From a virus: DNA of 49,592 nt. The translations under genes were made by a program, and so were the position numbers. This document shows positions 1 through 49,592 of the stretch, in pieces (the first letter of the stretch is position 1; the number at the start of each line of letters is the position of its first letter). The notes under the pieces were generated by a model. It had not been told where the DNA came from. It was given only the letters and a program-made list of their open reading frames with translations, and did not search any database. The DNA lies in the IMG/VR virus record IMGVR_UViG_3300028883_000062, positions 1 to 49,592 of that record. One strand, given 5' to 3'.

Positions 1-634
1 CAGGCAGGCAGGCGCGTACACAGGCGCGAGGCGCGCGCGGTTGTGGTGTTGGTGGCTGTGCTCACCGGGGGCCACCCACGGCGCAGAGGATCGGCATCCC
101 CTGCCCTTCCTTCTCTGTGTTCGCAGATATGAGAAGCCCCGACAGTCGGGACGTTGACCATCGGGGCCATGCTACCCGGGACACACCAGCCCGGGACGGT
201 CGGAGGATATGCGACAGGCACACCATACACAGCCACACGCACGCAGTCAACCAGAGATTCTACGGACCACCTGGTCAACATAGACCATCGGAGCAGGGCC
301 GCAGGAAGCCCGCCAGCCAGCCAGAAAGCGGCCCATCAGGTACGGTTAATACTGTCAACCAATGACAGGAGCGTTCCCCTCCCCTGTATAGTGGTACTGT
401 GTCGGGGTTTTATCTTCTTGGTTTCAGTGGTGTTGTAAGTGGTGTTGGTTTGGGGTAGTTAGCAGAGTCTTAAGTATTTATTGGCATCCGGTCGGAAATA
501 AAGTCGACTTTGGCATCGTTTATTTGTTGCGTTATGGTGCTTAGTGTGTCGATATAGTGACTATAAAGAACGCGCGCGGGTGTGCGTTCACTTAACCTAA
601 CCACCACCCCTTGACATGGAAGGGATCACAAACC
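1..634. other. Gene-free, repeat-rich control region (candidate ori/parS/operator)
   Basis: I see no convincing gene here: the few short open frames lack ribosome binding sites and overlap each other. The first 40 bases are a CAGG/GCGC-rich low-complexity stretch. Between about 130 and 300 there are clustered repeats: a 13-base perfect palindrome CCCGACAGTCGGG at 138-150, GTCGGGAC at 145-152, CCCGGGAC at 175-182 and 190-197, the inverted repeat GACCA-CC-TGGTC at 265-276, and GACCATCGG at 156-164 and 283-291. From about 400 to 600 the sequence is more AT-rich and probably holds the promoter of the rightward operon, but I cannot pick a -35/-10 pair with confidence. A role as origin, ParB-binding site or operator is inference. 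Confidence 0.5.
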
Positions 635-961
635 ATGAACCACCCAAACACACAGAGAAGCGGGAGCCGGGATGATCGGGAGTTGATGCGCGCCGTTGGT
701 GCGCCTGATGTGCGGTCGGCTCTGGACTATCGCAACACCGTATTGCATCGTTGGTGCAATCGGGTTCGGGCTCTGACTGCGGGCGCTGGCGCGCCCGTTG
801 ACTGGCTGGCTGTCCGGTCTGATACGTGGGGCGTTATAGCGCACACCACAAAAGGCCACCTAATCAAAATAGGGCTGGTCCTGACTGATTGGACTATTGA
901 CCAGCTACACACACCCGAGCGGATCGCCGAGGCTGTCCGAACGGCCACAAGAAAGGGATAA
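635..961 (+). CDS. Hypothetical protein, first gene of rightward operon
   Basis: This is a 108-residue protein that I do not recognise. It is rich in Arg and Ala in the middle, has no membrane segment or signal peptide, and is probably a soluble cytoplasmic early protein. The frame opens upstream at TTG 611, but the ATG at 635 has an AAGGGA ribosome binding site about ten bases before it and is preferred. It is the first gene after the long control region and is followed four bases later by the next gene, so it heads the rightward operon. Confidence 0.7.
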   Translation: MNHPNTQRSGSRDDRELMRAVGAPDVRSALDYRNTVLHRWCNRVRALTAGAGAPVDWLAVRSDTWGVIAHTTKGHLIKIGLVLTDWTIDQLHTPERIAEAVRTATRKG

Positions 962-965
962 GGAT

Positions 966-1253
966 ATGGCACGTATCACAATCCAACAGATGCAAGCCCA
1001 CATCGGCGCGGTTTTGCAGAAGAAGGCCCCACAGTTGGACGAACTCTATCGGGAGGCTTGCACTGTTCGCACCGATAGAGACAAGCGGCAGAACCTAATG
1101 GAGAAGGCCTTACGGCTGTCAGGGGAGCTCACAGCGTACCGGGCCATGCGGGACCTGCTCAAAGGCGACAGTGATCCGATGGTCCTCGCATCAATGGGGA
1201 TCATGCAGGGGGATCTACTCGACATCACCACAAACGGCACTCAGGAGGGTTAA
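966..1253 (+). CDS. Hypothetical small helical protein
   Basis: This 95-residue protein is of unknown function. It looks mainly alpha-helical, with charged amphipathic stretches such as KAPQLDELYREA and RQNLMEKALRLSGELTAYRAM, so a small coiled-coil or regulatory protein is possible. The frame extends upstream into the preceding gene, but the ATG at 966 directly follows that gene's stop and has AAGG upstream. The next gene begins three bases after its stop, which supports one transcript. Confidence 0.7.
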   Translation: MARITIQQMQAHIGAVLQKKAPQLDELYREACTVRTDRDKRQNLMEKALRLSGELTAYRAMRDLLKGDSDPMVLASMGIMQGDLLDITTNGTQEG

Positions 1254-1256
1254 ACG

Positions 1257-1523
1257 ATGGACACAATCAAAACAGGTGAACTAGTGATCTGGCGCGGGGC
1301 TTGGGGTACAGAAGCACCACGGAACGCCGTTGTCAGCCGCATTGAGCTATGCGAGTACGAACGGGATCGGGGCGGAATCGAGGTTCCCGAGGTCTATGTT
1401 GACTTGCTCCCCCGGTGCGTTTTTTCCCTCACCAATGGCCACTGGGCCTACGGTTCGCAAATCGAAAAGATCAAGGCACCGCTTTTTGATGCCTTCGCCG
1501 ATCATACACACACGCCCGAATAA
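1257..1523 (+). CDS. Hypothetical protein, beta-rich
   Basis: This 88-residue protein is of unknown function. It begins [14 protein letters not shown], which resembles the start of a small SH3-like or KOW-like beta barrel, but I cannot assign a family. An AGGAGG ribosome binding site lies just before the ATG, inside the end of the previous gene. A GC-rich hairpin follows its stop codon (1537-1558). Confidence 0.7.
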
Positions 1524-1536
1524 CCACCACAAACCC

Positions 1537-1558
1537 GGGGAGTCCTGCGGGGCTCCCC
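1537..1558 (+). promoter_or_regulatory. Intergenic GC-rich hairpin before the DUF2958 gene
   Basis: GGGGAG (1537-1542) pairs with CTCCCC (1553-1558) around a ten-base loop that can itself form CC/GG pairs. No T-run follows, so it is not a classical intrinsic terminator. It sits 15 bases upstream of the next start codon, just before that gene's GGAGG ribosome binding site. It could act in mRNA processing or stability, attenuation, or control of initiation. A similar hairpin occurs at 2475-2501. Confidence 0.5.
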
Positions 1559-1572
1559 ATGGAGGTAATACG

Positions 1573-1956
1573 ATGAAGCTATTAACACAGGAAATCAAAA
1601 AGGCGCTCCCGGGGCTCTACGCCACCGACGAGGAACCGAACCCGAAGGCCATTGTCAAATTCTTCACGCCTGATAGCTCTTGGACATGGTACGCGACAGA
1701 GTTCGACGGCGAGGACACTTTTTTCGGTTGGGTCCGAGGTATTGAGGACGAGCTAGGTTATTTCAGCTTGTCGGAGCTCCAACAGGTGCGCGGGCCGTTG
1801 GGCTTGCCCGTAGAGCGAGACTTGCACTTTGAGCCGACAGGCCTTGCCGATCTCGGTAGCCCGGTCCACGTGGAGCGATGCAAGAAGCTGGTTAAACAGG
1901 CGCAGGAAGTAAGCGCAGAAGTTCAGGCAATCCGAAACATCGGGGGGAGGGCGTAA
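1573..1956 (+). CDS. DUF2958 family protein
   Basis: This 127-residue protein matches DUF2958, a family common on phages, plasmids and conjugative elements. The opening [18 protein letters not shown], the core [20 protein letters not shown], the following FFGWVRG and [10 protein letters not shown], and the closing [16 protein letters not shown] are the typical blocks in the typical order and length. The molecular function of the family is unknown. The ATG at 1573 has a GGAGG ribosome binding site; the frame runs further upstream over the previous gene but that part is a shadow. Its presence ties this module to the accessory gene pool shared by phages and plasmids. Confidence 0.9.
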
Positions 1957-1958
1957 CG

Positions 1959-2450
1959 ATGCAAGCTATACAAACGAAGTACCACGGCCCCACAAATACA
2001 AAGGGCTCGCGTATCTCGGCCACGTGCGCAGACGGCAGGCGCGTATATATCAGCTATCCCCACGAAATCGGGGGAGATATGGAGCGGCACGAAGTAGCGG
2101 CGCGGGCTCTCTGTGAAAAGCTCGGATGGATACCCGAACGGCTGGAAGGTGGCGCATTGAAGGACGGTTACGCTTTCTTAATGCTCGGCAGGCTGAAAGT
2201 TAACGAGCTCCGCAATCGGTGGATTTTCATCATCAAAAAGGGCGAGTATTACTTTTACGTCACGCGCCCGGGATCTAGGCTTATCTATCAGGTCACGAAG
2301 GACGGACGGCCCCCGACCAATAAGGCGGGCTACTTTTCTACCTCGGCCATCTGCGAGGCTAAGAAGATCGGCTTTACGGATGCTGAAGAAGTGGCTAGGC
2401 TGGCCCAAAGGACCGTTGACAACCTCTCTCAGCCCATTACGGAGAAATAA
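1959..2450 (+). CDS. Hypothetical protein, mobile-element type
   Basis: This 163-residue protein has unknown function. The N-terminus (AIQTKYHGPTNTKGSRISAT) resembles short proteins often found next to DUF2958 genes on plasmids and integrative elements. After that come a helical stretch (DMERHEVAARALCEKLGW) and a C-terminal half that is probably beta-alpha. There is no signal peptide. It starts three bases after the DUF2958 stop, with a GGGGGAGG ribosome binding site, and a GC hairpin follows its stop. Confidence 0.75.
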   Translation: MQAIQTKYHGPTNTKGSRISATCADGRRVYISYPHEIGGDMERHEVAARALCEKLGWIPERLEGGALKDGYAFLMLGRLKVNELRNRWIFIIKKGEYYFYVTRPGSRLIYQVTKDGRPPTNKAGYFSTSAICEAKKIGFTDAEEVARLAQRTVDNLSQPITEK

Positions 2451-2474
2451 CGACCCCAAACACTAACAGACCAC

Positions 2475-2501
2475 CCCGGGAGCCGTCAGGAGGCTCCCGG
2501 G
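2475..2501 (+). promoter_or_regulatory. Perfect 10-bp intergenic hairpin
   Basis: CCCGGGAGCC (2475-2484) and GGCTCCCGGG (2492-2501) are exact inverted complements around a seven-base loop. No T-run follows; CCTTCTCAGGAGG with the next ribosome binding site comes directly after. The shape and position match the hairpin at 1537-1558, so both probably serve the same RNA-level role in this operon (attenuation or transcript processing is inference). Confidence 0.6.
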
Positions 2502-2518
2502 CCTTCTCAGGAGGATAT

Positions 2519-3049
2519 ATGAACACCGTCACAATCTACAAAATCACCACCACGCTACACGCCAAAAACGGCCCGATTACGTCCGGCTGGTATAGCCTCG
2601 AATCATGGGCGGCGCTTGGTGGCGACAAGAACACCATTCAGGGCCGTATCTCGGGCGGCGACGATGGCGGGCGCAAGTATTTCTTACCCGACGAGCTCCA
2701 CGTTGCCGACTCAGGCGAGGCCCACATTGACCACGGCGGCACTTATCCGACGATATTAGACGAGGGCGGCAACGAGTGTTCCATCTACGAGCTTCTCACG
2801 TCCGAGCATCAACTGTGCGCCGACAATGGCGAGGCGTTCTACGTCCTTGCCCCGGTCGACGAGCCCGAGCTCGACAATGACAAGCTGATAGATGGCGCGG
2901 CAGAACTCTATCGGGCGGCGCTTGAGGTTGCGGAACTATGGGGCGACCTATACGCGCACCAGCAGGACGAACAAGAAGGCGACATCTGGAATCGCTTTTG
3001 TCAAGCCCTGAGCGCCATCGACGGTATTGAAAGAGGGAGGAACCAATGA
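2519..3049 (+). CDS. Hypothetical acidic protein
   Basis: This 176-residue acidic protein is not recognised. The N-terminal 80 residues look beta-rich (TVTIYKITTTLHAKNG), the C-terminal half is helical (ELYRAALEVAELWGDLYAHQ). There is no signal peptide or membrane segment. An AGGAGG ribosome binding site precedes the ATG. Its stop overlaps the next start as ATGA, which implies translational coupling. Acidic small early phage proteins can mimic DNA or inhibit host proteins, but nothing here proves that. Confidence 0.7.
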   Translation: MNTVTIYKITTTLHAKNGPITSGWYSLESWAALGGDKNTIQGRISGGDDGGRKYFLPDELHVADSGEAHIDHGGTYPTILDEGGNECSIYELLTSEHQLCADNGEAFYVLAPVDEPELDNDKLIDGAAELYRAALEVAELWGDLYAHQQDEQEGDIWNRFCQALSAIDGIERGRNQ

Positions 3050-3468
3050 CACACCCCGACAAAAGCTACATCGACCCGCGCAACGTCAACGCCGTTGCCC
3101 TGTTGATGCGCAAGCTGATAAACAGCGCCGAGGACGAACTGGAAACCGATGCACTAATCATGCTCTGTTTTGACCATACGGTGCGCTTGGAGGTATATGA
3201 AGCAACCGACACCGAAACGCGCGTTATTACCTTCCTTCTATTCGACCTGATCCCTATCGAGCTTACTCTCATTGTGCATTATCCCGGGACAAACCTCGAA
3301 TCTATATCGACCAATATCGCGGTTGGCCAGACATGGGAGAGCGCCGACGAGGGCGAGTTGCATACGTCCGATATGGTGACGAGCCATATCACTGCGGCGG
3401 CTCAGTATATCGTCAACCGCCTGACCACGACCGAACTACCGCACAGGGGGCACGATGGATCAAAATAA
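3046..3468 (+). CDS. Hypothetical protein
   Basis: This 140-residue protein is of unknown function. A hydrophobic beta-like core (RVITFLLFDLIPIELTLIVHYPG) lies between two helical parts; it looks like a soluble alpha-beta protein rather than a membrane protein, because the core alternates with charges. The start codon overlaps the previous stop (ATGA), and its own 3' end overlaps the next gene by 14 bases. Confidence 0.65.
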   Translation: MTHPDKSYIDPRNVNAVALLMRKLINSAEDELETDALIMLCFDHTVRLEVYEATDTETRVITFLLFDLIPIELTLIVHYPGTNLESISTNIAVGQTWESADEGELHTSDMVTSHITAAAQYIVNRLTTTELPHRGHDGSK

Positions 3469-3760
3469 AATCCCCCAGGTCAAACGGCTCTTGGAACAAT
3501 TCGAGGCTGAGATCGAAACCAAAGGCGAAGGAGTGGCCCCAAACGGGGCCACGTATCGCCTCACCACGTACCGGACCCCCGGGAGGTACACCCCCGCTTA
3601 TTGGCGTATTGCACCGGACGGACGGCGTGAGCTCATTGTCGGCTATAATAGCGTCCGGTTTGACCATCGCAGGACGGCGAAGGCGTGCGCGGTAATCGAC
3701 GGACGGCACGAACTCGGAAGCCCGGGCGACACACTACCACTACGGAAAACCATTATCTAA
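3455..3760 (+). CDS. Hypothetical basic protein
   Basis: This 101-residue protein is unknown. It has an N-terminal helix (PQVKRLLEQFEAEIETKGEG) and then a Tyr- and Arg-rich beta-like stretch (TYRLTTYRTPGRYTPAYWRI). The start codon lies inside the previous gene after ACCGCACAGGGGGC, which holds an AGGGGG ribosome binding site. The tight overlap suggests translational coupling. Confidence 0.65.
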   Translation: MDQNKIPQVKRLLEQFEAEIETKGEGVAPNGATYRLTTYRTPGRYTPAYWRIAPDGRRELIVGYNSVRFDHRRTAKACAVIDGRHELGSPGDTLPLRKTII

Positions 3761-3772
3761 GGAGGAAATACG

Positions 3773-4084
3773 ATGTCAGATTTACAGATCAATATCGAGG
3801 GGAGCTTGCATCCCGTTGACTATGACACCCACAATGTAGACAGGCACAAAGTCGGCGACTTGCCGGACCTGTCCGACAGGGGCGCGGTGTGGGAAGATAC
3901 GTGTCAGGGAGCGGCAACGAATGATGAAGGCTGGTCGCTCTATTGGTGGCGGGTGATCGCCACCCAACCGGGACAGCCTGACCATTGGCTGTATATCATC
4001 TGCGAGGACGGCACACCGGAAACCGTAGCCGTCACGGATGGTGACACTATTGAATTCGGTGGCATACGGCTGTGGCTGTTTTAG
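3773..4084 (+). CDS. Hypothetical acidic protein
   Basis: This 103-residue acidic, Trp-rich protein (GWSLYWWRVIATQPGQPDHW) is of unknown function and is probably beta-rich and soluble. An AAGGAGG ribosome binding site lies just upstream of the ATG. The following gene begins nine bases after its stop. Confidence 0.65.
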   Translation: MSDLQINIEGSLHPVDYDTHNVDRHKVGDLPDLSDRGAVWEDTCQGAATNDEGWSLYWWRVIATQPGQPDHWLYIICEDGTPETVAVTDGDTIEFGGIRLWLF

Positions 4085-4092
4085 GAGGACCG

Positions 4093-4185
4093 ATGATTAT
4101 CACCCTACTCGCAATCGCCGGCGCCGCTTTTTTGCTGGCATGGATTTGGACGAATATCATCATCAAGGAGGATGAACACGAATGA
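4093..4185 (+). CDS. Tiny single-span membrane protein
   Basis: This is a 30-residue peptide with a hydrophobic segment (ITLLAIAGAAFLLAWIW), a short polar stretch and a charged tail (KEDEHE). An AGGAGG ribosome binding site stands five bases before the ATG, and its TGA overlaps the next gene's ATG (ATGA). Those two features support translation although the gene is very short. It is probably an inner-membrane peptide that acts with the next small membrane protein; the function is unknown. Confidence 0.6.
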   Translation: MIITLLAIAGAAFLLAWIWTNIIIKEDEHE

Positions 4186-4373
4186 ACTTCGAGCAACTAC
4201 TTGTCGCTGGCCTATGTATCGGCGTGCTCGTAAACGCGCTGGCCTTATGGCTCCGGTTACGGGCCATCGAGAAGCAGATCACGGAACTATCCGACCGACT
4301 TAAAGAAAATGGAATCTTACCCAAAGCCCCCGCCGTTGGTGTGGGGCTCACCACTCAGGAGGATAAACATTGA
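4182..4373 (+). CDS. Small membrane protein with coiled coil
   Basis: This 63-residue protein has an N-terminal membrane span (LLVAGLCIGVLVNALALWL) followed by a basic helix that could form a coiled coil (RLRAIEKQITELSDRLKENG). It is coupled to the gene before it (ATGA) and to the ParB-like gene after it (overlap of four bases). An AAGGAGG ribosome binding site precedes it. The architecture suggests an inner-membrane protein with a cytoplasmic coiled coil; the function is unknown. Confidence 0.65.
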   Translation: MNFEQLLVAGLCIGVLVNALALWLRLRAIEKQITELSDRLKENGILPKAPAVGVGLTTQEDKH

Positions 4374-5968
4374 CCAACACACACACAAACGAAGTTAGCC
4401 AGGTTAAACTTGTTGACCTGGTTCCGAGCAGTAGCAACCCGCGCGGAGCCATCCGGAAGGGTGACAAGACAATCGCCGAACTCGCCGAGTCCATCAAGGG
4501 GCTCGGCTTACTGCAACCGCTTGTTGTCCGAGCTCACCCGAAGAAGAAAGGCAAGTATGAAATCCTCGCCGGGGCTCGTAGGTATCGGGCGTTGGAACTG
4601 GCCGAGGTCGAAATGGTCCCGGTCCTGATCTACGAGAGCGACGACACGACCGCTAAGGCAATCAGCATCGTAGAGAACATGCAGAGGGAGGACATCGACC
4701 CAATGCAGGAGGCGCGCGCTATCGAGGCCCTACGAGCGAAATACAAGGGCGACAATCGAGCGGTCGCCTCGGTGCTTGGGATCAGTCAGTACCGGGTGGC
4801 GCGCCGGGCCAAACTCCTAGATCTGTCCGAATCATGGGCGGGGATGAAAGAGAATGACACCGACTGCCCGATGATACACTGGACCCCCGACATGCTTGAA
4901 TTAATCTCCCGTTATGATGAACACACGCAAGAGCTATTATATGAGGACTTGCGCGACGATTACTATACCGACAAGATGGCCCGCGCCGATCTGGTGAAGT
5001 ATCTCGCCGAATCGATGCGCGACCTGTCAAAAGCCCCTTGGCACCTCGACGATGCCGCTCTACTTCCGGAGGCGGGCGGGTGTGATGCCTGTCCGAAACG
5101 CTCCGACCGGGAAACTGATCTATTCGGCGATGATGGTACGCCGAAGGACATGCGCGCCGATGCCCGTTGCCTAGATCCTGAGTGCTGGCGCAAGAAGTGG
5201 ACGGCCAACCTGGATATGAAGCGGGCCGAGCTTCAGGAGGAACACAAGGCGGTTGTTATCGTGGCTCCGAAGGATCGGGACGAACAGACCGCCGAGGTGT
5301 ACCGGAGTGATGATATACTGCAACCGTCACGCTATGATGAAGCGAAGCCAAACGCCAAAGGAGCGCGCCCCGCTATGATCGGACAGGGGCCACGTGCCGG
5401 ACAACTTGTATGGATAAAAACCCGAGCCGATGGCACCCCGGGAGGGAGTCGCAAAAAGCAGAAGGGCGAAGTTACTACGCTCGAGGAACGGCGCAAGACG
5501 CTCGATGCACGCCGTCAAGTCCTCGCCGTCAACAAGCTCCATGATCTGATCGAGGAAGGCGACGATATGAAGCGCCCCCCTCGGAGTCTCGACGTTGTAC
5601 TCTCATGGATTCGCGCGTTCGGCATCGACCCGGGCCGAGGACTGGAACCGGGAGCTCTGCACACCTCGAGCCCGTGGGATCGGCTGAAGGCCTATCAAGA
5701 GCAGGACATATACGACGAGGAAGCGGTTCAACACCTGTGGGATATGGTCAAGCCCGTAATTATCGGCGAACTTCAGACATGGGGCGGGCTGGCGAGAGCA
5801 GAGCAGGACTTTGAGGAAGCGGTCAAATGGGCCGAGCAGTTACAGGTCGACTTCGCACAGATCCATCTGGACGCAATCGCCGAGATCCCCGAACCGAAAT
5901 CGTGGGCGAAGCTCAACGAGGACGGCACACCAAAGGCGAAGGCGCAGAAGAAAGGCGGCAAGAAATGA
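4370..5968 (+). CDS. ParB/Srx-domain protein with cysteine cluster
   Basis: This 532-residue protein has a ParB-type N-terminal domain. The nucleotide-binding motif is at about residues 68-78 (GARRYRALELA), then ENMQREDIDPMQEARA at 102-117, and a KorB/ParB-type helix-turn-helix at about 128-150. A putative metal-binding cluster follows: Cys238, Cys241, Cys267 and Cys272 (CDACPKRS and CLDPECW), as in ParB-like proteins of phages and integrative elements. The C-terminus is Lys-rich. ParB proteins bind parS DNA and act as CTP switches; no ParA is encoded in this window, so plasmid-type partition is not shown. The TTG at 4370 is preferred because CAGGAGGA lies six bases before it and it overlaps the previous stop. 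Its likely DNA target may lie in 1-634. Confidence 0.85.
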   Translation: MTNTHTNEVSQVKLVDLVPSSSNPRGAIRKGDKTIAELAESIKGLGLLQPLVVRAHPKKKGKYEILAGARRYRALELAEVEMVPVLIYESDDTTAKAISIVENMQREDIDPMQEARAIEALRAKYKGDNRAVASVLGISQYRVARRAKLLDLSESWAGMKENDTDCPMIHWTPDMLELISRYDEHTQELLYEDLRDDYYTDKMARADLVKYLAESMRDLSKAPWHLDDAALLPEAGGCDACPKRSDRETDLFGDDGTPKDMRADARCLDPECWRKKWTANLDMKRAELQEEHKAVVIVAPKDRDEQTAEVYRSDDILQPSRYDEAKPNAKGARPAMIGQGPRAGQLVWIKTRADGTPGGSRKKQKGEVTTLEERRKTLDARRQVLAVNKLHDLIEEGDDMKRPPRSLDVVLSWIRAFGIDPGRGLEPGALHTSSPWDRLKAYQEQDIYDEEAVQHLWDMVKPVIIGELQTWGGLARAEQDFEEAVKWAEQLQVDFAQIHLDAIAEIPEPKSWAKLNEDGTPKAKAQKKGGKK

Positions 5969-6102
5969 ATGACTTCCCATTCAAAGAACAGAAGCAGTAT
6001 GGGAGGGGCGAGCGCGTGCTCGCCACCCTCTCGGGCGTAGCGGTCGTTATCTTCGTGGTGGTTGTGCTCACGCAACTTGTATGCCGGGGAGGTGGCCAAT
6101 GA
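5965..6102 (+). CDS. Small single-span membrane protein
   Basis: This 45-residue protein has a polar, basic N-terminus (KEQKQYGRGERV), a membrane span (LSGVAVVIFVVVVLTQLV) and a short CRGGGQ tail. The ATG overlaps the ParB-like stop (ATGA), and its own TGA overlaps the next start. It is the third small membrane protein in this operon. Its function is unknown. Confidence 0.65.
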   Translation: MNDFPFKEQKQYGRGERVLATLSGVAVVIFVVVVLTQLVCRGGGQ

Positions 6103-6419
6103 GAAACCTCGTCCGACTGGCTACATCTATACCACCCCCGATATATGTCTGGTACCGTAACGAGGGCCTAGCTGCGGGGCTCAATCCATCATGGGCCATG
6201 CGCCGAGGGCTCAAGGCATACGTCGACTACGTGGGGGATGGTGACGCTCCCCCGGTCCCTGAACTGCAAGACTTCCTGCGCCAGGTCAAAACCGTGGTGT
6301 ATGTACGGCTCGAAGCCGAGACAGCCGAGGCGATTGACCGGATCGCTAAACGGCTCGATGTCACGCCGAGAACGGCGTTGCGACTCGGATTAGCATGGTA
6401 TTGGGCTCGGAACCGATAA
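6099..6419 (+). CDS. Tandem ribbon-helix-helix-like regulator
   Basis: This 106-residue protein appears to have two copies of a ribbon-helix-helix-like unit. The C-terminal copy (VYVRLEAETAEAIDRIAKRL then DVTPRTALRLGL) has the classic strand, helix, turn, helix pattern. The N-terminal copy (TSIPPPIYVWYRNEGLAAGL then NPSWAMRRGLKAYV) follows the same spacing. A single chain with two units would mimic the usual dimer and bind DNA as a repressor or activator. The ATG at 6099 overlaps the previous stop (ATGA) and has GGGGAGG upstream; a start at 6081 is possible but less likely. It is the last gene of the rightward operon and may regulate it. Confidence 0.65.
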   Translation: MRNLVRLATSIPPPIYVWYRNEGLAAGLNPSWAMRRGLKAYVDYVGDGDAPPVPELQDFLRQVKTVVYVRLEAETAEAIDRIAKRLDVTPRTALRLGLAWYWARNR

Positions 6420-6430
6420 ACGAGCCAATA

Positions 6431-6454
6431 TAAGCCCTTCTGAGGGCCTAATAG
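6431..6454. repeat. Dispersed hairpin repeat, copy 1
   Basis: The 24-base sequence here (core CTTCTGAG inside GCCC/GGGC arms) matches that at 17622-17645 in 21 of 24 positions, and both copies can fold into a small hairpin. It lies just after the rightward operon and before the bidirectional terminator, so it may assist termination or bind a regulator. Confidence 0.5.
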
Positions 6455-6490
6455 AAAAAGCCGCCCCCGATGTCGAGGACGGCTTTTCTT
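6455..6490. terminator. Bidirectional intrinsic terminator between convergent operons
   Basis: The arms AAAAGCCG (6456-6463) and CGGCTTTT (6480-6487) are perfect complements, with inner CCCCGA and TCGAGG pairing. The hairpin ends in TTTTCTTT on the plus strand and is preceded by AAAAA, giving a T-run on the minus strand. It sits where the rightward module ends (6419) and the leftward operon ends (6528), so it can stop both transcripts. Confidence 0.85.
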
Positions 6491-6527
6491 TGCCACCAGC
6501 GCCGACTGAAGTGGCAAATATCGGGCG

Positions 6528-6809
6528 CTACGGGTCCATCGCAACGTCCGATTCTTCGACTTCTTCATGGTCTTTGAGAAAATGCTCTTTTGTATCTTTC
6601 CCTGGTGAATAGCGATCATTCTCACCGCGAATAATCATATCACCATGCCGCCAACGAATTTTATCTATCTCCATGTATTCAACTTTGCCAGATGAGTACA
6701 TAAAAGTCACCTCGCCAGAGTGTCTCACCCAATCAGGCATTTCCGACAACATTTGCCCGGTGAACTCGAAGGCTTCGACCTGAACCGGCTTTTTCACATA
6801 GTGTGCCAT
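6528..6809 (-). CDS. Phage protein of the KKPV-VEA / PGDWII type
   Basis: This 93-residue protein matches a small protein common in phages, which opens with a YVKKPVQVEAFEFTG-like strand, has a PDWV motif in the middle and ends in a GDMIIRG-like motif followed by a PxKxxxFxxxYEEV-like tail (here PGKDTKEHFLKDHEEV). The role is not known. The ATG at 6809 has GAAAGGA upstream, so the longer open frame from 6887 is rejected. It is the last gene of the leftward early operon and lies before the shared terminator. Confidence 0.75.
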   Translation of the reverse strand: MAHYVKKPVQVEAFEFTGQMLSEMPDWVRHSGEVTFMYSSGKVEYMEIDKIRWRHGDMIIRGENDRYSPGKDTKEHFLKDHEEVEESDVAMDP

Positions 6810-6820
6810 GTCTGATCCTT

Positions 6821-7129
6821 TCAGTAACAGGTTGACATCATCCTGCGGATAGTTGTATCTGCCTGAGCCGAATCCCGAGGCACCCACGGTAGAGCGTCCG
6901 GAGGGGGCGAAGGTATTCTGTATGGACGGTCAAGCAGGTGGATCTGATTTTTCAACATAACATCAATCGTCATTTGCTGGATCTCCAAGAGTACAGACTG
7001 ATTAGCCTGTTTCCCGAGCAGAATGCTAATCTGCTCACGCTGTTGAACATTCCAAAGGGATTGAATAATTCCGTTGCAAGCCAAGAGCGACCAGCAACAG
7101 ACGATACATATTTTCCAGAACATACTCAT
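6821..7129 (-). CDS. Small membrane-anchored or lipoprotein-like protein
   Basis: This 102-residue protein has an N-terminal hydrophobic stretch (FWKICIVCCWSLLACNG) that could be a signal anchor or a lipoprotein signal with a lipobox-like LLAC at Cys20. A helical section (QQREQISILLGKQANQSVLL) and a Pro-rich C-terminus (PYRIPSPPPDALPWVP) follow. A membrane anchor, helix and Pro-rich tail recall o-spanins, but this gene sits in the early operon, so a spanin role is only a suggestion. AAAGGAG precedes the ATG. Confidence 0.6.
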   Translation of the reverse strand: MSMFWKICIVCCWSLLACNGIIQSLWNVQQREQISILLGKQANQSVLLEIQQMTIDVMLKNQIHLLDRPYRIPSPPPDALPWVPRDSAQADTTIRRMMSTCY

Positions 7130-7130
7130 A

Positions 7131-7538
7131 TTAACTCCTTTTTCTGCCTTGGCGTATGGGGGGATGGGCCTCCCGGTCGTATTGTTGTGCTTTGACACTC
7201 ACGTCTTCGTCAGTGGTCCGGCCTTTGGTGCTGACCAGTATAGCATCGCCACGCAAAATAGATTCTATCCGACTCAAGAATTTTGAGGGTGGCGCCGATG
7301 CTAACGACGATTGGGTGTATGCCGGTCCCAACTTCTTCGCATCGGGTGGGTTGGGAATAACTCGGTCTTTTTGTCGCTTAGAGAGACCAGCCGACCGTTG
7401 ATTGTTATAATACGCCCGATGGTATTTCCGCGAGTACGTTCTTTTGCACTCGTCCGAGCAGTACATACCAAGTCGGGCGGGCGGTATTGGTTGTTTGCAC
7501 ACGCGACAGAGACGATTACCGTGGTCAGGCTCACACAT
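7131..7538 (-). CDS. Zinc-finger hypothetical protein
   Basis: This 135-residue protein has a four-Cys zinc finger near the N-terminus (CRVCKQPIPPARLGMYCSDE, then C). The short finger followed by a basic Tyr-rich helix (KRTYSRKYHRAYYNNQR) is typical of small phage DNA- or RNA-binding proteins. The remainder is low complexity and rich in Arg and Lys. AGAGGA precedes the ATG. Confidence 0.65.
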   Translation of the reverse strand: MCEPDHGNRLCRVCKQPIPPARLGMYCSDECKRTYSRKYHRAYYNNQRSAGLSKRQKDRVIPNPPDAKKLGPAYTQSSLASAPPSKFLSRIESILRGDAILVSTKGRTTDEDVSVKAQQYDREAHPPIRQGRKRS

Positions 7539-7560
7539 GATTGTATCCTCTTGCTGTCAT

Positions 7561-8412
7561 TTACCCTCTCCGATAGTACAGATCGCGGAGTTGTGCCGGC
7601 GAGACATCCTTGTATGCCCCTTTACAAGAGTCAAGCGGGCTATATCCGGCGTGTTTGTATGCGTTCGCAAATTTAGGAATTCGACGGCGACCGGCATTTG
7701 TATAGCAGAGGAACGAAACCCACATGTCCGGCCTGTCCCACATCCACCCCTCAGAGGTAGTACAGAAATTATCAGACCAATCGGGAATAGCCGGGCGCTT
7801 CTTGCGAACATATTTCTCGATATTCTGATCTCGCCACTGCCTTGGCGACTTAACCCAGGGGTTCCACTTTGCTTCGAGTTCATCCCAGGTGAATGAAAAA
7901 TGTGCCGCGTCCAGCATGTTCACCAGATCCATGTTGTCCAGATGCAGGTACGTTTGGTCGTACTCCGTATCGCGCTTGCTAATGCCGTGCCCGCCTGCTT
8001 CGACGTGAAATCCCCAGTGACCATCTTCATAAATCAATATGCGGTGGTGACAGATAGACATCTGCAAAAGAACTGATTGCCACAGATGAATTTTCAGGAA
8101 GCGGGCGTTGTGCGCGAATTTCTTCAGTCCGCGGTCGGCCCAGGGTTTGTGCAGAATGTTCATCACACCCTCGAAGTCGCCCATGTGCCTGGCCTTTGGA
8201 TCCCAATAGTGATAGAGGGCAAACAGGCAGTAGTAGAATTGTTTATCCTCGCGGATTGCATAGTACAGGGGCGGTCGTGCTTCGAGGTTTGGTTTGTCCA
8301 GGGTTATCGGTATCGGTACATCCCATGCCGATTCCAATTTTTGGTCGAATGTGGGTGCGATGGCGCGGGCGATCTTTTGCGCTCGCCTAAGCTCTGTGTG
8401 TTTCGGTATCAT
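7561..8412 (-). CDS. Hypothetical protein, aromatic-rich
   Basis: This 283-residue protein is not recognised. It is rich in Trp, Tyr and His (for example HLWQSVLLQMSICHHRILIY, GHWGFHVEAGGHGI) and seems globular, without signal peptide or membrane span. The His-rich centre could bind metal, but no known nuclease or hydrolase motif is clear. The frame starts at 8436, but the ATG at 8412 has a GGAGG ribosome binding site. Confidence 0.65.
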   Translation of the reverse strand: MIPKHTELRRAQKIARAIAPTFDQKLESAWDVPIPITLDKPNLEARPPLYYAIREDKQFYYCLFALYHYWDPKARHMGDFEGVMNILHKPWADRGLKKFAHNARFLKIHLWQSVLLQMSICHHRILIYEDGHWGFHVEAGGHGISKRDTEYDQTYLHLDNMDLVNMLDAAHFSFTWDELEAKWNPWVKSPRQWRDQNIEKYVRKKRPAIPDWSDNFCTTSEGWMWDRPDMWVSFLCYTNAGRRRIPKFANAYKHAGYSPLDSCKGAYKDVSPAQLRDLYYRRG

Positions 8413-8436
8413 GTATCCTCCTTCAGTTATTGTCAA

Positions 8437-8453
8437 TCCCTACGTAGATCATA
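8437..8453. repeat. 17-base intergenic repeat, copy 1
   Basis: TCCCTACGTAGATCATA here matches 16 of 17 bases at 8692-8708. On the minus strand each copy begins at the stop codon of one gene and lies upstream of the ribosome binding site of the next. Confidence 0.6.
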
Positions 8454-8682
8454 ACAGCATCTCCAACTCCAACCGCATGGTAGCCTGATGGTCGTCAAGT
8501 ATTCTATCGTTTAGCGGATATGCCGGTAATGACCCCACCCAATAGCGGCGGAGCTTTTCTGTCGCGGGATCACCTGATAGGTCAATCGACTCTAAAATCT
8601 CCATAGCTTGCGATAGTGATCTGCGTGACGCAAGTATCTCGTTGCACAGCCCTCGAATGTCTTGTTTCGTTATATTAGTCAT
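8449..8682 (-). CDS. Hypothetical helical protein
   Basis: This 77-residue protein is mainly helical (NEILASRRSLSQAMEILESI) and is of unknown function. A GGGAGA ribosome binding site precedes the ATG. It is flanked on both sides by copies of the 17-base intergenic repeat (8437-8453 and 8692-8708), so it looks like an inserted small gene cassette. Confidence 0.65.
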   Translation of the reverse strand: MTNITKQDIRGLCNEILASRRSLSQAMEILESIDLSGDPATEKLRRYWVGSLPAYPLNDRILDDHQATMRLELEMLL

Positions 8683-8691
8683 TTATCTGTC

Positions 8692-8708
8692 TCCCTACGT
8701 GGATCATA
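8692..8708. repeat. 17-base intergenic repeat, copy 2
   Basis: TCCCTACGTGGATCATA differs by one base from the copy at 8437-8453. The pair brackets the 77-residue gene between them. Confidence 0.6.
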
Positions 8709-9048
8709 GATTACCACCTATGGAAAAGTGTTTACACTGCTTGAATCGAAAACTACGGTTTGGCCCCTCCTCAATCGCGGCTATAAGTGGATACCATCCG
8801 AGTATTTTATCTATGTCACAACGATACCAAGCGCGACGGTCAAAAGCGGCCAATTTTGCCAGTGTTCTGATGTTTAGAAAATCTTTGCGCTCTAAGACCG
8901 CGCATTTTTCAGGTTGTTTTGGGTCACCGAGGCGCATCGGAACTATCTGGTAGTGTACGTAGTGGTAGTCATAGTCGAAATGCAACCAAGCGACACAATA
9001 CCTCGCCTTTCGTTTCTTCTGTTGTCCCTGCGCTTCGTGCTCAGTCAT
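8704..9048 (-). CDS. Hypothetical protein
   Basis: This 114-residue protein is of unknown function. It has a basic N-terminus, an aromatic stretch (VAWLHFDYDYHYVHYQIVPM) and a basic C-terminus. The ATG at 9048 overlaps the previous gene's stop (ATGA) and has GGGAGG seven bases upstream, so an earlier start at 9078 or 9099 is less likely. Confidence 0.6.
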   Translation of the reverse strand: MTEHEAQGQQKKRKARYCVAWLHFDYDYHYVHYQIVPMRLGDPKQPEKCAVLERKDFLNIRTLAKLAAFDRRAWYRCDIDKILGWYPLIAAIEEGPNRSFRFKQCKHFSIGGNL

Positions 9049-9401
9049 CGGGCGGCCTCCCGCGTCTTTAGCATCCATTGATAGGCATCTAACTCCCATA
9101 GGGACAGTTCGGTTCTCATGGTTATAGGGGATGGCATCTTACGTTCCACAAGACTCCTCCCATCACGTAGCTTCTCCCGCAACTCCTTGTTCTCGGCCTC
9201 AAGACTCTTGATCTTCACGTCACGTCTGGTTATGCCAGTCGGTATAGCACTCTCGTTATCGGTCTTTTTCCACTCGGCGATCTCGGCCTCAAGCTCGGCG
9301 ATACGGGAGCGTAGATTATCGCGCAGACACTCAAGCTCGGAAATAGTCTCGTTTGGGTCATTTTTGTTATCATCGAAAATACTGTCGTCAATCTTACTCA
9401 T
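9045..9401 (-). CDS. Coiled-coil hypothetical protein
   Basis: This 118-residue protein is dominated by a coiled coil (about residues 15-85: ISELECLRDNLRSRIAELEA, then SLEAENKELREKLRDG). There are no catalytic motifs. The start at 9401 (ATG, overlapping the previous stop as TGATG) or at GTG 9404 are both possible; GGAGGG is upstream. It could be a structural or adaptor protein for early complexes. Confidence 0.65.
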   Translation of the reverse strand: MSKIDDSIFDDNKNDPNETISELECLRDNLRSRIAELEAEIAEWKKTDNESAIPTGITRRDVKIKSLEAENKELREKLRDGRSLVERKMPSPITMRTELSLWELDAYQWMLKTREAAR

Positions 9402-9805
9402 CACTCACCCTCCTTGTCGTGGATCGTGCCGACGACTTTCATGTCTCGATTCTCGGCCAGAGACAAGGGCCACCAATCGACGGTTGGTGTCTTTCCGGTG
9501 TCATCGTAACGAGCATAAAATGTGTCCTCGTCAAAAGACACCGTAGCGATGCCCTCCTGCAATTCAATCCGATCACCCTCATATACCGGATCCCCGCACT
9601 TGTCTGTACGGTATGAGCACATCTCCACGACGTACCGACCGTCGCTATTGTCTATGTTAAGCCCAAGAGCATCCACCTCGCAGTCAAAATCGTTGTCCCT
9701 ATCAAGAATCGCCTCGCGATAGACAACCCTCAGCGACCCGTCTTGCATTACCACCACGTCGTCACGGTAGCAGTTTCCCTCCGTGTCGTAGACTCTATAC
9801 ATCAT
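9401..9805 (-). CDS. YopX-like phage protein
   Basis: This 134-residue protein fits the YopX family, found in phages of many bacteria: a short N-terminal part, then the conserved GDPVYEGDRIE (the family has D-x-x-G-x-x-I/V-Y-E-G-D), a beta-rich region, and a C-terminal MKVVGTIHDKEGE matching the ExIGNIxENPE-like end. The family's function is unknown. The start is ATG 9805 or 9802, inside the end of the RusA gene; the frame continues to 9832 as a shadow. Confidence 0.75.
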   Translation of the reverse strand: MMYRVYDTEGNCYRDDVVVMQDGSLRVVYREAILDRDNDFDCEVDALGLNIDNSDGRYVVEMCSYRTDKCGDPVYEGDRIELQEGIATVSFDEDTFYARYDDTGKTPTVDWWPLSLAENRDMKVVGTIHDKEGE

Positions 9806-10436
9806 CTTCGGCCCCCATTGTAATCGCTTCAATAATGCGATCGCTCACCCGATCCGCGGAGCACGCTGTTATCAGGACACCTGAAGGGAACCGATCAGAA
9901 GCCCACAGCATACCGTCAGGCGAGAGCGTCCATACTATCTGGCTATCGTCGTAGTACAGCGTGCCGTTGTCGATCATAATGCCATCAGCCCGCTTCTTGC
10001 TCTTAGAGTCCTTCCCGAGAGCGTTCCAAATCGAGTACCGTAGGTTATCGAGATCCGGTTTTTGGCTCGGGTACGGGAGCTTGTTGCCTTTTGCCTGGGG
10101 CATGAAAAACAGTGTTCCCATCGCTACCGGGTGTTTGGCGGGGAACGGATCTAAGCAGTGCCTGGACATGTAGCTCGATACTGTTGACTTGACGAGCGCC
10201 ATCCATCGGCGCTTGTACCCCTTATCCCATTTTTGCGTCTTGCCTGTGATCGGATCTTTGCGAGTCCGGTAGTCTTTGTCGACCGGGAGTAGTCGCTGCG
10301 TTTTCGGCTTACCACAGGCGCGACACTTGCCGCCATAGCCGATGATACCGACATCTTTCTTCGGGTACGGGGCAGGGATCCCGGGTACCCAAATTCTGTA
10401 AACGCCATCCTGCGGCGGGTGTGATTCACAGATCAT
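9795..10436 (-). CDS. RusA-like Holliday junction resolvase
   Basis: This 213-residue protein contains the RusA signature: KPDLDNL at residues 126-132 and YDDSQIV at 162-168, with the acidic residues that coordinate metal. RusA proteins resolve Holliday junctions by dual-strand cleavage during recombination and before packaging. It is longer than typical RusA (about 120 residues); the extra N-terminal part contains CRAC (Cys38, Cys41), half of a zinc ribbon. The ATG at 10436 overlaps the previous stop (TAATG); an open frame continues upstream to 10721 but only as a shadow of the next gene. Confidence 0.85.
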   Translation of the reverse strand: MICESHPPQDGVYRIWVPGIPAPYPKKDVGIIGYGGKCRACGKPKTQRLLPVDKDYRTRKDPITGKTQKWDKGYKRRWMALVKSTVSSYMSRHCLDPFPAKHPVAMGTLFFMPQAKGNKLPYPSQKPDLDNLRYSIWNALGKDSKSKKRADGIMIDNGTLYYDDSQIVWTLSPDGMLWASDRFPSGVLITACSADRVSDRIIEAITMGAEDDV

Positions 10437-11146
10437 TACTGCCTCCGATTGAATTTGCTCGGGTCGAATTGCTGTTTTGGTGTCATGGTCTTGGCGATAT
10501 CCGCGACCACCTGTGAGACAGAGCCTTTCTTCGCTCCCGCCAGCCGCTTCACGTTGTCGTGGAATTCCCGATGATAGGCCTCGAGGCGTTTCATGCGATC
10601 CTCGGTTTTCAAGAGCATCCGGATTGTGCAGAAAAACGCCTCTGACCTGGCCTTGTCGTTTTCGAGTACAACGAGCGCTTTCTTCATCGGCACCTCGACA
10701 CCGCCAGCTTCTATTTGCCAAACATGCAACACCTGGCTACTGTAATCGCCGGCACGACCGAATTCGGCTTCCCCCGTTTTCATCTTCAGCATATCAGCAC
10801 AGAACCCCCAATCTTCGACAGTCGCCCGGAATTCCGGAGAGAAGCGAAAGTCCTCGGCGATCGACCTGTTCCGCACCATGCGGTCACGGCTCCACCGTTG
10901 GGCCACCTGCTTGATCTGGTTGAGCTCCACAAACTTGTCATACTCGCGTTCGATCCACGCGAAGAAGTCCCGTTCTTCGCCAGCGCGTACCCAATGTTTT
11001 GCGTCTTTGAAATAGTCCTCGCCGATCCGGACGACAAACTCCGGATCCTCTTTCCATAGTCTCGCGCCGTTGAAATTCTTTCGACGATAGTAATCGGTGA
11101 AGGCCGTGGCGAAATCCAGCGCAGGATCATCTTTTTGCTTGCTCAT
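10436..11146 (-). CDS. Hypothetical protein in recombination operon
   Basis: This 236-residue helical, charged protein is not recognised (for example FFAWIEREYDKFVELNQIKQ, RSRDRMV-like Arg-rich loops, and a Lys/Gln-rich C-terminus). There is no signal peptide or membrane span. Its ATG overlaps the preceding stop (ATGA-type) and follows a GGAGG. Position beside RusA suggests DNA metabolism, but this is inference. Confidence 0.65.
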   Translation of the reverse strand: MSKQKDDPALDFATAFTDYYRRKNFNGARLWKEDPEFVVRIGEDYFKDAKHWVRAGEERDFFAWIEREYDKFVELNQIKQVAQRWSRDRMVRNRSIAEDFRFSPEFRATVEDWGFCADMLKMKTGEAEFGRAGDYSSQVLHVWQIEAGGVEVPMKKALVVLENDKARSEAFFCTIRMLLKTEDRMKRLEAYHREFHDNVKRLAGAKKGSVSQVVADIAKTMTPKQQFDPSKFNRRQ

Positions 11147-11403
11147 TCCGGTTCCTCCACTTTGTAGCCAGCGTTACGGAGCATAGCGGCCATCTTGTTG
11201 ATATTTGTGTTGTGCCGCCGTTGACATGCCCGCCTTGCGTCTGAGAATGTACCAAGATAATGCTTACCAAACAAAGGCCTACCCATAAAGAAACCGTTGG
11301 CAAACACACCACCATTCCGCATAAAGACCTTATACCGAAATAGCCCATCTCTTGCAGATATGAGCATTTCGTATTTATCGCGCTTCCACTCTAACTGTCT
11401 CAT
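11143..11403 (-). CDS. Hypothetical small basic protein
   Basis: This 86-residue basic protein is of unknown function. A beta-rich first half (YEMLISARDGLFRYKVFMRN) is followed by a basic helix (SDARRACQRRHNTNINKMAA). AAAGGAG precedes the ATG. Confidence 0.65.
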   Translation of the reverse strand: MRQLEWKRDKYEMLISARDGLFRYKVFMRNGGVFANGFFMGRPLFGKHYLGTFSDARRACQRRHNTNINKMAAMLRNAGYKVEEPE

Positions 11404-11413
11404 TCCGGCTCCT

Positions 11414-11677
11414 TTACTTCGTGCCCCATGCGCTCTTAATAACTTTCTCGCTCATAGGAAAATAGCTCGGGTGTGCCGTTTCGTGGATACATGCGATAGT
11501 GCGAGATTCTATGAACGGAGCGACGCAAGCCGCAGCCTGTTCACCTTCCCTGAGCCCCAACGCATACGGGGGGAGTGTGCCGTCAAGGGCGAGTTTCATT
11601 TCATCTTCAGAATGGAAGTAGATGGCGAACACCTTTCCCTCGCCATAATGCTTTACCGTCCAAAAGGCATCGCCCAT
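11414..11677 (-). CDS. Hypothetical small protein
   Basis: This 87-residue protein is not recognised. The ATG at 11677 overlaps the preceding stop as TAATG, and the longer frame from 11707 lies inside the previous gene. It seems soluble, with a Tyr- and Phe-rich strand (KVFAIYFHSEDEMKLALDG). Confidence 0.6.
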   Translation of the reverse strand: MGDAFWTVKHYGEGKVFAIYFHSEDEMKLALDGTLPPYALGLREGEQAAACVAPFIESRTIACIHETAHPSYFPMSEKVIKSAWGTK

Positions 11678-12129
11678 TATCGCCTGGCCCCCGGCTCTGG
11701 CCCCCACTTCACGAAACGCTGACCTGGCCCGTAGTCTATTGTGACATTGAGCTTGAGCGGATCCTTTTCGGCGGCGATGATTTTGACTTTCCCAAAGAAC
11801 ATATCCGGAGGATCGTTACAGAGTCTTATCTGGACAAACATAGCGACCACCGTAATTTCTCCATCCTCACCGATAAGGTTCTTGACAACCTTATCGCCGA
11901 GTCGCGGGCGGCGTTTCCAGTGTCCGTACACATCGAAATAGCTCCCTTGATCCGGGCCTTCTTCGATCTGCTCCTGCTCCACGTTTCCCTTGCTGTCTTT
12001 GCTGATTGAGATGTGTTGCCCCCAACCTGGATCTGTCCCGTCATACGTCTTTGGATCGTCGTTATCGATCGGTCCCCACTTTGATTTTTGGGGGAATAGC
12101 TTCTGTTTGATTTTTTGCATGAGACTCAC
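11677..12129 (-). CDS. Hypothetical protein, basic N-terminus
   Basis: This 150-residue protein is of unknown function. A basic N-terminal helix (MQKIKQKLFPQKSKWG) precedes an acidic middle and a beta-rich C-terminal half (DKVVKNLIGEDGEITVVAMF). The start is GTG 12129, which overlaps the previous stop (GTGA) after AGGA, or ATG 12120. Confidence 0.6.
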   Translation of the reverse strand: MSLMQKIKQKLFPQKSKWGPIDNDDPKTYDGTDPGWGQHISISKDSKGNVEQEQIEEGPDQGSYFDVYGHWKRRPRLGDKVVKNLIGEDGEITVVAMFVQIRLCNDPPDMFFGKVKIIAAEKDPLKLNVTIDYGPGQRFVKWGPEPGARR

Positions 12130-12491
12130 TTCTTCCTGCCTTTCTGTTTGGCTAAAATCGCTGCGACCTGGCTCCTGGTGTCGCTGGTGCCCTTTTCTTC
12201 CGGTGCGTCCTGATTGCGGTATGACTCGAAGTTGGCCGGCAGATACAGGGTTTGCGGACGTAGATACTTGACCATCTTCTTATTGTCCTTCCAATCCTCT
12301 ATCTTGACTGTGTGAACATACTCGAAGTCGGGCAGCCGCCATCCTTCTGACCATCTACCCGAAATAAATCGGCGGGTCGCTTTGTTGGTCGCCCTGAAGC
12401 CCGGGCGGTTATCAGACTTCAAGCCGGCAGCTCGGAGCTTTGTATTGAGATCATCGATAATTGCTTGATATGGTACTGGTGTGTTGCTCAC
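12126..12491 (-). CDS. Stand-alone Phg_2220_C replication domain protein
   Basis: This 121-residue protein matches the conserved C-terminal domain of phage replication proteins (TIGR02220/Phg_2220_C): IIDDLNTKLRAAG, then FRATNKATRRFISGRWSEGW, then VKIEDWKDNKKMVKYLRPQT, ending LYLPANFESYRNQ. In most phages the domain follows an N-terminal winged-helix part; here it is alone, with only a short Lys-rich C-terminal tail. That family is associated with replication initiation or helicase loading. GTG start at 12491 with GGAGG upstream. The split between domains is notable. Confidence 0.85.
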   Translation of the reverse strand: MSNTPVPYQAIIDDLNTKLRAAGLKSDNRPGFRATNKATRRFISGRWSEGWRLPDFEYVHTVKIEDWKDNKKMVKYLRPQTLYLPANFESYRNQDAPEEKGTSDTRSQVAAILAKQKGRKK

Positions 12492-12557
12492 GTGTGGCCT
12501 CCATCTTTCCGATGGCCCGGGCAGCCACCACCACAGAGACTACCCAGGCCGATCGTG

Positions 12558-12785
12558 CTACTCCGGATCCTCGTCGTCAGGGAACATCCCCGTCTGATTC
12601 GGGTCCGGGGGAGGTTCGTCTGGATCAATACCAAACTTCGCCGGGTTCGTGGCAATCTTCTCCACGTGTTCGGCGACTGGCTTGAAGATCGGCGCCAGAT
12701 TCAGACTGGCTGGCCCTGTCACCGTGAACGTGATCTTGACATCGTTAATTGAACGTGTCAGTTTCTCGGTCGTTTGGTGAGGCAA
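12558..12785 (-). CDS. Small acidic-tailed protein with clamp-like motif
   Basis: This 75-residue protein is of unknown function. Its N-terminus is beta-like (NDVKITFTVTGPASLNLAPI), then a helix, and the last 25 residues are Asp/Pro-rich and acidic (PDEPPPDPNQTGMFPDDEDP). QTGMF fits the loose pattern of beta-clamp binding motifs (Q-x-x-L/M-F), and acidic C-terminal tails are typical of single-stranded DNA binding proteins. The start is TTG at 12785, with AGGAGG upstream. It lies between the replication and SMC-like genes. Confidence 0.55.
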   Translation of the reverse strand: MPHQTTEKLTRSINDVKITFTVTGPASLNLAPIFKPVAEHVEKIATNPAKFGIDPDEPPPDPNQTGMFPDDEDPE

Positions 12786-12834
12786 GTATTCCTCCTGTCT
12801 GTTTGTGGTTATTGGATATGGCCATACGGCCCGT

Positions 12835-14166
12835 TTACGATGATGCTTCGGTCTTTTTTACCTGCATCGGTCCAGTCGTCACGCGAGTGATGAAATGCTG
12901 GAAGTTGTCGGCCTCGGCATCAGCCTCGAGAGCCGCGAATGATTCTTCGTCGAGGGCTTCCGCTCCATCAATCAGAATTATCGGCATATCGGGGTTAGCC
13001 AGGCTCTTGACGACTGAAATCCAGAACTCCATGCGCTCACCGGACGAGAGCTTATTGATCGGGACACCACGGACCAACACGTCCTCACCCTCGAAGGAGA
13101 GGTCTTTAATCGGAGCGTCAACAGTAGCAAGCAGGGCCGCGGGGATCTCCTTGCTGAGAGCTTTCACGGCATCATCCAGTACCCGGTGTTCGTTGGCGGC
13201 CTCGATCAACTGTGCATTACGGTCGTTGTAGGCCTCTATGCGACCGACTGACCGAAGGTATATATCGTATTCCTCAATTTCTGCCTCGAGATCCGTCGTG
13301 TCGGCAGGGGTAAATGCGTTCAGCTTTTCGACCAGAGACTTCCCTTCCTCGTCCAAACTGGCGAGCTGTCGTTTTTTATCCTCGACCAACTGCTCGAGGG
13401 CAGCGATTTCATTGGCGAGCTCGCTCTTGCGTGACACCATCTTGTCAATAGTGATGCGATCGCTGTCATGTTGTTGCTGTTCGGCGCGCGCCCGTTCGAG
13501 CTCTTGGCGCTTCGCCTTGATGTCGTATGATTCCCACTTTGCCAGGTCAGCCGTATCGGGAAGATCTCGACGATCGGACTCGACCGATTTTTCCAGTCGG
13601 GTTTTATTGCGGTTCACTGAATGTCGACGTACCGCCACCTCGTCGCGGATCTGCTGTAACAACGACAGGCCTTCACCCTCGTATAGAAAGCTGTCCAGAT
13701 TACAGGCTTCGGCAAGGTCCGATCCGAGTTGTTCACTCAGCCAGTCCTTTGACAGCTTCACGTCAAAGGCCCGAAGTAGCATGGCGCGCTGATCCTTAAC
13801 CGGGAGGAACATAAGTTCGACCGGATTGATGATGTCGGGAAGCGGGAACAACTGCTTCAGGAAGGCTGCGGGCTTCGAGACAGGCTCCCCTTGCGCTGTT
13901 ACCGTCGCGGTACTGCCCGAGGCGGTGGCTTTGCGGTTGATCTCGATCTTCCCCTCGTCGATTTCGATAAAGATTTCTGCCGACTTCTCGCCGTTATGGA
14001 TCACCCCGGGGTCTTTCCCGGGCGAACAAAAGCCAGCTTTAACGGCGTTCAGGAGGGTACTTTTCCCTTGCCCCTTACCGCCAGTGATAACATTGACCTT
14101 CCCCGGTCGGAGATCGTAGTCAGCCAGGCCGAGGAAGTTTTTAATTGTCAATCTTGTTACTCTCAT
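12835..14166 (-). CDS. SMC/RecF-like ATPase (AAA family)
   Basis: This 443-residue protein has the RecF/SMC/Rad50 fold. The N-terminus (RVTRLTIKNFLGLADYDLRP) leads to Walker A GGKGQGKST at residues 29-37. A coiled-coil hinge of about 200 residues (NKTRLEKSVESD, SELANEIAALEQLVEDKKRQ) follows, and the C-terminal lobe has an ABC signature-like LSSGERMEF and Walker B PIILIDGAEALDEE. Such ATPases in phage operons work with nucleases or annealing proteins in DNA end processing. AAGGAG precedes the ATG at 14166; the frame extends to 14241 as a shadow. The neighbouring genes 14183 and 16027 support a recombination role. Confidence 0.9.
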   Translation of the reverse strand: MRVTRLTIKNFLGLADYDLRPGKVNVITGGKGQGKSTLLNAVKAGFCSPGKDPGVIHNGEKSAEIFIEIDEGKIEINRKATASGSTATVTAQGEPVSKPAAFLKQLFPLPDIINPVELMFLPVKDQRAMLLRAFDVKLSKDWLSEQLGSDLAEACNLDSFLYEGEGLSLLQQIRDEVAVRRHSVNRNKTRLEKSVESDRRDLPDTADLAKWESYDIKAKRQELERARAEQQQHDSDRITIDKMVSRKSELANEIAALEQLVEDKKRQLASLDEEGKSLVEKLNAFTPADTTDLEAEIEEYDIYLRSVGRIEAYNDRNAQLIEAANEHRVLDDAVKALSKEIPAALLATVDAPIKDLSFEGEDVLVRGVPINKLSSGERMEFWISVVKSLANPDMPIILIDGAEALDEESFAALEADAEADNFQHFITRVTTGPMQVKKTEASS

Positions 14167-14182
14167 GGTGTGTTTAGTCTCC

Positions 14183-15466
14183 TTATTCCGGCCACTCAAT
14201 AGCGCTCTGGCCGGTTTCCGTTTTCGGTTCTGCTGTCTCATTTTTCGGGGAGTCCTGAGCCATCGATTTCATATCGGGCGGTGAGCTGTCCTTGCTCTCT
14301 GGCTCAGTTCCCCCCTGATCTTTGTTTGCGTAGGCGTCGAGGGAGAGGGCGAAGTTTACCAGGGCTTCATGCTCCTGATCCTCAAACGCTATCGGCTTGA
14401 TGGTACCGTTTCCGACCGCACCCTCCAAAAAGTTGTTGCCGGCATCCGTATCATCGGCAAACACCTCGGCCATCTTAACGCTAATCAAATGCACCAGTGA
14501 GTCGGATGGCATCTTTTCAAACAGTTCGCGCTTGGTAGGCTTCGCCGGTCCCGGTTCCTGTGGGGGAGGGGGTACAGGTTCCGGGCCCGGTTCAGCCTTT
14601 TTCGGTTCGTAGCCTTGGTGATTCTTCGGGTCACCCATAGTGGCGCCCTTCAGATCGAAGGTGGCCGGAGCGGGCTTTTCCTTTTTCATCGCGAAATAGG
14701 TGGCCGGATCCTCGCCCTCTTTGATGGCATTGCCGATCCCCGTTAGCTCTACCAGGTCATCTTCTGTCCATTGCTCTTTATCAACGTAGTATTCCAGCAT
14801 CTTCGCGGTGACCCCGAGAGCTTCAAACGCCTTTAAGATCTTCTTCTTTTTCTCGTTGATGTTGGAGTACAAACCTTTAAGGGTGTTCTCGGCGTACTTC
14901 ATCCCATCGTCGCGGAAATCGGACGGCATGACATCGAACAGAGCGTTTCGTTCGCAGATCGCGCCCTGCTTATTGACCAACTCGCGGAGATCCCGCTCGT
15001 CCGGCTCTTTCCACTTGGTCACACCGCTTTGTTTGTCTTTGCGCTGAATGAGCTTCTTTATCGTGGCTGGCTTAGTAGCTCTGCGGCCTGTCTCTAGATC
15101 CCAGGCATAGCCCATGATGTCGATGGTATCATTCGTGACCCGAGTAATCTCGAAGCCTGACCAGATATTACCCCAATAGCTCGCCGCCAGCTTCGCCATG
15201 TGGACAGAGCCGCCCTTGATAACCGTGCCGCCACGTGGGTAGGAATAGATTGCGCGCTCGGCCATCTTCTCTCGTGTCAGCGCCGTGGTGAATTTTTGCC
15301 ATGCTACTGCTTCATCCCGAGGGTACTGACGCGCAAGAATCATCCCGGCCTGGATCTCGGCAAAAGCCGTCGCCGATGCTTTGGCGACGTTTGTTTCGTT
15401 AGCGGCATCGAGCTTCACCGGGGCATTGAACCCGCTCGGCTGCACCTGTTTGTTTTCTTCTGTCAT
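14183..15466 (-). CDS. Candidate single-strand annealing recombinase
   Basis: This 427-residue protein resembles a phage family with the motif ILARQYPRDEAVAWQKF, then YSYPRGGTVIKGGSVHMAKL, a DIMGYAWDLET strand and a NKQGAICERNALFDV block. In many phages these proteins sit beside exonuclease genes and are considered recombination or single-strand annealing proteins (RecT-like or Rad52-like), although exact fold is not proven from sequence alone. The C-terminal third is low complexity and Pro/Glu-rich (PEPVPPPPQEPGPAKP). The likely start is ATG 15466 with TGAGG upstream; GTG 15520 is less likely. It lies between the ATPase and the nuclease. Confidence 0.6.
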   Translation of the reverse strand: MTEENKQVQPSGFNAPVKLDAANETNVAKASATAFAEIQAGMILARQYPRDEAVAWQKFTTALTREKMAERAIYSYPRGGTVIKGGSVHMAKLAASYWGNIWSGFEITRVTNDTIDIMGYAWDLETGRRATKPATIKKLIQRKDKQSGVTKWKEPDERDLRELVNKQGAICERNALFDVMPSDFRDDGMKYAENTLKGLYSNINEKKKKILKAFEALGVTAKMLEYYVDKEQWTEDDLVELTGIGNAIKEGEDPATYFAMKKEKPAPATFDLKGATMGDPKNHQGYEPKKAEPGPEPVPPPPQEPGPAKPTKRELFEKMPSDSLVHLISVKMAEVFADDTDAGNNFLEGAVGNGTIKPIAFEDQEHEALVNFALSLDAYANKDQGGTEPESKDSSPPDMKSMAQDSPKNETAEPKTETGQSAIEWPE

Positions 15467-15571
15467 AGGAACCTCATAATTATTTTCTGCGACCACGGGC
15501 GGGATATTCGGCGTTCTCACCTCGCGTCCGGGGTCTTACCCGCCAGCCAGTGTCGATCGTGGTCGCTGTGC

Positions 15572-15937
15572 TTATTTGGTTTTTTCGGCCTCGGCCTTGC
15601 GACGATCGGCGCTTTGCTTGAGAAGTTCGTTTGAATACTGGCGTGTGTCGGTCTGAATCCTGAGTCGAATTTGCCTGTTTCGCTTGTCCATTTCAGCGAT
15701 AGCCTCCGACTCGTCGCGGAATACGTGGTGCCCTCGGTAACTATCAGAGCTATTCTTAGGGTGCGTCCTGGCCCATACCTGCACCGGCCAATCGCCACCT
15801 TCCAACTTTATTCCTGTCACCAGCATTGGAGTCGGATACCACATGTCATGGTTCTGGTTTTCCCTTCTCAGAACGACCACCCATGAACCAATGATATCAT
15901 TGGCCTGTCCCACGAACATATCGTGTATTGATTTCAT
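15572..15937 (-). CDS. Hypothetical protein in recombination operon
   Basis: This 121-residue protein is of unknown function, with a beta-rich first half (ANDIIGSWVVVLRRENQNHD) and a basic helical C-terminus (RQYSNELLKQSADRRKAEAE). ATG 15937 with GGAGGA is preferred. An in-frame ATG at 16027 overlaps the nuclease stop (TGATG) and would add 30 residues (NWINYSLSYLPALW), so this alternative should be kept in mind. A shorter overlapping frame at 15517-15798 is a shadow. Confidence 0.6.
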   Translation of the reverse strand: MKSIHDMFVGQANDIIGSWVVVLRRENQNHDMWYPTPMLVTGIKLEGGDWPVQVWARTHPKNSSDSYRGHHVFRDESEAIAEMDKRNRQIRLRIQTDTRQYSNELLKQSADRRKAEAEKTK

Positions 15938-16026
15938 CTTTCCTCCGTTCGCCTTTCGGCGTTTGAGCCACCTATCGAGCCACAAGGCAGGCAGATAGCT
16001 GAGACTATAATTTATCCAATTCTTCA

Positions 16027-16872
16027 TCAGTCCCGCCCACTGAAATAAGGGCAGGTATCGGCGTAACCGCACCACTTCCGGGTACAGGTCCAGTCGTCAG
16101 GCGTGGCCGGCGTGAACGCGGCCTTGCCGGTTTTTGCGGCCTCTATCAGTTCAAGGAACCGCTCGATCCGATTATATAACGGCTGAACCCACTCGTTTGT
16201 CGGCACGTGCTCGTCGACGTTGACTTTGGGTACTTTGTGCTTCAGCAGTTCAGTAACCCGCACCATCGAGGGAAAGCGCCGTTGCTCCGGGTCAGGATCC
16301 GAAGCGGCCTTATATGCCGTTGCGTACATGGCCATCTGAAGCGTTTTCGCGGCCCACTGGCCTTTCGATCGGCCGGTCGTTTTGGTATCCTCGATTGCAT
16401 CAGCCTCGACGATATCAATCTGTCCCGCCAGGTCGATCGGATAGTCAGGAAGCTCGACGATAAATCGGCGCTCCACGTCAACCGGGATGATGGCTGGAGC
16501 CCTTTCGACGCGGTGTAGACGCGACAGTTCGACCGACAGGTCTACCGCCGCCCCCACGGTCTGCTCGACGTTTAGGGCTTCCTGGCCATTGAATTGTAGG
16601 CCTTGTCGCTCCCGAACAGAGAGAAACGAGTCCCGGGCGACATCAGCAACCGCCTCCACCGACAACATTTCTCCGGTTTCGATCACATGGCGTAGATTGT
16701 CCTCGACTGACTTGTGTGTTGCAGTCCCGACAGCCATAGCAACCGCGGGGGGAATGATTTCCTCTTGGTGCCACACACCGAATCGATACCCGTAGCGGCG
16801 CTGGAACGCAATCCCGCACCGGCTCAGTGTGTTAAGCATTGAAACATGTAACTGTGGTTTTGGTGTGTTCAT
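16027..16872 (-). CDS. Cas4/RecB-like PD-(D/E)XK Fe-S exonuclease
   Basis: This 281-residue protein shows the Cas4/AddB-type nuclease core: motif I GTATHKSVE at 49-57 with His53, GQID at 150-153 with Asp153, EDTK at 161-164 with Lys164, and the QxxxY motif QMAMYATAY near 179-187. Cys19 plus Cys263, Cys268 and Cys274 match the four-cysteine 4Fe-4S cluster of Cas4/AddB-like nucleases. The expected activity is resection of DNA ends to single strands for an annealing protein, consistent with the neighbouring candidate recombinase. GGAGG precedes the ATG. Only an AbrB-like gene lies upstream in the operon. Confidence 0.88.
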   Translation of the reverse strand: MNTPKPQLHVSMLNTLSRCGIAFQRRYGYRFGVWHQEEIIPPAVAMAVGTATHKSVEDNLRHVIETGEMLSVEAVADVARDSFLSVRERQGLQFNGQEALNVEQTVGAAVDLSVELSRLHRVERAPAIIPVDVERRFIVELPDYPIDLAGQIDIVEADAIEDTKTTGRSKGQWAAKTLQMAMYATAYKAASDPDPEQRRFPSMVRVTELLKHKVPKVNVDEHVPTNEWVQPLYNRIERFLELIEAAKTGKAAFTPATPDDWTCTRKWCGYADTCPYFSGRD

Positions 16873-16883
16873 GGATCCTCCGG

Positions 16884-17063
16884 TTAGCTGGCCAGCTTAT
16901 CCTGATTGACAGGCCGCAGGATCAGCTCGTTCTTTTCGTCGTCAAAATGCACTTCCAGGTTGGCGCCGACTTCAACCCCTAAATTCTTCAGGGCCGACTC
17001 GGACAACCGGACATAGGTGGTCTTGTTCATGCGAATTATCAATGTCTGATCGAGGTAAACCAT
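16884..17063 (-). CDS. AbrB/SpoVT-like transcriptional regulator
   Basis: This 59-residue protein fits a SpoVT-AbrB swapped-hairpin DNA-binding domain: YVRLSESALKNLGVEVGANL followed by EVHFDDEKNELILRP. Such proteins act as autoregulators or antitoxins. It is the first gene of the leftward operon, directly after the promoter (17092-17120), so it is well placed to control early transcription. The ATG at 17063 has AAAGGAGAG about ten bases upstream; the GTG at 17072 lies inside that ribosome binding site. No toxin gene is seen next to it. Confidence 0.75.
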   Translation of the reverse strand: MVYLDQTLIIRMNKTTYVRLSESALKNLGVEVGANLEVHFDDEKNELILRPVNQDKLAS

Positions 17064-17091
17064 ACTAATCACTCTCCTTTCGTGTGTCCTA

Positions 17092-17120
17092 TAAATAGCA
17101 CGCCATTAAACACCTGTCAA
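17092..17120 (-). promoter_or_regulatory. Leftward early promoter (sigma70-type)
   Basis: On the minus strand TTGACA (17120-17115) and TATTTA (17097-17092) are separated by exactly 17 bases. The -35 box is perfect, the -10 is weaker. Transcription would start near 17085, giving a leader of about 22 bases that contains the ribosome binding site of the AbrB-like gene. A second TATAAT lies upstream on the same strand without a good -35. Confidence 0.7.
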
Positions 17121-17211
17121 GCGTTTATTTATCACATTATACAAGAAACATCTAAAGAATACTTGAGATTCGCCGACATATCTGATTAAACCTATTGGTA
17201 TGGAGGCGTTT

Positions 17212-17430
17212 ATGTCACATCAAAAACCCGCCATGTGGGTCGTCTGTCCGGTCTGCCAGGGAGAGCGCTTTTTGATCTACAACCGGTCTCACGTTGCCTG
17301 TCCGGTCTGCGAAATGGATGGAGGATACTACTCAAAATATCCCAATAACCCGATGGGTCCAGGGATGATCCGGGTAATCAAGAAGCTGTTAATCGAGAGG
17401 ATCGAGGCCGAGCGGTACGAGCAGAATTAG
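17212..17430 (+). CDS. Small zinc-ribbon protein
   Basis: This 72-residue protein carries a CPVC...CPVC zinc ribbon (VVCPVCQGERFL and VACPVCEMDGGYY), then a basic helix. It reads rightward, divergent from the AbrB-like operon, with GGAGG five bases before ATG 17212; a start at 17200 is less likely. Its position suggests a regulator or accessory transcription protein at the early/late switch. Confidence 0.7.
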   Translation: MSHQKPAMWVVCPVCQGERFLIYNRSHVACPVCEMDGGYYSKYPNNPMGPGMIRVIKKLLIERIEAERYEQN

Positions 17431-17621
17431 TAGATTCAATAATCGGCCAGTCTCTTTCCTAGTAACAGACTTGAGACTAGTAATAAGAAACTCGGAGAAT
17501 AATAAGAAGAAGATAAGAGAAGATCTTGAATTGATCTAGATTACTAGAGGAAAATATCAGCAATCCAGACCAACCGCGAACCGATAATAATAACCGTGTT
17601 GAAAAAACGCAAGACAAATTT

Positions 17622-17645
17622 TAAGGCCTTCTGAGCGCCTAACAG
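17622..17645. repeat. Dispersed hairpin repeat, copy 2
   Basis: This 24-base element differs at three positions from the one at 6431-6454; two of the three changes fall in the hairpin arms, and both copies still form a short hairpin around CTTCTGAG. Both copies lie just downstream of rightward genes. Confidence 0.5.
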
Positions 17646-17741
17646 CCGGTCCCGGGTGTCACCAGCCACAACACGCGAGAAACGCGCTCAGGGCCCCACC
17701 AGCGTTCCAAATTGAAGGGATTTCAGGGTGGTCTATGGGGT

Positions 17742-17783
17742 AAAAATTAAGCGGCCCCGGGTGTCTCACGTCCGGAACCGCTT
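17742..17783 (-). terminator. Intrinsic terminator of the late operon
   Basis: On the minus strand AAGCGG, then CCGG...CCGG and CCGCTT form a long hairpin (arms 17783-17778 and 17754-17749 with an inner CCGG pair), followed by AATTTTT. It lies 43 bases past the stop of the last late gene (17826), where a leftward terminator is expected. Confidence 0.75.
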
Positions 17784-17825
17784 TGGCGCTTGCCGCCAAA
17801 AGGACAGGGAGGAAATACGCCGCCG

Positions 17826-18320
17826 TTACCAGGCGGTTATTGTTAGTTGCAGCCCAACGACATACATATCCGGGCCGCTCATTGGCAGTATATCACCACC
17901 GCCAAATAGCTGCATCCCGGCCACTTCGTATGCAAGGCCACATCGGATAACTCCGTTAATGCTGTTTTCTCCGGTATTGTCCAGAAATGTATAAATCCCG
18001 CTCCCGAGGCCGAGCGAAATAGGCATGAACGGCAAGGTCTTAAACCCGGTGGTCATAATGCGGATCGCCTGGATCTCGGTACCAGCCCCGAAAGGCCGAT
18101 CCGAATACAAGACATCTGCGATCGTTAAAACGCGGTAATTCGCGCTTGCAGGGGTAATTGTTGGTACATCAACCCCGGCTGCATAACAGATCTCGCCGGC
18201 ATAGCCGCTTTGCAGGAGCACGCCAGAACCGAAGCTGGCTAGCGCATCCATCGCCATACTCGAGGGCACAACCGCAAAAAGTAGTAGTAATGCCAGCATT
18301 ACAACTCGGATACGAATCAT
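17826..18320 (-). CDS. Outer-membrane beta-barrel-like protein
   Basis: This 164-residue protein has a Sec signal peptide (IRIRVVMLALLLLFAVVPSS, cleavage near SMA) and a mature part of about 140 residues with alternating hydrophobic strands and Gly-rich turns. It ends with the strand VGLQLTITAW. The final aromatic residue is the C-terminal signature recognised by the BAM complex in outer-membrane proteins. Length fits an eight-stranded barrel of OmpA/OmpX size. Phage-encoded barrels are unusual; they could block superinfection, modify the envelope or aid lysis. The start overlaps the holin stop (ATGA). It is the last gene of the late operon. Confidence 0.65.
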   Translation of the reverse strand: MIRIRVVMLALLLLFAVVPSSMAMDALASFGSGVLLQSGYAGEICYAAGVDVPTITPASANYRVLTIADVLYSDRPFGAGTEIQAIRIMTTGFKTLPFMPISLGLGSGIYTFLDNTGENSINGVIRCGLAYEVAGMQLFGGGDILPMSGPDMYVVGLQLTITAW

Positions 18321-18658
18321 TCTTTATTCCCCTTCCGAATATCGAGTATCGATTTACGTTTCTCTGTGTTTCGACCAAAGGATATGGTTTTGCCGAGGAT
18401 CGCAGCAACAAAAATCATACCCGCACCGGCAATCACACTTCCCCACCCCGCCTCCCCGAACCACAGATAGCTCGCTCCTGCGCTGAGAACCAGCGTGACA
18501 ATCAACGTCACGTTGCCCTCCATAGCCGCCTCGTCACCGGCGAGGGGAACCACGCGCGTTTTAATGAACTGGACCAAAAAGACGACCAGGGCAGCCGCTT
18601 GTGCTACCAAAATTGGATCGAGAGCAAATTTGTCCAGTAGCGGTGAAAGCACATCCAC
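18317..18658 (-). CDS. Putative holin
   Basis: This 113-residue protein has three candidate membrane spans (LVAQAAALVVFLVQFIKT, VTLIVTLVLSAGASYLW and VIAGAGMIFVAAILGKTI) and a charged C-terminal tail. Size, spans and position next to the endolysin-type gene fit a holin that forms inner-membrane lesions for lysis. The GTG at 18658 follows AAGGAGGTGATC, an unusually perfect complement to the 16S 3' end, which implies strong translation. An alternative is a general membrane protein. Confidence 0.7.
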   Translation of the reverse strand: MDVLSPLLDKFALDPILVAQAAALVVFLVQFIKTRVVPLAGDEAAMEGNVTLIVTLVLSAGASYLWFGEAGWGSVIAGAGMIFVAAILGKTISFGRNTEKRKSILDIRKGNKE

Positions 18659-18689
18659 GCGATCACCTCCTTGTTTTAAGGTTTAGTTG

Positions 18690-19640
18690 CTACCGATAGG
18701 CTTCATCGGCATCGAGAACATTCAATGGATCCACCAATGTATCGACATAAAACCGCTTGACGGTCCCTCGTATCGGGTATGGGCCCACACGTGCCGTATA
18801 GGTCAACAGATAGTAGGCGCCATCCGGATTAACGAGAGTCGTCGGCGGGACATCAAAAGTCACCCGCCCACCGACGGGGCGAGCTTTCCACAGCTTCGGG
18901 ATGATTCCCCAACCGCCGTAGCTCATTGGTGGCCCCCCTATCAGCTTGAGCTGGAATTCGATATTGGCACGCGGTTCAAGCGCACCTCCGGAGACTACTC
19001 CGGAAGTCACATCGAAATACACCCGAACGTAATCGGCAATCGCCTGAGCTGGTCCGTCCAATGTTTCATACAACAACCAGGTCGTCGATGCACTAGTATC
19101 GTCACCAGCAAACCAGAGTAGATATAATTGATTGTCCCGATCTGTTCTGAGTGAAAAGGTTGTGTCGATTGGTAACGTAACCATCACCGTATCGGATATA
19201 GTGTACGTAGTGTCAATCGCCTCGCGGTCGCTGAGGATGATGGCAACCGAGTCGTAGTCCGGAGAGATCAAGGCAATCGGGTAATGTGTGGTCGTTACCG
19301 CTCCGCGCTGGTATAGGTAGTCGTCCCACCCGACACTACTATCAAGCCCGGTGAACCACACTCCGCGCACCTGCCAGTCGTATAGGTCGTCGAGCTCTAG
19401 ATCCAGCATTGCCGGCACGACAGACAAACTCTCCGAGGCCTGCACCCAGGTACCGAGCGAATCCCACAGCGTCACAACTCGAACGCTATCGTAGTCCGGA
19501 GAGGCAAACGGCATACTATGGATTACCGTACCACAACGCGCCAGGGGAGCCAGCAGTACCGCATTGAATAGCACCGTCAGGATCGCTACCAGAAAAAGCA
19601 CCCGCCAGACGTACCTACATGTTTCCGTCGATTGATTCAT
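18690..19640 (-). CDS. Hypothetical signal-anchored protein in lysis/fibre region
   Basis: This 316-residue protein has a hydrophobic N-terminal segment (VWRVLFLVAILTVLFNAVLL) that is more likely a signal anchor or long signal peptide, with a Cys at about 36. The rest is beta-rich with two similar blocks, ASPDYDSVRVVTLWDS and ISPDYDSVAIILSDRE. The C-terminal part looks like an immunoglobulin-like or fibre domain (YYLLTYTARVGPYPIRGTVK). It lies between the NlpC/P60 gene and the holin and overlaps the former by 26 bases. The role is not clear: virion appendage or envelope-acting protein. Confidence 0.55.
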   Translation of the reverse strand: MNQSTETCRYVWRVLFLVAILTVLFNAVLLAPLARCGTVIHSMPFASPDYDSVRVVTLWDSLGTWVQASESLSVVPAMLDLELDDLYDWQVRGVWFTGLDSSVGWDDYLYQRGAVTTTHYPIALISPDYDSVAIILSDREAIDTTYTISDTVMVTLPIDTTFSLRTDRDNQLYLLWFAGDDTSASTTWLLYETLDGPAQAIADYVRVYFDVTSGVVSGGALEPRANIEFQLKLIGGPPMSYGGWGIIPKLWKARPVGGRVTFDVPPTTLVNPDGAYYLLTYTARVGPYPIRGTVKRFYVDTLVDPLNVLDADEAYR

Positions 19641-20166
19641 TGTCTACTCCATCTGCGAAAGGATCCAATACTATCATCAAATCCCCTCGGTAATCGATTG
19701 GCCGAAAGTACACCCCGGCCCCTCGGCGTTTGGCTATTCTTACTGTTGTTGTCTGACTATTCCCACCCACAGCACCGATGCAGATCTCATTATTGACCGC
19801 AAGCATCACATGTGACGCATAATGTGAGTTACCGTAAAATATCAAACACCCAGGCAGGATATTTTTTTTCTCCCCGACTATGGGCCAGGGCTTCAATCTA
19901 AGCGTTTCGGCTGTCCAGTCACCATGTAGCGGTAGCTTTCCCATCTGTCGCAGCACGTACCGCACAAACCCCGAACAGTCGAGCCCCGGCTTTTTCTTGT
20001 CTGCCGGATCGTTGCCGCTCCAAATATACGGTGTGCCATAACACCGGATCCCGAGCTCAACGGCTATGTCGCGCGTCTGTATCATACCGCAAACCAGATC
20101 CAGAGTGATAGACATGCGATGCCAAGCAGGGACAGCCAAAAATGCGTCCGCGAAATACCTAACCAT
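19615..20166 (-). CDS. NlpC/P60-type peptidoglycan hydrolase (endolysin candidate)
   Basis: This 183-residue protein has the NlpC/P60 catalytic signature: GTPYIWSGNDPADKKKPGLD followed by CSGFVRYVL (Cys64) and YASHVMLAVNNE (His119). These enzymes cut peptide bonds in peptidoglycan stems. In phages they serve as endolysin or tail-associated lysin; the holin gene 957 bases downstream favours an endolysin. ATG 20166 is used here, but ATG 20085 (MIQTRDIAVELG) also begins exactly at the domain, so the first 27 residues are uncertain. Confidence 0.85.
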   Translation of the reverse strand: MVRYFADAFLAVPAWHRMSITLDLVCGMIQTRDIAVELGIRCYGTPYIWSGNDPADKKKPGLDCSGFVRYVLRQMGKLPLHGDWTAETLRLKPWPIVGEKKNILPGCLIFYGNSHYASHVMLAVNNEICIGAVGGNSQTTTVRIAKRRGAGVYFRPIDYRGDLMIVLDPFADGVDNESIDGNM

Positions 20167-20170
20167 TTTC

Positions 20171-22756
20171 TCATCGTACTACTCCATTTCCGATGCTGCC
20201 GCCTTTGAATTCACCCCCCTCACCACTGACAACGACCGCCGCCGTGAATTCCTCTATGTCTCCGATCGGATTCGAGGCCCCATTGGTATCATCATTTATC
20301 CAACCGCGAACGTAAATTGTGTAAGTCTCGGCCCCATCGATGCCGCCTACGTCAACGATCCAGCCCGCGCTGTCAGCAACGTAGCCAAAGGACGTGCCTC
20401 CGCTTGTGGTATCTGACATAGCCGAGGGGTAGCCCGAGGTGGACCAGGCCAGAACAATGATCGGATTATCGGCAAGCGTCTGGGTGTCGGTCGATAATGT
20501 AATCCTGAATGAATCCAACTCCGATCCGCCAGTGTAATCGTTATGTAGGCTATCCACGGTCAATGACAGCAAGGGATTAGTGGCCAGGTCAGCCGCAGTG
20601 AATGTAATGCTTGTGATCGACCTGTCAGAAACGTCGCCGGATGTGGCTCCGACTACCCACGCGGAGATATAGAGAGTATATGTCTCAGTGCCGTCAAAGG
20701 TAATGTTCGTTGTGATCGCACTGTCGGGGTAATAGGTAATCACCAAATCAGAGTCAGAGATGCTCGATGGATATGTGGTAGAGGACCACGCCAGTACAAT
20801 CGTTCCGTTGGATTCGAACGTTTGAGCCGTCGTAGTCGTCGTTACGGCAATGGTATCTACCGCACCATCGTTGTACACCGAATCAGCAGAGAACACCGAT
20901 AACTGATTCACTTCCTCGGCATCCCATGAGCCTGTCCCGGCAACGTCGAAATCTAAGGTGTCGACCTTGCTTGCTTCCGTCCATGTGATAGTCGTATCGA
21001 ATGATTGAACTGTACCAGCCGAATCAGAATCAAGCCACACCGTAACAGTGAATGGATTGAAGCTGGTGGAGTCAGCGCCATAGTATGCCTCGAACCAATA
21101 TGTGACCACCTGCTCTTTGAGCCCATTGGAGCCAGTCACACCGGACCATGTATTTCCATAGCTATCTTCTACGTGGACGTTGGCCCCAACGATCGCAGAG
21201 TCGTTATTCCCTCGGGCATAGACCTTGTAGGTTGAGGCCAACGAAATCTCATGCTCGTAACCGGAGCCCGGAGGGATACTGGTTATATCGATCGATGTAT
21301 CGCTAACGTCCGTCCCGAGGGCCATGTCAGTAAAGATATTGTCCACGTTTTGCCGGTTGGCCCGATCAAAGCGGTAGGTGTAATTCTTGTCGGGGTAGCC
21401 TGGCCCCCAATAGAGCGAACAGGCGACGGCATCAACTCCCCCTCCCGTCCCGTTATCAGTTCCAATCTCTATGATATTGTCACCGCCACCGATGTCGTTG
21501 TTTTGATATACGACCCCCTCTTGCGAGGCGCTACGCTGGAATGAGCACCCGGTACCATGTTGAAGCCCGGTATCGCTCATGGTGTAGACTTCAAAGATAT
21601 TATTCTCAACCGTCGTCCAGCCGCCGATCACATAGACAGGCGGTGTGTCTTGAGTCGAAACAGTATCAACCTGTGTAAATTCAATCTTACCACCATGACC
21701 GACCCTGCCACGATACGTTGTGCTACTATCAGAGTCCACATACACTCGGAAATAGTTGTTACGAATGACTACATATTTCGGCGCCGATCGAGTGAAGATG
21801 CCAAACCCCCAACCGCCGTTCGAGGCTTCATATCTATTCGGCCCGTTCCACACCTGGACATTATTATCGTAAATATAGATGCTGTCACCTTCAGACCCGA
21901 AACAGCGTTCGACAAAGATACCCTGGCCGCCTTCGTAGGTGGTGCCAGAGCGAATTATGTTGTCATGTATTCTCATCCCGCCGCGACCACCACGACAGGC
22001 GATAGCAAAGGGATCAACCGAGCTGGCACAGACGTTCCCCGGTGGACCTTCGGCCCCAGGATAGTACCAGTTATGAGCGTCGATTTCAAAGTAACACTCG
22101 TAGATGTGGGTTTTTCCACCCGCCTTAACGCCCGCATGTGGTGACACCAAGACGGAACACCGATACATAGTATAATGATAACCGGAATCCAGCGACGGTA
22201 ATGTTCCCTGCAAAAGCAGGGGCGAGCCAGTGTAGCCGCACCGATCACTATATCCCCATGTGTAGTTGTAGAAATTGCAGTTATCAAAAAGTACGTTTTT
22301 GGTCCCGCCGACAGTATAGACGTTATGCCCCTGGTACCCCCCTGTAATGAAATTGACATTCTCGAAGATCAAGTTATCGCCATCATCGAGATAGCAGTTA
22401 TTAGATCCCGTTTGTGATCCCGGGTTCCCCTGCGTGCCCGTGTCTACCGGGTTAGTGATCGAGATCGTAAGATCCTTTATGCGGCAGTGTTTATTCCCCC
22501 AGGAGATCCATAAACCTCTCCCTCCGGAGGCAGGAGTGAAGATAGTATCATCACCGCCACCATCCCCCGTAAATAGCACGCCAGTTGCATTGATCTTCAA
22601 AAAGGACGCGACCGATACGGTGCGGTTTCCACTCACGACGATAGTATCATAAGCGCTAGTCGTGTATGGCAGACTGAGAGTATCGAATTCGATGTACGCC
22701 CCGGATGCCAATGCGGGGAGCAAGAGCACAAACAGAAGCAAAAGTAGCTGTTTCAT
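20171..22756 (-). CDS. Exported beta-helix tail spike with Ig-like repeats
   Basis: This 861-residue protein starts with a strong signal peptide (KQLLLLLFVLLLPALASGA). Residues about 25-480 show a right-handed parallel beta-helix (repeated short hydrophobic strands and Asn/Gly turns, e.g. GGRGGMRIHDNIIRSG, GDSIYIYDNNVQVWNG) like depolymerase or adsorption spikes. Two similar Ig-like domains follow at about 620-725 and 730-840 (IVLAWSSTTYPSSISD versus IVLAWSTSGYPSAMSD). It has 11 cysteines, all in the beta-helix part. The ATG overlaps the preceding stop. An exported spike is not standard in phages and is part of the main finding. Confidence 0.8.
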   Translation of the reverse strand: MKQLLLLLFVLLLPALASGAYIEFDTLSLPYTTSAYDTIVVSGNRTVSVASFLKINATGVLFTGDGGGDDTIFTPASGGRGLWISWGNKHCRIKDLTISITNPVDTGTQGNPGSQTGSNNCYLDDGDNLIFENVNFITGGYQGHNVYTVGGTKNVLFDNCNFYNYTWGYSDRCGYTGSPLLLQGTLPSLDSGYHYTMYRCSVLVSPHAGVKAGGKTHIYECYFEIDAHNWYYPGAEGPPGNVCASSVDPFAIACRGGRGGMRIHDNIIRSGTTYEGGQGIFVERCFGSEGDSIYIYDNNVQVWNGPNRYEASNGGWGFGIFTRSAPKYVVIRNNYFRVYVDSDSSTTYRGRVGHGGKIEFTQVDTVSTQDTPPVYVIGGWTTVENNIFEVYTMSDTGLQHGTGCSFQRSASQEGVVYQNNDIGGGDNIIEIGTDNGTGGGVDAVACSLYWGPGYPDKNYTYRFDRANRQNVDNIFTDMALGTDVSDTSIDITSIPPGSGYEHEISLASTYKVYARGNNDSAIVGANVHVEDSYGNTWSGVTGSNGLKEQVVTYWFEAYYGADSTSFNPFTVTVWLDSDSAGTVQSFDTTITWTEASKVDTLDFDVAGTGSWDAEEVNQLSVFSADSVYNDGAVDTIAVTTTTTAQTFESNGTIVLAWSSTTYPSSISDSDLVITYYPDSAITTNITFDGTETYTLYISAWVVGATSGDVSDRSITSITFTAADLATNPLLSLTVDSLHNDYTGGSELDSFRITLSTDTQTLADNPIIVLAWSTSGYPSAMSDTTSGGTSFGYVADSAGWIVDVGGIDGAETYTIYVRGWINDDTNGASNPIGDIEEFTAAVVVSGEGGEFKGGSIGNGVVR

Positions 22757-23382
22757 TATTTAACCCCAATCACAAGCGTATCATCGGCTGACGGTGTTCC
22801 GATTACAACCGTATCGCCCTCCGATGGCGCACCAATCACCAACGTTTGCGCCTCGCCCGCAGTCGTCACCAAATATATTGCTGTCGTCATGTCTGCGACT
22901 GTCGCCGCGCCACTCCACGGATCGTCCCACGAAGAAAATGAACCAACAAAATCATACAATCGATTATCCCCGGCGCTATACCAGCGTTTGATTAGACAGC
23001 TATTGCTCGCGTGTACGGCAAGTAGGTATGTAGTGCTCGCAGAGAGCGTGACCCCGGTAAAAGGTAATGGTAGCCATGCCTGGTCCTCTGTCGGGCCATA
23101 ATCACCTTCAGCCGTAGAATCAATCAGGCTCGTATCTACCCCGGCCACCTCATAAAGCGCCATAGCGACGATTGTTGATGTGTTCGTGTCAAAATCGTAT
23201 GGCCAGAAGTAGCCCGAGTCAGCAATTTGATCTGTCCCGCCGATGGTAATTGGAATGGCATAGCGGTAGGACGAAATATCGCCGTTCGTGGCCCCGGTTC
23301 CACTGCTATCGGTTGTGCCATAAGTTTCGGCCAGAGCCGATCCAGCCAAAAGCACCATCGATAGAATTACAAGAATCTTCAT
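22756..23382 (-). CDS. Exported putative receptor-binding protein, paralog A
   Basis: This 208-residue protein has a signal peptide (MKILVILSMVLLAGSALA) and a beta-sandwich-like domain. It aligns with the next gene in order: IGGTDQIADSG vs IGATDQLPESI, DQAWLPLPF vs DRQWNWFDL, TYLLAVHAS vs TFLIAVAGD and SSWDDPWSG vs SSWEDPWSG. The C-terminus has a short triple repeat (LVIGAPSEGDT, VVIGTPSADDT, LVIGVK). Position between two spikes suggests receptor recognition or spike tip, but the function is inferred. AGGAGA precedes the ATG. Confidence 0.65.
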   Translation of the reverse strand: MKILVILSMVLLAGSALAETYGTTDSSGTGATNGDISSYRYAIPITIGGTDQIADSGYFWPYDFDTNTSTIVAMALYEVAGVDTSLIDSTAEGDYGPTEDQAWLPLPFTGVTLSASTTYLLAVHASNSCLIKRWYSAGDNRLYDFVGSFSSWDDPWSGAATVADMTTAIYLVTTAGEAQTLVIGAPSEGDTVVIGTPSADDTLVIGVK

Positions 23383-23383
23383 A

Positions 23384-24040
23384 TCATTCTCCTGTCGTGG
23401 CGATATTACCACCTTGTTCCGGATCGGCCCCTACGTTACCGGGACCGGTTGGGTCCATCCCCCAATAGGACACTACTGATTCTGCTGGCGGTTCGCCTCC
23501 TGCATCAGAAGTATGGAGTATCAGGGAAAATGTTTGTCCATCCGTAACCGATCCACCACTCCACGGATCTTCCCAACTCGAATAGTCAACCTTTCCCCCT
23601 TCCACACATATCGTTTTACCTGCAAGATCATTTCGCCGCATGAGGGCATCACCGTCGCCAGCGACAGCAATTAAAAAGGTGTCATTAGCCGTCAGGGTCG
23701 AATCAAGTTCGAGATCAAACCAATTCCACTGTCGGTCATCGGATGAACCATAAGATTGAGGAGCCGTGGTATCAAAGACAGTTGTGTCTGATCCGGTAAT
23801 GTGGTAGATACACATCTGCACACTGGTGGTCACATAGTAGTAATCAGCGCAGACAGCAATCGATTCTGGAAGCTGATCGGTGGCGCCGATGATAATACGC
23901 AGGCTTACCTGGTTTGCACAGAAATCAATACCGGCACCATTCACGCCGAGTCCGCCATAAATCATGTTCGTATCACCGTAAATGTCTGCCATCGCCGAGG
24001 TAGTTAGCAGCAGGATGAATAAGACCAGTAGGTAGCGCAT
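23384..24040 (-). CDS. Exported putative receptor-binding protein, paralog B
   Basis: This 218-residue protein is the paralog of the preceding-coordinate gene: signal peptide (RYLLVLFILLLTTSAMA), the same order of conserved blocks (IGATDQLPES, DRQWNWFDLELD, NDTFLIAVAGD, SSWEDPWSG) and a similar length. It has four Cys in the mature domain (FCANQ, AVCADYYY, QMCIYH, TICVEGG), whereas paralog A has only one, so disulfides are plausible. The C-terminus differs (PTGPGNVGADPEQGG). ATG 24040 with GGAGAT is preferred over the frame's earlier start at 24115. Confidence 0.65.
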   Translation of the reverse strand: MRYLLVLFILLLTTSAMADIYGDTNMIYGGLGVNGAGIDFCANQVSLRIIIGATDQLPESIAVCADYYYVTTSVQMCIYHITGSDTTVFDTTAPQSYGSSDDRQWNWFDLELDSTLTANDTFLIAVAGDGDALMRRNDLAGKTICVEGGKVDYSSWEDPWSGGSVTDGQTFSLILHTSDAGGEPPAESVVSYWGMDPTGPGNVGADPEQGGNIATTGE

Positions 24041-24044
24041 TGTA

Positions 24045-27000
24045 CTATCTCCACTTGCCCCACAGTTTCGCCCCGAACAACCAGACCCTATCGTTATCGT
24101 CGGCCAAGTTATCATAGAATTGTAACTTCATCCCCTGTCCGACATTCAGGTTGGCATCATACGCGATCGACACATGAGCCAGTGTCGTACTCGTCCTGGC
24201 AGTCGTGTTCGTAGTCGCCAGCGAATCACAGATAAACGGACTGCCGGTACCCTTCGAGAGCATAACCCGAACCGAGTCTATTGAGCCGTTGGTCAGATAG
24301 TCAAACGTGATCGAGTCAGCGTCGAAGTCATTGGTTAGGAACATGCCAACGTCAACGTAGTGTGTCTCTGTGCCCTCCCAGGTACTATCGACAAACAGCG
24401 CGAGGGTGTCCTGCGCATATTCAACGTGATACTGGACCCGGGAGCTGTCGGACCACGCATCCTTTCTGCCGTAAACCGTAGTAAACGGCAAGGCTTTCGA
24501 CTTCTGATAGTATTCCTTGACGGTCCCAAGAGTCGAGTACGCTGAATCTGCTTCAGTCGTTGTTGCATGGTACGCATCGATCAGGGCCGTCTTGTCGTCC
24601 AGTCCGATTTTGAACGGAACAGTTGCGCTCCCATCATCATTGACGATCTGGAATTCATCAGACGAGGTACCTGTGATTCTGAGCGTCCACTGTGTCGCGT
24701 CATTCTGAAGGCCAACGGATGAAAAGCCGTTCGTTTTTTGGCTCTGAAGTTGCAGGACAGCATCGCCAGTATCATCAAGTATCCAGGCATCAATGAGCGA
24801 GTGCATGGTGTCCATAGGACCGACTGCCAACTGGCTCACCAAGCCGGTGTCACCAAGCCCTACCTTCAGGTCCACCTCGGCCTGAGTCACATCAGTAACG
24901 ATAGTAACACTATCGCCGGCATCACTGTATGTCATGGTGGCTCCGGTCCCTGATATATTGAACATCGGGCCCGCCTTGTCTCGGACGGCTTCTGCGTTCG
25001 AGGATCCAGCGCTATCAGCGTAGGTGGCCGAGGCCGCCGAAGAATCCGAAACCTTAACGTCGATAGAGAGCGTTACACTATCGCCGCCATCGTCGTAGGT
25101 CATGCTCCCGCCTACACCAGTGATGTTGAACATAGTACCAGCTTTGTCACGGACATTCTCTGCCGCAGACGAGCCACAGGTATCAGCATAATCTGCTGAT
25201 GCCGCGTTGTCTGCTGTTGTAGCCGACGCCGCCGCAGAGTCAGACACCTTTACGTCGATAGCAAGGGTCAGAGAGTCGCCGCCATCATCATAGCCGAGGG
25301 TGCCACCTGTACCTGCTATGGGTAAGGTCGAGCCAAGAGAATCCATGACTTCTTCTACGGAACTGATACCACCACCGGAGCCGCCAGCCGCACCCCATGT
25401 CAACGTACCTGCACCATCGGTTGTTAGCTGGTATCCGTTAGTCCCTGAGTCCAGAGGGTAGTAATTACCGCCTATAACCACCGACCCGAGCATCTTCGTA
25501 ACGCCAGCGTTAGGCCCGCCAACCGTATCAGTCACGGTTGTTGCCATCTTGCATATATCGTGAAACCAGAAGAAGGAATTGTCGCCTTCTACGTGAGTCG
25601 TGCCGGCTTGAGCCCGAAACGTAATCGGCGTATCTATGAGAACCCAGGACACAGAGCTATCGTCGTGTTCCACGAACTCGCCGGTCCCACCGCCACCGCC
25701 AGCAAAATCACCACGGCGGTTTACGATAGAGTCCCACAGGTCCAGCGTGAGGAATTGACCAGTATCGGCCCACCGGATATATCCATCTGTTCCAATTACT
25801 ACCGAATCGAACGCGGATATACCGCCGCCAAGAGCATGAAATTCGTTGGCCGCGATCACTCCGTCAAAGTGAAACACACTATTTTGACCGGCGAATAATG
25901 TCGTATCTTTGTTCCCTGCGACAGTTAGGATTGTATCGTTATCAACAAAGCTGGCGCTACTATCGTCGTGAATGTTAAAGGCGCCACCCGTACCCGCCGC
26001 AGCAATCAGATCAGCCGCTTCCCCCTCGGTGCAAATTGCGGAGTCATACACCAGGCTAATCGTGGGCCCCCAATAGAGCATAGTTTGGACTGACACATAA
26101 TCTACGGCCCCACCGTCAATGCCTGTAAATGTGTCACACTCTATCGTAAAGCCATCCTGTCCCGTCAAGACCGGGTTTGCGTAAGCGCCCGGTGCCGGCT
26201 CAAGCCACATGGACGAGTAAACCGCTCCCCCTTCATACGCCTGGAACAAAAGGCTGTCGGCTCCACTGGTCGCAGTACGGATAGCATTTAGAATGACCGT
26301 ATCGTTGGAAGTTATCGGAAGGTATGTCTCAGCGATGTTGTTGCCCCCCGTGTCAGACCATGCCTGAGCCGCAACAGTAGTCGAATCAGCATGTTCAGCT
26401 CTCGCCGCTCCACCGCTCGCTGAGTCAGAGAGAGTCGCATGGGGAACCGTAATAGTCGTGATGGTGTCCATAATGCCCGGTACGTTATCCTCTATCTGCT
26501 CTTGAGCAATCGCCACTCCCGCCGCCGAGTCAATACCGGATCCTGCCGCCGCCGTAGCATCAGCCGACCAGGTAATAGTAGTGTCGCCACTTGATACGGT
26601 GAGCTTGGGGATATAGCCGCTCGAGGGTGTTCCAACAATCGGGAACCTTGCCAGTTCTTCATACGGGCTGGCCATATAGGAATTGTTTTTGAGTACCGTA
26701 TTCTTGAGGGCAAACGAGTCGATGGCCATGTTGTCTCGCCCATCCCGGTACAAACGCACATCGGTACGCCAGAGGACACCAGTATCAGCTATGCCGCCGG
26801 TCACATACCCGTCAATCTCCCTGTGAGTAAACCACCAATCTTCCGTCCCAGTCGAATCAAGTACGGCCTTCTGGTACCGCTTCGTGTTGTAAAAGGTATT
26901 GTCCCTCACGATACAACTGTCCGGAGCGGGCTCAGTCGTAGATTCGGTTACAGAATCCGCTTTTGGGGATCCGTCGCCGAGCTGAATAGCAGCATACGTT

Positions 27001-28142
27001 ATAGCCTCGTCCGGAGCCGCGGTGTCATAGACTTTGGTATCAAATACTGTGTTAGCGACGATCAATGATTTATCCGATAGCAATTCAACATGGATGCCAT
27101 CGTTGTTGTAGGTCGCCTCGGTGTATTGGTTGCCGGCCATGTTATTCGGACGGTTACAGTCCCACACGATGTTGTGGTCTATGATTGTGTTCGGAGCCGA
27201 CGCGATGTTGATACCGGAGTATCGGACATCGTGAATTCGGTTGTTCGTTATCGTGGTGTGGCGAATATCCTCGGTTGTCAAGGCATCCCTCCAAAGCAGG
27301 ATCCCCTGGCCACGACAGTTCCATATATCGTTATTCTCGATCGTATTGTACCAACTCGTATCCTCAATGCCAGTGAAGTTGAATTGACGGATCGAGATCC
27401 CTGACCCGACATCACCTGAATTGAGATCCCATGAAAGGTACGTATTGTCGCTACCGTAATCGATGTAGCCCGCTTCGTAGCTCTGGCAGTTCCGGATCGT
27501 GTTATACGATGCGTTGCTAATCATTATATTGTCGCGCTGGTTGTGGTGGACCTTGCAGTTCTGGATGATCGTGCGTTGCGTCTGACCGCCGCCAGTAGCC
27601 GGGTTCCCTATAACCTTGATCCCGTACTCGAATCCTGACACCTCAACGTCACTGATAATGACGTGATCGCATTTCATTACCACAATGCCATTAGCTCTGA
27701 ATTGCAGGTTCGCGACAAGGGCGAGCGAATCCGCATCACCGATGATATGCCCGCCTGTCCAGGTCACATACGATACAGAGTCAAACCACAAACCGTTTCG
27801 GCATGAATCATTCTGTGCTTCAATGGGGAAGTAGAGCTGTGCCCCATCTGCACACACAACAGTCAAGCGGCTCGTTATCTTCGTCAGCGTCGAATCAAAG
27901 AGAAATTTCCCCGGTGGTACGTAGACGGTGCCACCTTCGCCGGCAGCAGCGATCGCTAGCCCGAACGCCTGAATAGTTGCCGCGCCACTGGTGGAGTCGT
28001 TCTTCGCTCCGTAGTCCATGATGTTGTGCCACTGTTTCGCTTTGGCGTAGGACTTCGGGCTTTGCGGGGGAGGCGGGCTGCCAGCCATCAGAATAGACGC
28101 TGCCAGGGCGCATACAATAAATACTGCCACAAACCGTTTCAT
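24045..28142 (-). CDS. Exported pectate-lyase-like tail spike
   Basis: This 1365-residue protein has a signal peptide (KRFVAVFIVCALAASILMA) and then a Pectate_lyase_3 type beta-helix at about residues 35-470 (WHNIMDYGAKNDSTSGAATI, EGGTVYVPPGKFLFDS, many N-x-I-x-x-N rungs). Middle and C-terminal parts (about 500-1365) are Gly/Ser/Asp-rich repeats; three copies of a motif with YDDGGDSLTL, YDDGGDSVTL and YSDAGDSVTI lie near 945-1085, with conserved VRDKAGxMFNI after two of them. The C-terminus looks like a beta-sandwich. Likely a tail spike that binds or degrades surface polysaccharide. The signal peptide is unusual for a spike. Confidence 0.85.
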   Translation of the reverse strand: MKRFVAVFIVCALAASILMAGSPPPPQSPKSYAKAKQWHNIMDYGAKNDSTSGAATIQAFGLAIAAAGEGGTVYVPPGKFLFDSTLTKITSRLTVVCADGAQLYFPIEAQNDSCRNGLWFDSVSYVTWTGGHIIGDADSLALVANLQFRANGIVVMKCDHVIISDVEVSGFEYGIKVIGNPATGGGQTQRTIIQNCKVHHNQRDNIMISNASYNTIRNCQSYEAGYIDYGSDNTYLSWDLNSGDVGSGISIRQFNFTGIEDTSWYNTIENNDIWNCRGQGILLWRDALTTEDIRHTTITNNRIHDVRYSGINIASAPNTIIDHNIVWDCNRPNNMAGNQYTEATYNNDGIHVELLSDKSLIVANTVFDTKVYDTAAPDEAITYAAIQLGDGSPKADSVTESTTEPAPDSCIVRDNTFYNTKRYQKAVLDSTGTEDWWFTHREIDGYVTGGIADTGVLWRTDVRLYRDGRDNMAIDSFALKNTVLKNNSYMASPYEELARFPIVGTPSSGYIPKLTVSSGDTTITWSADATAAAGSGIDSAAGVAIAQEQIEDNVPGIMDTITTITVPHATLSDSASGGAARAEHADSTTVAAQAWSDTGGNNIAETYLPITSNDTVILNAIRTATSGADSLLFQAYEGGAVYSSMWLEPAPGAYANPVLTGQDGFTIECDTFTGIDGGAVDYVSVQTMLYWGPTISLVYDSAICTEGEAADLIAAAGTGGAFNIHDDSSASFVDNDTILTVAGNKDTTLFAGQNSVFHFDGVIAANEFHALGGGISAFDSVVIGTDGYIRWADTGQFLTLDLWDSIVNRRGDFAGGGGGTGEFVEHDDSSVSWVLIDTPITFRAQAGTTHVEGDNSFFWFHDICKMATTVTDTVGGPNAGVTKMLGSVVIGGNYYPLDSGTNGYQLTTDGAGTLTWGAAGGSGGGISSVEEVMDSLGSTLPIAGTGGTLGYDDGGDSLTLAIDVKVSDSAAASATTADNAASADYADTCGSSAAENVRDKAGTMFNITGVGGSMTYDDGGDSVTLSIDVKVSDSSAASATYADSAGSSNAEAVRDKAGPMFNISGTGATMTYSDAGDSVTIVTDVTQAEVDLKVGLGDTGLVSQLAVGPMDTMHSLIDAWILDDTGDAVLQLQSQKTNGFSSVGLQNDATQWTLRITGTSSDEFQIVNDDGSATVPFKIGLDDKTALIDAYHATTTEADSAYSTLGTVKEYYQKSKALPFTTVYGRKDAWSDSSRVQYHVEYAQDTLALFVDSTWEGTETHYVDVGMFLTNDFDADSITFDYLTNGSIDSVRVMLSKGTGSPFICDSLATTNTTARTSTTLAHVSIAYDANLNVGQGMKLQFYDNLADDNDRVWLFGAKLWGKWR

Positions 28143-28146
28143 TTTA

Positions 28147-28413
28147 TTACCTCGCTGAGTCAGGCAACGTTCCGAAGTGACGTTCCAGTCGCTTCAGGCT
28201 GCTCTGGATTTGCTTAAACTCCACGTCATAACGAACCAACTGCTTCTCAATCACAGCGATACGTACTTCGTGTTTCTCTATTATTGCGCTTTTCTCTGCG
28301 ACCTCACTTTTGATTATCGACCCGAGAATAGTGAGCAACAGCATTATGACCACACCCGATACGGCAAGCGCTCGGTCCTTCGTGATGAGATTACTGCCAG
28401 TTTCCTTTGCCAT
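28147..28413 (-). CDS. Small membrane coiled-coil protein (holin/spanin candidate)
   Basis: This 88-residue protein has an N-terminal membrane segment (LAVSGVVIMLLLTILGSII) followed by a coiled coil (EKSAIIEKHEVRIAVIEKQL, YDVEFKQIQSSLKRLERHFG). This shape fits an i-spanin or a small holin-like lysis protein, but no family is recognised. ATG 28413 is chosen; a GTG at 28428 overlaps the upstream stop and is possible. It lies between the internal virion protein and the first spike. Confidence 0.55.
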   Translation of the reverse strand: MAKETGSNLITKDRALAVSGVVIMLLLTILGSIIKSEVAEKSAIIEKHEVRIAVIEKQLVRYDVEFKQIQSSLKRLERHFGTLPDSAR

Positions 28414-28427
28414 AGTCGAGCACCCCA

Positions 28428-31400
28428 CTAATTGCCAATCTGATTCAATAATTGCTCTCTATCTTCTTCAGTTAAAGACCAGAAGAATAGCTGTCTCTGA
28501 GTTGCGCTTGTGCTTTCCCATTTATCGAGAAGTCTATTCCGATATTTCCACAGTCGGTCGCGCATCTGCTTCGGAGTCAGATTAAGATCCTTGTGCATCA
28601 ACATAAGCGCATCGGCAATACGTCCCTCGATAATAGCTGCGTCCACGTCCTCGTAGGTGGCCTGGCGGCCCGCCGCTCTTTGCTTTTTCCATCTATCGAG
28701 CGCTCGTCCGATGTCGCCGCCCGGGTACCCCTTCGAGGTGGGGAAACCAAAATTAGAAACAAGAGCGTTCCAATTACTGCGCTTCGCATCGAGTATGTTG
28801 TCAAGCACCTGAGTAACAGAGATCGGCGCAAAGGTACCTTCCACCCACGTCGTTACTTTGTCGATCGTGCTCTGCGGATCTTTATCTTCATCGATCTTCT
28901 GTCCGTATTCATCTTGCCCCTGAAGCACGCGAAATGTTGTGCTTATCATCGGTGCCACCTTACCATAGAATTTCTGGAAATCGCCCTTTGCGAGTGAATG
29001 AGCCATTCCCGGAACCTCAAATATGCTCTTGAACGGCGGGGCCCAGGCGGTCGTACCGTCTGGATTGTTGTACGGTAGCCTGACCAGGAATTTCATGTCC
29101 TCCGGATTCTGCCACATGAACTTGCCCTCGCCGTCCATGAATTTCGTCATTTGATAATTCCAGATATTCGAGGCGGTATATAGTCCTATCGCACCAGCCA
29201 GATACCAGCGATATTGTGTAGCGATCGGGTGAAGCGGATCCATGTGCATCTTTCGCCTGAGACTGTTCGGGGCAAGCGACTTGGTTGTCTCGTAGGCTAT
29301 GCGAATGTGAGATTCCTGCCACGTGGGAGAGATGAGGCCATACTGCCACGCCTTTCTCACTCCCTGACCGTACCAGAGTTTGATCGCTGTCTTGTTGCTC
29401 TCGAGCAGATTCATCTTATAGTCTGCGCCGGAGAACAAACCGTCTGCCATCTTCACGGCATCCCGATATGCGAGCTCCATGTTAAGGCCCTGTTCTCGGT
29501 ACTTTGGAGCGATTCGATCAAAGACCTTGTGTGCCATGTAGGTTTTCATCCCTGGGTGCAATACATCAAAGATGATATGTGACATCTTCCAAACCGGCCA
29601 CGTGATAATGTTGGCGGGAGTGTTATTGAATCGCAGCATGTCAACGGGTTTGAAGCCAATATCCGAATAAGCGTCAACCTTCAGTCCGTTTCGCATGAGT
29701 CCATGTGTGACCTCAGTAGGATGCTCGAGTATCTTCAGGCCCTTCGGTACCATAGTCAACGGATTCACGCGATTCGCGATTGCCTGGAACCCGAGCTGTA
29801 TCGGATGGAAGAAGCCAGCCAGCTTCGCGCCTTTAGAGAGATACATGAATCGACCGAAATTGGTAATCTGCGGTGATTTGTGATAGTTCTCCCACCACGG
29901 CATGATCTCTCTGAACACTCCAACCGGACCCTTCATTACTATCGTTTGTCCGTTATGGCCCTTAAACGTGATCGGTCGCTGTAAGAAGATGTTTTCCGTG
30001 TACTCGTAAAGATCCTGCAAACCAGCCTCGGTGATCTTATTCCACGGCTCGATAACGTTAGCATCCTCGAGCTTTACGCTCCCGGTATATCGATCCTTCC
30101 GGGGTATCTCGATGCCGCCGCCAATCTTCGTGCTGTGCAGCTCCGCGTAAAGGCGACGTGAGGCATTGGCAAGTTCCAGGTTGCGGTAGCCATTACCAAC
30201 GAGGGTGCCGAGATTGAGTGTCGCGGGAATCTTCCCTGCGGCCATCGCCTGTTCCATCGTTTCATATTTGCGTCGCATGAGCGCGGGCTGATTCTTTGCG
30301 AATTGACCGAATTGCGGATTGATAGGCTTCCCTGACACCGGATCCTGCCAGATATGGCGTAAATACACATGACCAGGTGGGCGCGTTTGCTTGTCGATTA
30401 AGCCTAATTGTAACCCGTAGTCCTCGAATTGTTTTGAGAATTCTCGGAACATGGTCACCACGCCCTTTTCTTTTGGTGTGAGGTTTCTCCAATACCTCGA
30501 GTTCGGGCCCTGCTCCATAGCGTGCGCCAGAGTGAGTTGCCGCTCCTGGGGTATCTTGAAATTCTCGAATTCTTTTGAAAGCAAGTATTCAATAGCGCCG
30601 GCATCGAGTACACGTTTGCGGTGACTCCACATCGACTTGACCGCGGCCTCAACATTGGACTGGATCTCTATTCGTTCCGGCGACTTCGCCAGTACCGCGT
30701 CAACGTACTCTTTTACATACTTGGCGTTGTTGTAGACTGTCCGGGCGAGCTGATGATAGGCTTCAGGCGTTCCGAGGGCGCCGAGGGAGACTGAGCCGTC
30801 GCCCTTCTCCACCATGTCAAAGAGCGAGCCCTGATTTTCAACAAGATCCCTGACACCTTCCTTCAGCTTTTCGATCTTGGCATCGATACGCTTAATTTCT
30901 TCGACCGACTCAACCTTTTTCCGGAGCTCTCGCAGTTCATCGATCTGTTTGACAATCCAGCCGGTGTCCTGCCTGGATCTAGTACCCTCGTTGATCGGGG
31001 CTTTCGTAAATTTGAGCGGAGCGTTCTTGTCGAAGGCTATGTCTGTTACCTGGCGCTCGATTTTCGCCTCAAACTCACCGGCTTTGAGCTTCCACATGTC
31101 CTGCTCTCGATAGAGAACATCGAATAGCTGTTTCTCATGGTAATTCGTGATCTGCGGGAAGTCTTTTCTCAGGTTTCCTACCATCTTGGCCTTGATCTCG
31201 AAGTACGGCACATTGTCGCGGAGCGCTTCAGGCTGTTTCAGTATGTCTACAAATATACCTTTGGGGTCCAGATAGGTATAGGACTCGAGCTTCGGTACTC
31301 GATCTTTGCCGAACGAGTCTGTCAACTGCTGCTTTGTTTTCTTCTGGTCTTTGGCGATCCTGAAGGCTTCGATGTCCTCCCCGATCGTTTCTCGGGTCGC

Positions 31401-34400
31401 GCTACGGTTCGCCTCAACTTTTGCGTGGTAGACCGCTTCTTCGAGTGTGCCCTCGAAGTATTTTACCGGGACTTCATCGATCCCTATGCGTTTCAGGGCT
31501 TCATATCGGCTATGTCCAGAGAGCAGGTATGTCTGTCCGTCCTTCGGATCTTTCCAGACAATAAGGTCGTCCAGCTTCCCGGGGTCGAAATCATTGACTA
31601 TTCGCTCTACTGACTCCTCAGAGAATTCCTGCTTGCGGTTCTGGAACCGTTCGGGATCCAGCTTTATGTCGGATCGCTTCAGGATGATTCGTTCTTTAGC
31701 GAATGTTTTACTGGCGACAGGTTTGGTCCCACCGTCAGCCTTTCCGGATTCAGGTTCGGGTTGAACATCGGCCGGTTTGGGTTCTTCAGCCGGTTTCTCG
31801 GCGGGCTTGGGTGCTTCCTCTTTAGGAGCTGGCTTTTCTTCAGCCGCAGGCTTTTCTTCGGCAGGTTTCGATCGCTCAACGGGTTTAGCCTCCTTTGTCA
31901 CTGTCTCGGGCGGTTTGGTGACTACTTTCAGTTCTCCCTTATTCGCTCCCTCGAGCATCTTCACTTCGTAGAACGTCTTTCCGGAAATCTCCTGCGAGTT
32001 ACCAGTGTACTCTGCCTTGTCGCCCTTCACATAGACCTCGTTTGGCCCTGTCTGGAATTCCTCTGCAATCGGCGTAGGCTCCATCACATCTTCAACCTTC
32101 GGGCGTTCTTTCGGCTTCGGCTTCGGCGCTGCCGGTGTAGGTTCGACCACTTCAACATTCTCGACACTCCGCTTGGCATCCTCGAGGGCTTCCAGATCTC
32201 GAAGTAGGCGAGCCTGCAAGTTGTCTACTGTTGCCTGTAACGCCACCTGTTCGGGCTTAGAATACGCGACCATCACTTCTTCCAGCTCAGCGATATTATT
32301 TTCGATTGTTGGAATCGTTTCCTCGAGCTTGCGGATCTGCTCATTTCGACGATCGAGTTCGCGCTGTGACACCTTTTCGGGCGGCCCTGTCGGTTTTTTG
32401 GGCTCAGGAGCGCGCTCGGGAGCCATAGCGGGCGTTTCGGGCGGCGCCACGTCTGTCGGGATAGCTTCGGCCTTCGGCGGCTTCTTGGCCTTCCCAGGGG
32501 CCTCTGGCGGGGTCTGCGGTGTCGGCGGCTTCGGAGCCGGGGCGACTGGTTCCGGAGGCTCGGGCCATTGGTCGGGCGGTAGATCTTCGCGCGCTTCTTT
32601 CAGGCGACCGTTTATCTCTGCTATTTCGAGCTGATTGGCTCCTTCCGACTGCTTCAAGGTCTGTGCCCGGGCCTCTAAATGCTGTACGCGGCGTTTTTTG
32701 TCGCCGTATTGCAGTTCATCGAGCTTGACTTGCTCTTTCGCATCGAGCTCTCGTTCCAGTTTGCGAAGCTGTTCGGCGTAGACGTGCGGGACCAACTCAC
32801 CATAGAGCAGCCCTTCCTTTGCGCGCCTCGAGGCACCTGCAAGGTCTGTCGCTTCCATGTCCGGACGCATCCGGAGGATCTCAGCATCGATGGCTTTCGG
32901 ATCCATACGCGAAATCATGTCGCGCAGATCCTTCATAGCCACATCAGGCGGCGGGACAATGCCCTGCTCCTGTCGGGCCAGTTCATCGAGTAATAGGCGC
33001 TTGCCGGCTGGCGACTTCCGAATTTCCTCGAGGCTCTTTTGGGCCTCGGCCTCGTTCTTGAGTTCCCGTTCGATAGCCTTTGCCGACTGTTCAGCCGGTC
33101 CGAGCTTCTTCGGTGGCTGTTCCGGATAAGACCGATTGGCCTCCTGCATGAGCTGTTCTTGCCGCTTCAGATCTTCCTTCAGCAATCGAGCACCTTCAGG
33201 TGATTGGCGTAGCTGTGTTTGCCTGGCCTCGGCATCCAACATCGCCCTGGCTGATTGCTTCGCGGGTCCGGCTGGCGGTTTAGGCGGGTTTAAGGCCTCC
33301 TGTTGGCGTAAGTCCTCAGCGAGCAAGCGGGCACCTTCCGGTGACTGTCGTAATCTTTGTTCCCGGGCCTCGTACTCGGCGATAGCTGCGGCTGATTCCT
33401 CGGCAGACTTTTCTACTGCGCGCCGTGACTGTTCCTCTAGTTCGATCTCCCGGGCCTTGTATTCAGCTTCCCGGGCGGCCTGGTCAACCTTGTCCTTGCG
33501 TGCCTGTTCTTTGGCTGCATCCATAGCACGCTGTTCTTCGGCGAACCGTTGAAGCTCCTGCTCTGCTACTGAGTAACTTTTCTTTTTGCCCCGACTCAGC
33601 TTTGCCGCTCCACCCATAGCCATTCCCGCAAGCATGGCTACACCAAATGGGTTCTTCAACAACTCTTTTTGAGCATTCTCAATTTGTTTTGTGTTCGCAT
33701 ATTCCAGACGAAAGCCTTTGGTAATAGAAAATTCTGGATCAACACCTGCGGCTTCCAGTAATAGCGTTGTTTCTTCGAGAGGAAACTTCAACATGCCAAC
33801 AGCAAATTCATACGGGTTCTGGATAAAGCTCGCCATCAGCTCGGGAGCGATGCGGATAGCACCAGAAATGAAGTTCCGCGCAAAAATAGTTCCATCAGAA
33901 AGCGGGTATTCCCGGTCCTCATACTGGCCGGTTTCCTCGTTCCAGACCGATACCGTTTCGGTGGCGCCAGGCTCAATAACACCTAGCCCGAGTTCCTTAA
34001 ACCCCTCGTCAACTAGTTCGGTTAGCTGTTCCTTCGGCAGAATCGGCTTCAGAGGGTGTGTCTCGCCCACACCTTCAGCAACGTATTTATCCAGTTTTTT
34101 CAGGTTGTACATGGCGGCCTGATAAAACTGATCGATAAAGGGATCAGCTAGATCTACCGCACCTTTCCTGATGGCCTCCCCGTACAGGTCGCGCAACATA
34201 GAAAATATGCCGTTACTCTCGGAGCTCTCGGCTTGAGTCAATAACTCCGGAGGCAGAATACCGACTTCTACTGCCTGCTCTATCTGCTTCTGCTGTTGCG
34301 GATTTAGCGCTTGCGGCCCGCGCGTCTGCACCGTTTTGACCATAGCCCGGAATTCCGGTGTATTCGCATACGTGTGCTCTGGCTCCACCGGAGGAAGGGG

Positions 34401-34499
34401 CGGCCCTACTTGCTTCGCCGGATCCTTGATGTCACGTGCGAGCTGGCGCTCTTTGGCCAGGTCTGATTCCGCGTAGCTCTTATGAATCCGCTCGTACAT
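28428..34499 (-). CDS. Giant internal virion (polyvalent) protein with ParB domain
   Basis: This 2023-residue protein is probably ejected with the DNA. Order of regions: helical N-terminus with a hydrophobic stretch at about 278-297; coiled-coil and Glu/Pro-rich region (300-930) holding three repeats QSPEGARLL, QSPEGARLL and KSPAGKRLL at about 383, 433 and 492; a ParB-like nuclease domain at about 935-1060 (ILKRSDIKLDPERFQNRKQE, LSGHSRYEALKRIGIDEVP); and a long C-terminal part like the large polyvalent-protein associated domains. No signal peptide. Polyvalent proteins combine injection and DNA-processing or defence-counter functions. The position (after nozzle, before fibres) matches T7 internal virion genes. 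The ATG directly follows the previous stop. Confidence 0.75.
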   Translation of the reverse strand: MYERIHKSYAESDLAKERQLARDIKDPAKQVGPPLPPVEPEHTYANTPEFRAMVKTVQTRGPQALNPQQQKQIEQAVEVGILPPELLTQAESSESNGIFSMLRDLYGEAIRKGAVDLADPFIDQFYQAAMYNLKKLDKYVAEGVGETHPLKPILPKEQLTELVDEGFKELGLGVIEPGATETVSVWNEETGQYEDREYPLSDGTIFARNFISGAIRIAPELMASFIQNPYEFAVGMLKFPLEETTLLLEAAGVDPEFSITKGFRLEYANTKQIENAQKELLKNPFGVAMLAGMAMGGAAKLSRGKKKSYSVAEQELQRFAEEQRAMDAAKEQARKDKVDQAAREAEYKAREIELEEQSRRAVEKSAEESAAAIAEYEAREQRLRQSPEGARLLAEDLRQQEALNPPKPPAGPAKQSARAMLDAEARQTQLRQSPEGARLLKEDLKRQEQLMQEANRSYPEQPPKKLGPAEQSAKAIERELKNEAEAQKSLEEIRKSPAGKRLLLDELARQEQGIVPPPDVAMKDLRDMISRMDPKAIDAEILRMRPDMEATDLAGASRRAKEGLLYGELVPHVYAEQLRKLERELDAKEQVKLDELQYGDKKRRVQHLEARAQTLKQSEGANQLEIAEINGRLKEAREDLPPDQWPEPPEPVAPAPKPPTPQTPPEAPGKAKKPPKAEAIPTDVAPPETPAMAPERAPEPKKPTGPPEKVSQRELDRRNEQIRKLEETIPTIENNIAELEEVMVAYSKPEQVALQATVDNLQARLLRDLEALEDAKRSVENVEVVEPTPAAPKPKPKERPKVEDVMEPTPIAEEFQTGPNEVYVKGDKAEYTGNSQEISGKTFYEVKMLEGANKGELKVVTKPPETVTKEAKPVERSKPAEEKPAAEEKPAPKEEAPKPAEKPAEEPKPADVQPEPESGKADGGTKPVASKTFAKERIILKRSDIKLDPERFQNRKQEFSEESVERIVNDFDPGKLDDLIVWKDPKDGQTYLLSGHSRYEALKRIGIDEVPVKYFEGTLEEAVYHAKVEANRSATRETIGEDIEAFRIAKDQKKTKQQLTDSFGKDRVPKLESYTYLDPKGIFVDILKQPEALRDNVPYFEIKAKMVGNLRKDFPQITNYHEKQLFDVLYREQDMWKLKAGEFEAKIERQVTDIAFDKNAPLKFTKAPINEGTRSRQDTGWIVKQIDELRELRKKVESVEEIKRIDAKIEKLKEGVRDLVENQGSLFDMVEKGDGSVSLGALGTPEAYHQLARTVYNNAKYVKEYVDAVLAKSPERIEIQSNVEAAVKSMWSHRKRVLDAGAIEYLLSKEFENFKIPQERQLTLAHAMEQGPNSRYWRNLTPKEKGVVTMFREFSKQFEDYGLQLGLIDKQTRPPGHVYLRHIWQDPVSGKPINPQFGQFAKNQPALMRRKYETMEQAMAAGKIPATLNLGTLVGNGYRNLELANASRRLYAELHSTKIGGGIEIPRKDRYTGSVKLEDANVIEPWNKITEAGLQDLYEYTENIFLQRPITFKGHNGQTIVMKGPVGVFREIMPWWENYHKSPQITNFGRFMYLSKGAKLAGFFHPIQLGFQAIANRVNPLTMVPKGLKILEHPTEVTHGLMRNGLKVDAYSDIGFKPVDMLRFNNTPANIITWPVWKMSHIIFDVLHPGMKTYMAHKVFDRIAPKYREQGLNMELAYRDAVKMADGLFSGADYKMNLLESNKTAIKLWYGQGVRKAWQYGLISPTWQESHIRIAYETTKSLAPNSLRRKMHMDPLHPIATQYRWYLAGAIGLYTASNIWNYQMTKFMDGEGKFMWQNPEDMKFLVRLPYNNPDGTTAWAPPFKSIFEVPGMAHSLAKGDFQKFYGKVAPMISTTFRVLQGQDEYGQKIDEDKDPQSTIDKVTTWVEGTFAPISVTQVLDNILDAKRSNWNALVSNFGFPTSKGYPGGDIGRALDRWKKQRAAGRQATYEDVDAAIIEGRIADALMLMHKDLNLTPKQMRDRLWKYRNRLLDKWESTSATQRQLFFWSLTEEDREQLLNQIGN

Positions 34500-34500
34500 A

Positions 34501-35649
34501 TTACCGTACCTGCTTCAGAAGTTTCTGCATGTCCTTGACACCAAAATTCGGGAGTTGCTTTAATTCTTCGGCCACAGCCGCCCATGTGTTCGTGCCGATC
34601 TCATTCTCGGGGATCCTCAAAAGATCATTCAGGATCCCGAGGACAAAGTTTTTATCGGCTGGTTGAAGGTTTAGGTTCTGCGTCGCCTCAAGCGCTTCGA
34701 GTTGTTCTATCCGAGGTCCATAAGCCTCTATGCCCTGTTGGAAGATCACACCCTCTTTGATCTGTCCGGTTTGCTTGTTATAATAGGTATCTAAAAATTT
34801 GCGCTGACCATCGGTAATCTCAAAACCTTTCGCATCTTTCGCGTTATCCTGCATCCAGCCAGCAACCGCATCTTCTACGGACTGCAACGGACCAAAGACA
34901 GCCCCTCGTTTCACATCGTACATTGATTGCCCGATGTCCGCGACCGTCTTATAGTTCACTTCTTTATGGTCGGCGATCCAGTTGATTTCATTCAGAGAAT
35001 AGCCCCGGTCCAGTAATGCACCTCTCTGCATCGGTCCCAGGTCAGCGATTACGCCACCTTTCTGCAACACGCTAAGAGCACCATCGACCATTATATCTTC
35101 AGCAGCCCTTATCCGAAACGCCGGTACATTCGACTGCAAAAACTCACGCGCTGTCTGTGCCCCCCACGCCTTATTGAGCGCCACACTCAGCTTAATGGCA
35201 TCGGGGGTCATGGTCGTTGCGCCTTTTGCCTTCTGGTATAGCGAATCGATCTCCCTGATAGTTTTCCGCTCTTGCCTGTTCCCCGACAGATAATTAAAGA
35301 CCCGATTCACATCACCACCAGCGCCCATGAAGCCTTTGACAAAATCCCGTTCTTCCGGATCGTCAATGTCGTTTAAGAAGTTCTCGACGGCCATCATAGA
35401 ACCAACGCCTTCGGTCTGAAGGGCGCTCATGGGAGGTGTCATACCGGCGCTCGCAAGGTTGACGTATGACTGAGCAGAAACCGGATCCACCCCCGGATAC
35501 AGGTTTAGAAGGTCTGTCACCGAGGCCTCGCGGCGCTTCTTCAATTCGTTCTGTTTCTGCTTTTGCTGGCGCTCCTGCAAAAGAAACGGCATGATCGATT
35601 GTAACGACTGATTGGCCGCGTTCAGGAATCCTACACCTTTTTTCGGCAT
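34501..35649 (-). CDS. Putative internal virion protein
   Basis: This 382-residue protein is helical and charged, without a signal peptide (LLQERQQKQKQNELKKRREA and several Gln/Lys/Arg-rich helices). No family recognised. Placement between the nozzle block and the giant polyvalent protein is the place of T7-like internal virion proteins, so DNA-ejection or core function is inferred. TAGGAG precedes the ATG. Confidence 0.6.
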   Translation of the reverse strand: MPKKGVGFLNAANQSLQSIMPFLLQERQQKQKQNELKKRREASVTDLLNLYPGVDPVSAQSYVNLASAGMTPPMSALQTEGVGSMMAVENFLNDIDDPEERDFVKGFMGAGGDVNRVFNYLSGNRQERKTIREIDSLYQKAKGATTMTPDAIKLSVALNKAWGAQTAREFLQSNVPAFRIRAAEDIMVDGALSVLQKGGVIADLGPMQRGALLDRGYSLNEINWIADHKEVNYKTVADIGQSMYDVKRGAVFGPLQSVEDAVAGWMQDNAKDAKGFEITDGQRKFLDTYYNKQTGQIKEGVIFQQGIEAYGPRIEQLEALEATQNLNLQPADKNFVLGILNDLLRIPENEIGTNTWAAVAEELKQLPNFGVKDMQKLLKQVR

Positions 35650-35659
35650 GACTTAGCTC

Positions 35660-36118
35660 CTATAAGGCCAGTGGTGCATAGCCAACCGCAGTCCCGATAA
35701 GCTCCTCAAGGAAGCTCGGCTGTGCTTCTTCGGCTCTCAGCACGCCCCACATCTGCAAGGCTCTCTGAAGTTGTTGTTCTTTGATCTGGGCGCGTGTCAT
35801 AGCCCCCTGTTGTCGCATACCTTCAAACTGAAGGCGGCCCTGTGTTGCAACCGACGCAAGCTGGCCGGCGACTGGTGCGAGCACGTCCCGATACATCGCT
35901 CCGGGGGCCTCTCCCGAGCTGTATATACCACGGCTTGCCAGGTCAGCATTGAACCCTTCCATCGCAAACGGTACTTGCGATAAGATCTGCTCAAAGCGGG
36001 CATTGATCGCATCCTCGAAAGGATCAAGTTCAGGGACAAGACCACTCAGGTTCGAGTTGTCGCGCATCAGTAGCCGTTGCATGTCCGTACTGGTTAGCGA
36101 CGTGTTGTAGCCACTCAT
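35660..36118 (-). CDS. Small putative internal virion protein
   Basis: This 152-residue protein is helical in the middle (RGIYSSGEAPGAMYRDVLAP, MTRAQIKEQQLQRALQMWGV) and has no signal peptide. The C-terminus is mildly hydrophobic (EELIGTAVGYAPLAL). It lies in the internal virion protein block; the function is not known. Confidence 0.55.
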   Translation of the reverse strand: MSGYNTSLTSTDMQRLLMRDNSNLSGLVPELDPFEDAINARFEQILSQVPFAMEGFNADLASRGIYSSGEAPGAMYRDVLAPVAGQLASVATQGRLQFEGMRQQGAMTRAQIKEQQLQRALQMWGVLRAEEAQPSFLEELIGTAVGYAPLAL

Positions 36119-36511
36119 CTATTCACCCTCCACACGGTAATTGATCGTGGCCGTATCGCTCCGCACCGAGGACCGGACGACAAAGCGTGTGCCACTTCGA
36201 GGAATAACCGTGTACGTGTTGGTGTTATTTGTGTCGAGACTCCATGCGAGCCCTCGATAAGAAGTGCTGTCCAGAAAGGACACGTCCTGCTTCTGGTCAA
36301 CGGTCGACGTATTTAGCGTAACAGAGCCCCAACCATACGACAGCTTGACGGTTCCTGCGACTTGGTGCCAGCCCTTTGCTGTCTCTGACTGGTTGATCGG
36401 TCTACCGTCAGGGCCGTAGATCGTTTTGATTTTCCCTTCAACTTGTTCGTCCTGGGCGAACGTGAACGCCGCAACCGAACAGAGTAACAGCACCAAGAGA
36501 AGATGCTTCAT
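36119..36511 (-). CDS. Small exported tail-region protein
   Basis: This 130-residue protein has a clear signal peptide (MKHLLLVLLLCSVAAFTFA, cleaved before QDEQ) and a beta-rich mature part (VKLSYGWGSVTLNTSTVDQK, TRFVVRSSVRSDTATINYRV). Its ATG overlaps the nozzle gene's stop (TAATG) and follows GGGAGG. It may be a tail accessory protein; no family is recognised. Confidence 0.6.
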   Translation of the reverse strand: MKHLLLVLLLCSVAAFTFAQDEQVEGKIKTIYGPDGRPINQSETAKGWHQVAGTVKLSYGWGSVTLNTSTVDQKQDVSFLDSTSYRGLAWSLDTNNTNTYTVIPRSGTRFVVRSSVRSDTATINYRVEGE

Positions 36512-39240
36512 TACTGCCTCCCCTGATCCCACGGCACGAAGCCAATGTTATAGCCCTTAATAGTATAGTCGCCTCGCCCATTATCAGTGATTTTAACTGA
36601 AAGGTTGTCGACTATGCGATCGATCGGAACGCGATCAACATTGTGATCGGTGAAGTCTGGCACGAATGTATGTGTAAGAACCGCCACCGGAGTCGATTGC
36701 GGCCCGTAGTTTTCATAGAAGGTCAATGTCACCGTATCGGCCTCTCCGGATCCGTACAAGTCGAAATAGAGCGCCTTGACGCGCCCCTGGCTTTCGAAGA
36801 AGTATTTAGACTGGTATGTCGCTATGATAGTATCTTTGCCATCGAGGGTATCAGTCGCACCCCCGATCCACTGGTACATCGTATCGTTCGTGCCGGCCAG
36901 AACCCACTGCTCCGATCGCACGTCTGCCCTGGCGGTATCGATGTCGAACAAAAGCGCATCACGAAACCCAAAATCGTAGCAGCTCCAATGAGGTCTGATT
37001 TCCTCGGAATAGACGTAGGTTTTCCAACTACTGTCAGTAATGGGTAATGACAGCCAGTACTGGCCATTAACGACCGCTCCAACCGCCCGTTGTCGCCTGT
37101 CCTCGAGGGAGTCAATAGTCAGGTCGATCGGCAAGGACAGCCGTTGCTGGAAGTTACCGAATTTGTATGCTCCCATGTGATCGAGAAAGTATAGTCCGGT
37201 TCGTCCTTCGGCCAGACTAGCGGGAGCCGCGAGCCCCACAGAATTACTCACAGGCTGCAAGTTGTACTGATACAGATTGGCGCCTGTCAGAGAGTAAATG
37301 CTATTCTGCCTGAAGATCAGTAGTGTATTGCTGACCGGCCACAAAGCATTGATCCAGTCGCCGGTTTGCGTCGGGAGCAATAAAAACTTGTCCTCGTCCC
37401 ACGTCCCAGGCCGATTGAAGTCCGAATAATAGAGGCGGTTCGGGTAGGTCTGGTATCCTGCGGCATAAATCCGCGAATTGAAATAAGCGATTGTTCTCGG
37501 CTGAAACTCAATAGCAGAATCATCATAGCAGAACATCACCGGGTCGTCGATCAGGTTCGTATCGTCGCACCATACCTCCCCGGGAATGGAATCGTAGGGC
37601 ATCGAGTCACTATACGATGTCTGCCCCGGTTCCAGTGTATCGAGAATGACCCAGTTCTTGAGGTACGCCTGGTCAACGCTGCTCTCCACCTTGATTGTGT
37701 CGTAGGTCGGGTAATTGGGAGAGCCATAGGTGAAGTCACCCCCGGGCTCGAGGTGAAAGATCTCAAAGTAATTCCCGGCGTAGTTAGTCGAACAAACCAC
37801 TTCCTCTTGCAGCTCAACGGCGGCATTAAGATCCTGCACCCAATACTTAATCAGGCTATCAATCTCAGCCTCGGCGCTACTCGATGGGTAATAACCGACG
37901 GTCGTGGAGTTGACGGTATATTGGTGCTCCTGAAAACCATAGCTCGGCTTCTTTGTGATCGTTACCCTGACCACCTTACCCTGTGAGTTACTAGTGAATT
38001 CGCCGAAGCATCCCCGTAATAGGATCTTCCGGGCGATCGATTGCGTGTCGATCGGGACCGGAATACTATCGAGGTCATACCCGACGCGATCAGCTCCGAA
38101 TAAACGCATCTGATTTCGATAGAGCGCGCGACAGGCGGCGGGCCCGGCATAACTGCGTCTGCCGGCTGAATCCTCGAATACCACCGAGTAGCCGATCTTG
38201 ACGCATTGTGTATCAGTGATTCCCTGAATGTTGCTGAACACGCCATAGGGCGAGCTCGCAGCGTTCCATGAGGCATAAATACACCCGGGAGGGTACGGTG
38301 TTGGGTCTGCTGCCGCAGAATCACAGTCACCATAGGCGCAGTTGAAGTAATCGCCCCAATCATACGTTCGCGCGGAATCGATAACGGCGTAGCCGGTGTC
38401 AACGAATGTGCCAAGATTCACGCCGATCATGTTGATTGCGGTTATCGGGTAGTATGAGCCGCCGTCAACACTGCGATAGATCAGGGCCTTACTGTTTGTC
38501 TCGGAATGAGTGTACGCCGGGTTCGGTCCGATCCGATCAACGTAGATTGCGCTCCCGTTGACATAGAGGGGCCAGGTCGGGAGCGACAGGTTGGTGGTGT
38601 CGCCTCCGGTCGTGATCCATGCGTATTTGTACGTGTACGTGCCAAAGAGCACGCCACCTGAGTCGATAGGGATAGATCTAGGCTGATTGGGTCCGAGCGG
38701 TCGCACCGGTGCGGTTGTGGAGCCGTTATAGGTCATAAGCTCGGATCCGTATAGCCCAACAACAAGGTCGTTATTTACGGTAATAGATTGCAGATTAGCG
38801 CCGACTACGGGGTTCACGCTCGGGAGGTACATTAGCAACTCAGGAGTCAGTGTAGTAGTACAGGCGGGAATGGCGGGGTCGGCAAGCCGCATGGTCGCGA
38901 GGCCACTGTCTGCGATCCCGTTCGATGTGATTCCGGATAACTCGCGCAACACTAGTAGGCGCTTCCCATCTACCTGCTGATAGGCTATTAGTCCATGAGC
39001 TCGCACACCCGCCACTGTGTCGGCATAATAGTAGCGCAACCCCGGTCGGCGCTTCAGGCCGCCTTTAGTAACTCGATAGTTATCGAGTACCAGAGCTTGA
39101 TTGTCCTGCATCAATGCGTTCGTCAGTGAATTGACCAGGCCACCACTGAAATCAAAAACGCTTTTCTCTTGGATCCCCTGTCCCATCGCTGGCAGAGCAA
39201 GGATGAACAGAAGGAGTAATATAGCCGCTATCTTTTTCAT
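36511..39240 (-). CDS. Tail nozzle / tubular protein B-like, with signal peptide
   Basis: This 909-residue protein resembles the T7 gp12-type or phage-stabilisation nozzle: FSGGLVNSLTNALMQDNQAL, then VTKGGLKRRPGLRYY, a beta-propeller-like middle and a domain with RIYAAGYQTYPNRLYYSDFN and FRQNSIYSLTG. Its mature part is preceded by a clear signal peptide (MKKIAAILLLLFILALPAMG, cleaved before QGIQ), which is unexpected for this family. It has 11 cysteines, including a CAYGDCDS pair. The ATG overlaps the previous stop (ATGA). Role: distal tail tube forming the exit for DNA. Confidence 0.8.
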   Translation of the reverse strand: MKKIAAILLLLFILALPAMGQGIQEKSVFDFSGGLVNSLTNALMQDNQALVLDNYRVTKGGLKRRPGLRYYYADTVAGVRAHGLIAYQQVDGKRLLVLRELSGITSNGIADSGLATMRLADPAIPACTTTLTPELLMYLPSVNPVVGANLQSITVNNDLVVGLYGSELMTYNGSTTAPVRPLGPNQPRSIPIDSGGVLFGTYTYKYAWITTGGDTTNLSLPTWPLYVNGSAIYVDRIGPNPAYTHSETNSKALIYRSVDGGSYYPITAINMIGVNLGTFVDTGYAVIDSARTYDWGDYFNCAYGDCDSAAADPTPYPPGCIYASWNAASSPYGVFSNIQGITDTQCVKIGYSVVFEDSAGRRSYAGPAACRALYRNQMRLFGADRVGYDLDSIPVPIDTQSIARKILLRGCFGEFTSNSQGKVVRVTITKKPSYGFQEHQYTVNSTTVGYYPSSSAEAEIDSLIKYWVQDLNAAVELQEEVVCSTNYAGNYFEIFHLEPGGDFTYGSPNYPTYDTIKVESSVDQAYLKNWVILDTLEPGQTSYSDSMPYDSIPGEVWCDDTNLIDDPVMFCYDDSAIEFQPRTIAYFNSRIYAAGYQTYPNRLYYSDFNRPGTWDEDKFLLLPTQTGDWINALWPVSNTLLIFRQNSIYSLTGANLYQYNLQPVSNSVGLAAPASLAEGRTGLYFLDHMGAYKFGNFQQRLSLPIDLTIDSLEDRRQRAVGAVVNGQYWLSLPITDSSWKTYVYSEEIRPHWSCYDFGFRDALLFDIDTARADVRSEQWVLAGTNDTMYQWIGGATDTLDGKDTIIATYQSKYFFESQGRVKALYFDLYGSGEADTVTLTFYENYGPQSTPVAVLTHTFVPDFTDHNVDRVPIDRIVDNLSVKITDNGRGDYTIKGYNIGFVPWDQGRQ

Positions 39241-40130
39241 TGGGATCCCTTCAGAACACCCATGTCCATACGTACTTGCTGCCAGACAAGCTGCGCTCGT
39301 TGGTAATCCTTCAGATAGCGCAAATAGTATTCCGTCGCCGTTTCAACGACAAATACCTCTAACCCATCTGCGAGCTCGCACTCCGTTGAGTCCGTTGTCA
39401 TTTCTGAGGGCCATCCCGCATAGATGAATTTGACAGCCCAGGTGCCGGCAACCACACTCGGGGAGGGAGAGCGCAGGTAGAACACCCGTATCGTGTCATT
39501 GTCGTTCATAAATTGACCACTCTGCACGTAAAGATCTGCGGAGTCTACTTCTGATTGTGCGACGAAGTAACTCGTTACGTTCGTGTCGATCAAAAAGCCG
39601 GGGTTTTGAGCCATCGCCTTCCATCGAGCGCCAGAGCGTCCCATAGCAAACATCATGCGCCGAAAGTCCCGTGGCAGTCGGTAGGATAGAGAGTCGTTCG
39701 AGGTGACTATATCTACATACGTCGGATCAATAGCAACGTCAGCCAGGTAAGCCCGTACTGCATTTGAATCGCGAACAAGCTGCCAGGGCAATACGCCAGA
39801 GTCAACCCCATTGGCATAGTCGCCCCATTGTTGTTTGGCAAAGAGCTTCACATTGATAAGGGACACGGCATCATTCGGGAGCCCGTATTGTCCGGACACA
39901 GCGAAAACGGTATCCCACTCTTTAACTATATAATTATTCAGGCGGGCAATCTTGCGCTGTGACAGATTGAGCCATGTATGAATAATGCTGTCGGGAACTA
40001 CGGAAGTCGCCGTATCGGGTTCCCCGATGGCGTGCCGAAAGTCATTGGTGAGCTGCGACAATGTGGCGCTCTGTGTTGGCACTGCACACGCGAGCACCAC
40101 CACGAAAACAGCCAGTAGGAAGTGTTTCAT
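39237..40130 (-). CDS. Adaptor-like tail protein with signal peptide
   Basis: This 297-residue protein starts with a signal peptide (MKHFLLAVFVVVLACAVPTQ). The mature part has helices typical of head-tail adaptors (DSIIHTWLNLSQRKIARLNN at the start and LEVFVVETATEYYLRYLKDY at the end) around a beta domain. It may bridge the portal-bound adaptor and the nozzle. It is coupled to the signal-less adaptor-like gene 40130-40813 (TAATG) and to the nozzle gene (ATGA). The presence of a signal peptide sets it apart from normal adaptors. Confidence 0.6.
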   Translation of the reverse strand: MKHFLLAVFVVVLACAVPTQSATLSQLTNDFRHAIGEPDTATSVVPDSIIHTWLNLSQRKIARLNNYIVKEWDTVFAVSGQYGLPNDAVSLINVKLFAKQQWGDYANGVDSGVLPWQLVRDSNAVRAYLADVAIDPTYVDIVTSNDSLSYRLPRDFRRMMFAMGRSGARWKAMAQNPGFLIDTNVTSYFVAQSEVDSADLYVQSGQFMNDNDTIRVFYLRSPSPSVVAGTWAVKFIYAGWPSEMTTDSTECELADGLEVFVVETATEYYLRYLKDYQRAQLVWQQVRMDMGVLKGSQ

Positions 40131-40813
40131 TACCGTCCTCTCCCTCGGTCATACATGCGTTTGTTATGTCTCGCCTGACGGCGTGACGGCATGAGGATCC
40201 CGCTTGTTACCCGTTTGTGAAACTTCTCTTTGAACCCGGATCTGCGCTTCTCAAAGATGGCCATGCTGTATTGAGCATCGTCAAACATGTTTGAGAGCTG
40301 CGCTTTTGCCCCGAGCTTAACAATCGTCGGGTTCTTGATGATGTCCGTATCGTCGCGTTCTGGTCGGCGGTAGTACACGAACACCAAATAGACAGTAGAA
40401 GGTGGGGCTTCGGCGAGAACAAGGTAAATGCCGCTCCCCTCTGGCGCACTATCCCCGCTCAATTCCTCTATCCAGGCGCGCCGATAGCCCACGTATGCAC
40501 CTTCTAATTGATCGTCGAACACGTCCGTTTTGCTTTTAACGGCACCACGTCCTTTCAACTCGCCATCCTCATCAACTTCATAGAAGTCCCGGCTGGCGGT
40601 GTTGAAGTTTGACGGTAGCCGCTTCTTCCGGTCTGCCGTCGTCATGGTGAACTCGAGCGTCCGACGCAATCCATAGAAACGGCCTTCATTCTGCGACAAA
40701 AGATCGACCGTGACATCTCCGACTACATCGTACACTCGTTGTCGTTCTGGTGAATCAACCGACTTCCCGGCTAACACCAAAAGCTCTGTCGTCATTTCGT
40801 CGCGTGTGGCCAT
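40130..40813 (-). CDS. Head-tail adaptor (tubular protein A-like)
   Basis: This 227-residue protein fits a head-tail adaptor: an N-terminal helical bundle (MTTELLVLAGKSVDSPERQR), a beta domain and a final helix (AKAQLSNMFDDAQYSMAIFE) that resembles T7 gp11 and related connectors. It has no signal peptide and is therefore expected in the cytoplasm with the portal. Its C-terminus is very basic (RRQARHNKRMYDRGRGR). Confidence 0.6.
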   Translation of the reverse strand: MATRDEMTTELLVLAGKSVDSPERQRVYDVVGDVTVDLLSQNEGRFYGLRRTLEFTMTTADRKKRLPSNFNTASRDFYEVDEDGELKGRGAVKSKTDVFDDQLEGAYVGYRRAWIEELSGDSAPEGSGIYLVLAEAPPSTVYLVFVYYRRPERDDTDIIKNPTIVKLGAKAQLSNMFDDAQYSMAIFEKRRSGFKEKFHKRVTSGILMPSRRQARHNKRMYDRGRGR

Positions 40814-41268
40814 TAGTCTCCCGCTTCCTCAATGTCGTTGACCTGATCTTCCTCAGCTCGCCGTTGCGCCTGTATCCGTTTGTGAGACTCAGCCACCTCC
40901 GACGGATCGATAGTTGTCGGCAACTTTGTCCCATCGGTGAGGACCAGCTTTTTAACAACCTTTTCCTCGAGCACGCCAGCAGCTTGCCAGAACCCGGTTG
41001 GATCGTCGCGATCGATACTGAAGCCCTTTACCGCTCCAAACTGCGAGCTCTTGAGCATCTTCGCCAGGACTGCCTTGTTCTTCACCGTGAGCTGGTGATC
41101 TCTAAACTGGACACGCATTCCTGTTCCGGGCTTGCGAACGGGTGAATCATCGGGGCCCTTGACGTACTGCACAGGCTCCAAAAACAGCATGAGGCCCTTC
41201 GGTTCGGATGCGAATGTTGCCGGGACTGGCATGTCCTCTTTGTCGTATTTCTCACTTCCGCGAATCAT
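40813..41268 (-). CDS. Hypothetical head-region protein
   Basis: This 151-residue protein is of unknown function, without a signal peptide. It has a beta-rich region (GTGMRVQFRDHQLTVKNKAV) and an acidic helical tail (HKRIQAQRRAEEDQVNDIEE). It may be a head completion or decoration protein. AGGAGA precedes the ATG; the 41283-41312 hairpin lies upstream. Confidence 0.55.
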   Translation of the reverse strand: MIRGSEKYDKEDMPVPATFASEPKGLMLFLEPVQYVKGPDDSPVRKPGTGMRVQFRDHQLTVKNKAVLAKMLKSSQFGAVKGFSIDRDDPTGFWQAAGVLEEKVVKKLVLTDGTKLPTTIDPSEVAESHKRIQAQRRAEEDQVNDIEEAGD

Positions 41269-41282
41269 AGGATCTCCTTACA

Positions 41283-41312
41283 AACCGGCAAGGGGGTTAA
41301 CCCTCGCCGGTT
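41283..41312 (-). promoter_or_regulatory. Strong intergenic hairpin in the late operon
   Basis: AACCGGC (41283-41289) and GCCGGTT (41306-41312) are perfect complements with inner AGGG/CCCT pairing. On the minus strand only three T follow, so it is at most a leaky terminator or an mRNA processing site. It separates the abundant capsid transcripts (MCP and 269-residue protein) from the downstream tail genes and could lower tail expression. Confidence 0.6.
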
Positions 41313-41337
41313 ATACAACGTCGTTTCGTTTCTCTGT

Positions 41338-42147
41338 TTAGTCGAGATCATCCACCGGCCACTTGGAACGACCAATGTGTGCCCGATAACTGAAGCCTTC
41401 GGCCTTGAGTCTGACCGTTCCCATCGCAGCCGAATTCTGCAAGATCACAGCCAGGCGTTCGCCCTTTGCTACTGCATGAGGTTCGGTTGCAGGAGTAGTT
41501 TCAGCAGGGTAGGCAACCTGAGCGGTCGTCGCGCCAGCCGTGAATGTTTTCAACAGTCTCTTGGTTCCATCGTCGTCATTACATGCGTACACCAACAGCG
41601 AGGACGTGCCAGAGCCGTAGGTGGACTTTGCAATAACGCGAGTGAGGACGTGTACGACACCGTGATCCGTGAAATGCAGATCTTGGTGGTCAAACGCCCA
41701 GGTCATACCTGCGACGATATACTTTGAATCGCTATCATCGGTCAGGACTTCGTAGCCACCATCGATAGTACAATCACCGCCTGTTACCTCGGTGAAATGT
41801 CCGGTCGTGGTCGTGTGCGGATCAGCGTCCGGAAGGGCGCCAACGAGCACACACCGCCAGTTATCAGACGAATTGATCTTCATCTGTAACGAGTGGTAGT
41901 CAGTAATGTCGGCAGACACGTCAATAACGCCAAGCCCGCCGGCATCGAGTTTTGTATCAGTATCGGCTACTTCTGAAGAAGCATCACCATGCTTGAAAGT
42001 GATGTCGCCCGTGGAAGCAATATCAATGATACCGCTCGCCTCGTCGCCGATGTACATGATACGCATGAGGACAGATTTGTCGTCCGCGAAATCCACGGAG
42101 AACATTTTTCTTTCCTCGAACGGTACTTCGCAAGGGGAAGGATACAT
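41338..42147 (-). CDS. Putative capsid-associated protein
   Basis: This 269-residue beta-rich protein directly follows the major capsid gene and lacks a signal peptide. Strands such as HVLTRVIAKSTYG, SSLLVYACNDDDG and LAVILQNSAAMGTVRL suggest a beta-sandwich. A decoration, head-fibre or capsid-stabilising role is likely from position only. AGGAGA precedes the ATG. The hairpin at 41283-41312 lies after its stop. Confidence 0.6.
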   Translation of the reverse strand: MYPSPCEVPFEERKMFSVDFADDKSVLMRIMYIGDEASGIIDIASTGDITFKHGDASSEVADTDTKLDAGGLGVIDVSADITDYHSLQMKINSSDNWRCVLVGALPDADPHTTTTGHFTEVTGGDCTIDGGYEVLTDDSDSKYIVAGMTWAFDHQDLHFTDHGVVHVLTRVIAKSTYGSGTSSLLVYACNDDDGTKRLLKTFTAGATTAQVAYPAETTPATEPHAVAKGERLAVILQNSAAMGTVRLKAEGFSYRAHIGRSKWPVDDLD

Positions 42148-42156
42148 GTTATTCTC

Positions 42157-43353
42157 CTAGAATTTCAGGCCTTTGACAACGCCGAATCGTTCCTCACCAA
42201 AGAACTCCCAACCGAACTCACCAAAGATGTGTCCGGCTTCCTGGTCGATTCCTTGAGCCTTGCGATCCAACGGCACATAGCCGATTTCACGGTTCTTGGT
42301 TCCGATCAGAGGCCGATAGTCGATACCAGTGGTCGGCAGGAGGAACATGTACCCCGCGAGGTTCATTTCCATCCCAAGCAGATCACACTCGAGCAGGGCA
42401 TAACGCCCGGCTCCCGGCACCACGATTGCGCTGATGTCGATACCGTCTGCGGTCAAATTCTGATCGTACTGCACTTTCGGGAAAGCCATCGTGTTGATCG
42501 TCTGAATGATTTCATTCGACGTAACGATAGCCCCCGGGCCTTTGTAATACTTGCGCCATTCGGCGATAATATCCCAAAGGTCCATCCGGGTAAGAAAACC
42601 ATCGACCGAGAACACGTTTGTCGTGATGTAGTCCTCGAGGCCCGTTGCGGCGTGCATCGGGTACGTGTAGGTCGAGGTATCTGAAACACCGCCAGAAAAG
42701 AGGGCCGCCGCTTCGAGCTGTGAGGACGACTGTTCCCAGGCATCCGTAAGCGAGGTAGCGAAGGCATCTCCTTCGACGGTTTTGACTGCGGCCTTCGTTC
42801 CGGTCATTTCAACCGGGAAGTCGCAGATCGAGGTATTGAATGACACATAGCCCGGTTCCTGCTGCGCGCCCTTTGTCATGGTCGCACCTTCAGGCGGGTT
42901 AGGTGACAGGATTACACACCAGTCGCCATTCTTCAAGAGCGGCGTTCCCGATGTGCCGAAGTTGCGGTCTACCGCAGCCGACACATGAGCGCTGGCGAAA
43001 TCGGCCTTAAACAGAATGACTTCGCCCGAGGGCGTTCTCACTCTGGAATACTGCGCGAGTCGCTTTGCACCGTTGTTGAAAGTAAGCGAGCTGGTACCCT
43101 GGGAGCTTTCGGTCGCCCCGGTAAACTGCACCATATTGGGAAGGTACGATTTCTCGAGGTGGCCAAATTTCTGATCCACAGTCGGACGATAGCGAGCGTT
43201 GCGCATGAGCCACGTCAAGAGCTGGTGCTCCATCGGATTGTAGCGCCACATTTCGCGACCGATTTCAAACGGCGTATTCGGGTCAATCGAAATAGCCGTG
43301 TAGTCTGCGGTATCAGAAACGCCCAGGAGCTGCGTTACTTGATTCGGTAACAT
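42157..43353 (-). CDS. Major capsid protein
   Basis: This 398-residue protein is placed after the scaffold and before the adaptor, and its length fits an HK97-fold capsid protein. It has a helix near the N-terminus (NPMEHQLLTWLMRNARYRPT), an extended beta loop, and helices typical of the A domain (GFLTRMDLWDIIAEWRKYYK, IVTSNEIIQTINTM). The call depends mainly on gene order and length. There is no signal peptide. GGGAGT precedes the ATG. Confidence 0.8.
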   Translation of the reverse strand: MLPNQVTQLLGVSDTADYTAISIDPNTPFEIGREMWRYNPMEHQLLTWLMRNARYRPTVDQKFGHLEKSYLPNMVQFTGATESSQGTSSLTFNNGAKRLAQYSRVRTPSGEVILFKADFASAHVSAAVDRNFGTSGTPLLKNGDWCVILSPNPPEGATMTKGAQQEPGYVSFNTSICDFPVEMTGTKAAVKTVEGDAFATSLTDAWEQSSSQLEAAALFSGGVSDTSTYTYPMHAATGLEDYITTNVFSVDGFLTRMDLWDIIAEWRKYYKGPGAIVTSNEIIQTINTMAFPKVQYDQNLTADGIDISAIVVPGAGRYALLECDLLGMEMNLAGYMFLLPTTGIDYRPLIGTKNREIGYVPLDRKAQGIDQEAGHIFGEFGWEFFGEERFGVVKGLKF

Positions 43354-43384
43354 GGGTTACTCCCATAATTACAGTATTGTGAAG

Positions 43385-44269
43385 CTAAATGCCTTGCCCT
43401 TTCTGGTACATGAAGGCGAGGGCCTGGCCTAGCTTCTGTCTTGCTTCCTGTTGTTTGGTCGGATCAGTATGAGCAGTAGCACCACTGCTCATGCCGGCCT
43501 CCTGCATTTTCTTGGCCATATCAGCCTCGGCCTTTTCATAACCGCGCTTATATTCGGCCTCGCCAACTTCAGCAATACGCTGTCCCCGCACCGCGAAATG
43601 CAACAGCTCGTTGAAGGGCATAACTTTTGCCATGACCTTCATGTTGGTTAGTTTGCGATCTTCTGCGAGATCGTCCCAATCCTGGTGTCGTTGCTGCAAC
43701 TGCGTTTCGAGGGCCATATCTGCGAACGGAGCGATTTTGTTGTCGATCATCTTCTCCAAGTTGACTGACTGATTCGCACCCGCCGCTTCCTCTAAGAGCT
43801 CTCGAGCTTTTTCGGGGTCGGTCGACATCATATTAAGTAGCTGTGCAGGGTCAAGTTGGGGCTCTTTCGGATTGTCACCGGCTGCTTTCAGGTCAACCTT
43901 GAACTGCTTGGCCAGGTTCGCGATCATTTCTTTGGGATCAGAAGCCAGCGCTTCCTGCAATTTCTTGTAGTCGCTGAGTTTGTTCCCTTGATCGCCCACC
44001 TTCGCCTTCAATGCCTCATGCGCCTTCTTCAGCTCGTCTGATGCTTTGGAGGTTTCGGCGTGCTTCTTGGCCATTTCATTAGCCCATGATTTCGCTTCGT
44101 TCAAGTCGGCGAATTCGGGAATACCGGGCTCGGGCTGTCTGTCTGATGGCGTGGCAGGAGCTTTGTCACTCCCTGGCGTAGCAGACGGAGCAGCCGGGGG
44201 CGCGGCGCCTTCAGGGGCTAAGTCACCCCCTCCACCATCGCCCGCATCGTAGTATCGGTATAGCCACAT
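43385..44269 (-). CDS. Scaffolding protein
   Basis: This 294-residue protein is highly charged and helical, with an Ala/Pro/Gly-rich acidic N-terminus and long coiled-coil stretches (SKASDELKKAHEALKAKVGD, YKKLQEALASDPKEMIANLA). The composition and the place between portal and MCP are typical of scaffolding proteins that shape the procapsid and then leave. The C-terminus is helical (RQKLGQALAFMYQKG), which often binds the capsid shell. Confidence 0.85.
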   Translation of the reverse strand: MWLYRYYDAGDGGGGDLAPEGAAPPAAPSATPGSDKAPATPSDRQPEPGIPEFADLNEAKSWANEMAKKHAETSKASDELKKAHEALKAKVGDQGNKLSDYKKLQEALASDPKEMIANLAKQFKVDLKAAGDNPKEPQLDPAQLLNMMSTDPEKARELLEEAAGANQSVNLEKMIDNKIAPFADMALETQLQQRHQDWDDLAEDRKLTNMKVMAKVMPFNELLHFAVRGQRIAEVGEAEYKRGYEKAEADMAKKMQEAGMSSGATAHTDPTKQQEARQKLGQALAFMYQKGQGI

Positions 44270-44271
44270 GT

Positions 44272-44520
44272 TTAATGTTTCTCCATCTTTGAATGTTTAA
44301 GGGTTTTCTCGAATATCTCTATCTGTTCTTTTAGGCTTTTCCATTTCAGCCACTTTTCCCGCAGGAGCGTGGAAGTCGGATCCTCTAACGCACGAAGATC
44401 CTCGAGCGCTATCTGAGCGCGTTCATTGAGTCGTCGCATCCAGTCCTTGAAGATTGGATTCTTTTTCAACTGCTCAACGTATTCCGGTTCCGGATCGAAT
44501 TTAGACACCACCGGCTTCAT
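44272..44520 (-). CDS. Small hypothetical protein between portal and scaffold
   Basis: This 82-residue helical basic protein (LKKNPIFKDWMRRLNERAQI) is not recognised. It overlaps the 3' end of the portal gene by 20 bases and has GAGAGGA upstream. Small genes at this site are common in T7-like and related podoviruses. Confidence 0.6.
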   Translation of the reverse strand: MKPVVSKFDPEPEYVEQLKKNPIFKDWMRRLNERAQIALEDLRALEDPTSTLLREKWLKWKSLKEQIEIFEKTLKHSKMEKH

Positions 44521-46528
44521 GCTGTCCTCTCATCATATCCGACTCGTCCTGCATCGGGTTCATAGTGCCACGTCGTAACATGGCGGCATCGGCGTTCTTG
44601 CCGTCATGAGCCTTTATGTGTTCTTCAAAATTGAGCTTGTACCGAGTTGGCCAGAGCTGATAGTCCGCGGTCTGTTTCTCCTTCTTGTGAGATACGCTAT
44701 GTTCCCGATCATCATTCTCCGGGCTGATTTCCGGAGTATGCCCCTGAGCGAACATCATGTTTTCGACTTCAGGCGGGATATTGTGCAACTTCTCTCTCGG
44801 GTCGCGAACGAACTTTGTCCAGTTTTTCGGGTCGATCATCTGCCAGAGGCTTGCAAGAATGTTCGGCATGTTGTGTTGCTCCGGCATCATCATCCCGAGC
44901 TCCACACCCTTGAGCATGAGCTGGACGCGCATCTCGATATTCATGGCGAAATCTGCGCCTTTAGGCTCAAAATTCGGCATAGCATGGAAAGCGTAATCTT
45001 CAGGTCGCACCGTGAGCCAGGTTATACCCTCCGGTCCCATGTATTTGAATATCTGCTCTGCTGTCATTAGTCGCTGATTCAGTTTGAATTGCTCCTGATA
45101 GAGCGGTATCAGCGCGTTCGTTTCGTGATTCATCGCGACCACTGCCGCACGCGACACGGTTCCAGACTGCACGAAATTGGCTTCTCGGGCGGTACGGCGA
45201 CCGGACGAGAATTTCCCCATAGCATTATCACCGATGCCACTGGCGAGCTTCATAAACTCGACCTGAAGGCCTAATTCTTCGGTGCCGGTATCTGCTGGTA
45301 TGGATGGCGTAACAAGCGCGGCCAGATCCTTCGGGTTTTTATCGCCCTTCGCGATGAATGTTTTCCCGGGATAGGTACGAGGGCTATCGTCGTCGTGTGA
45401 GTCGAGGTTTTCACTGACAATAGCCATCGGATCTGCGACCCAGTTTTGAAGCTGTCTGCGATTATTGATAATGGCGTTCACATCGAGGGCAGAGCGCTCA
45501 ATACGCTCGAGCAGCCCCATATAGCGATATTCGCCGGGTACCGGGAAGGTGCCCCATAGTTGCAGGGGCCAGCCATCTAGATCCTTACGAGAAATAACCC
45601 AATCGCCGGCGATCTCAACAACATGGTCAGGGGTCCAGTAGCGGACGATTTTCAGGCGGTTCAGCATCCGTCCGGATCCGCGGTCGGCGGGGTCGTCTAC
45701 ATCGTTCTGGACAACCGCAGAGGCCGCATAATCATTGATTGCCTTCTCAATGTTTTTATACTTCCCCCAGGGCCGTTGTTCTGACTGAGCCAGCGCCATG
45801 AGATCGACAATAAGCTCGTTACGCCAGTCGATGAAAAACCCGGAATCGTCGAAGCCGTGTTGCGCGCCCTTATCGTGAGCGCAGTTGAAGAAGTTGATGC
45901 TGCTCAGTTGCGGACGATCGATCGCGAACGGTGTCCATTTCCGTCGCATCTGCGTTTGCTGGTAGGGGAGCTGCATCCCGGCGTAGTCCATCATATCAGA
46001 GGACTGCTGGCGCTCCATGACGTAGCCAGGGCGAACCTTCCAATGCATGTATGTAACCCAATAGTCGAAGCACAGGGAGCCCTGCAACGCCTCATAGACA
46101 GCGAAGCGGTATTTCATTTCCTTTTGCTGCGTCAGCATGTGAGCCGTGATCTTCGCCGCCGCAATTTCATCCTTCCAATGCTGTGCATCCATCCCGAAGT
46201 ATTGAGCTCCGGAGAATAAGATATTGAAAATCTGAGCGCTCGCAGACTCAACGAGGGCCGCTCCTATTGGGAGTGACGTGTTCGAGTAGATCCGTTCGTC
46301 GTCGTCAATTTGTCCGGACGATTGATCTATCACTTCGTCCGAGGGATCAAGGTTCTGGTAGATCCGGAGATATTCTTTGCACCGCTCGAAGTCTTTTGCT
46401 TTATCACCCCGGGCAATCTGGTAATCACCCTGGACGCGCAGCACAACCGCCTCGTCGTCGAGTTGCCTCAACGATATTGATCTATCGCCAGCTCGTCGCT
46501 GTGCTGCTTTTCTCTGCTCATCATCCAC
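44501..46528 (-). CDS. Portal protein
   Basis: This 675-residue protein has the size and features of a podovirus portal: an N-terminal clip/wing section (GDKAKDFERCKEYLRIYQNL), long helices near the channel, and a C-terminal helix-rich tail. It lies between TerL and scaffold, as expected. Start: GTG 46528 with AAAGGTGG about five bases upstream is preferred; GTG 46537 would overlap the terminase stop by seven bases. The dodecamer forms the DNA channel at one vertex. Confidence 0.85.
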   Translation of the reverse strand: MDDEQRKAAQRRAGDRSISLRQLDDEAVVLRVQGDYQIARGDKAKDFERCKEYLRIYQNLDPSDEVIDQSSGQIDDDERIYSNTSLPIGAALVESASAQIFNILFSGAQYFGMDAQHWKDEIAAAKITAHMLTQQKEMKYRFAVYEALQGSLCFDYWVTYMHWKVRPGYVMERQQSSDMMDYAGMQLPYQQTQMRRKWTPFAIDRPQLSSINFFNCAHDKGAQHGFDDSGFFIDWRNELIVDLMALAQSEQRPWGKYKNIEKAINDYAASAVVQNDVDDPADRGSGRMLNRLKIVRYWTPDHVVEIAGDWVISRKDLDGWPLQLWGTFPVPGEYRYMGLLERIERSALDVNAIINNRRQLQNWVADPMAIVSENLDSHDDDSPRTYPGKTFIAKGDKNPKDLAALVTPSIPADTGTEELGLQVEFMKLASGIGDNAMGKFSSGRRTAREANFVQSGTVSRAAVVAMNHETNALIPLYQEQFKLNQRLMTAEQIFKYMGPEGITWLTVRPEDYAFHAMPNFEPKGADFAMNIEMRVQLMLKGVELGMMMPEQHNMPNILASLWQMIDPKNWTKFVRDPREKLHNIPPEVENMMFAQGHTPEISPENDDREHSVSHKKEKQTADYQLWPTRYKLNFEEHIKAHDGKNADAAMLRRGTMNPMQDESDMMRGQHEAGGV

Positions 46529-46530
46529 AA

Positions 46531-48309
46531 TTACCACCTTTGCCTAACAATTCCGATAGTCCGTCCGGTACCACGCTGCCTGATCTTTTTCGTCCTCATT
46601 TTGAAGGCTTTTTGTCCACTCACGTTCGGGATATACCGGAAGGTGTTACAGATCACATGCCGGCCAGCATCGCCACCATGATCGTAGGTGCCATCTTTTT
46701 CATACTTCCCCTCATGTACCCCTCTCATGCGGTCGCCTGAAGCGTGTGTTGGCCAGTGAAGCCCACCACCAAAGACTTTGATTCCATACTCGCAGCGAGG
46801 ATGAAAGACAATCGATGGTTCGCCATTGGGGAGCACTTCGCAGAATTGACCGATCATAAATTCGGTTGAATCAGAAAGGCCGAGCTTCCGCGAATAACAT
46901 CGGAGGCCTCGGGATTGCATGATTTTGATTGAGGTATTGAGATCCTTATCGGAGGTCGTTTCTCGCTGCTGGTGGCCGGCCGGGTCTACGTAGTTACGAA
47001 TATCGTTATAGTCCCAGGCCTCCGGGTATCGCCCTTTTATCACTTCAACTATGCGGTCAGCGAGCGCATAGGTGTTTGAATTTGTTTTTATGACTTCATC
47101 GAGGAACCGGAGCTGCTTGGCGTTAAAGTCCTCAAATTCGACGAATTGACACAGGAAGGCCACCGCGAAGCCGACACCGAAGTCAACTCCATTGACCAGG
47201 CCATAGCGTTTGTCGTACTTTTTGGCTCTGACATGCGATTCCTCGGACCAGTTATGTATGACCGGGAGCCCTTCAAACGTGTCATAACTGATTTCGTACT
47301 CGCGCATCCAGCGCTCTTGGCTCTTGATCCGCTTCTTTTCAGCCTTGATCCATTCGCGACCGGCCTCAGTTTCCGGTGACTTCATAGGGTCTGCGGAGTA
47401 ATGGATCCTGAGACAATGCGTTTCATCGACCGTCTGCCAGTATTCCATACCGGGCATAGCCGAAAGCAGCACTTCCAGAGGATAGCCCCAAAATTCAGCA
47501 TGGGACATATCGAGGATCTTCTTTTCAATCCACCATCGAGCTGCTTCAGCGCTCAAGCCTTCGGGGGCTTTGAACGGAGGATCAAGGATTTCTCGGGAGT
47601 CCTTTAGGTTCGGTCCCTTTGGTTTCCCCGTAAATGGATCAATGGCGTAAAGTGTCTCCCAGGCGAATGTATGGCCGTTTGGCGTACCTTGAGCGAAGTA
47701 ACGGCCACCACCGGAGAGGGTGGGAGCTGCGGCGCCATAGGAGTCCTCAGCCTTCGTCTGGTGATTGATCTCGTCCGAAAAGATGTTCGTACACGTGTGC
47801 ATACGAAGAATGTCGGGGCCCATCGGAATACCGCGTAGGCGGGAGAATATAGACGGGAAGTAGATCTCGTCGGCGGTTCCGCTCTGTCCTGCGACACGTT
47901 TTGGCTGAGGCAGATCCAGAGGCCAGATTTCGGTTAAACAGTCGTAAATGTGCCGACATCGATCGACGACATCTTGCGCGTCCTCGTCCTTTTTGGATTG
48001 GATGATATTCAGGCGGTTCCGGTGAAAGATGGTGTCCCATAGCATGAACGCGGCCATGCGCCAGGTCATCATTACTTGTCGGCTTTTCTCCGTGAACAGA
48101 ACATCGGGGATCTCCTGCACCACGCGGCAGAAAATACGATCGAGGGCTCTGGCCGGCACGACCTTTTTGGAGGTTCGGGCATCGTGAGAATCGAGCGTGC
48201 GAACGAAATAGCGCCAGAAATACCAGAAATCGCCCGTAGCGATCGCTGCGAGCTCCCGGTACTGCTTGATCTCTAAATCAGCCTGCTTGTCTGTTTTCGT
48301 CTGGCTCAA
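46531..48309 (-). CDS. Terminase large subunit
   Basis: This 592-residue protein has the ATPase domain with the deviant Walker A KSRQVMMTW at 75-83 and the Walker B NIFSDE with Asp179 and Glu180, a C-motif-like FAQGTPNGHT region, and a RNase H-like nuclease domain starting with GVDFGVGF (Asp376) and a later YVDPAGH block. It drives ATP-dependent packaging and cuts concatemers. The TTG at 48309 has GGAG eight bases upstream and lies inside the end of the small subunit candidate. Confidence 0.92.
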   Translation of the reverse strand: MSQTKTDKQADLEIKQYRELAAIATGDFWYFWRYFVRTLDSHDARTSKKVVPARALDRIFCRVVQEIPDVLFTEKSRQVMMTWRMAAFMLWDTIFHRNRLNIIQSKKDEDAQDVVDRCRHIYDCLTEIWPLDLPQPKRVAGQSGTADEIYFPSIFSRLRGIPMGPDILRMHTCTNIFSDEINHQTKAEDSYGAAAPTLSGGGRYFAQGTPNGHTFAWETLYAIDPFTGKPKGPNLKDSREILDPPFKAPEGLSAEAARWWIEKKILDMSHAEFWGYPLEVLLSAMPGMEYWQTVDETHCLRIHYSADPMKSPETEAGREWIKAEKKRIKSQERWMREYEISYDTFEGLPVIHNWSEESHVRAKKYDKRYGLVNGVDFGVGFAVAFLCQFVEFEDFNAKQLRFLDEVIKTNSNTYALADRIVEVIKGRYPEAWDYNDIRNYVDPAGHQQRETTSDKDLNTSIKIMQSRGLRCYSRKLGLSDSTEFMIGQFCEVLPNGEPSIVFHPRCEYGIKVFGGGLHWPTHASGDRMRGVHEGKYEKDGTYDHGGDAGRHVICNTFRYIPNVSGQKAFKMRTKKIRQRGTGRTIGIVRQRW

Positions 48310-48850
48310 CGGTGAACTCCGCAGGAATAGCGTTTGCGTCCCGTTCTCGTATCGCTTCGTGGTGTGCTCTTATGGTTGCAACGACTTCGGGCGAATAGCC
48401 GACCGTGTGCGTCGTTTTTTTGTTTATGTCAAGTTTCGTCGGGGCGATCATGCCCGGGGTGAGCTTGCAGATCAGATTGACAGCCAGCATCCGTAGCTTA
48501 TGATCCGGGCCGAGATCCACTATTTCGCATCCGTTACCATCGCGTCCGTTCATGGCGAACTTCTTTTTGGCGTGGAGCGCGTCGCGAAGCGTTTCTGCAA
48601 GTTTGTCCAGATCTACGTTATTTCGGTAAAGAGCATCCCCTAGAAACCCGCCGATTCTCTGCTGGACGACTTCAGCCTTTTGGAAAGGCTCGGGGGCCAT
48701 AAGTTGCGCCACCTGGTCGAGCGACATCTGACCCGACTGAATAATCATTCGGATTATCTCTTGCTTCGGCTCAGGCAGTTTCCCGAATTCTTTCGTCTGC
48801 GTGATCGAGAGATTCTTCGGCGCGTTCTGAATTTCTTCGGGTGTTGGCAT
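48278..48850 (-). CDS. Putative terminase small subunit
   Basis: This 190-residue protein precedes TerL and overlaps it by 32 bases. Its N-terminal half has a helical section (KQEIIRMIIQSGQMSLDQVA) that could be a helix-turn-helix, and its C-terminus is charged. No family assignment is secure; position is the main evidence. Start ATG 48850 with GAGGAGG is preferred over 48868 and 48886. Confidence 0.6.
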   Translation of the reverse strand: MPTPEEIQNAPKNLSITQTKEFGKLPEPKQEIIRMIIQSGQMSLDQVAQLMAPEPFQKAEVVQQRIGGFLGDALYRNNVDLDKLAETLRDALHAKKKFAMNGRDGNGCEIVDLGPDHKLRMLAVNLICKLTPGMIAPTKLDINKKTTHTVGYSPEVVATIRAHHEAIRERDANAIPAEFTVEPDENRQAG

Positions 48851-48942
48851 GTCAGTAAGCCTCCTCATGGGATAGGCATACGACACGCCTTTTAATAGTG
48901 CAAGGGGTTTATGTTGTTGTGGTGTGGGTTCTTACAGAGCAG

Positions 48943-49416
48943 TTAGAATTGTCGTTGAGGCCCGGGTTTCTTTCTTTTCAGGAGCCCGATAGTTACATAA
49001 AATCTTCGTATCGACCCTTTATCGCCGTACCAATGTATGTTTTCGGCAAAGACCTCATATCCCTTCTCTCTCATAAGATCTCTGACACGCTTCGCCTGGA
49101 CGATTTTGGTTTGAACTCGGACTTTTGCGTTCACACAGTCGGTTCTTGGGATGAAGCAATACGTGACCCTGACCGGTCTGTATTGCGGTTGACGCTTGTA
49201 ACCCCTTCTGTATCGGTGTAATAGCTTCTGGACCCAAATGTACTGCGTATATTTGCCCGGGCGTTTCCCGGGGTCTTGAACTGGACTTGAGATTTTGATT
49301 ATCATACCTGCCTCGAGTGGATATTTCGAGGTGAATGGCTGGCCAAAGAGATTCGGGGGGAGTTTGCGCGGCTTTTCCTCGAAACTGGACGGCGGGATTG
49401 ATTTCTTGATCCTCAT
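48943..49416 (-). CDS. Hypothetical basic protein
   Basis: This 157-residue, very basic protein (VQKLLHRYRRGYKRQPQYRP, RRFYVTIGLLKRKKPGPQRQ) is not recognised. It could bind nucleic acid. GAAGGTG precedes the ATG. It lies upstream of the terminase genes in the same direction, with a short gap (48851-48942). Confidence 0.55.
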   Translation of the reverse strand: MRIKKSIPPSSFEEKPRKLPPNLFGQPFTSKYPLEAGMIIKISSPVQDPGKRPGKYTQYIWVQKLLHRYRRGYKRQPQYRPVRVTYCFIPRTDCVNAKVRVQTKIVQAKRVRDLMREKGYEVFAENIHWYGDKGSIRRFYVTIGLLKRKKPGPQRQF

Positions 49417-49499
49417 GTTGTCACCTTCAGATATAAGTCAGGGCAGGCGGCGTGTACTGCCACCGCCCGCCCATACTCCGCGAGGGCATCACGCGGTCG

Positions 49500-49592
49500 C
49501 TACTTCTTTTCCTTGTCCTTCTTCTTGTCGGACGGCTCCGGCTCACCGACGATCGTATGTGGCGCCGGCTCGTCAACCGGCTCGTCAACCGG
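49500..49592 (-). CDS. C-terminal fragment of an unknown protein (truncated at window edge)
   Basis: The last 30 residues of a protein read from the window edge: two PVDE units, then an acidic Pro-rich piece and a Lys-rich end (SDKKKDKEKK), with a stop at 49502-49500. The rest lies beyond the window. Codon pattern and frame continuity support coding; the function is unknown. Confidence 0.5.
   Translation of the reverse strand, partial: PVDEPVDEPAPHTIVGEPEPSDKKKDKEKK

Follow-up and report, generated by a model that had tools for sequence, protein, structure and literature searches.

Structural tail proteins of the podovirus described here begin with Sec signal peptides (SPs). The window, i.e. 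the whole 49,592-base virus record that was analysed, encodes an SU10-type tail adaptor, a tail nozzle and a beta-helical tailspike, each with an SP ahead of its recognisable domain. We consider it probable that these SPs work as Sec signals and that the proteins bearing them are true tail components of the virion, with heads built in the cytoplasm, tails exported, and the two joined after the holin has acted.

Results

An orphan podovirus of the SU10 type

The genome (49.6 kb) is that of an orphan podovirus without close relatives. Its nozzle, adaptor, capsid and portal found no relative in INPHARED by megablast and tblastn, and TerL gave only ~25% matches there, over part of its length. Nozzle, TerL and capsid had no match in IMG/VR scans, and a scan of host genomes with the endolysin returned only 2 loci. 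A sequence search of the PDB with the adaptor and nozzle gave nothing significant, and an AlphaFold model of the adaptor from one sequence had a pLDDT of 32.

Profile searches nevertheless place the window among SU10-type podoviruses (Table 1). It shares the SU10_MCP capsid family with SU10 (Kuravirus), its adaptor matches SU10_adaptor above the cut-off, and, as in SU10, a nozzle gene comes after the adaptor, as judged from weak but consistent profile matches and synteny. The SU10 tail is formed by portal, adaptor and nozzle (PMC9509320). The window departs from the type in the SPs on its adaptor, nozzle and spike. A first adaptor candidate lies directly before the SP-bearing adaptor, at the border between SP-less and SP-bearing genes; the window may hold two adaptor-like proteins, one on either side of this boundary. 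With its ParB-like region, the internal virion protein recalls a giant protein of Pseudoalteromonas phage Y3 that is annotated as DdrB/ParB-like.

Table 1. Late genes of the window, with SP positions (approximate), SP sequences and first residue after the predicted cut
Feature	Position	Strand	SP position	SP; first mature residue	Basis
Terminase large subunit	46531-48309	-		no SP	phrog_38 3.2e-6
Portal protein	44501-46537	-		no SP	position and size only; no family match
Major capsid protein	42157-43353	-		no SP	PF17236 SU10_MCP 8.8e-15
First adaptor candidate	40130-40813	-		no SP	adaptor HMM, second-best window match, E=0.006 (weak)
SU10-type tail adaptor	39237-40130	-	40065-40130	MKHFLLAVFVVVLACAVPTQSA; T	PF24175 E=4.5e-11
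Tail nozzle/stabilisation protein	36511-39240	-	39181-39240	MKKIAAILLLLFILALPAMG; Q	phrog_5107 E=5.9e-4, residues 33-81; phrog_376 tail
Small fibre-like protein directly after nozzle	36119-36511	-	36455-36511	MKHLLLVLLLCSVAAFTFA; Q	SP; position
Internal virion protein, 2023 aa, ParB-like region	28428-34499	-		no SP	phrog_620 8.7e-5
Tailspike, right-handed beta-helix	24045-28142	-	28083-28142	MKRFVAVFIVCALAASILMA; G	PF13229 Beta_helix 5.9e-12; phrog_2234 tail spike 8.2e-13 from residue 34
Exported protein, putative receptor binder by position	23384-24040	-	23987-24040	MRYLLVLFILLLTTSAMA; D	SP; no family match
Exported protein, putative receptor binder by position	22756-23382	-	23329-23382	MKILVILSMVLLAGSALA; E	SP; no family match
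Second large spike/fibre-like protein	20171-22756	-	22697-22756	MKQLLLLLFVLLLPALASGA; Y	SP; no family match
NlpC/P60 endolysin	19615-20166	-		no SP	PF00877 3.3e-11
N-terminal hydrophobic stretch, SP or signal anchor	18690-19640	-			between endolysin and holin-like gene
Probable outer-membrane beta-barrel	17826-18320	-	18252-18320	MIRIRVVMLALLLLFAVVPSSMA; M	no family match

Eight late genes carry predicted Sec signal peptides

SPs were called with a home-made rule (not SignalP) that asks for a charged n-region, a hydrophobic 9-mer and a -3/-1 site; the cut points in Table 1 were read by eye. On the minus strand of the window the rule returned the eight Sec SPs of the original prediction, each in its place, and no others. 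None was called on the other late genes from TerS to the internal virion proteins, 40130-40813 among them, in agreement with the predicted absence of SPs from packaging, head, first adaptor and internal virion genes. When the rule was run on the interior of the same late proteins, nothing passed among 8,270 N-termini or 186 Met starts, and in 80 other phage loci it passed 0/510 upstream and 3/416 downstream genes.

All eight SP starts have a Shine-Dalgarno sequence (SD; duplex -5.1 to -11.2 kcal/mol), whereas the ATGs found near the cut in four of the genes are without one (+1.2 to -2.8 kcal/mol; random median -2.5). By this measure the starts probably do not lie downstream of the hydrophobic segments, a situation that would have spoken against the prediction. 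The rule controls and this SD comparison led us to reject SPs arising by chance, misplaced starts and dual starts as explanations in the window. Most of the eight genes begin on or directly next to the stop codon of the preceding gene, as expected of a packed operon.

By the same rule, the eight N-termini display the features of Sec substrates cut by signal peptidase I: a charged n-region, a hydrophobic core and small residues at -3 and -1. No n-region contains the RR of a Tat twin-arginine motif. A lipobox-like motif (VLAC) occurs only in the adaptor, where the signal peptidase I site TQSA↓T better fits the domain start; the seven other SPs have plausible signal peptidase I sites and no lipobox. 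The strict Bacteroidota Q rule was rejected as the cleavage pattern, only 2 of the 8 mature proteins being predicted to begin with Q.

Counting the seven genes from the adaptor to 20171-22756 all as tail, against 11 head/internal genes, gives a Fisher p of 3e-5; we do not lean on this split, since adaptor, nozzle and 24045 spike are the only genes with evidence of tail identity other than the SP. The SP proteins contain 1.08 Cys per 100 aa versus 0.49, a difference driven by one Cys-free protein.

The signal peptides precede adaptor, nozzle and spike domains

In the adaptor, the PF24175 domain spans residues 23-117 and is matched from profile position 2, right behind the SP. Another adaptor HMM, which we made from 90 homologues, matched the same gene (E=2.3e-8) over both its N-terminal and C-terminal parts. 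The nozzle gene is the best window match of two nozzle HMMs (E=1.7e-5 and 1.1e-4), it follows the adaptor as phrog_5107 does just behind SU10_adaptor in other genomes, and its SP precedes the conserved N-terminal block. As the adaptor and nozzle HMMs found no other nozzle and no other strong adaptor match elsewhere in the window, the virion must be built from the SP-bearing copies. The small gene after the nozzle, with a weak match to K1-lyase_C below the cut-off (E=0.0012), occupies the position of the SP fibre genes of four other loci (L001, L255, L070 and L091). In the tailspike, only ~12 residues separate the SP from the beta-helix, leaving no room for the usual N-terminal particle-binding domain; attachment may be via the long C-terminal part.

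The other assignments are less uniform. Several of the "receptor binders" of the original prediction are positional guesses. The gene at 17826-18320, listed there among the tail and fibre genes, more likely encodes an outer-membrane protein, judging from its barrel-like C-terminal strand ending in an aromatic residue (...LQLTITAW); it lies at the end of the lysis region and is perhaps a Lom-like or superinfection protein. The predicted signal anchor of 18690-19640 does contain a long hydrophobic stretch, which is ambiguous between SP and anchor. A gene at 28147-28428, which the original prediction did not mention, has one transmembrane (TM) segment.

Homologous adaptors and nozzles lack signal peptides

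SU10_adaptor is carried by 35 of 299 Pseudomonadota genomes. No SP was found at the start of any of the 30 Pseudomonadota adaptor genes read, in most of which the domain begins at the start codon, nor at the nozzle loci read in Pseudomonadota genomes. The same holds for 154 IMG/VR nozzles (74 loci of one family, 80 of another), none of which has an SP; in the second family (80 loci), no SP fibres adjoin the nozzle. Scanning the late regions of SU10, crAss001, coliphage Bas95, two Vibrio phages, Pseudoalteromonas Y3, part of phi38:1 and MW202426 gave no SP on a tail gene, the 2 calls obtained both being on holin or lysis genes. SU10 and crAss001 thus differ from the window, whose adaptor, nozzle and spike have SPs. 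Comparison with homologous phages, which the original prediction had proposed, sets SP-less adaptors and nozzles beside some relatives with SP fibres, and leaves SPs on nozzle and adaptor to the window alone, one genome.

A natural experiment at the short fibre next to the nozzle

An alignment of the nozzle of locus L070 and three relatives retrieved 80 IMG/VR loci, and a second alignment retrieved more. The short fibre encoded after the nozzle has a conserved docking end, M[SA]N.YY.HGS.P..G....SA.MRAEL, which in most loci is the start of the protein. In seven distinct loci (L070, L091, L097, L270, L098 (= L100), L099 and L101) the fibre bears an SP and reads SP+(S)N[DE][FY]Y.HGSFP, and the predicted cleavage exactly restores the N-terminus of the SP-less relatives. 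For example, the L098 fibre reads MLSALKKSILGMVLLVGSTMPAWA followed, after the cut, by SNDFYTHGSFP, and the SP-less L129 fibre reads M followed by SNDYYTHGSFP. Apart from that of L070, the SP fibres have no start codon in the stretch from hydrophobic core to docking end, hence the SP is not an annotation error. The L070 fibre (reverse strand) has an ATG at residue 19, where SP-less relatives start (...PSMANEYYTHG), possibly left over from the acquisition of the SP or serving as a dual start. The ATG of the SP overlaps the nozzle stop codon in L091, L070 and L270, and two of the SP fibres (L070 and L091) contain a Tail Collar domain.

The SP loci fall into two clades of the nozzle tree, with supports of 98/98 and 100/100, both lying within a background of SP-less phages. 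Within these clades SP sequences diverge and their features are kept, indicating that the SP feature is retained. The fibre SP may have arisen once or twice: the tree gives two changes, a single change is found in 3% of bootstrap trees, and the AU test of one clade gave p=0.34. The fibres of the SP clades, looked at for a sign of oxidative folding, follow no clear Cys rule.

The virus-like region of L070 encodes an adaptor and a nozzle without SP, then about ten SP genes, then an endolysin. Counted as consecutive genes after the nozzle with SP or lipoprotein-like N-termini, there are about ten in L070 and six in L091. On the L070 reverse strand (5768-16215 of G079:C374), several of the SP genes are fibre- or adhesin-like (collar, TIG domains), and the endolysin has no SP.

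Further loci with signal peptides

Two podoviruses whose nozzles share only ~25%, MW202477 and MW202637, have an SP on the post-nozzle gene and on further fibre-like genes. Leaving aside a membrane-type gene upstream of the adaptor, the structural candidates with SPs in the relatives come after the nozzle. The membrane-type gene, just upstream of the adaptor in L098 (1607-2278), L099 (8365-9036) and L101 (4509-5180), combines an SP with a further TM segment and probably a cytosolic tail; in the L070 gene at that place the membrane part seems absent. In MW202637 a small SP gene also lies on the head side, between the capsid gene and the adaptor-like genes (L255:12301-12741).

Discussion

A proposed separation of heads and tails between compartments

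That tail parts are exported by Sec is, we infer, well supported, because the SPs sit exactly before adaptor, nozzle and fibre domains which in homologues open at the start codon or close to it. The sequence evidence covers the SPs, real start codons, adaptor, nozzle and fibre homology, and the exact restoration of the fibre N-terminus. The predicted export of tails to the periplasm accords with the SPs before adaptor, nozzle and fibre domains and with the restored fibre N-terminus, less so with 17826-18320, which is probably not a tail gene.

In the scheme that we favour, the cytoplasm would be where heads (portal, capsid, internal proteins and first adaptor) are put together and filled with DNA. 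The second adaptor, nozzle and fibres or spikes would start out as preproteins; the Sec translocon of the host would export them, signal peptidase would remove the SP, and folding would follow in the periplasm, either as single proteins or as a pre-assembled tail. The holin would then open the inner membrane, and heads and exported tail parts would meet and join, before or during release by the endolysin and outer-membrane disruption. This joining after holin triggering, drawn from general knowledge of holin lysis, is the most speculative step; the original prediction had suggested joining at or after lysis, or alternatively a membrane-anchored site of tail assembly. In the relatives the boundary would lie further out, with adaptor and nozzle cytoplasmic and only the fibres exported. 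The compartment boundary appears able to shift along the tail in evolution, since intermediate forms, in which only the fibres would be exported, occur in nature. To the full form of this scheme, with whole tails (second adaptor, nozzle and fibres) in the periplasm, heads in the cytoplasm and the two joined only when the inner membrane opens, we give even chances.

Several points weigh against export. A multimeric adaptor and nozzle would have to cross the membrane unfolded and then find heads after lysis, a brief step; the SP calls come from a home-made rule; SPs on adaptor and nozzle are confined to one genome; and some of the SP genes may not encode virion parts.

Other readings of the signal peptides

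The hydrophobic segments, or a lipid attached at the VLAC of the adaptor, might instead hold the tail at the inner membrane, where heads would dock before lysis. The lipobox-like VLAC itself fits such tethering, as does the SP/TM gene just upstream of the adaptor in the L098-L101 clade, possibly a docking factor for heads at the membrane. However, L092 has a comparable SP gene together with an SP-less fibre, seven of the eight window SPs have plausible signal peptidase I sites and no lipobox, and the exactly restored fibre N-terminus favours cleavage and release; we regard tethering as unlikely.

The exported copies could also work outside the virion, in surface display, receptor blocking or as secreted depolymerases. 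Lom-type exported phage proteins are known (PMC12309495), and this role suits the barrel-like 17826-18320 and perhaps the genes at 22756-24040; the short distance between SP and beta-helix in the 24045 spike, without the usual particle-binding domain, also agrees with it. It suits the adaptor, nozzle and collar fibre poorly, as these are structural proteins, seem to be encoded once each and keep synteny with essential virion genes, and overall we find it distinctly improbable.

A cytoplasmic pool left by internal starts or inefficient export might build the virions, as the ATGs at or near the cut in four window genes and the residue-19 ATG of the L070 fibre could suggest; we hold this very improbable, the window ATGs being without the SD that the primary starts have, and the L070 ATG being absent from the other SP fibres. 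Retention of the hydrophobic segments in the virion, e.g. as membrane-piercing peptides at infection, would suit the general knowledge that tail proteins contact membranes during ejection, but deserves even less credence, given charged n-regions and AxA-type sites in nearly all the proteins, fibre segments that vary freely next to a conserved docking segment, and the placing of such segments on the docking ends of adaptor, nozzle and fibre.

Relation to known systems

To our knowledge, the tail proteins of T7 and P22 have no SP. The coat proteins of filamentous phages (Inoviridae, M13) do have Sec SPs, which are cleaved before assembly, but these unrelated virions are extruded through the membrane without lysis, whereas the window encodes a tailed phage whose head packaging we place in the cytoplasm. 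Lambda Lom and spanins are SP-bearing phage proteins exported to the envelope; they resemble 17826-18320 in their SP and, unlike the tail genes, are not virion tail parts. In Porphyromonas gingivalis phages, host secretion signals, including the Bacteroidetes Q rule, have been reported on phage genes (PMC10367356). There they are on genes of unknown function, spanins and major capsid proteins, the capsid N-termini are ascribed by its authors to a prohead protease, and the passages considered here propose no tail export (PMC10367356). Our search of the open-licence literature gave no description of SPs on tailed-phage adaptors, nozzles or collar fibres, in line with the original prediction, which knew of none; neither "signal" nor "cleav" occurs in the text of the crAss001 atlas.

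The standard teaching is that tailed phages assemble wholly in the cytoplasm. If tails are exported as we propose, half of virion assembly would take place beyond the inner membrane, assembly would be linked to the timing of lysis, and oxidative folding of receptor-binding proteins would be allowed. SPs could then not be used to call a fibre-like gene bacterial (compare PMC6199706, where phage origin is read from the lack of SPs on phage DGR proteins). The natural pairs of fibres with and without SP make the idea directly testable.

Follow-up and report, generated by a model that had tools for sequence, protein, structure and literature searches.

An exported late protein coupled to a holin-like gene as a possible third lysis protein in a phage of probable Zixibacteriota hosts

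Outer-membrane proteins encoded by phages are known, among them lambda Lom and PA-2 Lc, and the lambdoid Lc/NmpC porin gene adjoins the lysis genes. Lambdoid Lom and PA-2 Lc/NmpC have been proposed to mask or alter the receptor and thereby block superinfection. The gene analyzed here, P0001, lies at 17826-18320 on the minus strand of a 49.6-kb virus record, the whole of which was analyzed and is called the window, and encodes a small exported protein beside a holin-like gene. If P0001 is an outer-membrane barrel, it would count as a variant within a known class, since phage-encoded proteins of that location have already been described.

The late minus-strand block of the window begins with the terminase at 48.3 kb and ends at 17.8 kb, with P0001 as its last gene. 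The open frame of 164 aa begins at an ATG at 18320, preceded by the Shine-Dalgarno-like GGAAGGGG, and, with the remaining late genes of the window as training set, codon statistics favor this frame at +0.157 per codon, against -0.12 to -0.47 in the five other frames. The ATG lies on the TGA of a 113-aa holin-like gene (18317-18658, minus strand), forming an ATGA overlap. The upstream product, with hydrophobic segments and a charged C-terminus, matches no Pfam or PHROG family and is called holin-like from its size, hydrophobic segments, and position. Both the P0001 gene and its coupling to this neighbor are real. The N-terminus, MIRIRVVMLALLLLFAVVPSSMA followed by MDALA, is positively charged and leucine-rich and ends in SSMA, a textbook Sec (SPI) signal peptide covering residues 1-23 and leaving a mature part of about 141 aa, in which no helix-like hydrophobic segment occurs (maximum KD-19 = 1.21). 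P0001 is thus very probably exported, and the sequence-only reading, which had proposed a last late gene with a signal peptide and translational coupling to a holin, was correct on these points, the coupled gene being holin-like.

Upstream of the holin-like gene, the minus strand encodes a late tail-region protein with an N-terminal hydrophobic segment (18690-19640) and an NlpC/P60 hydrolase (19615-20166; PF00877, E 3e-11; phrog_329), a probable endolysin or tail lysin. P0001 is therefore adjacent to and coupled with a holin-like gene and near a hydrolase gene, and it probably belongs to the lysis cassette. The best single reading makes P0001 a third lysis protein, exported late and directed at the outer membrane, because of the order hydrolase, holin-like gene, and coupled exported gene, and because no recognizable lipoprotein spanin was found at the lysis genes of the window or its relative G001, where a scan returned no candidate signal-peptidase-II lipoprotein of the Rz1 kind. 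The probability of this full statement is put at roughly 35%, while a lysis function of whatever form falls a little short of even odds. We infer the beta fold, the outer-membrane location, and the action at lysis. According to this reading, a podophage-like virus of a probable diderm Zixibacteriota host would carry a cassette of cell-wall hydrolase, holin-like protein, and exported small beta protein. P0001 would be translated by coupling to the holin-like gene and exported by Sec late in infection with loss of its signal peptide. Its site of action would then be the periplasm or the outer membrane, and it would most likely be a small beta-structured protein that weakens the latter at lysis. 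Among the functions originally suggested, envelope lysis fits the position of P0001 best, while superinfection blocking and receptor change have no specific support.

Comparison with related phages bears directly on this reading. A degenerate terminase motif identified G001 (IMGVR_UViG_3300009528_000003, 52.1 kb), which has the same gene order as the window and shares 57% identity in the major capsid protein (MCP), 44% in the portal, and 42% in the terminase; a terminase pattern with too many fixed bases gave no match, and a portal motif search returned unrelated phages and was set aside. The aligned MCPs of the window and G001 led to a 4.2-kb phage contig in a Zixibacteriota metagenome-assembled genome, or MAG (L040; MCP 50%, portal 39%). 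In G001, the last three genes of the late block encode a holin-like protein and two exported proteins, the first of 96 aa and the final one, P0007, of 179 aa. A homologue of P0007, P0011 (30-33%, E 2e-13), is encoded in a second Zixibacteriota MAG (G070, contig C211, 3,968 bp; L060/L065), where the order is tail protein, lipoprotein, M15 peptidase, 97-aa holin-like protein, ATGA, and exported 175-aa P0011. The ATG of P0011 overlaps the holin-like stop exactly as in the window, so that the arrangement around P0001 recurs in L060. The tail protein of this contig, upstream of the cassette, is homologous to the G001 homologue of the window protein at 18690-19640 (29%, E 2e-25 between window and G001). 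At the cassette's end, these three phages conserve position and organization, not sequence. Because two MAGs of one phylum hold related contigs, the diderm Zixibacteriota are probably the host group, with the qualification that short MAG contigs can be binning errors. The lipoprotein of the second MAG contig (L060:242-625; lipobox LAAC), situated beside the endolysin, carries the dockerin-like calcium-binding repeats DINLDGDLDITD and DVDQDGDVDVDD and has no Pfam match.

The counterparts in the relatives are more barrel-like than P0001 itself. P0011 resembles outer-membrane proteins (OMPs) in its alternation (z +2.46, reached by 1.6% of shuffles), GRAVY of -0.24, and aromatic content of 15%. 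Measured against shuffles, alternation is strongest in P0011, followed by P0007 (p 0.08) and P0001 (p 0.26), with a combined p of about 0.014, and the same alternation marks the terminal strand of all three proteins (YVVGLQLTI in P0001, WQIKLGVAF in P0007, and IGAKLGLHI in P0011). The presence of an exported, more barrel-like protein in the position of P0001 in two related phages argues for the lysis reading; against it, P0001 is not detectably homologous to either, such homology having been rejected by BLAST, hhalign, and shuffles. The lipoprotein of L065 adjoins the endolysin, and outer-membrane disruption in that phage may therefore have another agent.

Searches for other relatives of P0001 were likewise negative. 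No family match was found in Pfam, PHROGs, or NCBIfam, phrog_25985 being discarded as a chance match at 12.8 bits, and no relative was found in the PDB, in IMG/VR, or in prokaryote genome contigs. Against phages, tblastn gave matches only at E about 0.8, and the 132 genomes of the Zixibacteriota phylum gave six matches at E 0.03-0.07 per genome, as chance predicts. The homology to OmpX/OmpA or phage exclusion proteins for which a search had been suggested was thus not detected in Pfam, NCBIfam, the PDB, or the phage collections.

The proposal that P0001 is an outer-membrane barrel was examined by structure prediction, composition, and strand phase. Single-sequence AlphaFold, applied to the suggested eight-stranded barrel, produced pLDDT values of 38 for the full protein and 33 for the mature part, both models containing only a C-terminal three-stranded meander. 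A beta-rich mature protein is accordingly plausible from the sequence, with the AlphaFold models uninformative on the point. The terminal aromatic residue proposed to be used by BAM is W164, which is indeed last but does not share the phase of the hydrophobic residues in the final strand. Counted from the end, the hydrophobic residues are A2, I4, L6, L8, and V10, with W1 in phase with T3, T5, Q7, and G9, opposite to the C-terminal phase of OmpX, OmpW, PagP, and OmpT; P0001 therefore lacks a C-terminal beta-signal with its aromatic end in phase with hydrophobic residues at positions 3, 5, and 7. The mature part has a GRAVY of +0.49, compared with -0.16 to -0.78 in five E. coli OMPs, is less aromatic than these five barrels, and contains two cysteines in strand-like segments. 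Its dyad alternation is z +0.6 (p = 0.26 against shuffles), in a weak test where known OMPs range from +0.6 (PagP) to +3.3. Because the alternation scores of PagP and OmpX are little better, a barrel keeps somewhat less than an even chance, and the evidence for it from sequence is weak. The interpretation retains an exported late protein beside lysis genes, and loses ground through the missing homologue, the lack of a confident model, and a strand phase and composition unlike those of small OMPs.

The main rival is that P0001 is a virion or tail-associated protein, exported and joining the particle outside the cytoplasm like other signal-bearing tail proteins. Eight genes of the tail and lysis block, all on the minus strand, carry a Sec signal peptide with a Shine-Dalgarno sequence, and seven of these are not P0001. 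They encode a 297-aa adaptor-like protein (39237-40130), whose G001 homologue starts with a hydrophobic signal-like segment; a 909-aa tail protein of the 'phage stabilization' kind (36511-39240), conserved in G001; a small tail-block protein (36119-36532; G001 homologue 51%); a 1365-aa beta-helix tailspike-like protein (24045-28142); a 243-aa frame (23384-24115) and a 218-aa frame (22756-23412), with signal peptides from internal ATGs at codons 26 and 11, respectively; and an 861-aa probable tail appendage (20171-22756), beta-helix-like by eye and without a family match. None of the head genes of the window has a Sec signal peptide. Signal peptides are also present in the G001 homologues of 36511, 36119, and 22756 and in the fiber gene that G001 has in the 24045 position, the 22756 counterpart being a weak match (32016-32558; E 0.001). 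Signal-peptide ORFs number 19 of 117 in the window and G001, against 5 of 274 in six more distant phages (p = 4e-7), as counted by a home-made rule rather than SignalP and with some early genes included; this conserved pattern, nearly absent from the comparison phages, favors the virion reading. The stabilization protein of MW202701 starts without a signal peptide.

Since the signal peptide, the chief argument for an OMP, is common to eight genes, tail proteins among them, an outer-membrane location does not follow from it alone, nor does export imply lysis. The position of P0001, after the hydrolase and holin-like genes and coupled to the latter, is nevertheless the usual place of a lysis gene, and the protein is small, has no repeat or spike-like features, and matches no virion family, so that a virion protein is the less likely reading, at around one chance in four. 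Two observations concern neighboring genes of the tail block. The two adjoining genes at 22756-24115 are paralogue-like by eye and are possible tail-tip or carbohydrate-binding modules. A 93-aa protein encoded at 28147-28428, with one membrane segment, a coiled coil, and a weak holin/anti-holin PHROG match, has a similar counterpart at G001 26639-26995.

The window virus appears to export its tail proteins, an unexpected trait in a tailed phage. No clear precedent for tail proteins with signal peptides was found in the literature searched, and the word 'signal' is absent from the main text of the crassvirus structure paper (PMC10172136). A clear signal peptide, MALKIWLTLALLLWPLSAWA, is also carried by a 669-aa protein of an unrelated phage contig (G005, L051:3019-5028); exported phage proteins therefore occur elsewhere. 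It is conceivable, though improbable, that the adaptor, stabilization/nozzle, and spike proteins of this clade are exported by Sec and that tail assembly finishes outside the cytoplasm, with P0001, P0007, and P0011 serving as an outer-membrane platform or exit linking tail maturation with lysis. Tail and adaptor proteins with conserved Sec signals contradict the standard picture of cytoplasmic tail assembly and are a greater anomaly than P0001, and this module of exported tail proteins merits a study of its own.

That P0001 is a soluble periplasmic beta protein of unrelated function, such as a beta-sandwich in which the two cysteines form a disulfide, and an orphan at the operon end, is an unlikely explanation: the cysteines in strand-like segments, the lack of a BAM-type signal, and the composition unlike OMPs are consistent with it, but the hydrophobicity of P0001 is high for such a protein and its counterparts in the same place are barrel-like. 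Least probable is an outer-membrane barrel that would mask or alter the receptor and block superinfection, for although P0001 is exported, small, and beta-like, with barrel-like counterparts in relatives, its late lysis-block position argues against early expression and would delay its synthesis beyond the point at which it could protect the cell, no integrase or repressor match was found among the window ORFs scanned, and the lysogenic relative G001 offers a better candidate in P0010. P0010 (G001 38648-38998, minus strand; L038:18648-18998) has 116 aa, is exported, and matches OMP_b-brl weakly, its 17.2 bits falling below the cut-off. Its gene is flanked by an integrase-like gene at 37509-38573 and an XRE-repressor-like gene at 39164-39577, both named from reading their translations, and is a candidate lysogenic-conversion or superinfection gene.

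Compared with known systems, P0001 resembles the OmpX/Ail/lambda Lom group (Ail_Lom, OMP_b-brl) in its Sec signal peptide, mature size of about 141 aa, Gly-rich strand-like segments, and phage origin, and differs in having no Pfam match, an out-of-phase C-terminal strand, a GRAVY of +0.49, and two cysteines. With Lc/NmpC it shares the placement of an exported protein gene beside the lysis cassette; unlike that porin, it is far smaller and has no Porin family match, and its outer-membrane location is putative. Like the spanins (Rz/Rz1 and u-spanin), it comes third in a lysis cassette and would have the outer membrane as its target, whereas it lacks a lipobox, a coiled coil, and, in its mature part, a transmembrane helix. 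Should the outer membrane prove to be the target of P0001 and its counterparts, phages of an uncultured diderm phylum would have a third lysis gene that is not a spanin. Those counterparts, P0007 of G001 and P0011 of L060/L065, are more charged, more aromatic, and more OMP-like than P0001 and have no detectable sequence similarity to it, yet all three are small, strand-rich, carry a signal peptide, and are encoded by the last gene of a late cassette.

Follow-up and report, generated by a model that had tools for sequence, protein, structure and literature searches.

Gene organization

The window, that is, the whole stretch analyzed here, comprises 49,592 nucleotides (IMG/VR virus record IMGVR_UViG_3300028883_000062, positions 1 to 49,592) of a short-tailed phage known from environmental DNA only. 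The gene under study is placed among the following structural genes:

46531..48309, minus strand: terminase large subunit (39% to the contig of L009, 2e-115)
44501..46537, minus strand: portal (head-tail connector; 36% identity, 2e-107, to 3191-4675 of L023)
43385..44269, minus strand: scaffold-position protein (27% to a relative, 5e-15; role by position only)
42157..43353, minus strand: major capsid protein (41% to a relative, which matches the PHROGs major head protein at 2.9e-6)
36511..39240, minus strand: 909-aa nozzle-position tail protein (32% to an 882-aa relative, 3e-112)
34501..36532, minus strand: three genes of 137, 152, and 382 aa at the positions of T7 gp13, gp14, and gp15 (synteny)
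28428..34499, minus strand: whole gene of P0001, predicted ejection protein of 2023 aa (open frame with ATG start)
24045..28142, minus strand: tail spike, downstream (Pfam Beta_helix, 6e-12; PHROGs tail spike, 8e-13)

A sequence-only reading had given the 2023-residue frame with its exact coordinates and without its strand; the ATG-started frame is on the minus strand, and the plus strand across 28428-34499 is stop-rich. The gene starts one base past the stop of the upstream gene and overlaps the start of a 93-aa gene downstream. A separate canonical ParB is also encoded in the window, in the plus-strand block.

The assignments of several neighbors are strengthened through relatives. The PHROGs terminase is matched at 3e-6 by the window and at 4e-22 by the L009 relative, 3191-4675 of L023 matches a PHROGs connector family at 3.6e-8, and the 882-aa relative matches PHROGs virion-protein families at 1.7e-16 and 1.6e-6, the nozzle role being assigned by position only. 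The 137- and 152-aa neighbors are 51 and 42% identical to the syntenic relative, and the 382-aa neighbor is barely alignable (0.03). Among solved structures, no convincing counterpart was found for the 909-, 227-, and 152-aa neighbors.

The 2023-aa gene thus lies past the nozzle and two to three small internal genes and before the spike, which is the place of T7 gp16, some neighbor roles in this order and in those of L009 and P-SCSP1u having been assigned by position. The internal-virion position proposed earlier is supported by synteny of the capsid-to-spike operon with L009 (IMG/VR contig 3300005077_000043; L009/L022), the one syntenic relative found and itself environmental. In the Prochlorococcus podophage P-SCSP1u, the order is portal, scaffold, capsid, gp11, gp12, proteins of 166, 217, and 953 aa, a 2563-aa protein with the ParB module described below, and a 1079-aa protein; in one study, size and position were the only grounds on which internal virion proteins of phages of this type had been assigned (PMC9860041). 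Could the product be an early or regulatory non-virion protein whose gene merely stands among late genes? The separate canonical ParB of the window would fit this, but the tight late-block operon, the same place in L009, and the T7-like order in P-SCSP1u speak against it, as does gp43 of Salisaeta icosahedral phage 1 (SSIP-1), labeled “structural protein” in a GenBank record note alone; we see only a slight chance for it.

Architecture of the 2023-aa protein

The protein can be divided into the following parts:

34242..34388, minus strand: N-terminal segment, residues 38-86, conserved with L009 (tblastn 40% identity, 3e-5; blastp 1e-7)
31680..33602, minus strand: charged Pro/Ala/Glu/Lys-rich linker or coiled-coil region, residues 300-940 (composition per 100 residues)
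32955..33374, minus strand: imperfect repeats in the linker, residues ~376-515 (self-comparison)
30813..31670, minus strand: ParB module, residues 944-1229 (matches to SSIP-1 gp43, Persicobacter ArdC-type proteins, L008, and L009)
31392..31697, minus strand: ParB N-domain (nucleotide-pocket domain), residues 935-1036 (alignment A8; ParB/Noc profile, 1e-9; fold matches)
31038..31391, minus strand: helix-turn-helix/DNA-binding part, residues 1037-1154 (alignments to Noc 7nfu and ParB 6t1f)
30810..31001, minus strand: predicted long helical hairpin past the DNA-binding part, residues 1167-1230 (model secondary structure)
28431..30782, minus strand: C-terminal half, residues 1240-2023, mostly helical (alignment A2)
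29499..30485, minus strand: C-terminal segment, residues 1339-1667, common to L011, a ParB + RelA/SpoT protein (22% identity, 4e-8)
29040..29828, minus strand: C-terminal segment, residues 1558-1820, common to L009 (23% identity, 2e-5)

No transmembrane segment is found in this or the L009 protein (scan with mean 1.4 over 19 residues), and the 2023-aa protein has no HExxH motif. A Pfam match to AbrB_C (0.2) is taken as chance.

A ParB module supported at the family level

The motif from which a ParB-like domain had been proposed, GHSRYEALKRIG, begins at residue 995. From the single sequence alone, the ParB call is weak: Pfam ParB_N gives E 0.012 and 16.1 bits, below the cut-off of 26.3, and PHROGs ParB families give 9e-5 and 4e-4. 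The evidence is strong at the family level. Residues 944-1229 match SSIP-1 gp43 at 2e-13 (28% over 286 residues, in a 2.3-Gb collection), and gp43 itself clears the ParB_N cut-off (27.7 vs. 26.3 bits). The module also matches Persicobacter ArdC-type proteins (3e-16), L008 (6e-60), and L009 (8e-53). A nine-row family profile, with which the proposed domain was borne out, matches solved ParB, Noc, and Spo0J at 1e-9 to 1e-7 (1.1e-9 to 7bnk), the match extending only to profile positions ~141-156. Because of the gp43 match, the score of gp43 itself, the family profile, and the predicted structure, the ParB match, as judged from these comparisons, is not a chance one. No close relatives emerged when viral contigs were scanned directly with the full-length protein, with the terminase, or with the C-terminal half; with the ParB-module alignment A1, six relatives were found among 53 stretches in viral contigs and seven among 263 stretches in genome contigs. 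A PHROGs phrog_21 “portal” label (3e-5) was rejected as a portal identity, as it spans only profile positions 1025-1100, which is the ParB part.

The AlphaFold model of the module (pLDDT 82) agrees with this assignment. It is superimposed on Noc (7nfu) with Z 12.4 and rmsd 5.2 over 196 aligned residues and on ParB (6t1f) with Z 12.2, and the alignments to Noc, ParB, and KorB extend over model residues 1-220; the N-domain model matches 7bm8 and 6ryk with Z 10.8 and 10.2 at 3.0 A. The helical hairpin at 1167-1230 has low pLDDT at both its ends. A GKN...NLSYLNPKG-type segment of the DNA-binding part is present in most relatives. With both the N-domain fold and the profile match, the protein belongs to the ParB/Srx superfamily, and in the model alignments the N-domain is followed by the helix-turn-helix, as in clamp-type proteins. 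As modeled, therefore, the ParB part comprises both an entire N-domain and a helix-turn-helix, which makes it a module of the ParB/Noc/KorB type.

Nucleotide pocket and DNA target

In Caulobacter ParB, E102 is the catalytic glutamate for CTP hydrolysis, and R103 and R139 are needed for CTP binding (PMC8367383). The N-domain motifs of the 2023-aa protein in alignment A8 are FQNR (952-955), GHSR (995-998), and N1031. Its Q953, R955, R998, and N1031 are at the positions of Q58, R60, R104, and N136, and these four residues do not vary across the nine rows, also being kept in common with Noc, chromosomal ParB, and KorB. Unlike these proteins, the E102 position is H in 9/9 rows, the R103 position S or H in 9/9, and the E135 position A, S, or D in 9/9 (E in none). 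Indeed, GHxR stands in place of the partition-type GERR in all 20 proteins checked, and no ENxxR (E135, N136, R139) occurs within residues 941-1070 of the 2023-aa protein, only the N being kept. Neither GERR, with its catalytic Glu and R103, nor ENxxR is thus present, and since the residues that ParB uses for CTP hydrolysis are missing, canonical CTPase activity of the module is unlikely. The invariant Q, R, R, and N suggest that ligand binding by the pocket is kept; because the equivalents of R103 and R139 are lost, the pocket may hold a nucleotide other than CTP or no nucleotide at all.

For the DNA target, canonical parS with up to three mismatches has no site in the window (1.25 expected by chance), and none of 57 14-bp palindromes in the window (one mismatched pair allowed) recurs three times. 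DNA binding by the module may therefore be non-specific or absent.

Two alternatives concern the function of the module. One is an injected NTP-regulated DNA nickase or nuclease, whose module would cut DNA of the host, of a rival, or of the phage early on. Iyer et al. proposed such a role for the ParB domains of polyvalent proteins and describe nucleases or NTPases among the ParB/Srx domains that do not belong to partition systems (PMC5512222), and the departure from GERR to GHxR in 20/20 proteins is compatible with this. But the layout of the module is that of ParB/Noc/KorB, DNA-binding domain included, the DdrB-ParB model gave no match, and no nuclease motif was identified in the module, so that we regard a nuclease as unlikely. 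The other is a structural relic, a module that binds DNA or oligomerizes, aids internal-core assembly or DNA organization in the head, and has no further function once ejected. Loss of the nucleotide-hydrolysis residues and the long charged linker fit it, whereas the pocket residues invariant in 9/9 rows suggest retained ligand binding, and ArdC-type proteins from cellular genomes and plasmids carry the module as well; a relic is comparably improbable.

Kinship with polyvalent proteins

A relationship between the ParB module and polyvalent proteins was also supported: in eight of the 14 relatives scanned, one or more further domains of the polyvalent type score above the Pfam cut-off. For example, one carries LPD3 and MuF_C beside the module and another RelA_SpoT; in Persicobacter and Capnocytophaga it is fused to ArdC-N and MPTase, and in Ruegeria phage 45A6 it occurs with helicase, GNAT, methylase, and LPD38. 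Polyvalent proteins combine several effector or LPD domains in a single phage protein encoded close to late virion genes (Iyer et al. 2017); the 2023-aa protein has the late-gene context and, in the Pfam and PHROGs scans, only one recognized domain. It lacks LPD38 in the LPD38 test; LPD38 and the MPTase zincin (HExxH) are frequent, not obligatory, in polyvalent proteins.

The fusions to ArdC-N and MPTase, together with the methylase or helicase domains that accompany the module in SSIP-1 and phage 45A6, would fit an antirestriction or counter-defense factor that acts on the entering genome in cis, as the Dar proteins of phage P1 or ArdC do. The 2023-aa protein, however, has none of these domains and no HExxH, and domain co-occurrence is guilt by association; such a factor is highly unlikely here, and a counter-defense role of the protein in general is a speculation.

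The large polyvalent-like C-terminal region anticipated by the sequence-only reading is present (residues 1240-2023), but contains no named polyvalent domain in the scans run. It is conserved, weakly overall, in two relatives, L009 and L011. An AlphaFold model from three rows was unusable (pLDDT 35), and the three-row profile gave chance-level matches only against the PDB, with neither T7 gp16 nor a solved ejection protein among them. Searching phages by tblastn at E up to 10 likewise gave only chance matches, and no contigs beyond those found already came from scans with alignment A2 or with the proteins of L009 and L011. Judged only by position and conservation, the most likely role of this half is in packaging, ejection, or the forming of a channel.

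Relatives and proposed role

A full-length counterpart is the 2109-aa protein of L009, with a like N-terminus, ParB module, and C-terminal half in a syntenic operon, although it shares only 35% identity in the module and ~23% in the C-terminal half, and is uncharacterized too. The P-SCSP1u protein (ULF50148.1, a 2563-aa “hypothetical protein”) has the module at the T7 gp16 place, but of another subtype (FQFK...GHNR), has an HESFH motif, and shows no detectable similarity to the 2023-aa protein in the C-terminal half. SSIP-1, an icosahedral membrane-containing phage by a title in the reference list of PMC4958249, encodes the same module in the giant gp43, which, unlike the 2023-aa protein, has a methyltransferase domain and gives no convincing match outside the module region. 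T7 gp16 and podophage ejection proteins share the gene position and large size; the 2023-aa protein has no sequence similarity to solved chains and, in Pfam and PHROGs scans, no transglycosylase domain. From Noc, ParB, and KorB it also differs in that its module is within a giant virion-operon protein.

Taken together, these findings make it likely that the protein is a polyvalent-type ejection protein of the virion. The best explanation of the whole, with about an even chance of being right, is a gp16-position ejection protein of a podophage with T7-like gene order, whose ParB module grips DNA. Its layout resembles that of a polyvalent protein, with a conserved N-terminus, a long charged linker, the ParB module, and a large helical C-terminal half, and it would be carried inside the head and leave it along with the genome. 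In the cell, the module would grip DNA, the most likely target being the genome of the infecting phage; a nucleotide would influence this grip, though without canonical CTP hydrolysis. Its role would be that of an early factor that binds DNA or assists entry, and not that of a partition protein. In a more specific form, which is distinctly unlikely, several podophage lineages would carry a ParB-type clamp, consisting of N-domain and DNA-binding domain, within the gp16-position ejection protein: the module would bind nucleotide, close on the incoming genome, and stay shut, as an entry ratchet or an in-cis shield during genome internalization. Such a clamp would not reopen, since every relative seen has histidine (GHxR) in place of the hydrolytic glutamate.

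The module unites proteins annotated separately or not at all, namely an unannotated giant protein from marine cyanopodophages, a protein labeled structural in an icosahedral membrane phage, polyvalent proteins of the ArdC type, and that of the present environmental phage, and it suggests for a giant ejection protein a testable role besides channel formation. Closure of the module on entering DNA, if it does occur, would put the ParB fold to an unexpected use and offer a way to study how the genomes of podophages are drawn in or shielded.

ParB-type domains in other virions

In the open-licence literature, nothing relevant was found that ties ParB to internal virion, ejection, or core proteins; such reports may exist elsewhere. 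DLP3 gp2, which is ParB-like, was detected by virion mass spectrometry, in data for which the authors caution that non-structural and host proteins are present (PMC7326821), and it is weak support for a virion location. For the DdrB type, PF18763 matches none of six records at E ≤ 1, and membership of the module in DdrB-ParB, the ParB family reported from polyvalent proteins, was rejected. Phage P1 DdrB and gp12 of the Helicobacter pylori podophage HPy1R nevertheless resemble the present case in having a ParB-superfamily domain within a giant virion-associated protein. HPy1R gp12, a “Ddrb-parb domain-containing protein” of 199.56 kDa, gave 64 unique peptides in phage particles (PMC9319048); its domain, being of the DdrB type, is of a different family and provides an analogy for the 2023-aa protein.

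The ParB-like module and its relatives

The sequence-only reading had placed a 2023-residue polyvalent ejection protein with a ParB-like domain at 28428-34499, and the coordinates of this open reading frame, which begins with ATG on the minus strand, are exact. The gene starts 1 base past the stop of its upstream neighbour, and its end runs into the beginning of the gene that follows. The window (49,592 bases, an IMG/VR virus record, linear by record classification) has a GC content of about 0.50-0.57, and no tRNA genes were found in its 49,592 bases.

Features of the window
28428-34499 (-): giant protein; the ParB module is its sole recognised domain
32955-33374 (-): linker of the giant protein, with imperfect repeats spaced by about 47 and 63 residues
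4370-5968 (+): second, canonical ParB (ParB_N 1e-21 plus HTH)
12835-16872 (-): recombination-type block of an SbcC-like ATPase, a phrog_3657 protein and an exonuclease
19615-20166 (-): 183-residue protein matching minor tail/tail lysin families (5e-11), possibly a cell-wall enzyme of the phage; kept in the syntenic relative

Taken alone, the giant protein gives a sub-threshold match to Pfam ParB_N (E 0.012, residues 947-1012), about 1e-4 to PHROGs ParB families and 0.05-0.09 to PDB ParB chains, so that the ParB assignment is due to its relatives rather than to the window sequence on its own. Residues 944-1229 are matched by gp43 of Salisaeta icosahedral phage 1 (SSIP-1) at 2e-13, and overlapping stretches by Persicobacter plasmid proteins in four records (3e-16 to 1e-11). 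Searching with a module alignment added six viral loci, SSIP-1 again among them, and seven loci in cellular genomes. The nine-row profile matches ParB 7bnk at 1.1e-9, Noc at 3e-9 to 1e-8 and Spo0J 6sdk at 1.5e-7, with weak matches to KorB (0.02) and sulfiredoxin (0.03); the ParB identity of the module is nearly certain. A DdrB-ParB type was rejected, as the Pfam model for it matches none of six records. The single strain Persicobacter sp. JZB09 (loci L003 and L005) carries near-alike ParB-module genes on several plasmid-like replicons, and the open reading frame listed for L005 is short, starting within the ParB part.

The predicted model of the module (pLDDT 82, pTM 0.55) superposes on Noc 7nfu with Z 12.4 and rmsd 5.2 across 196 residues, and on Caulobacter ParB 6t1f with Z 12.2 and rmsd 5.4 across 183. 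Each of these matches takes in N-domain and DNA-binding domain alike, so the module is a two-domain one of ParB/Noc type, more than a sulfiredoxin-like core. The N-domain by itself fits at 3.0 A, and many further matches exceed an rmsd of 10, presumably with the two domains placed differently relative to each other.

Nucleotide pocket

Pocket residues of Caulobacter ParB (Jalal et al., PMC8367383) were mapped from the alignment, not from a bound structure. Equivalents of Q58, R60, R104 and N136 are conserved in all nine profile rows (Q953, R955, R998 and N1031 in the window protein), while E102 is replaced by H, R103 by S or H, and E135 by A, S or D in all nine; R139 is kept in three of nine and is A in the window protein. 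GHxR was found in every one of the 20 module-bearing proteins examined, a count that leaves out one locus sharing its record with another. These changes, together with GHxR, would make canonical CTP hydrolysis by the module unlikely and canonical CTP binding doubtful. In the second window ParB, the GERR motif reads GARR, and hence lacks the hydrolytic Glu, and ENMQR is retained.

Position in the late block

The giant-protein gene belongs to a minus-strand late block that is syntenic with one environmental contig (3300005077_000043). In PHROGs, the genes of this contig match terminase at 4e-22, a connector family at 3.6e-8, major head protein at 2.9e-6 and virion-protein families at 1.7e-16.

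Window proteins compared with the syntenic contig
Terminase: 39%, 2e-115
Portal: 36%, 2e-107
Capsid: 41%
269-residue protein: 59%
909/882-residue protein: 32%, 3e-112
137- and 152-residue genes: 51% and 42%; the giant protein comes next

In the window the portal comes first, followed by the scaffold position, the capsid, small genes, the nozzle position, three more small genes, the giant and the spike, which is also the order in T7-like podophages; the scaffold, adaptor and nozzle roles are assigned by gene position. The giant protein very likely occupies a gp16-like position.

Its residues 1240-2023, alignable with a ParB+RelA/SpoT protein (4e-8) and with the relative on the syntenic contig (2e-5), are predicted to be mainly helical (low-confidence model, pLDDT 35), and no transmembrane segment exceeded the threshold used. 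From its position, this half may act in packaging or channel formation.

At least one further polyvalent-repertoire domain exceeds the curated Pfam cut-off in 8 of 14 scanned module-bearing relatives; none does in the other six (L009, L012, L013, L015, L016 and P-SCSP1u).

Pfam domains over the curated cut-off
SSIP-1 gp43: methylase
L003 and L004: ArdC-N, MPTase
L018: ArdC-N, MPTase, LPD3
L008: LPD3, MuF_C
L011: RelA_SpoT
L014: methylase
Ruegeria phage 45A6 giant protein (KT820175.1, 5811-16894): ResIII helicase, GNAT, methylase and LPD38, with the ParB-like module

Parallels in other phages

With the module of the ParB+RelA/SpoT protein as query, 21 phage records were hit, of which 17 belong to Prochlorococcus phages. 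The nine-row profile matched eight of nine records searched, among them P-SCSP1u at 8e-16; the one not recovered was Ruegeria phage 45A6. The P-SCSP1u module is part of a 2563-residue "hypothetical protein" (12654-20345 of OM416779.1), which matches the window protein at 9e-9 and the profile at 97.4% probability. The order is gp11, gp12, genes of 166, 217 and 953 residues, the 2563-residue protein and a 1079-residue gene, which puts the 2563-residue protein at the T7 gp16 position. This protein also has a zincin-like HESFH motif at residue 1204 and, by eye only, an ADP-ribosyltransferase-like C-terminal stretch, neither with a Pfam match.

In the literature, internal virion protein genes of such phages are a speculation from size and position that the authors could not turn into annotation (PMC9860041); capsid, portal, adaptor, nozzle and fibre are described in text where the word ParB is absent (PMC10575957); and the P-SCSP1u ejectosome is visible and not resolved (PMC11440229). 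SSIP-1 gp43 is structural by the label in its record. For the Helicobacter pylori podophage HPy1R, mass spectrometry identified a 199.56-kDa "Ddrb-parb domain-containing protein" from 64 unique peptides (PMC9319048); unlike the window module, its domain is of DdrB type, and the likeness therefore counts as analogy.

The best reading is of a virion ejection protein whose ParB/Noc-type module is genuine; taken as a whole, this reading has in our judgement about an even chance of being right, its weakest step being a DNA-gripping function of the module. Giant virion proteins bearing ParB are a known class; new are the ParB/Noc module type, the hydrolysis-poor signature and the recurrence at the gp16 position, of which no published account was found in open-licence literature. 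The PHROGs family phrog_21, named "portal protein", holds the ParB module in its C-terminal part (profile positions 1011-1326; 6e-65 with the ParB+RelA/SpoT protein), so that its label may mislead or reflect portal-ParB fusions.
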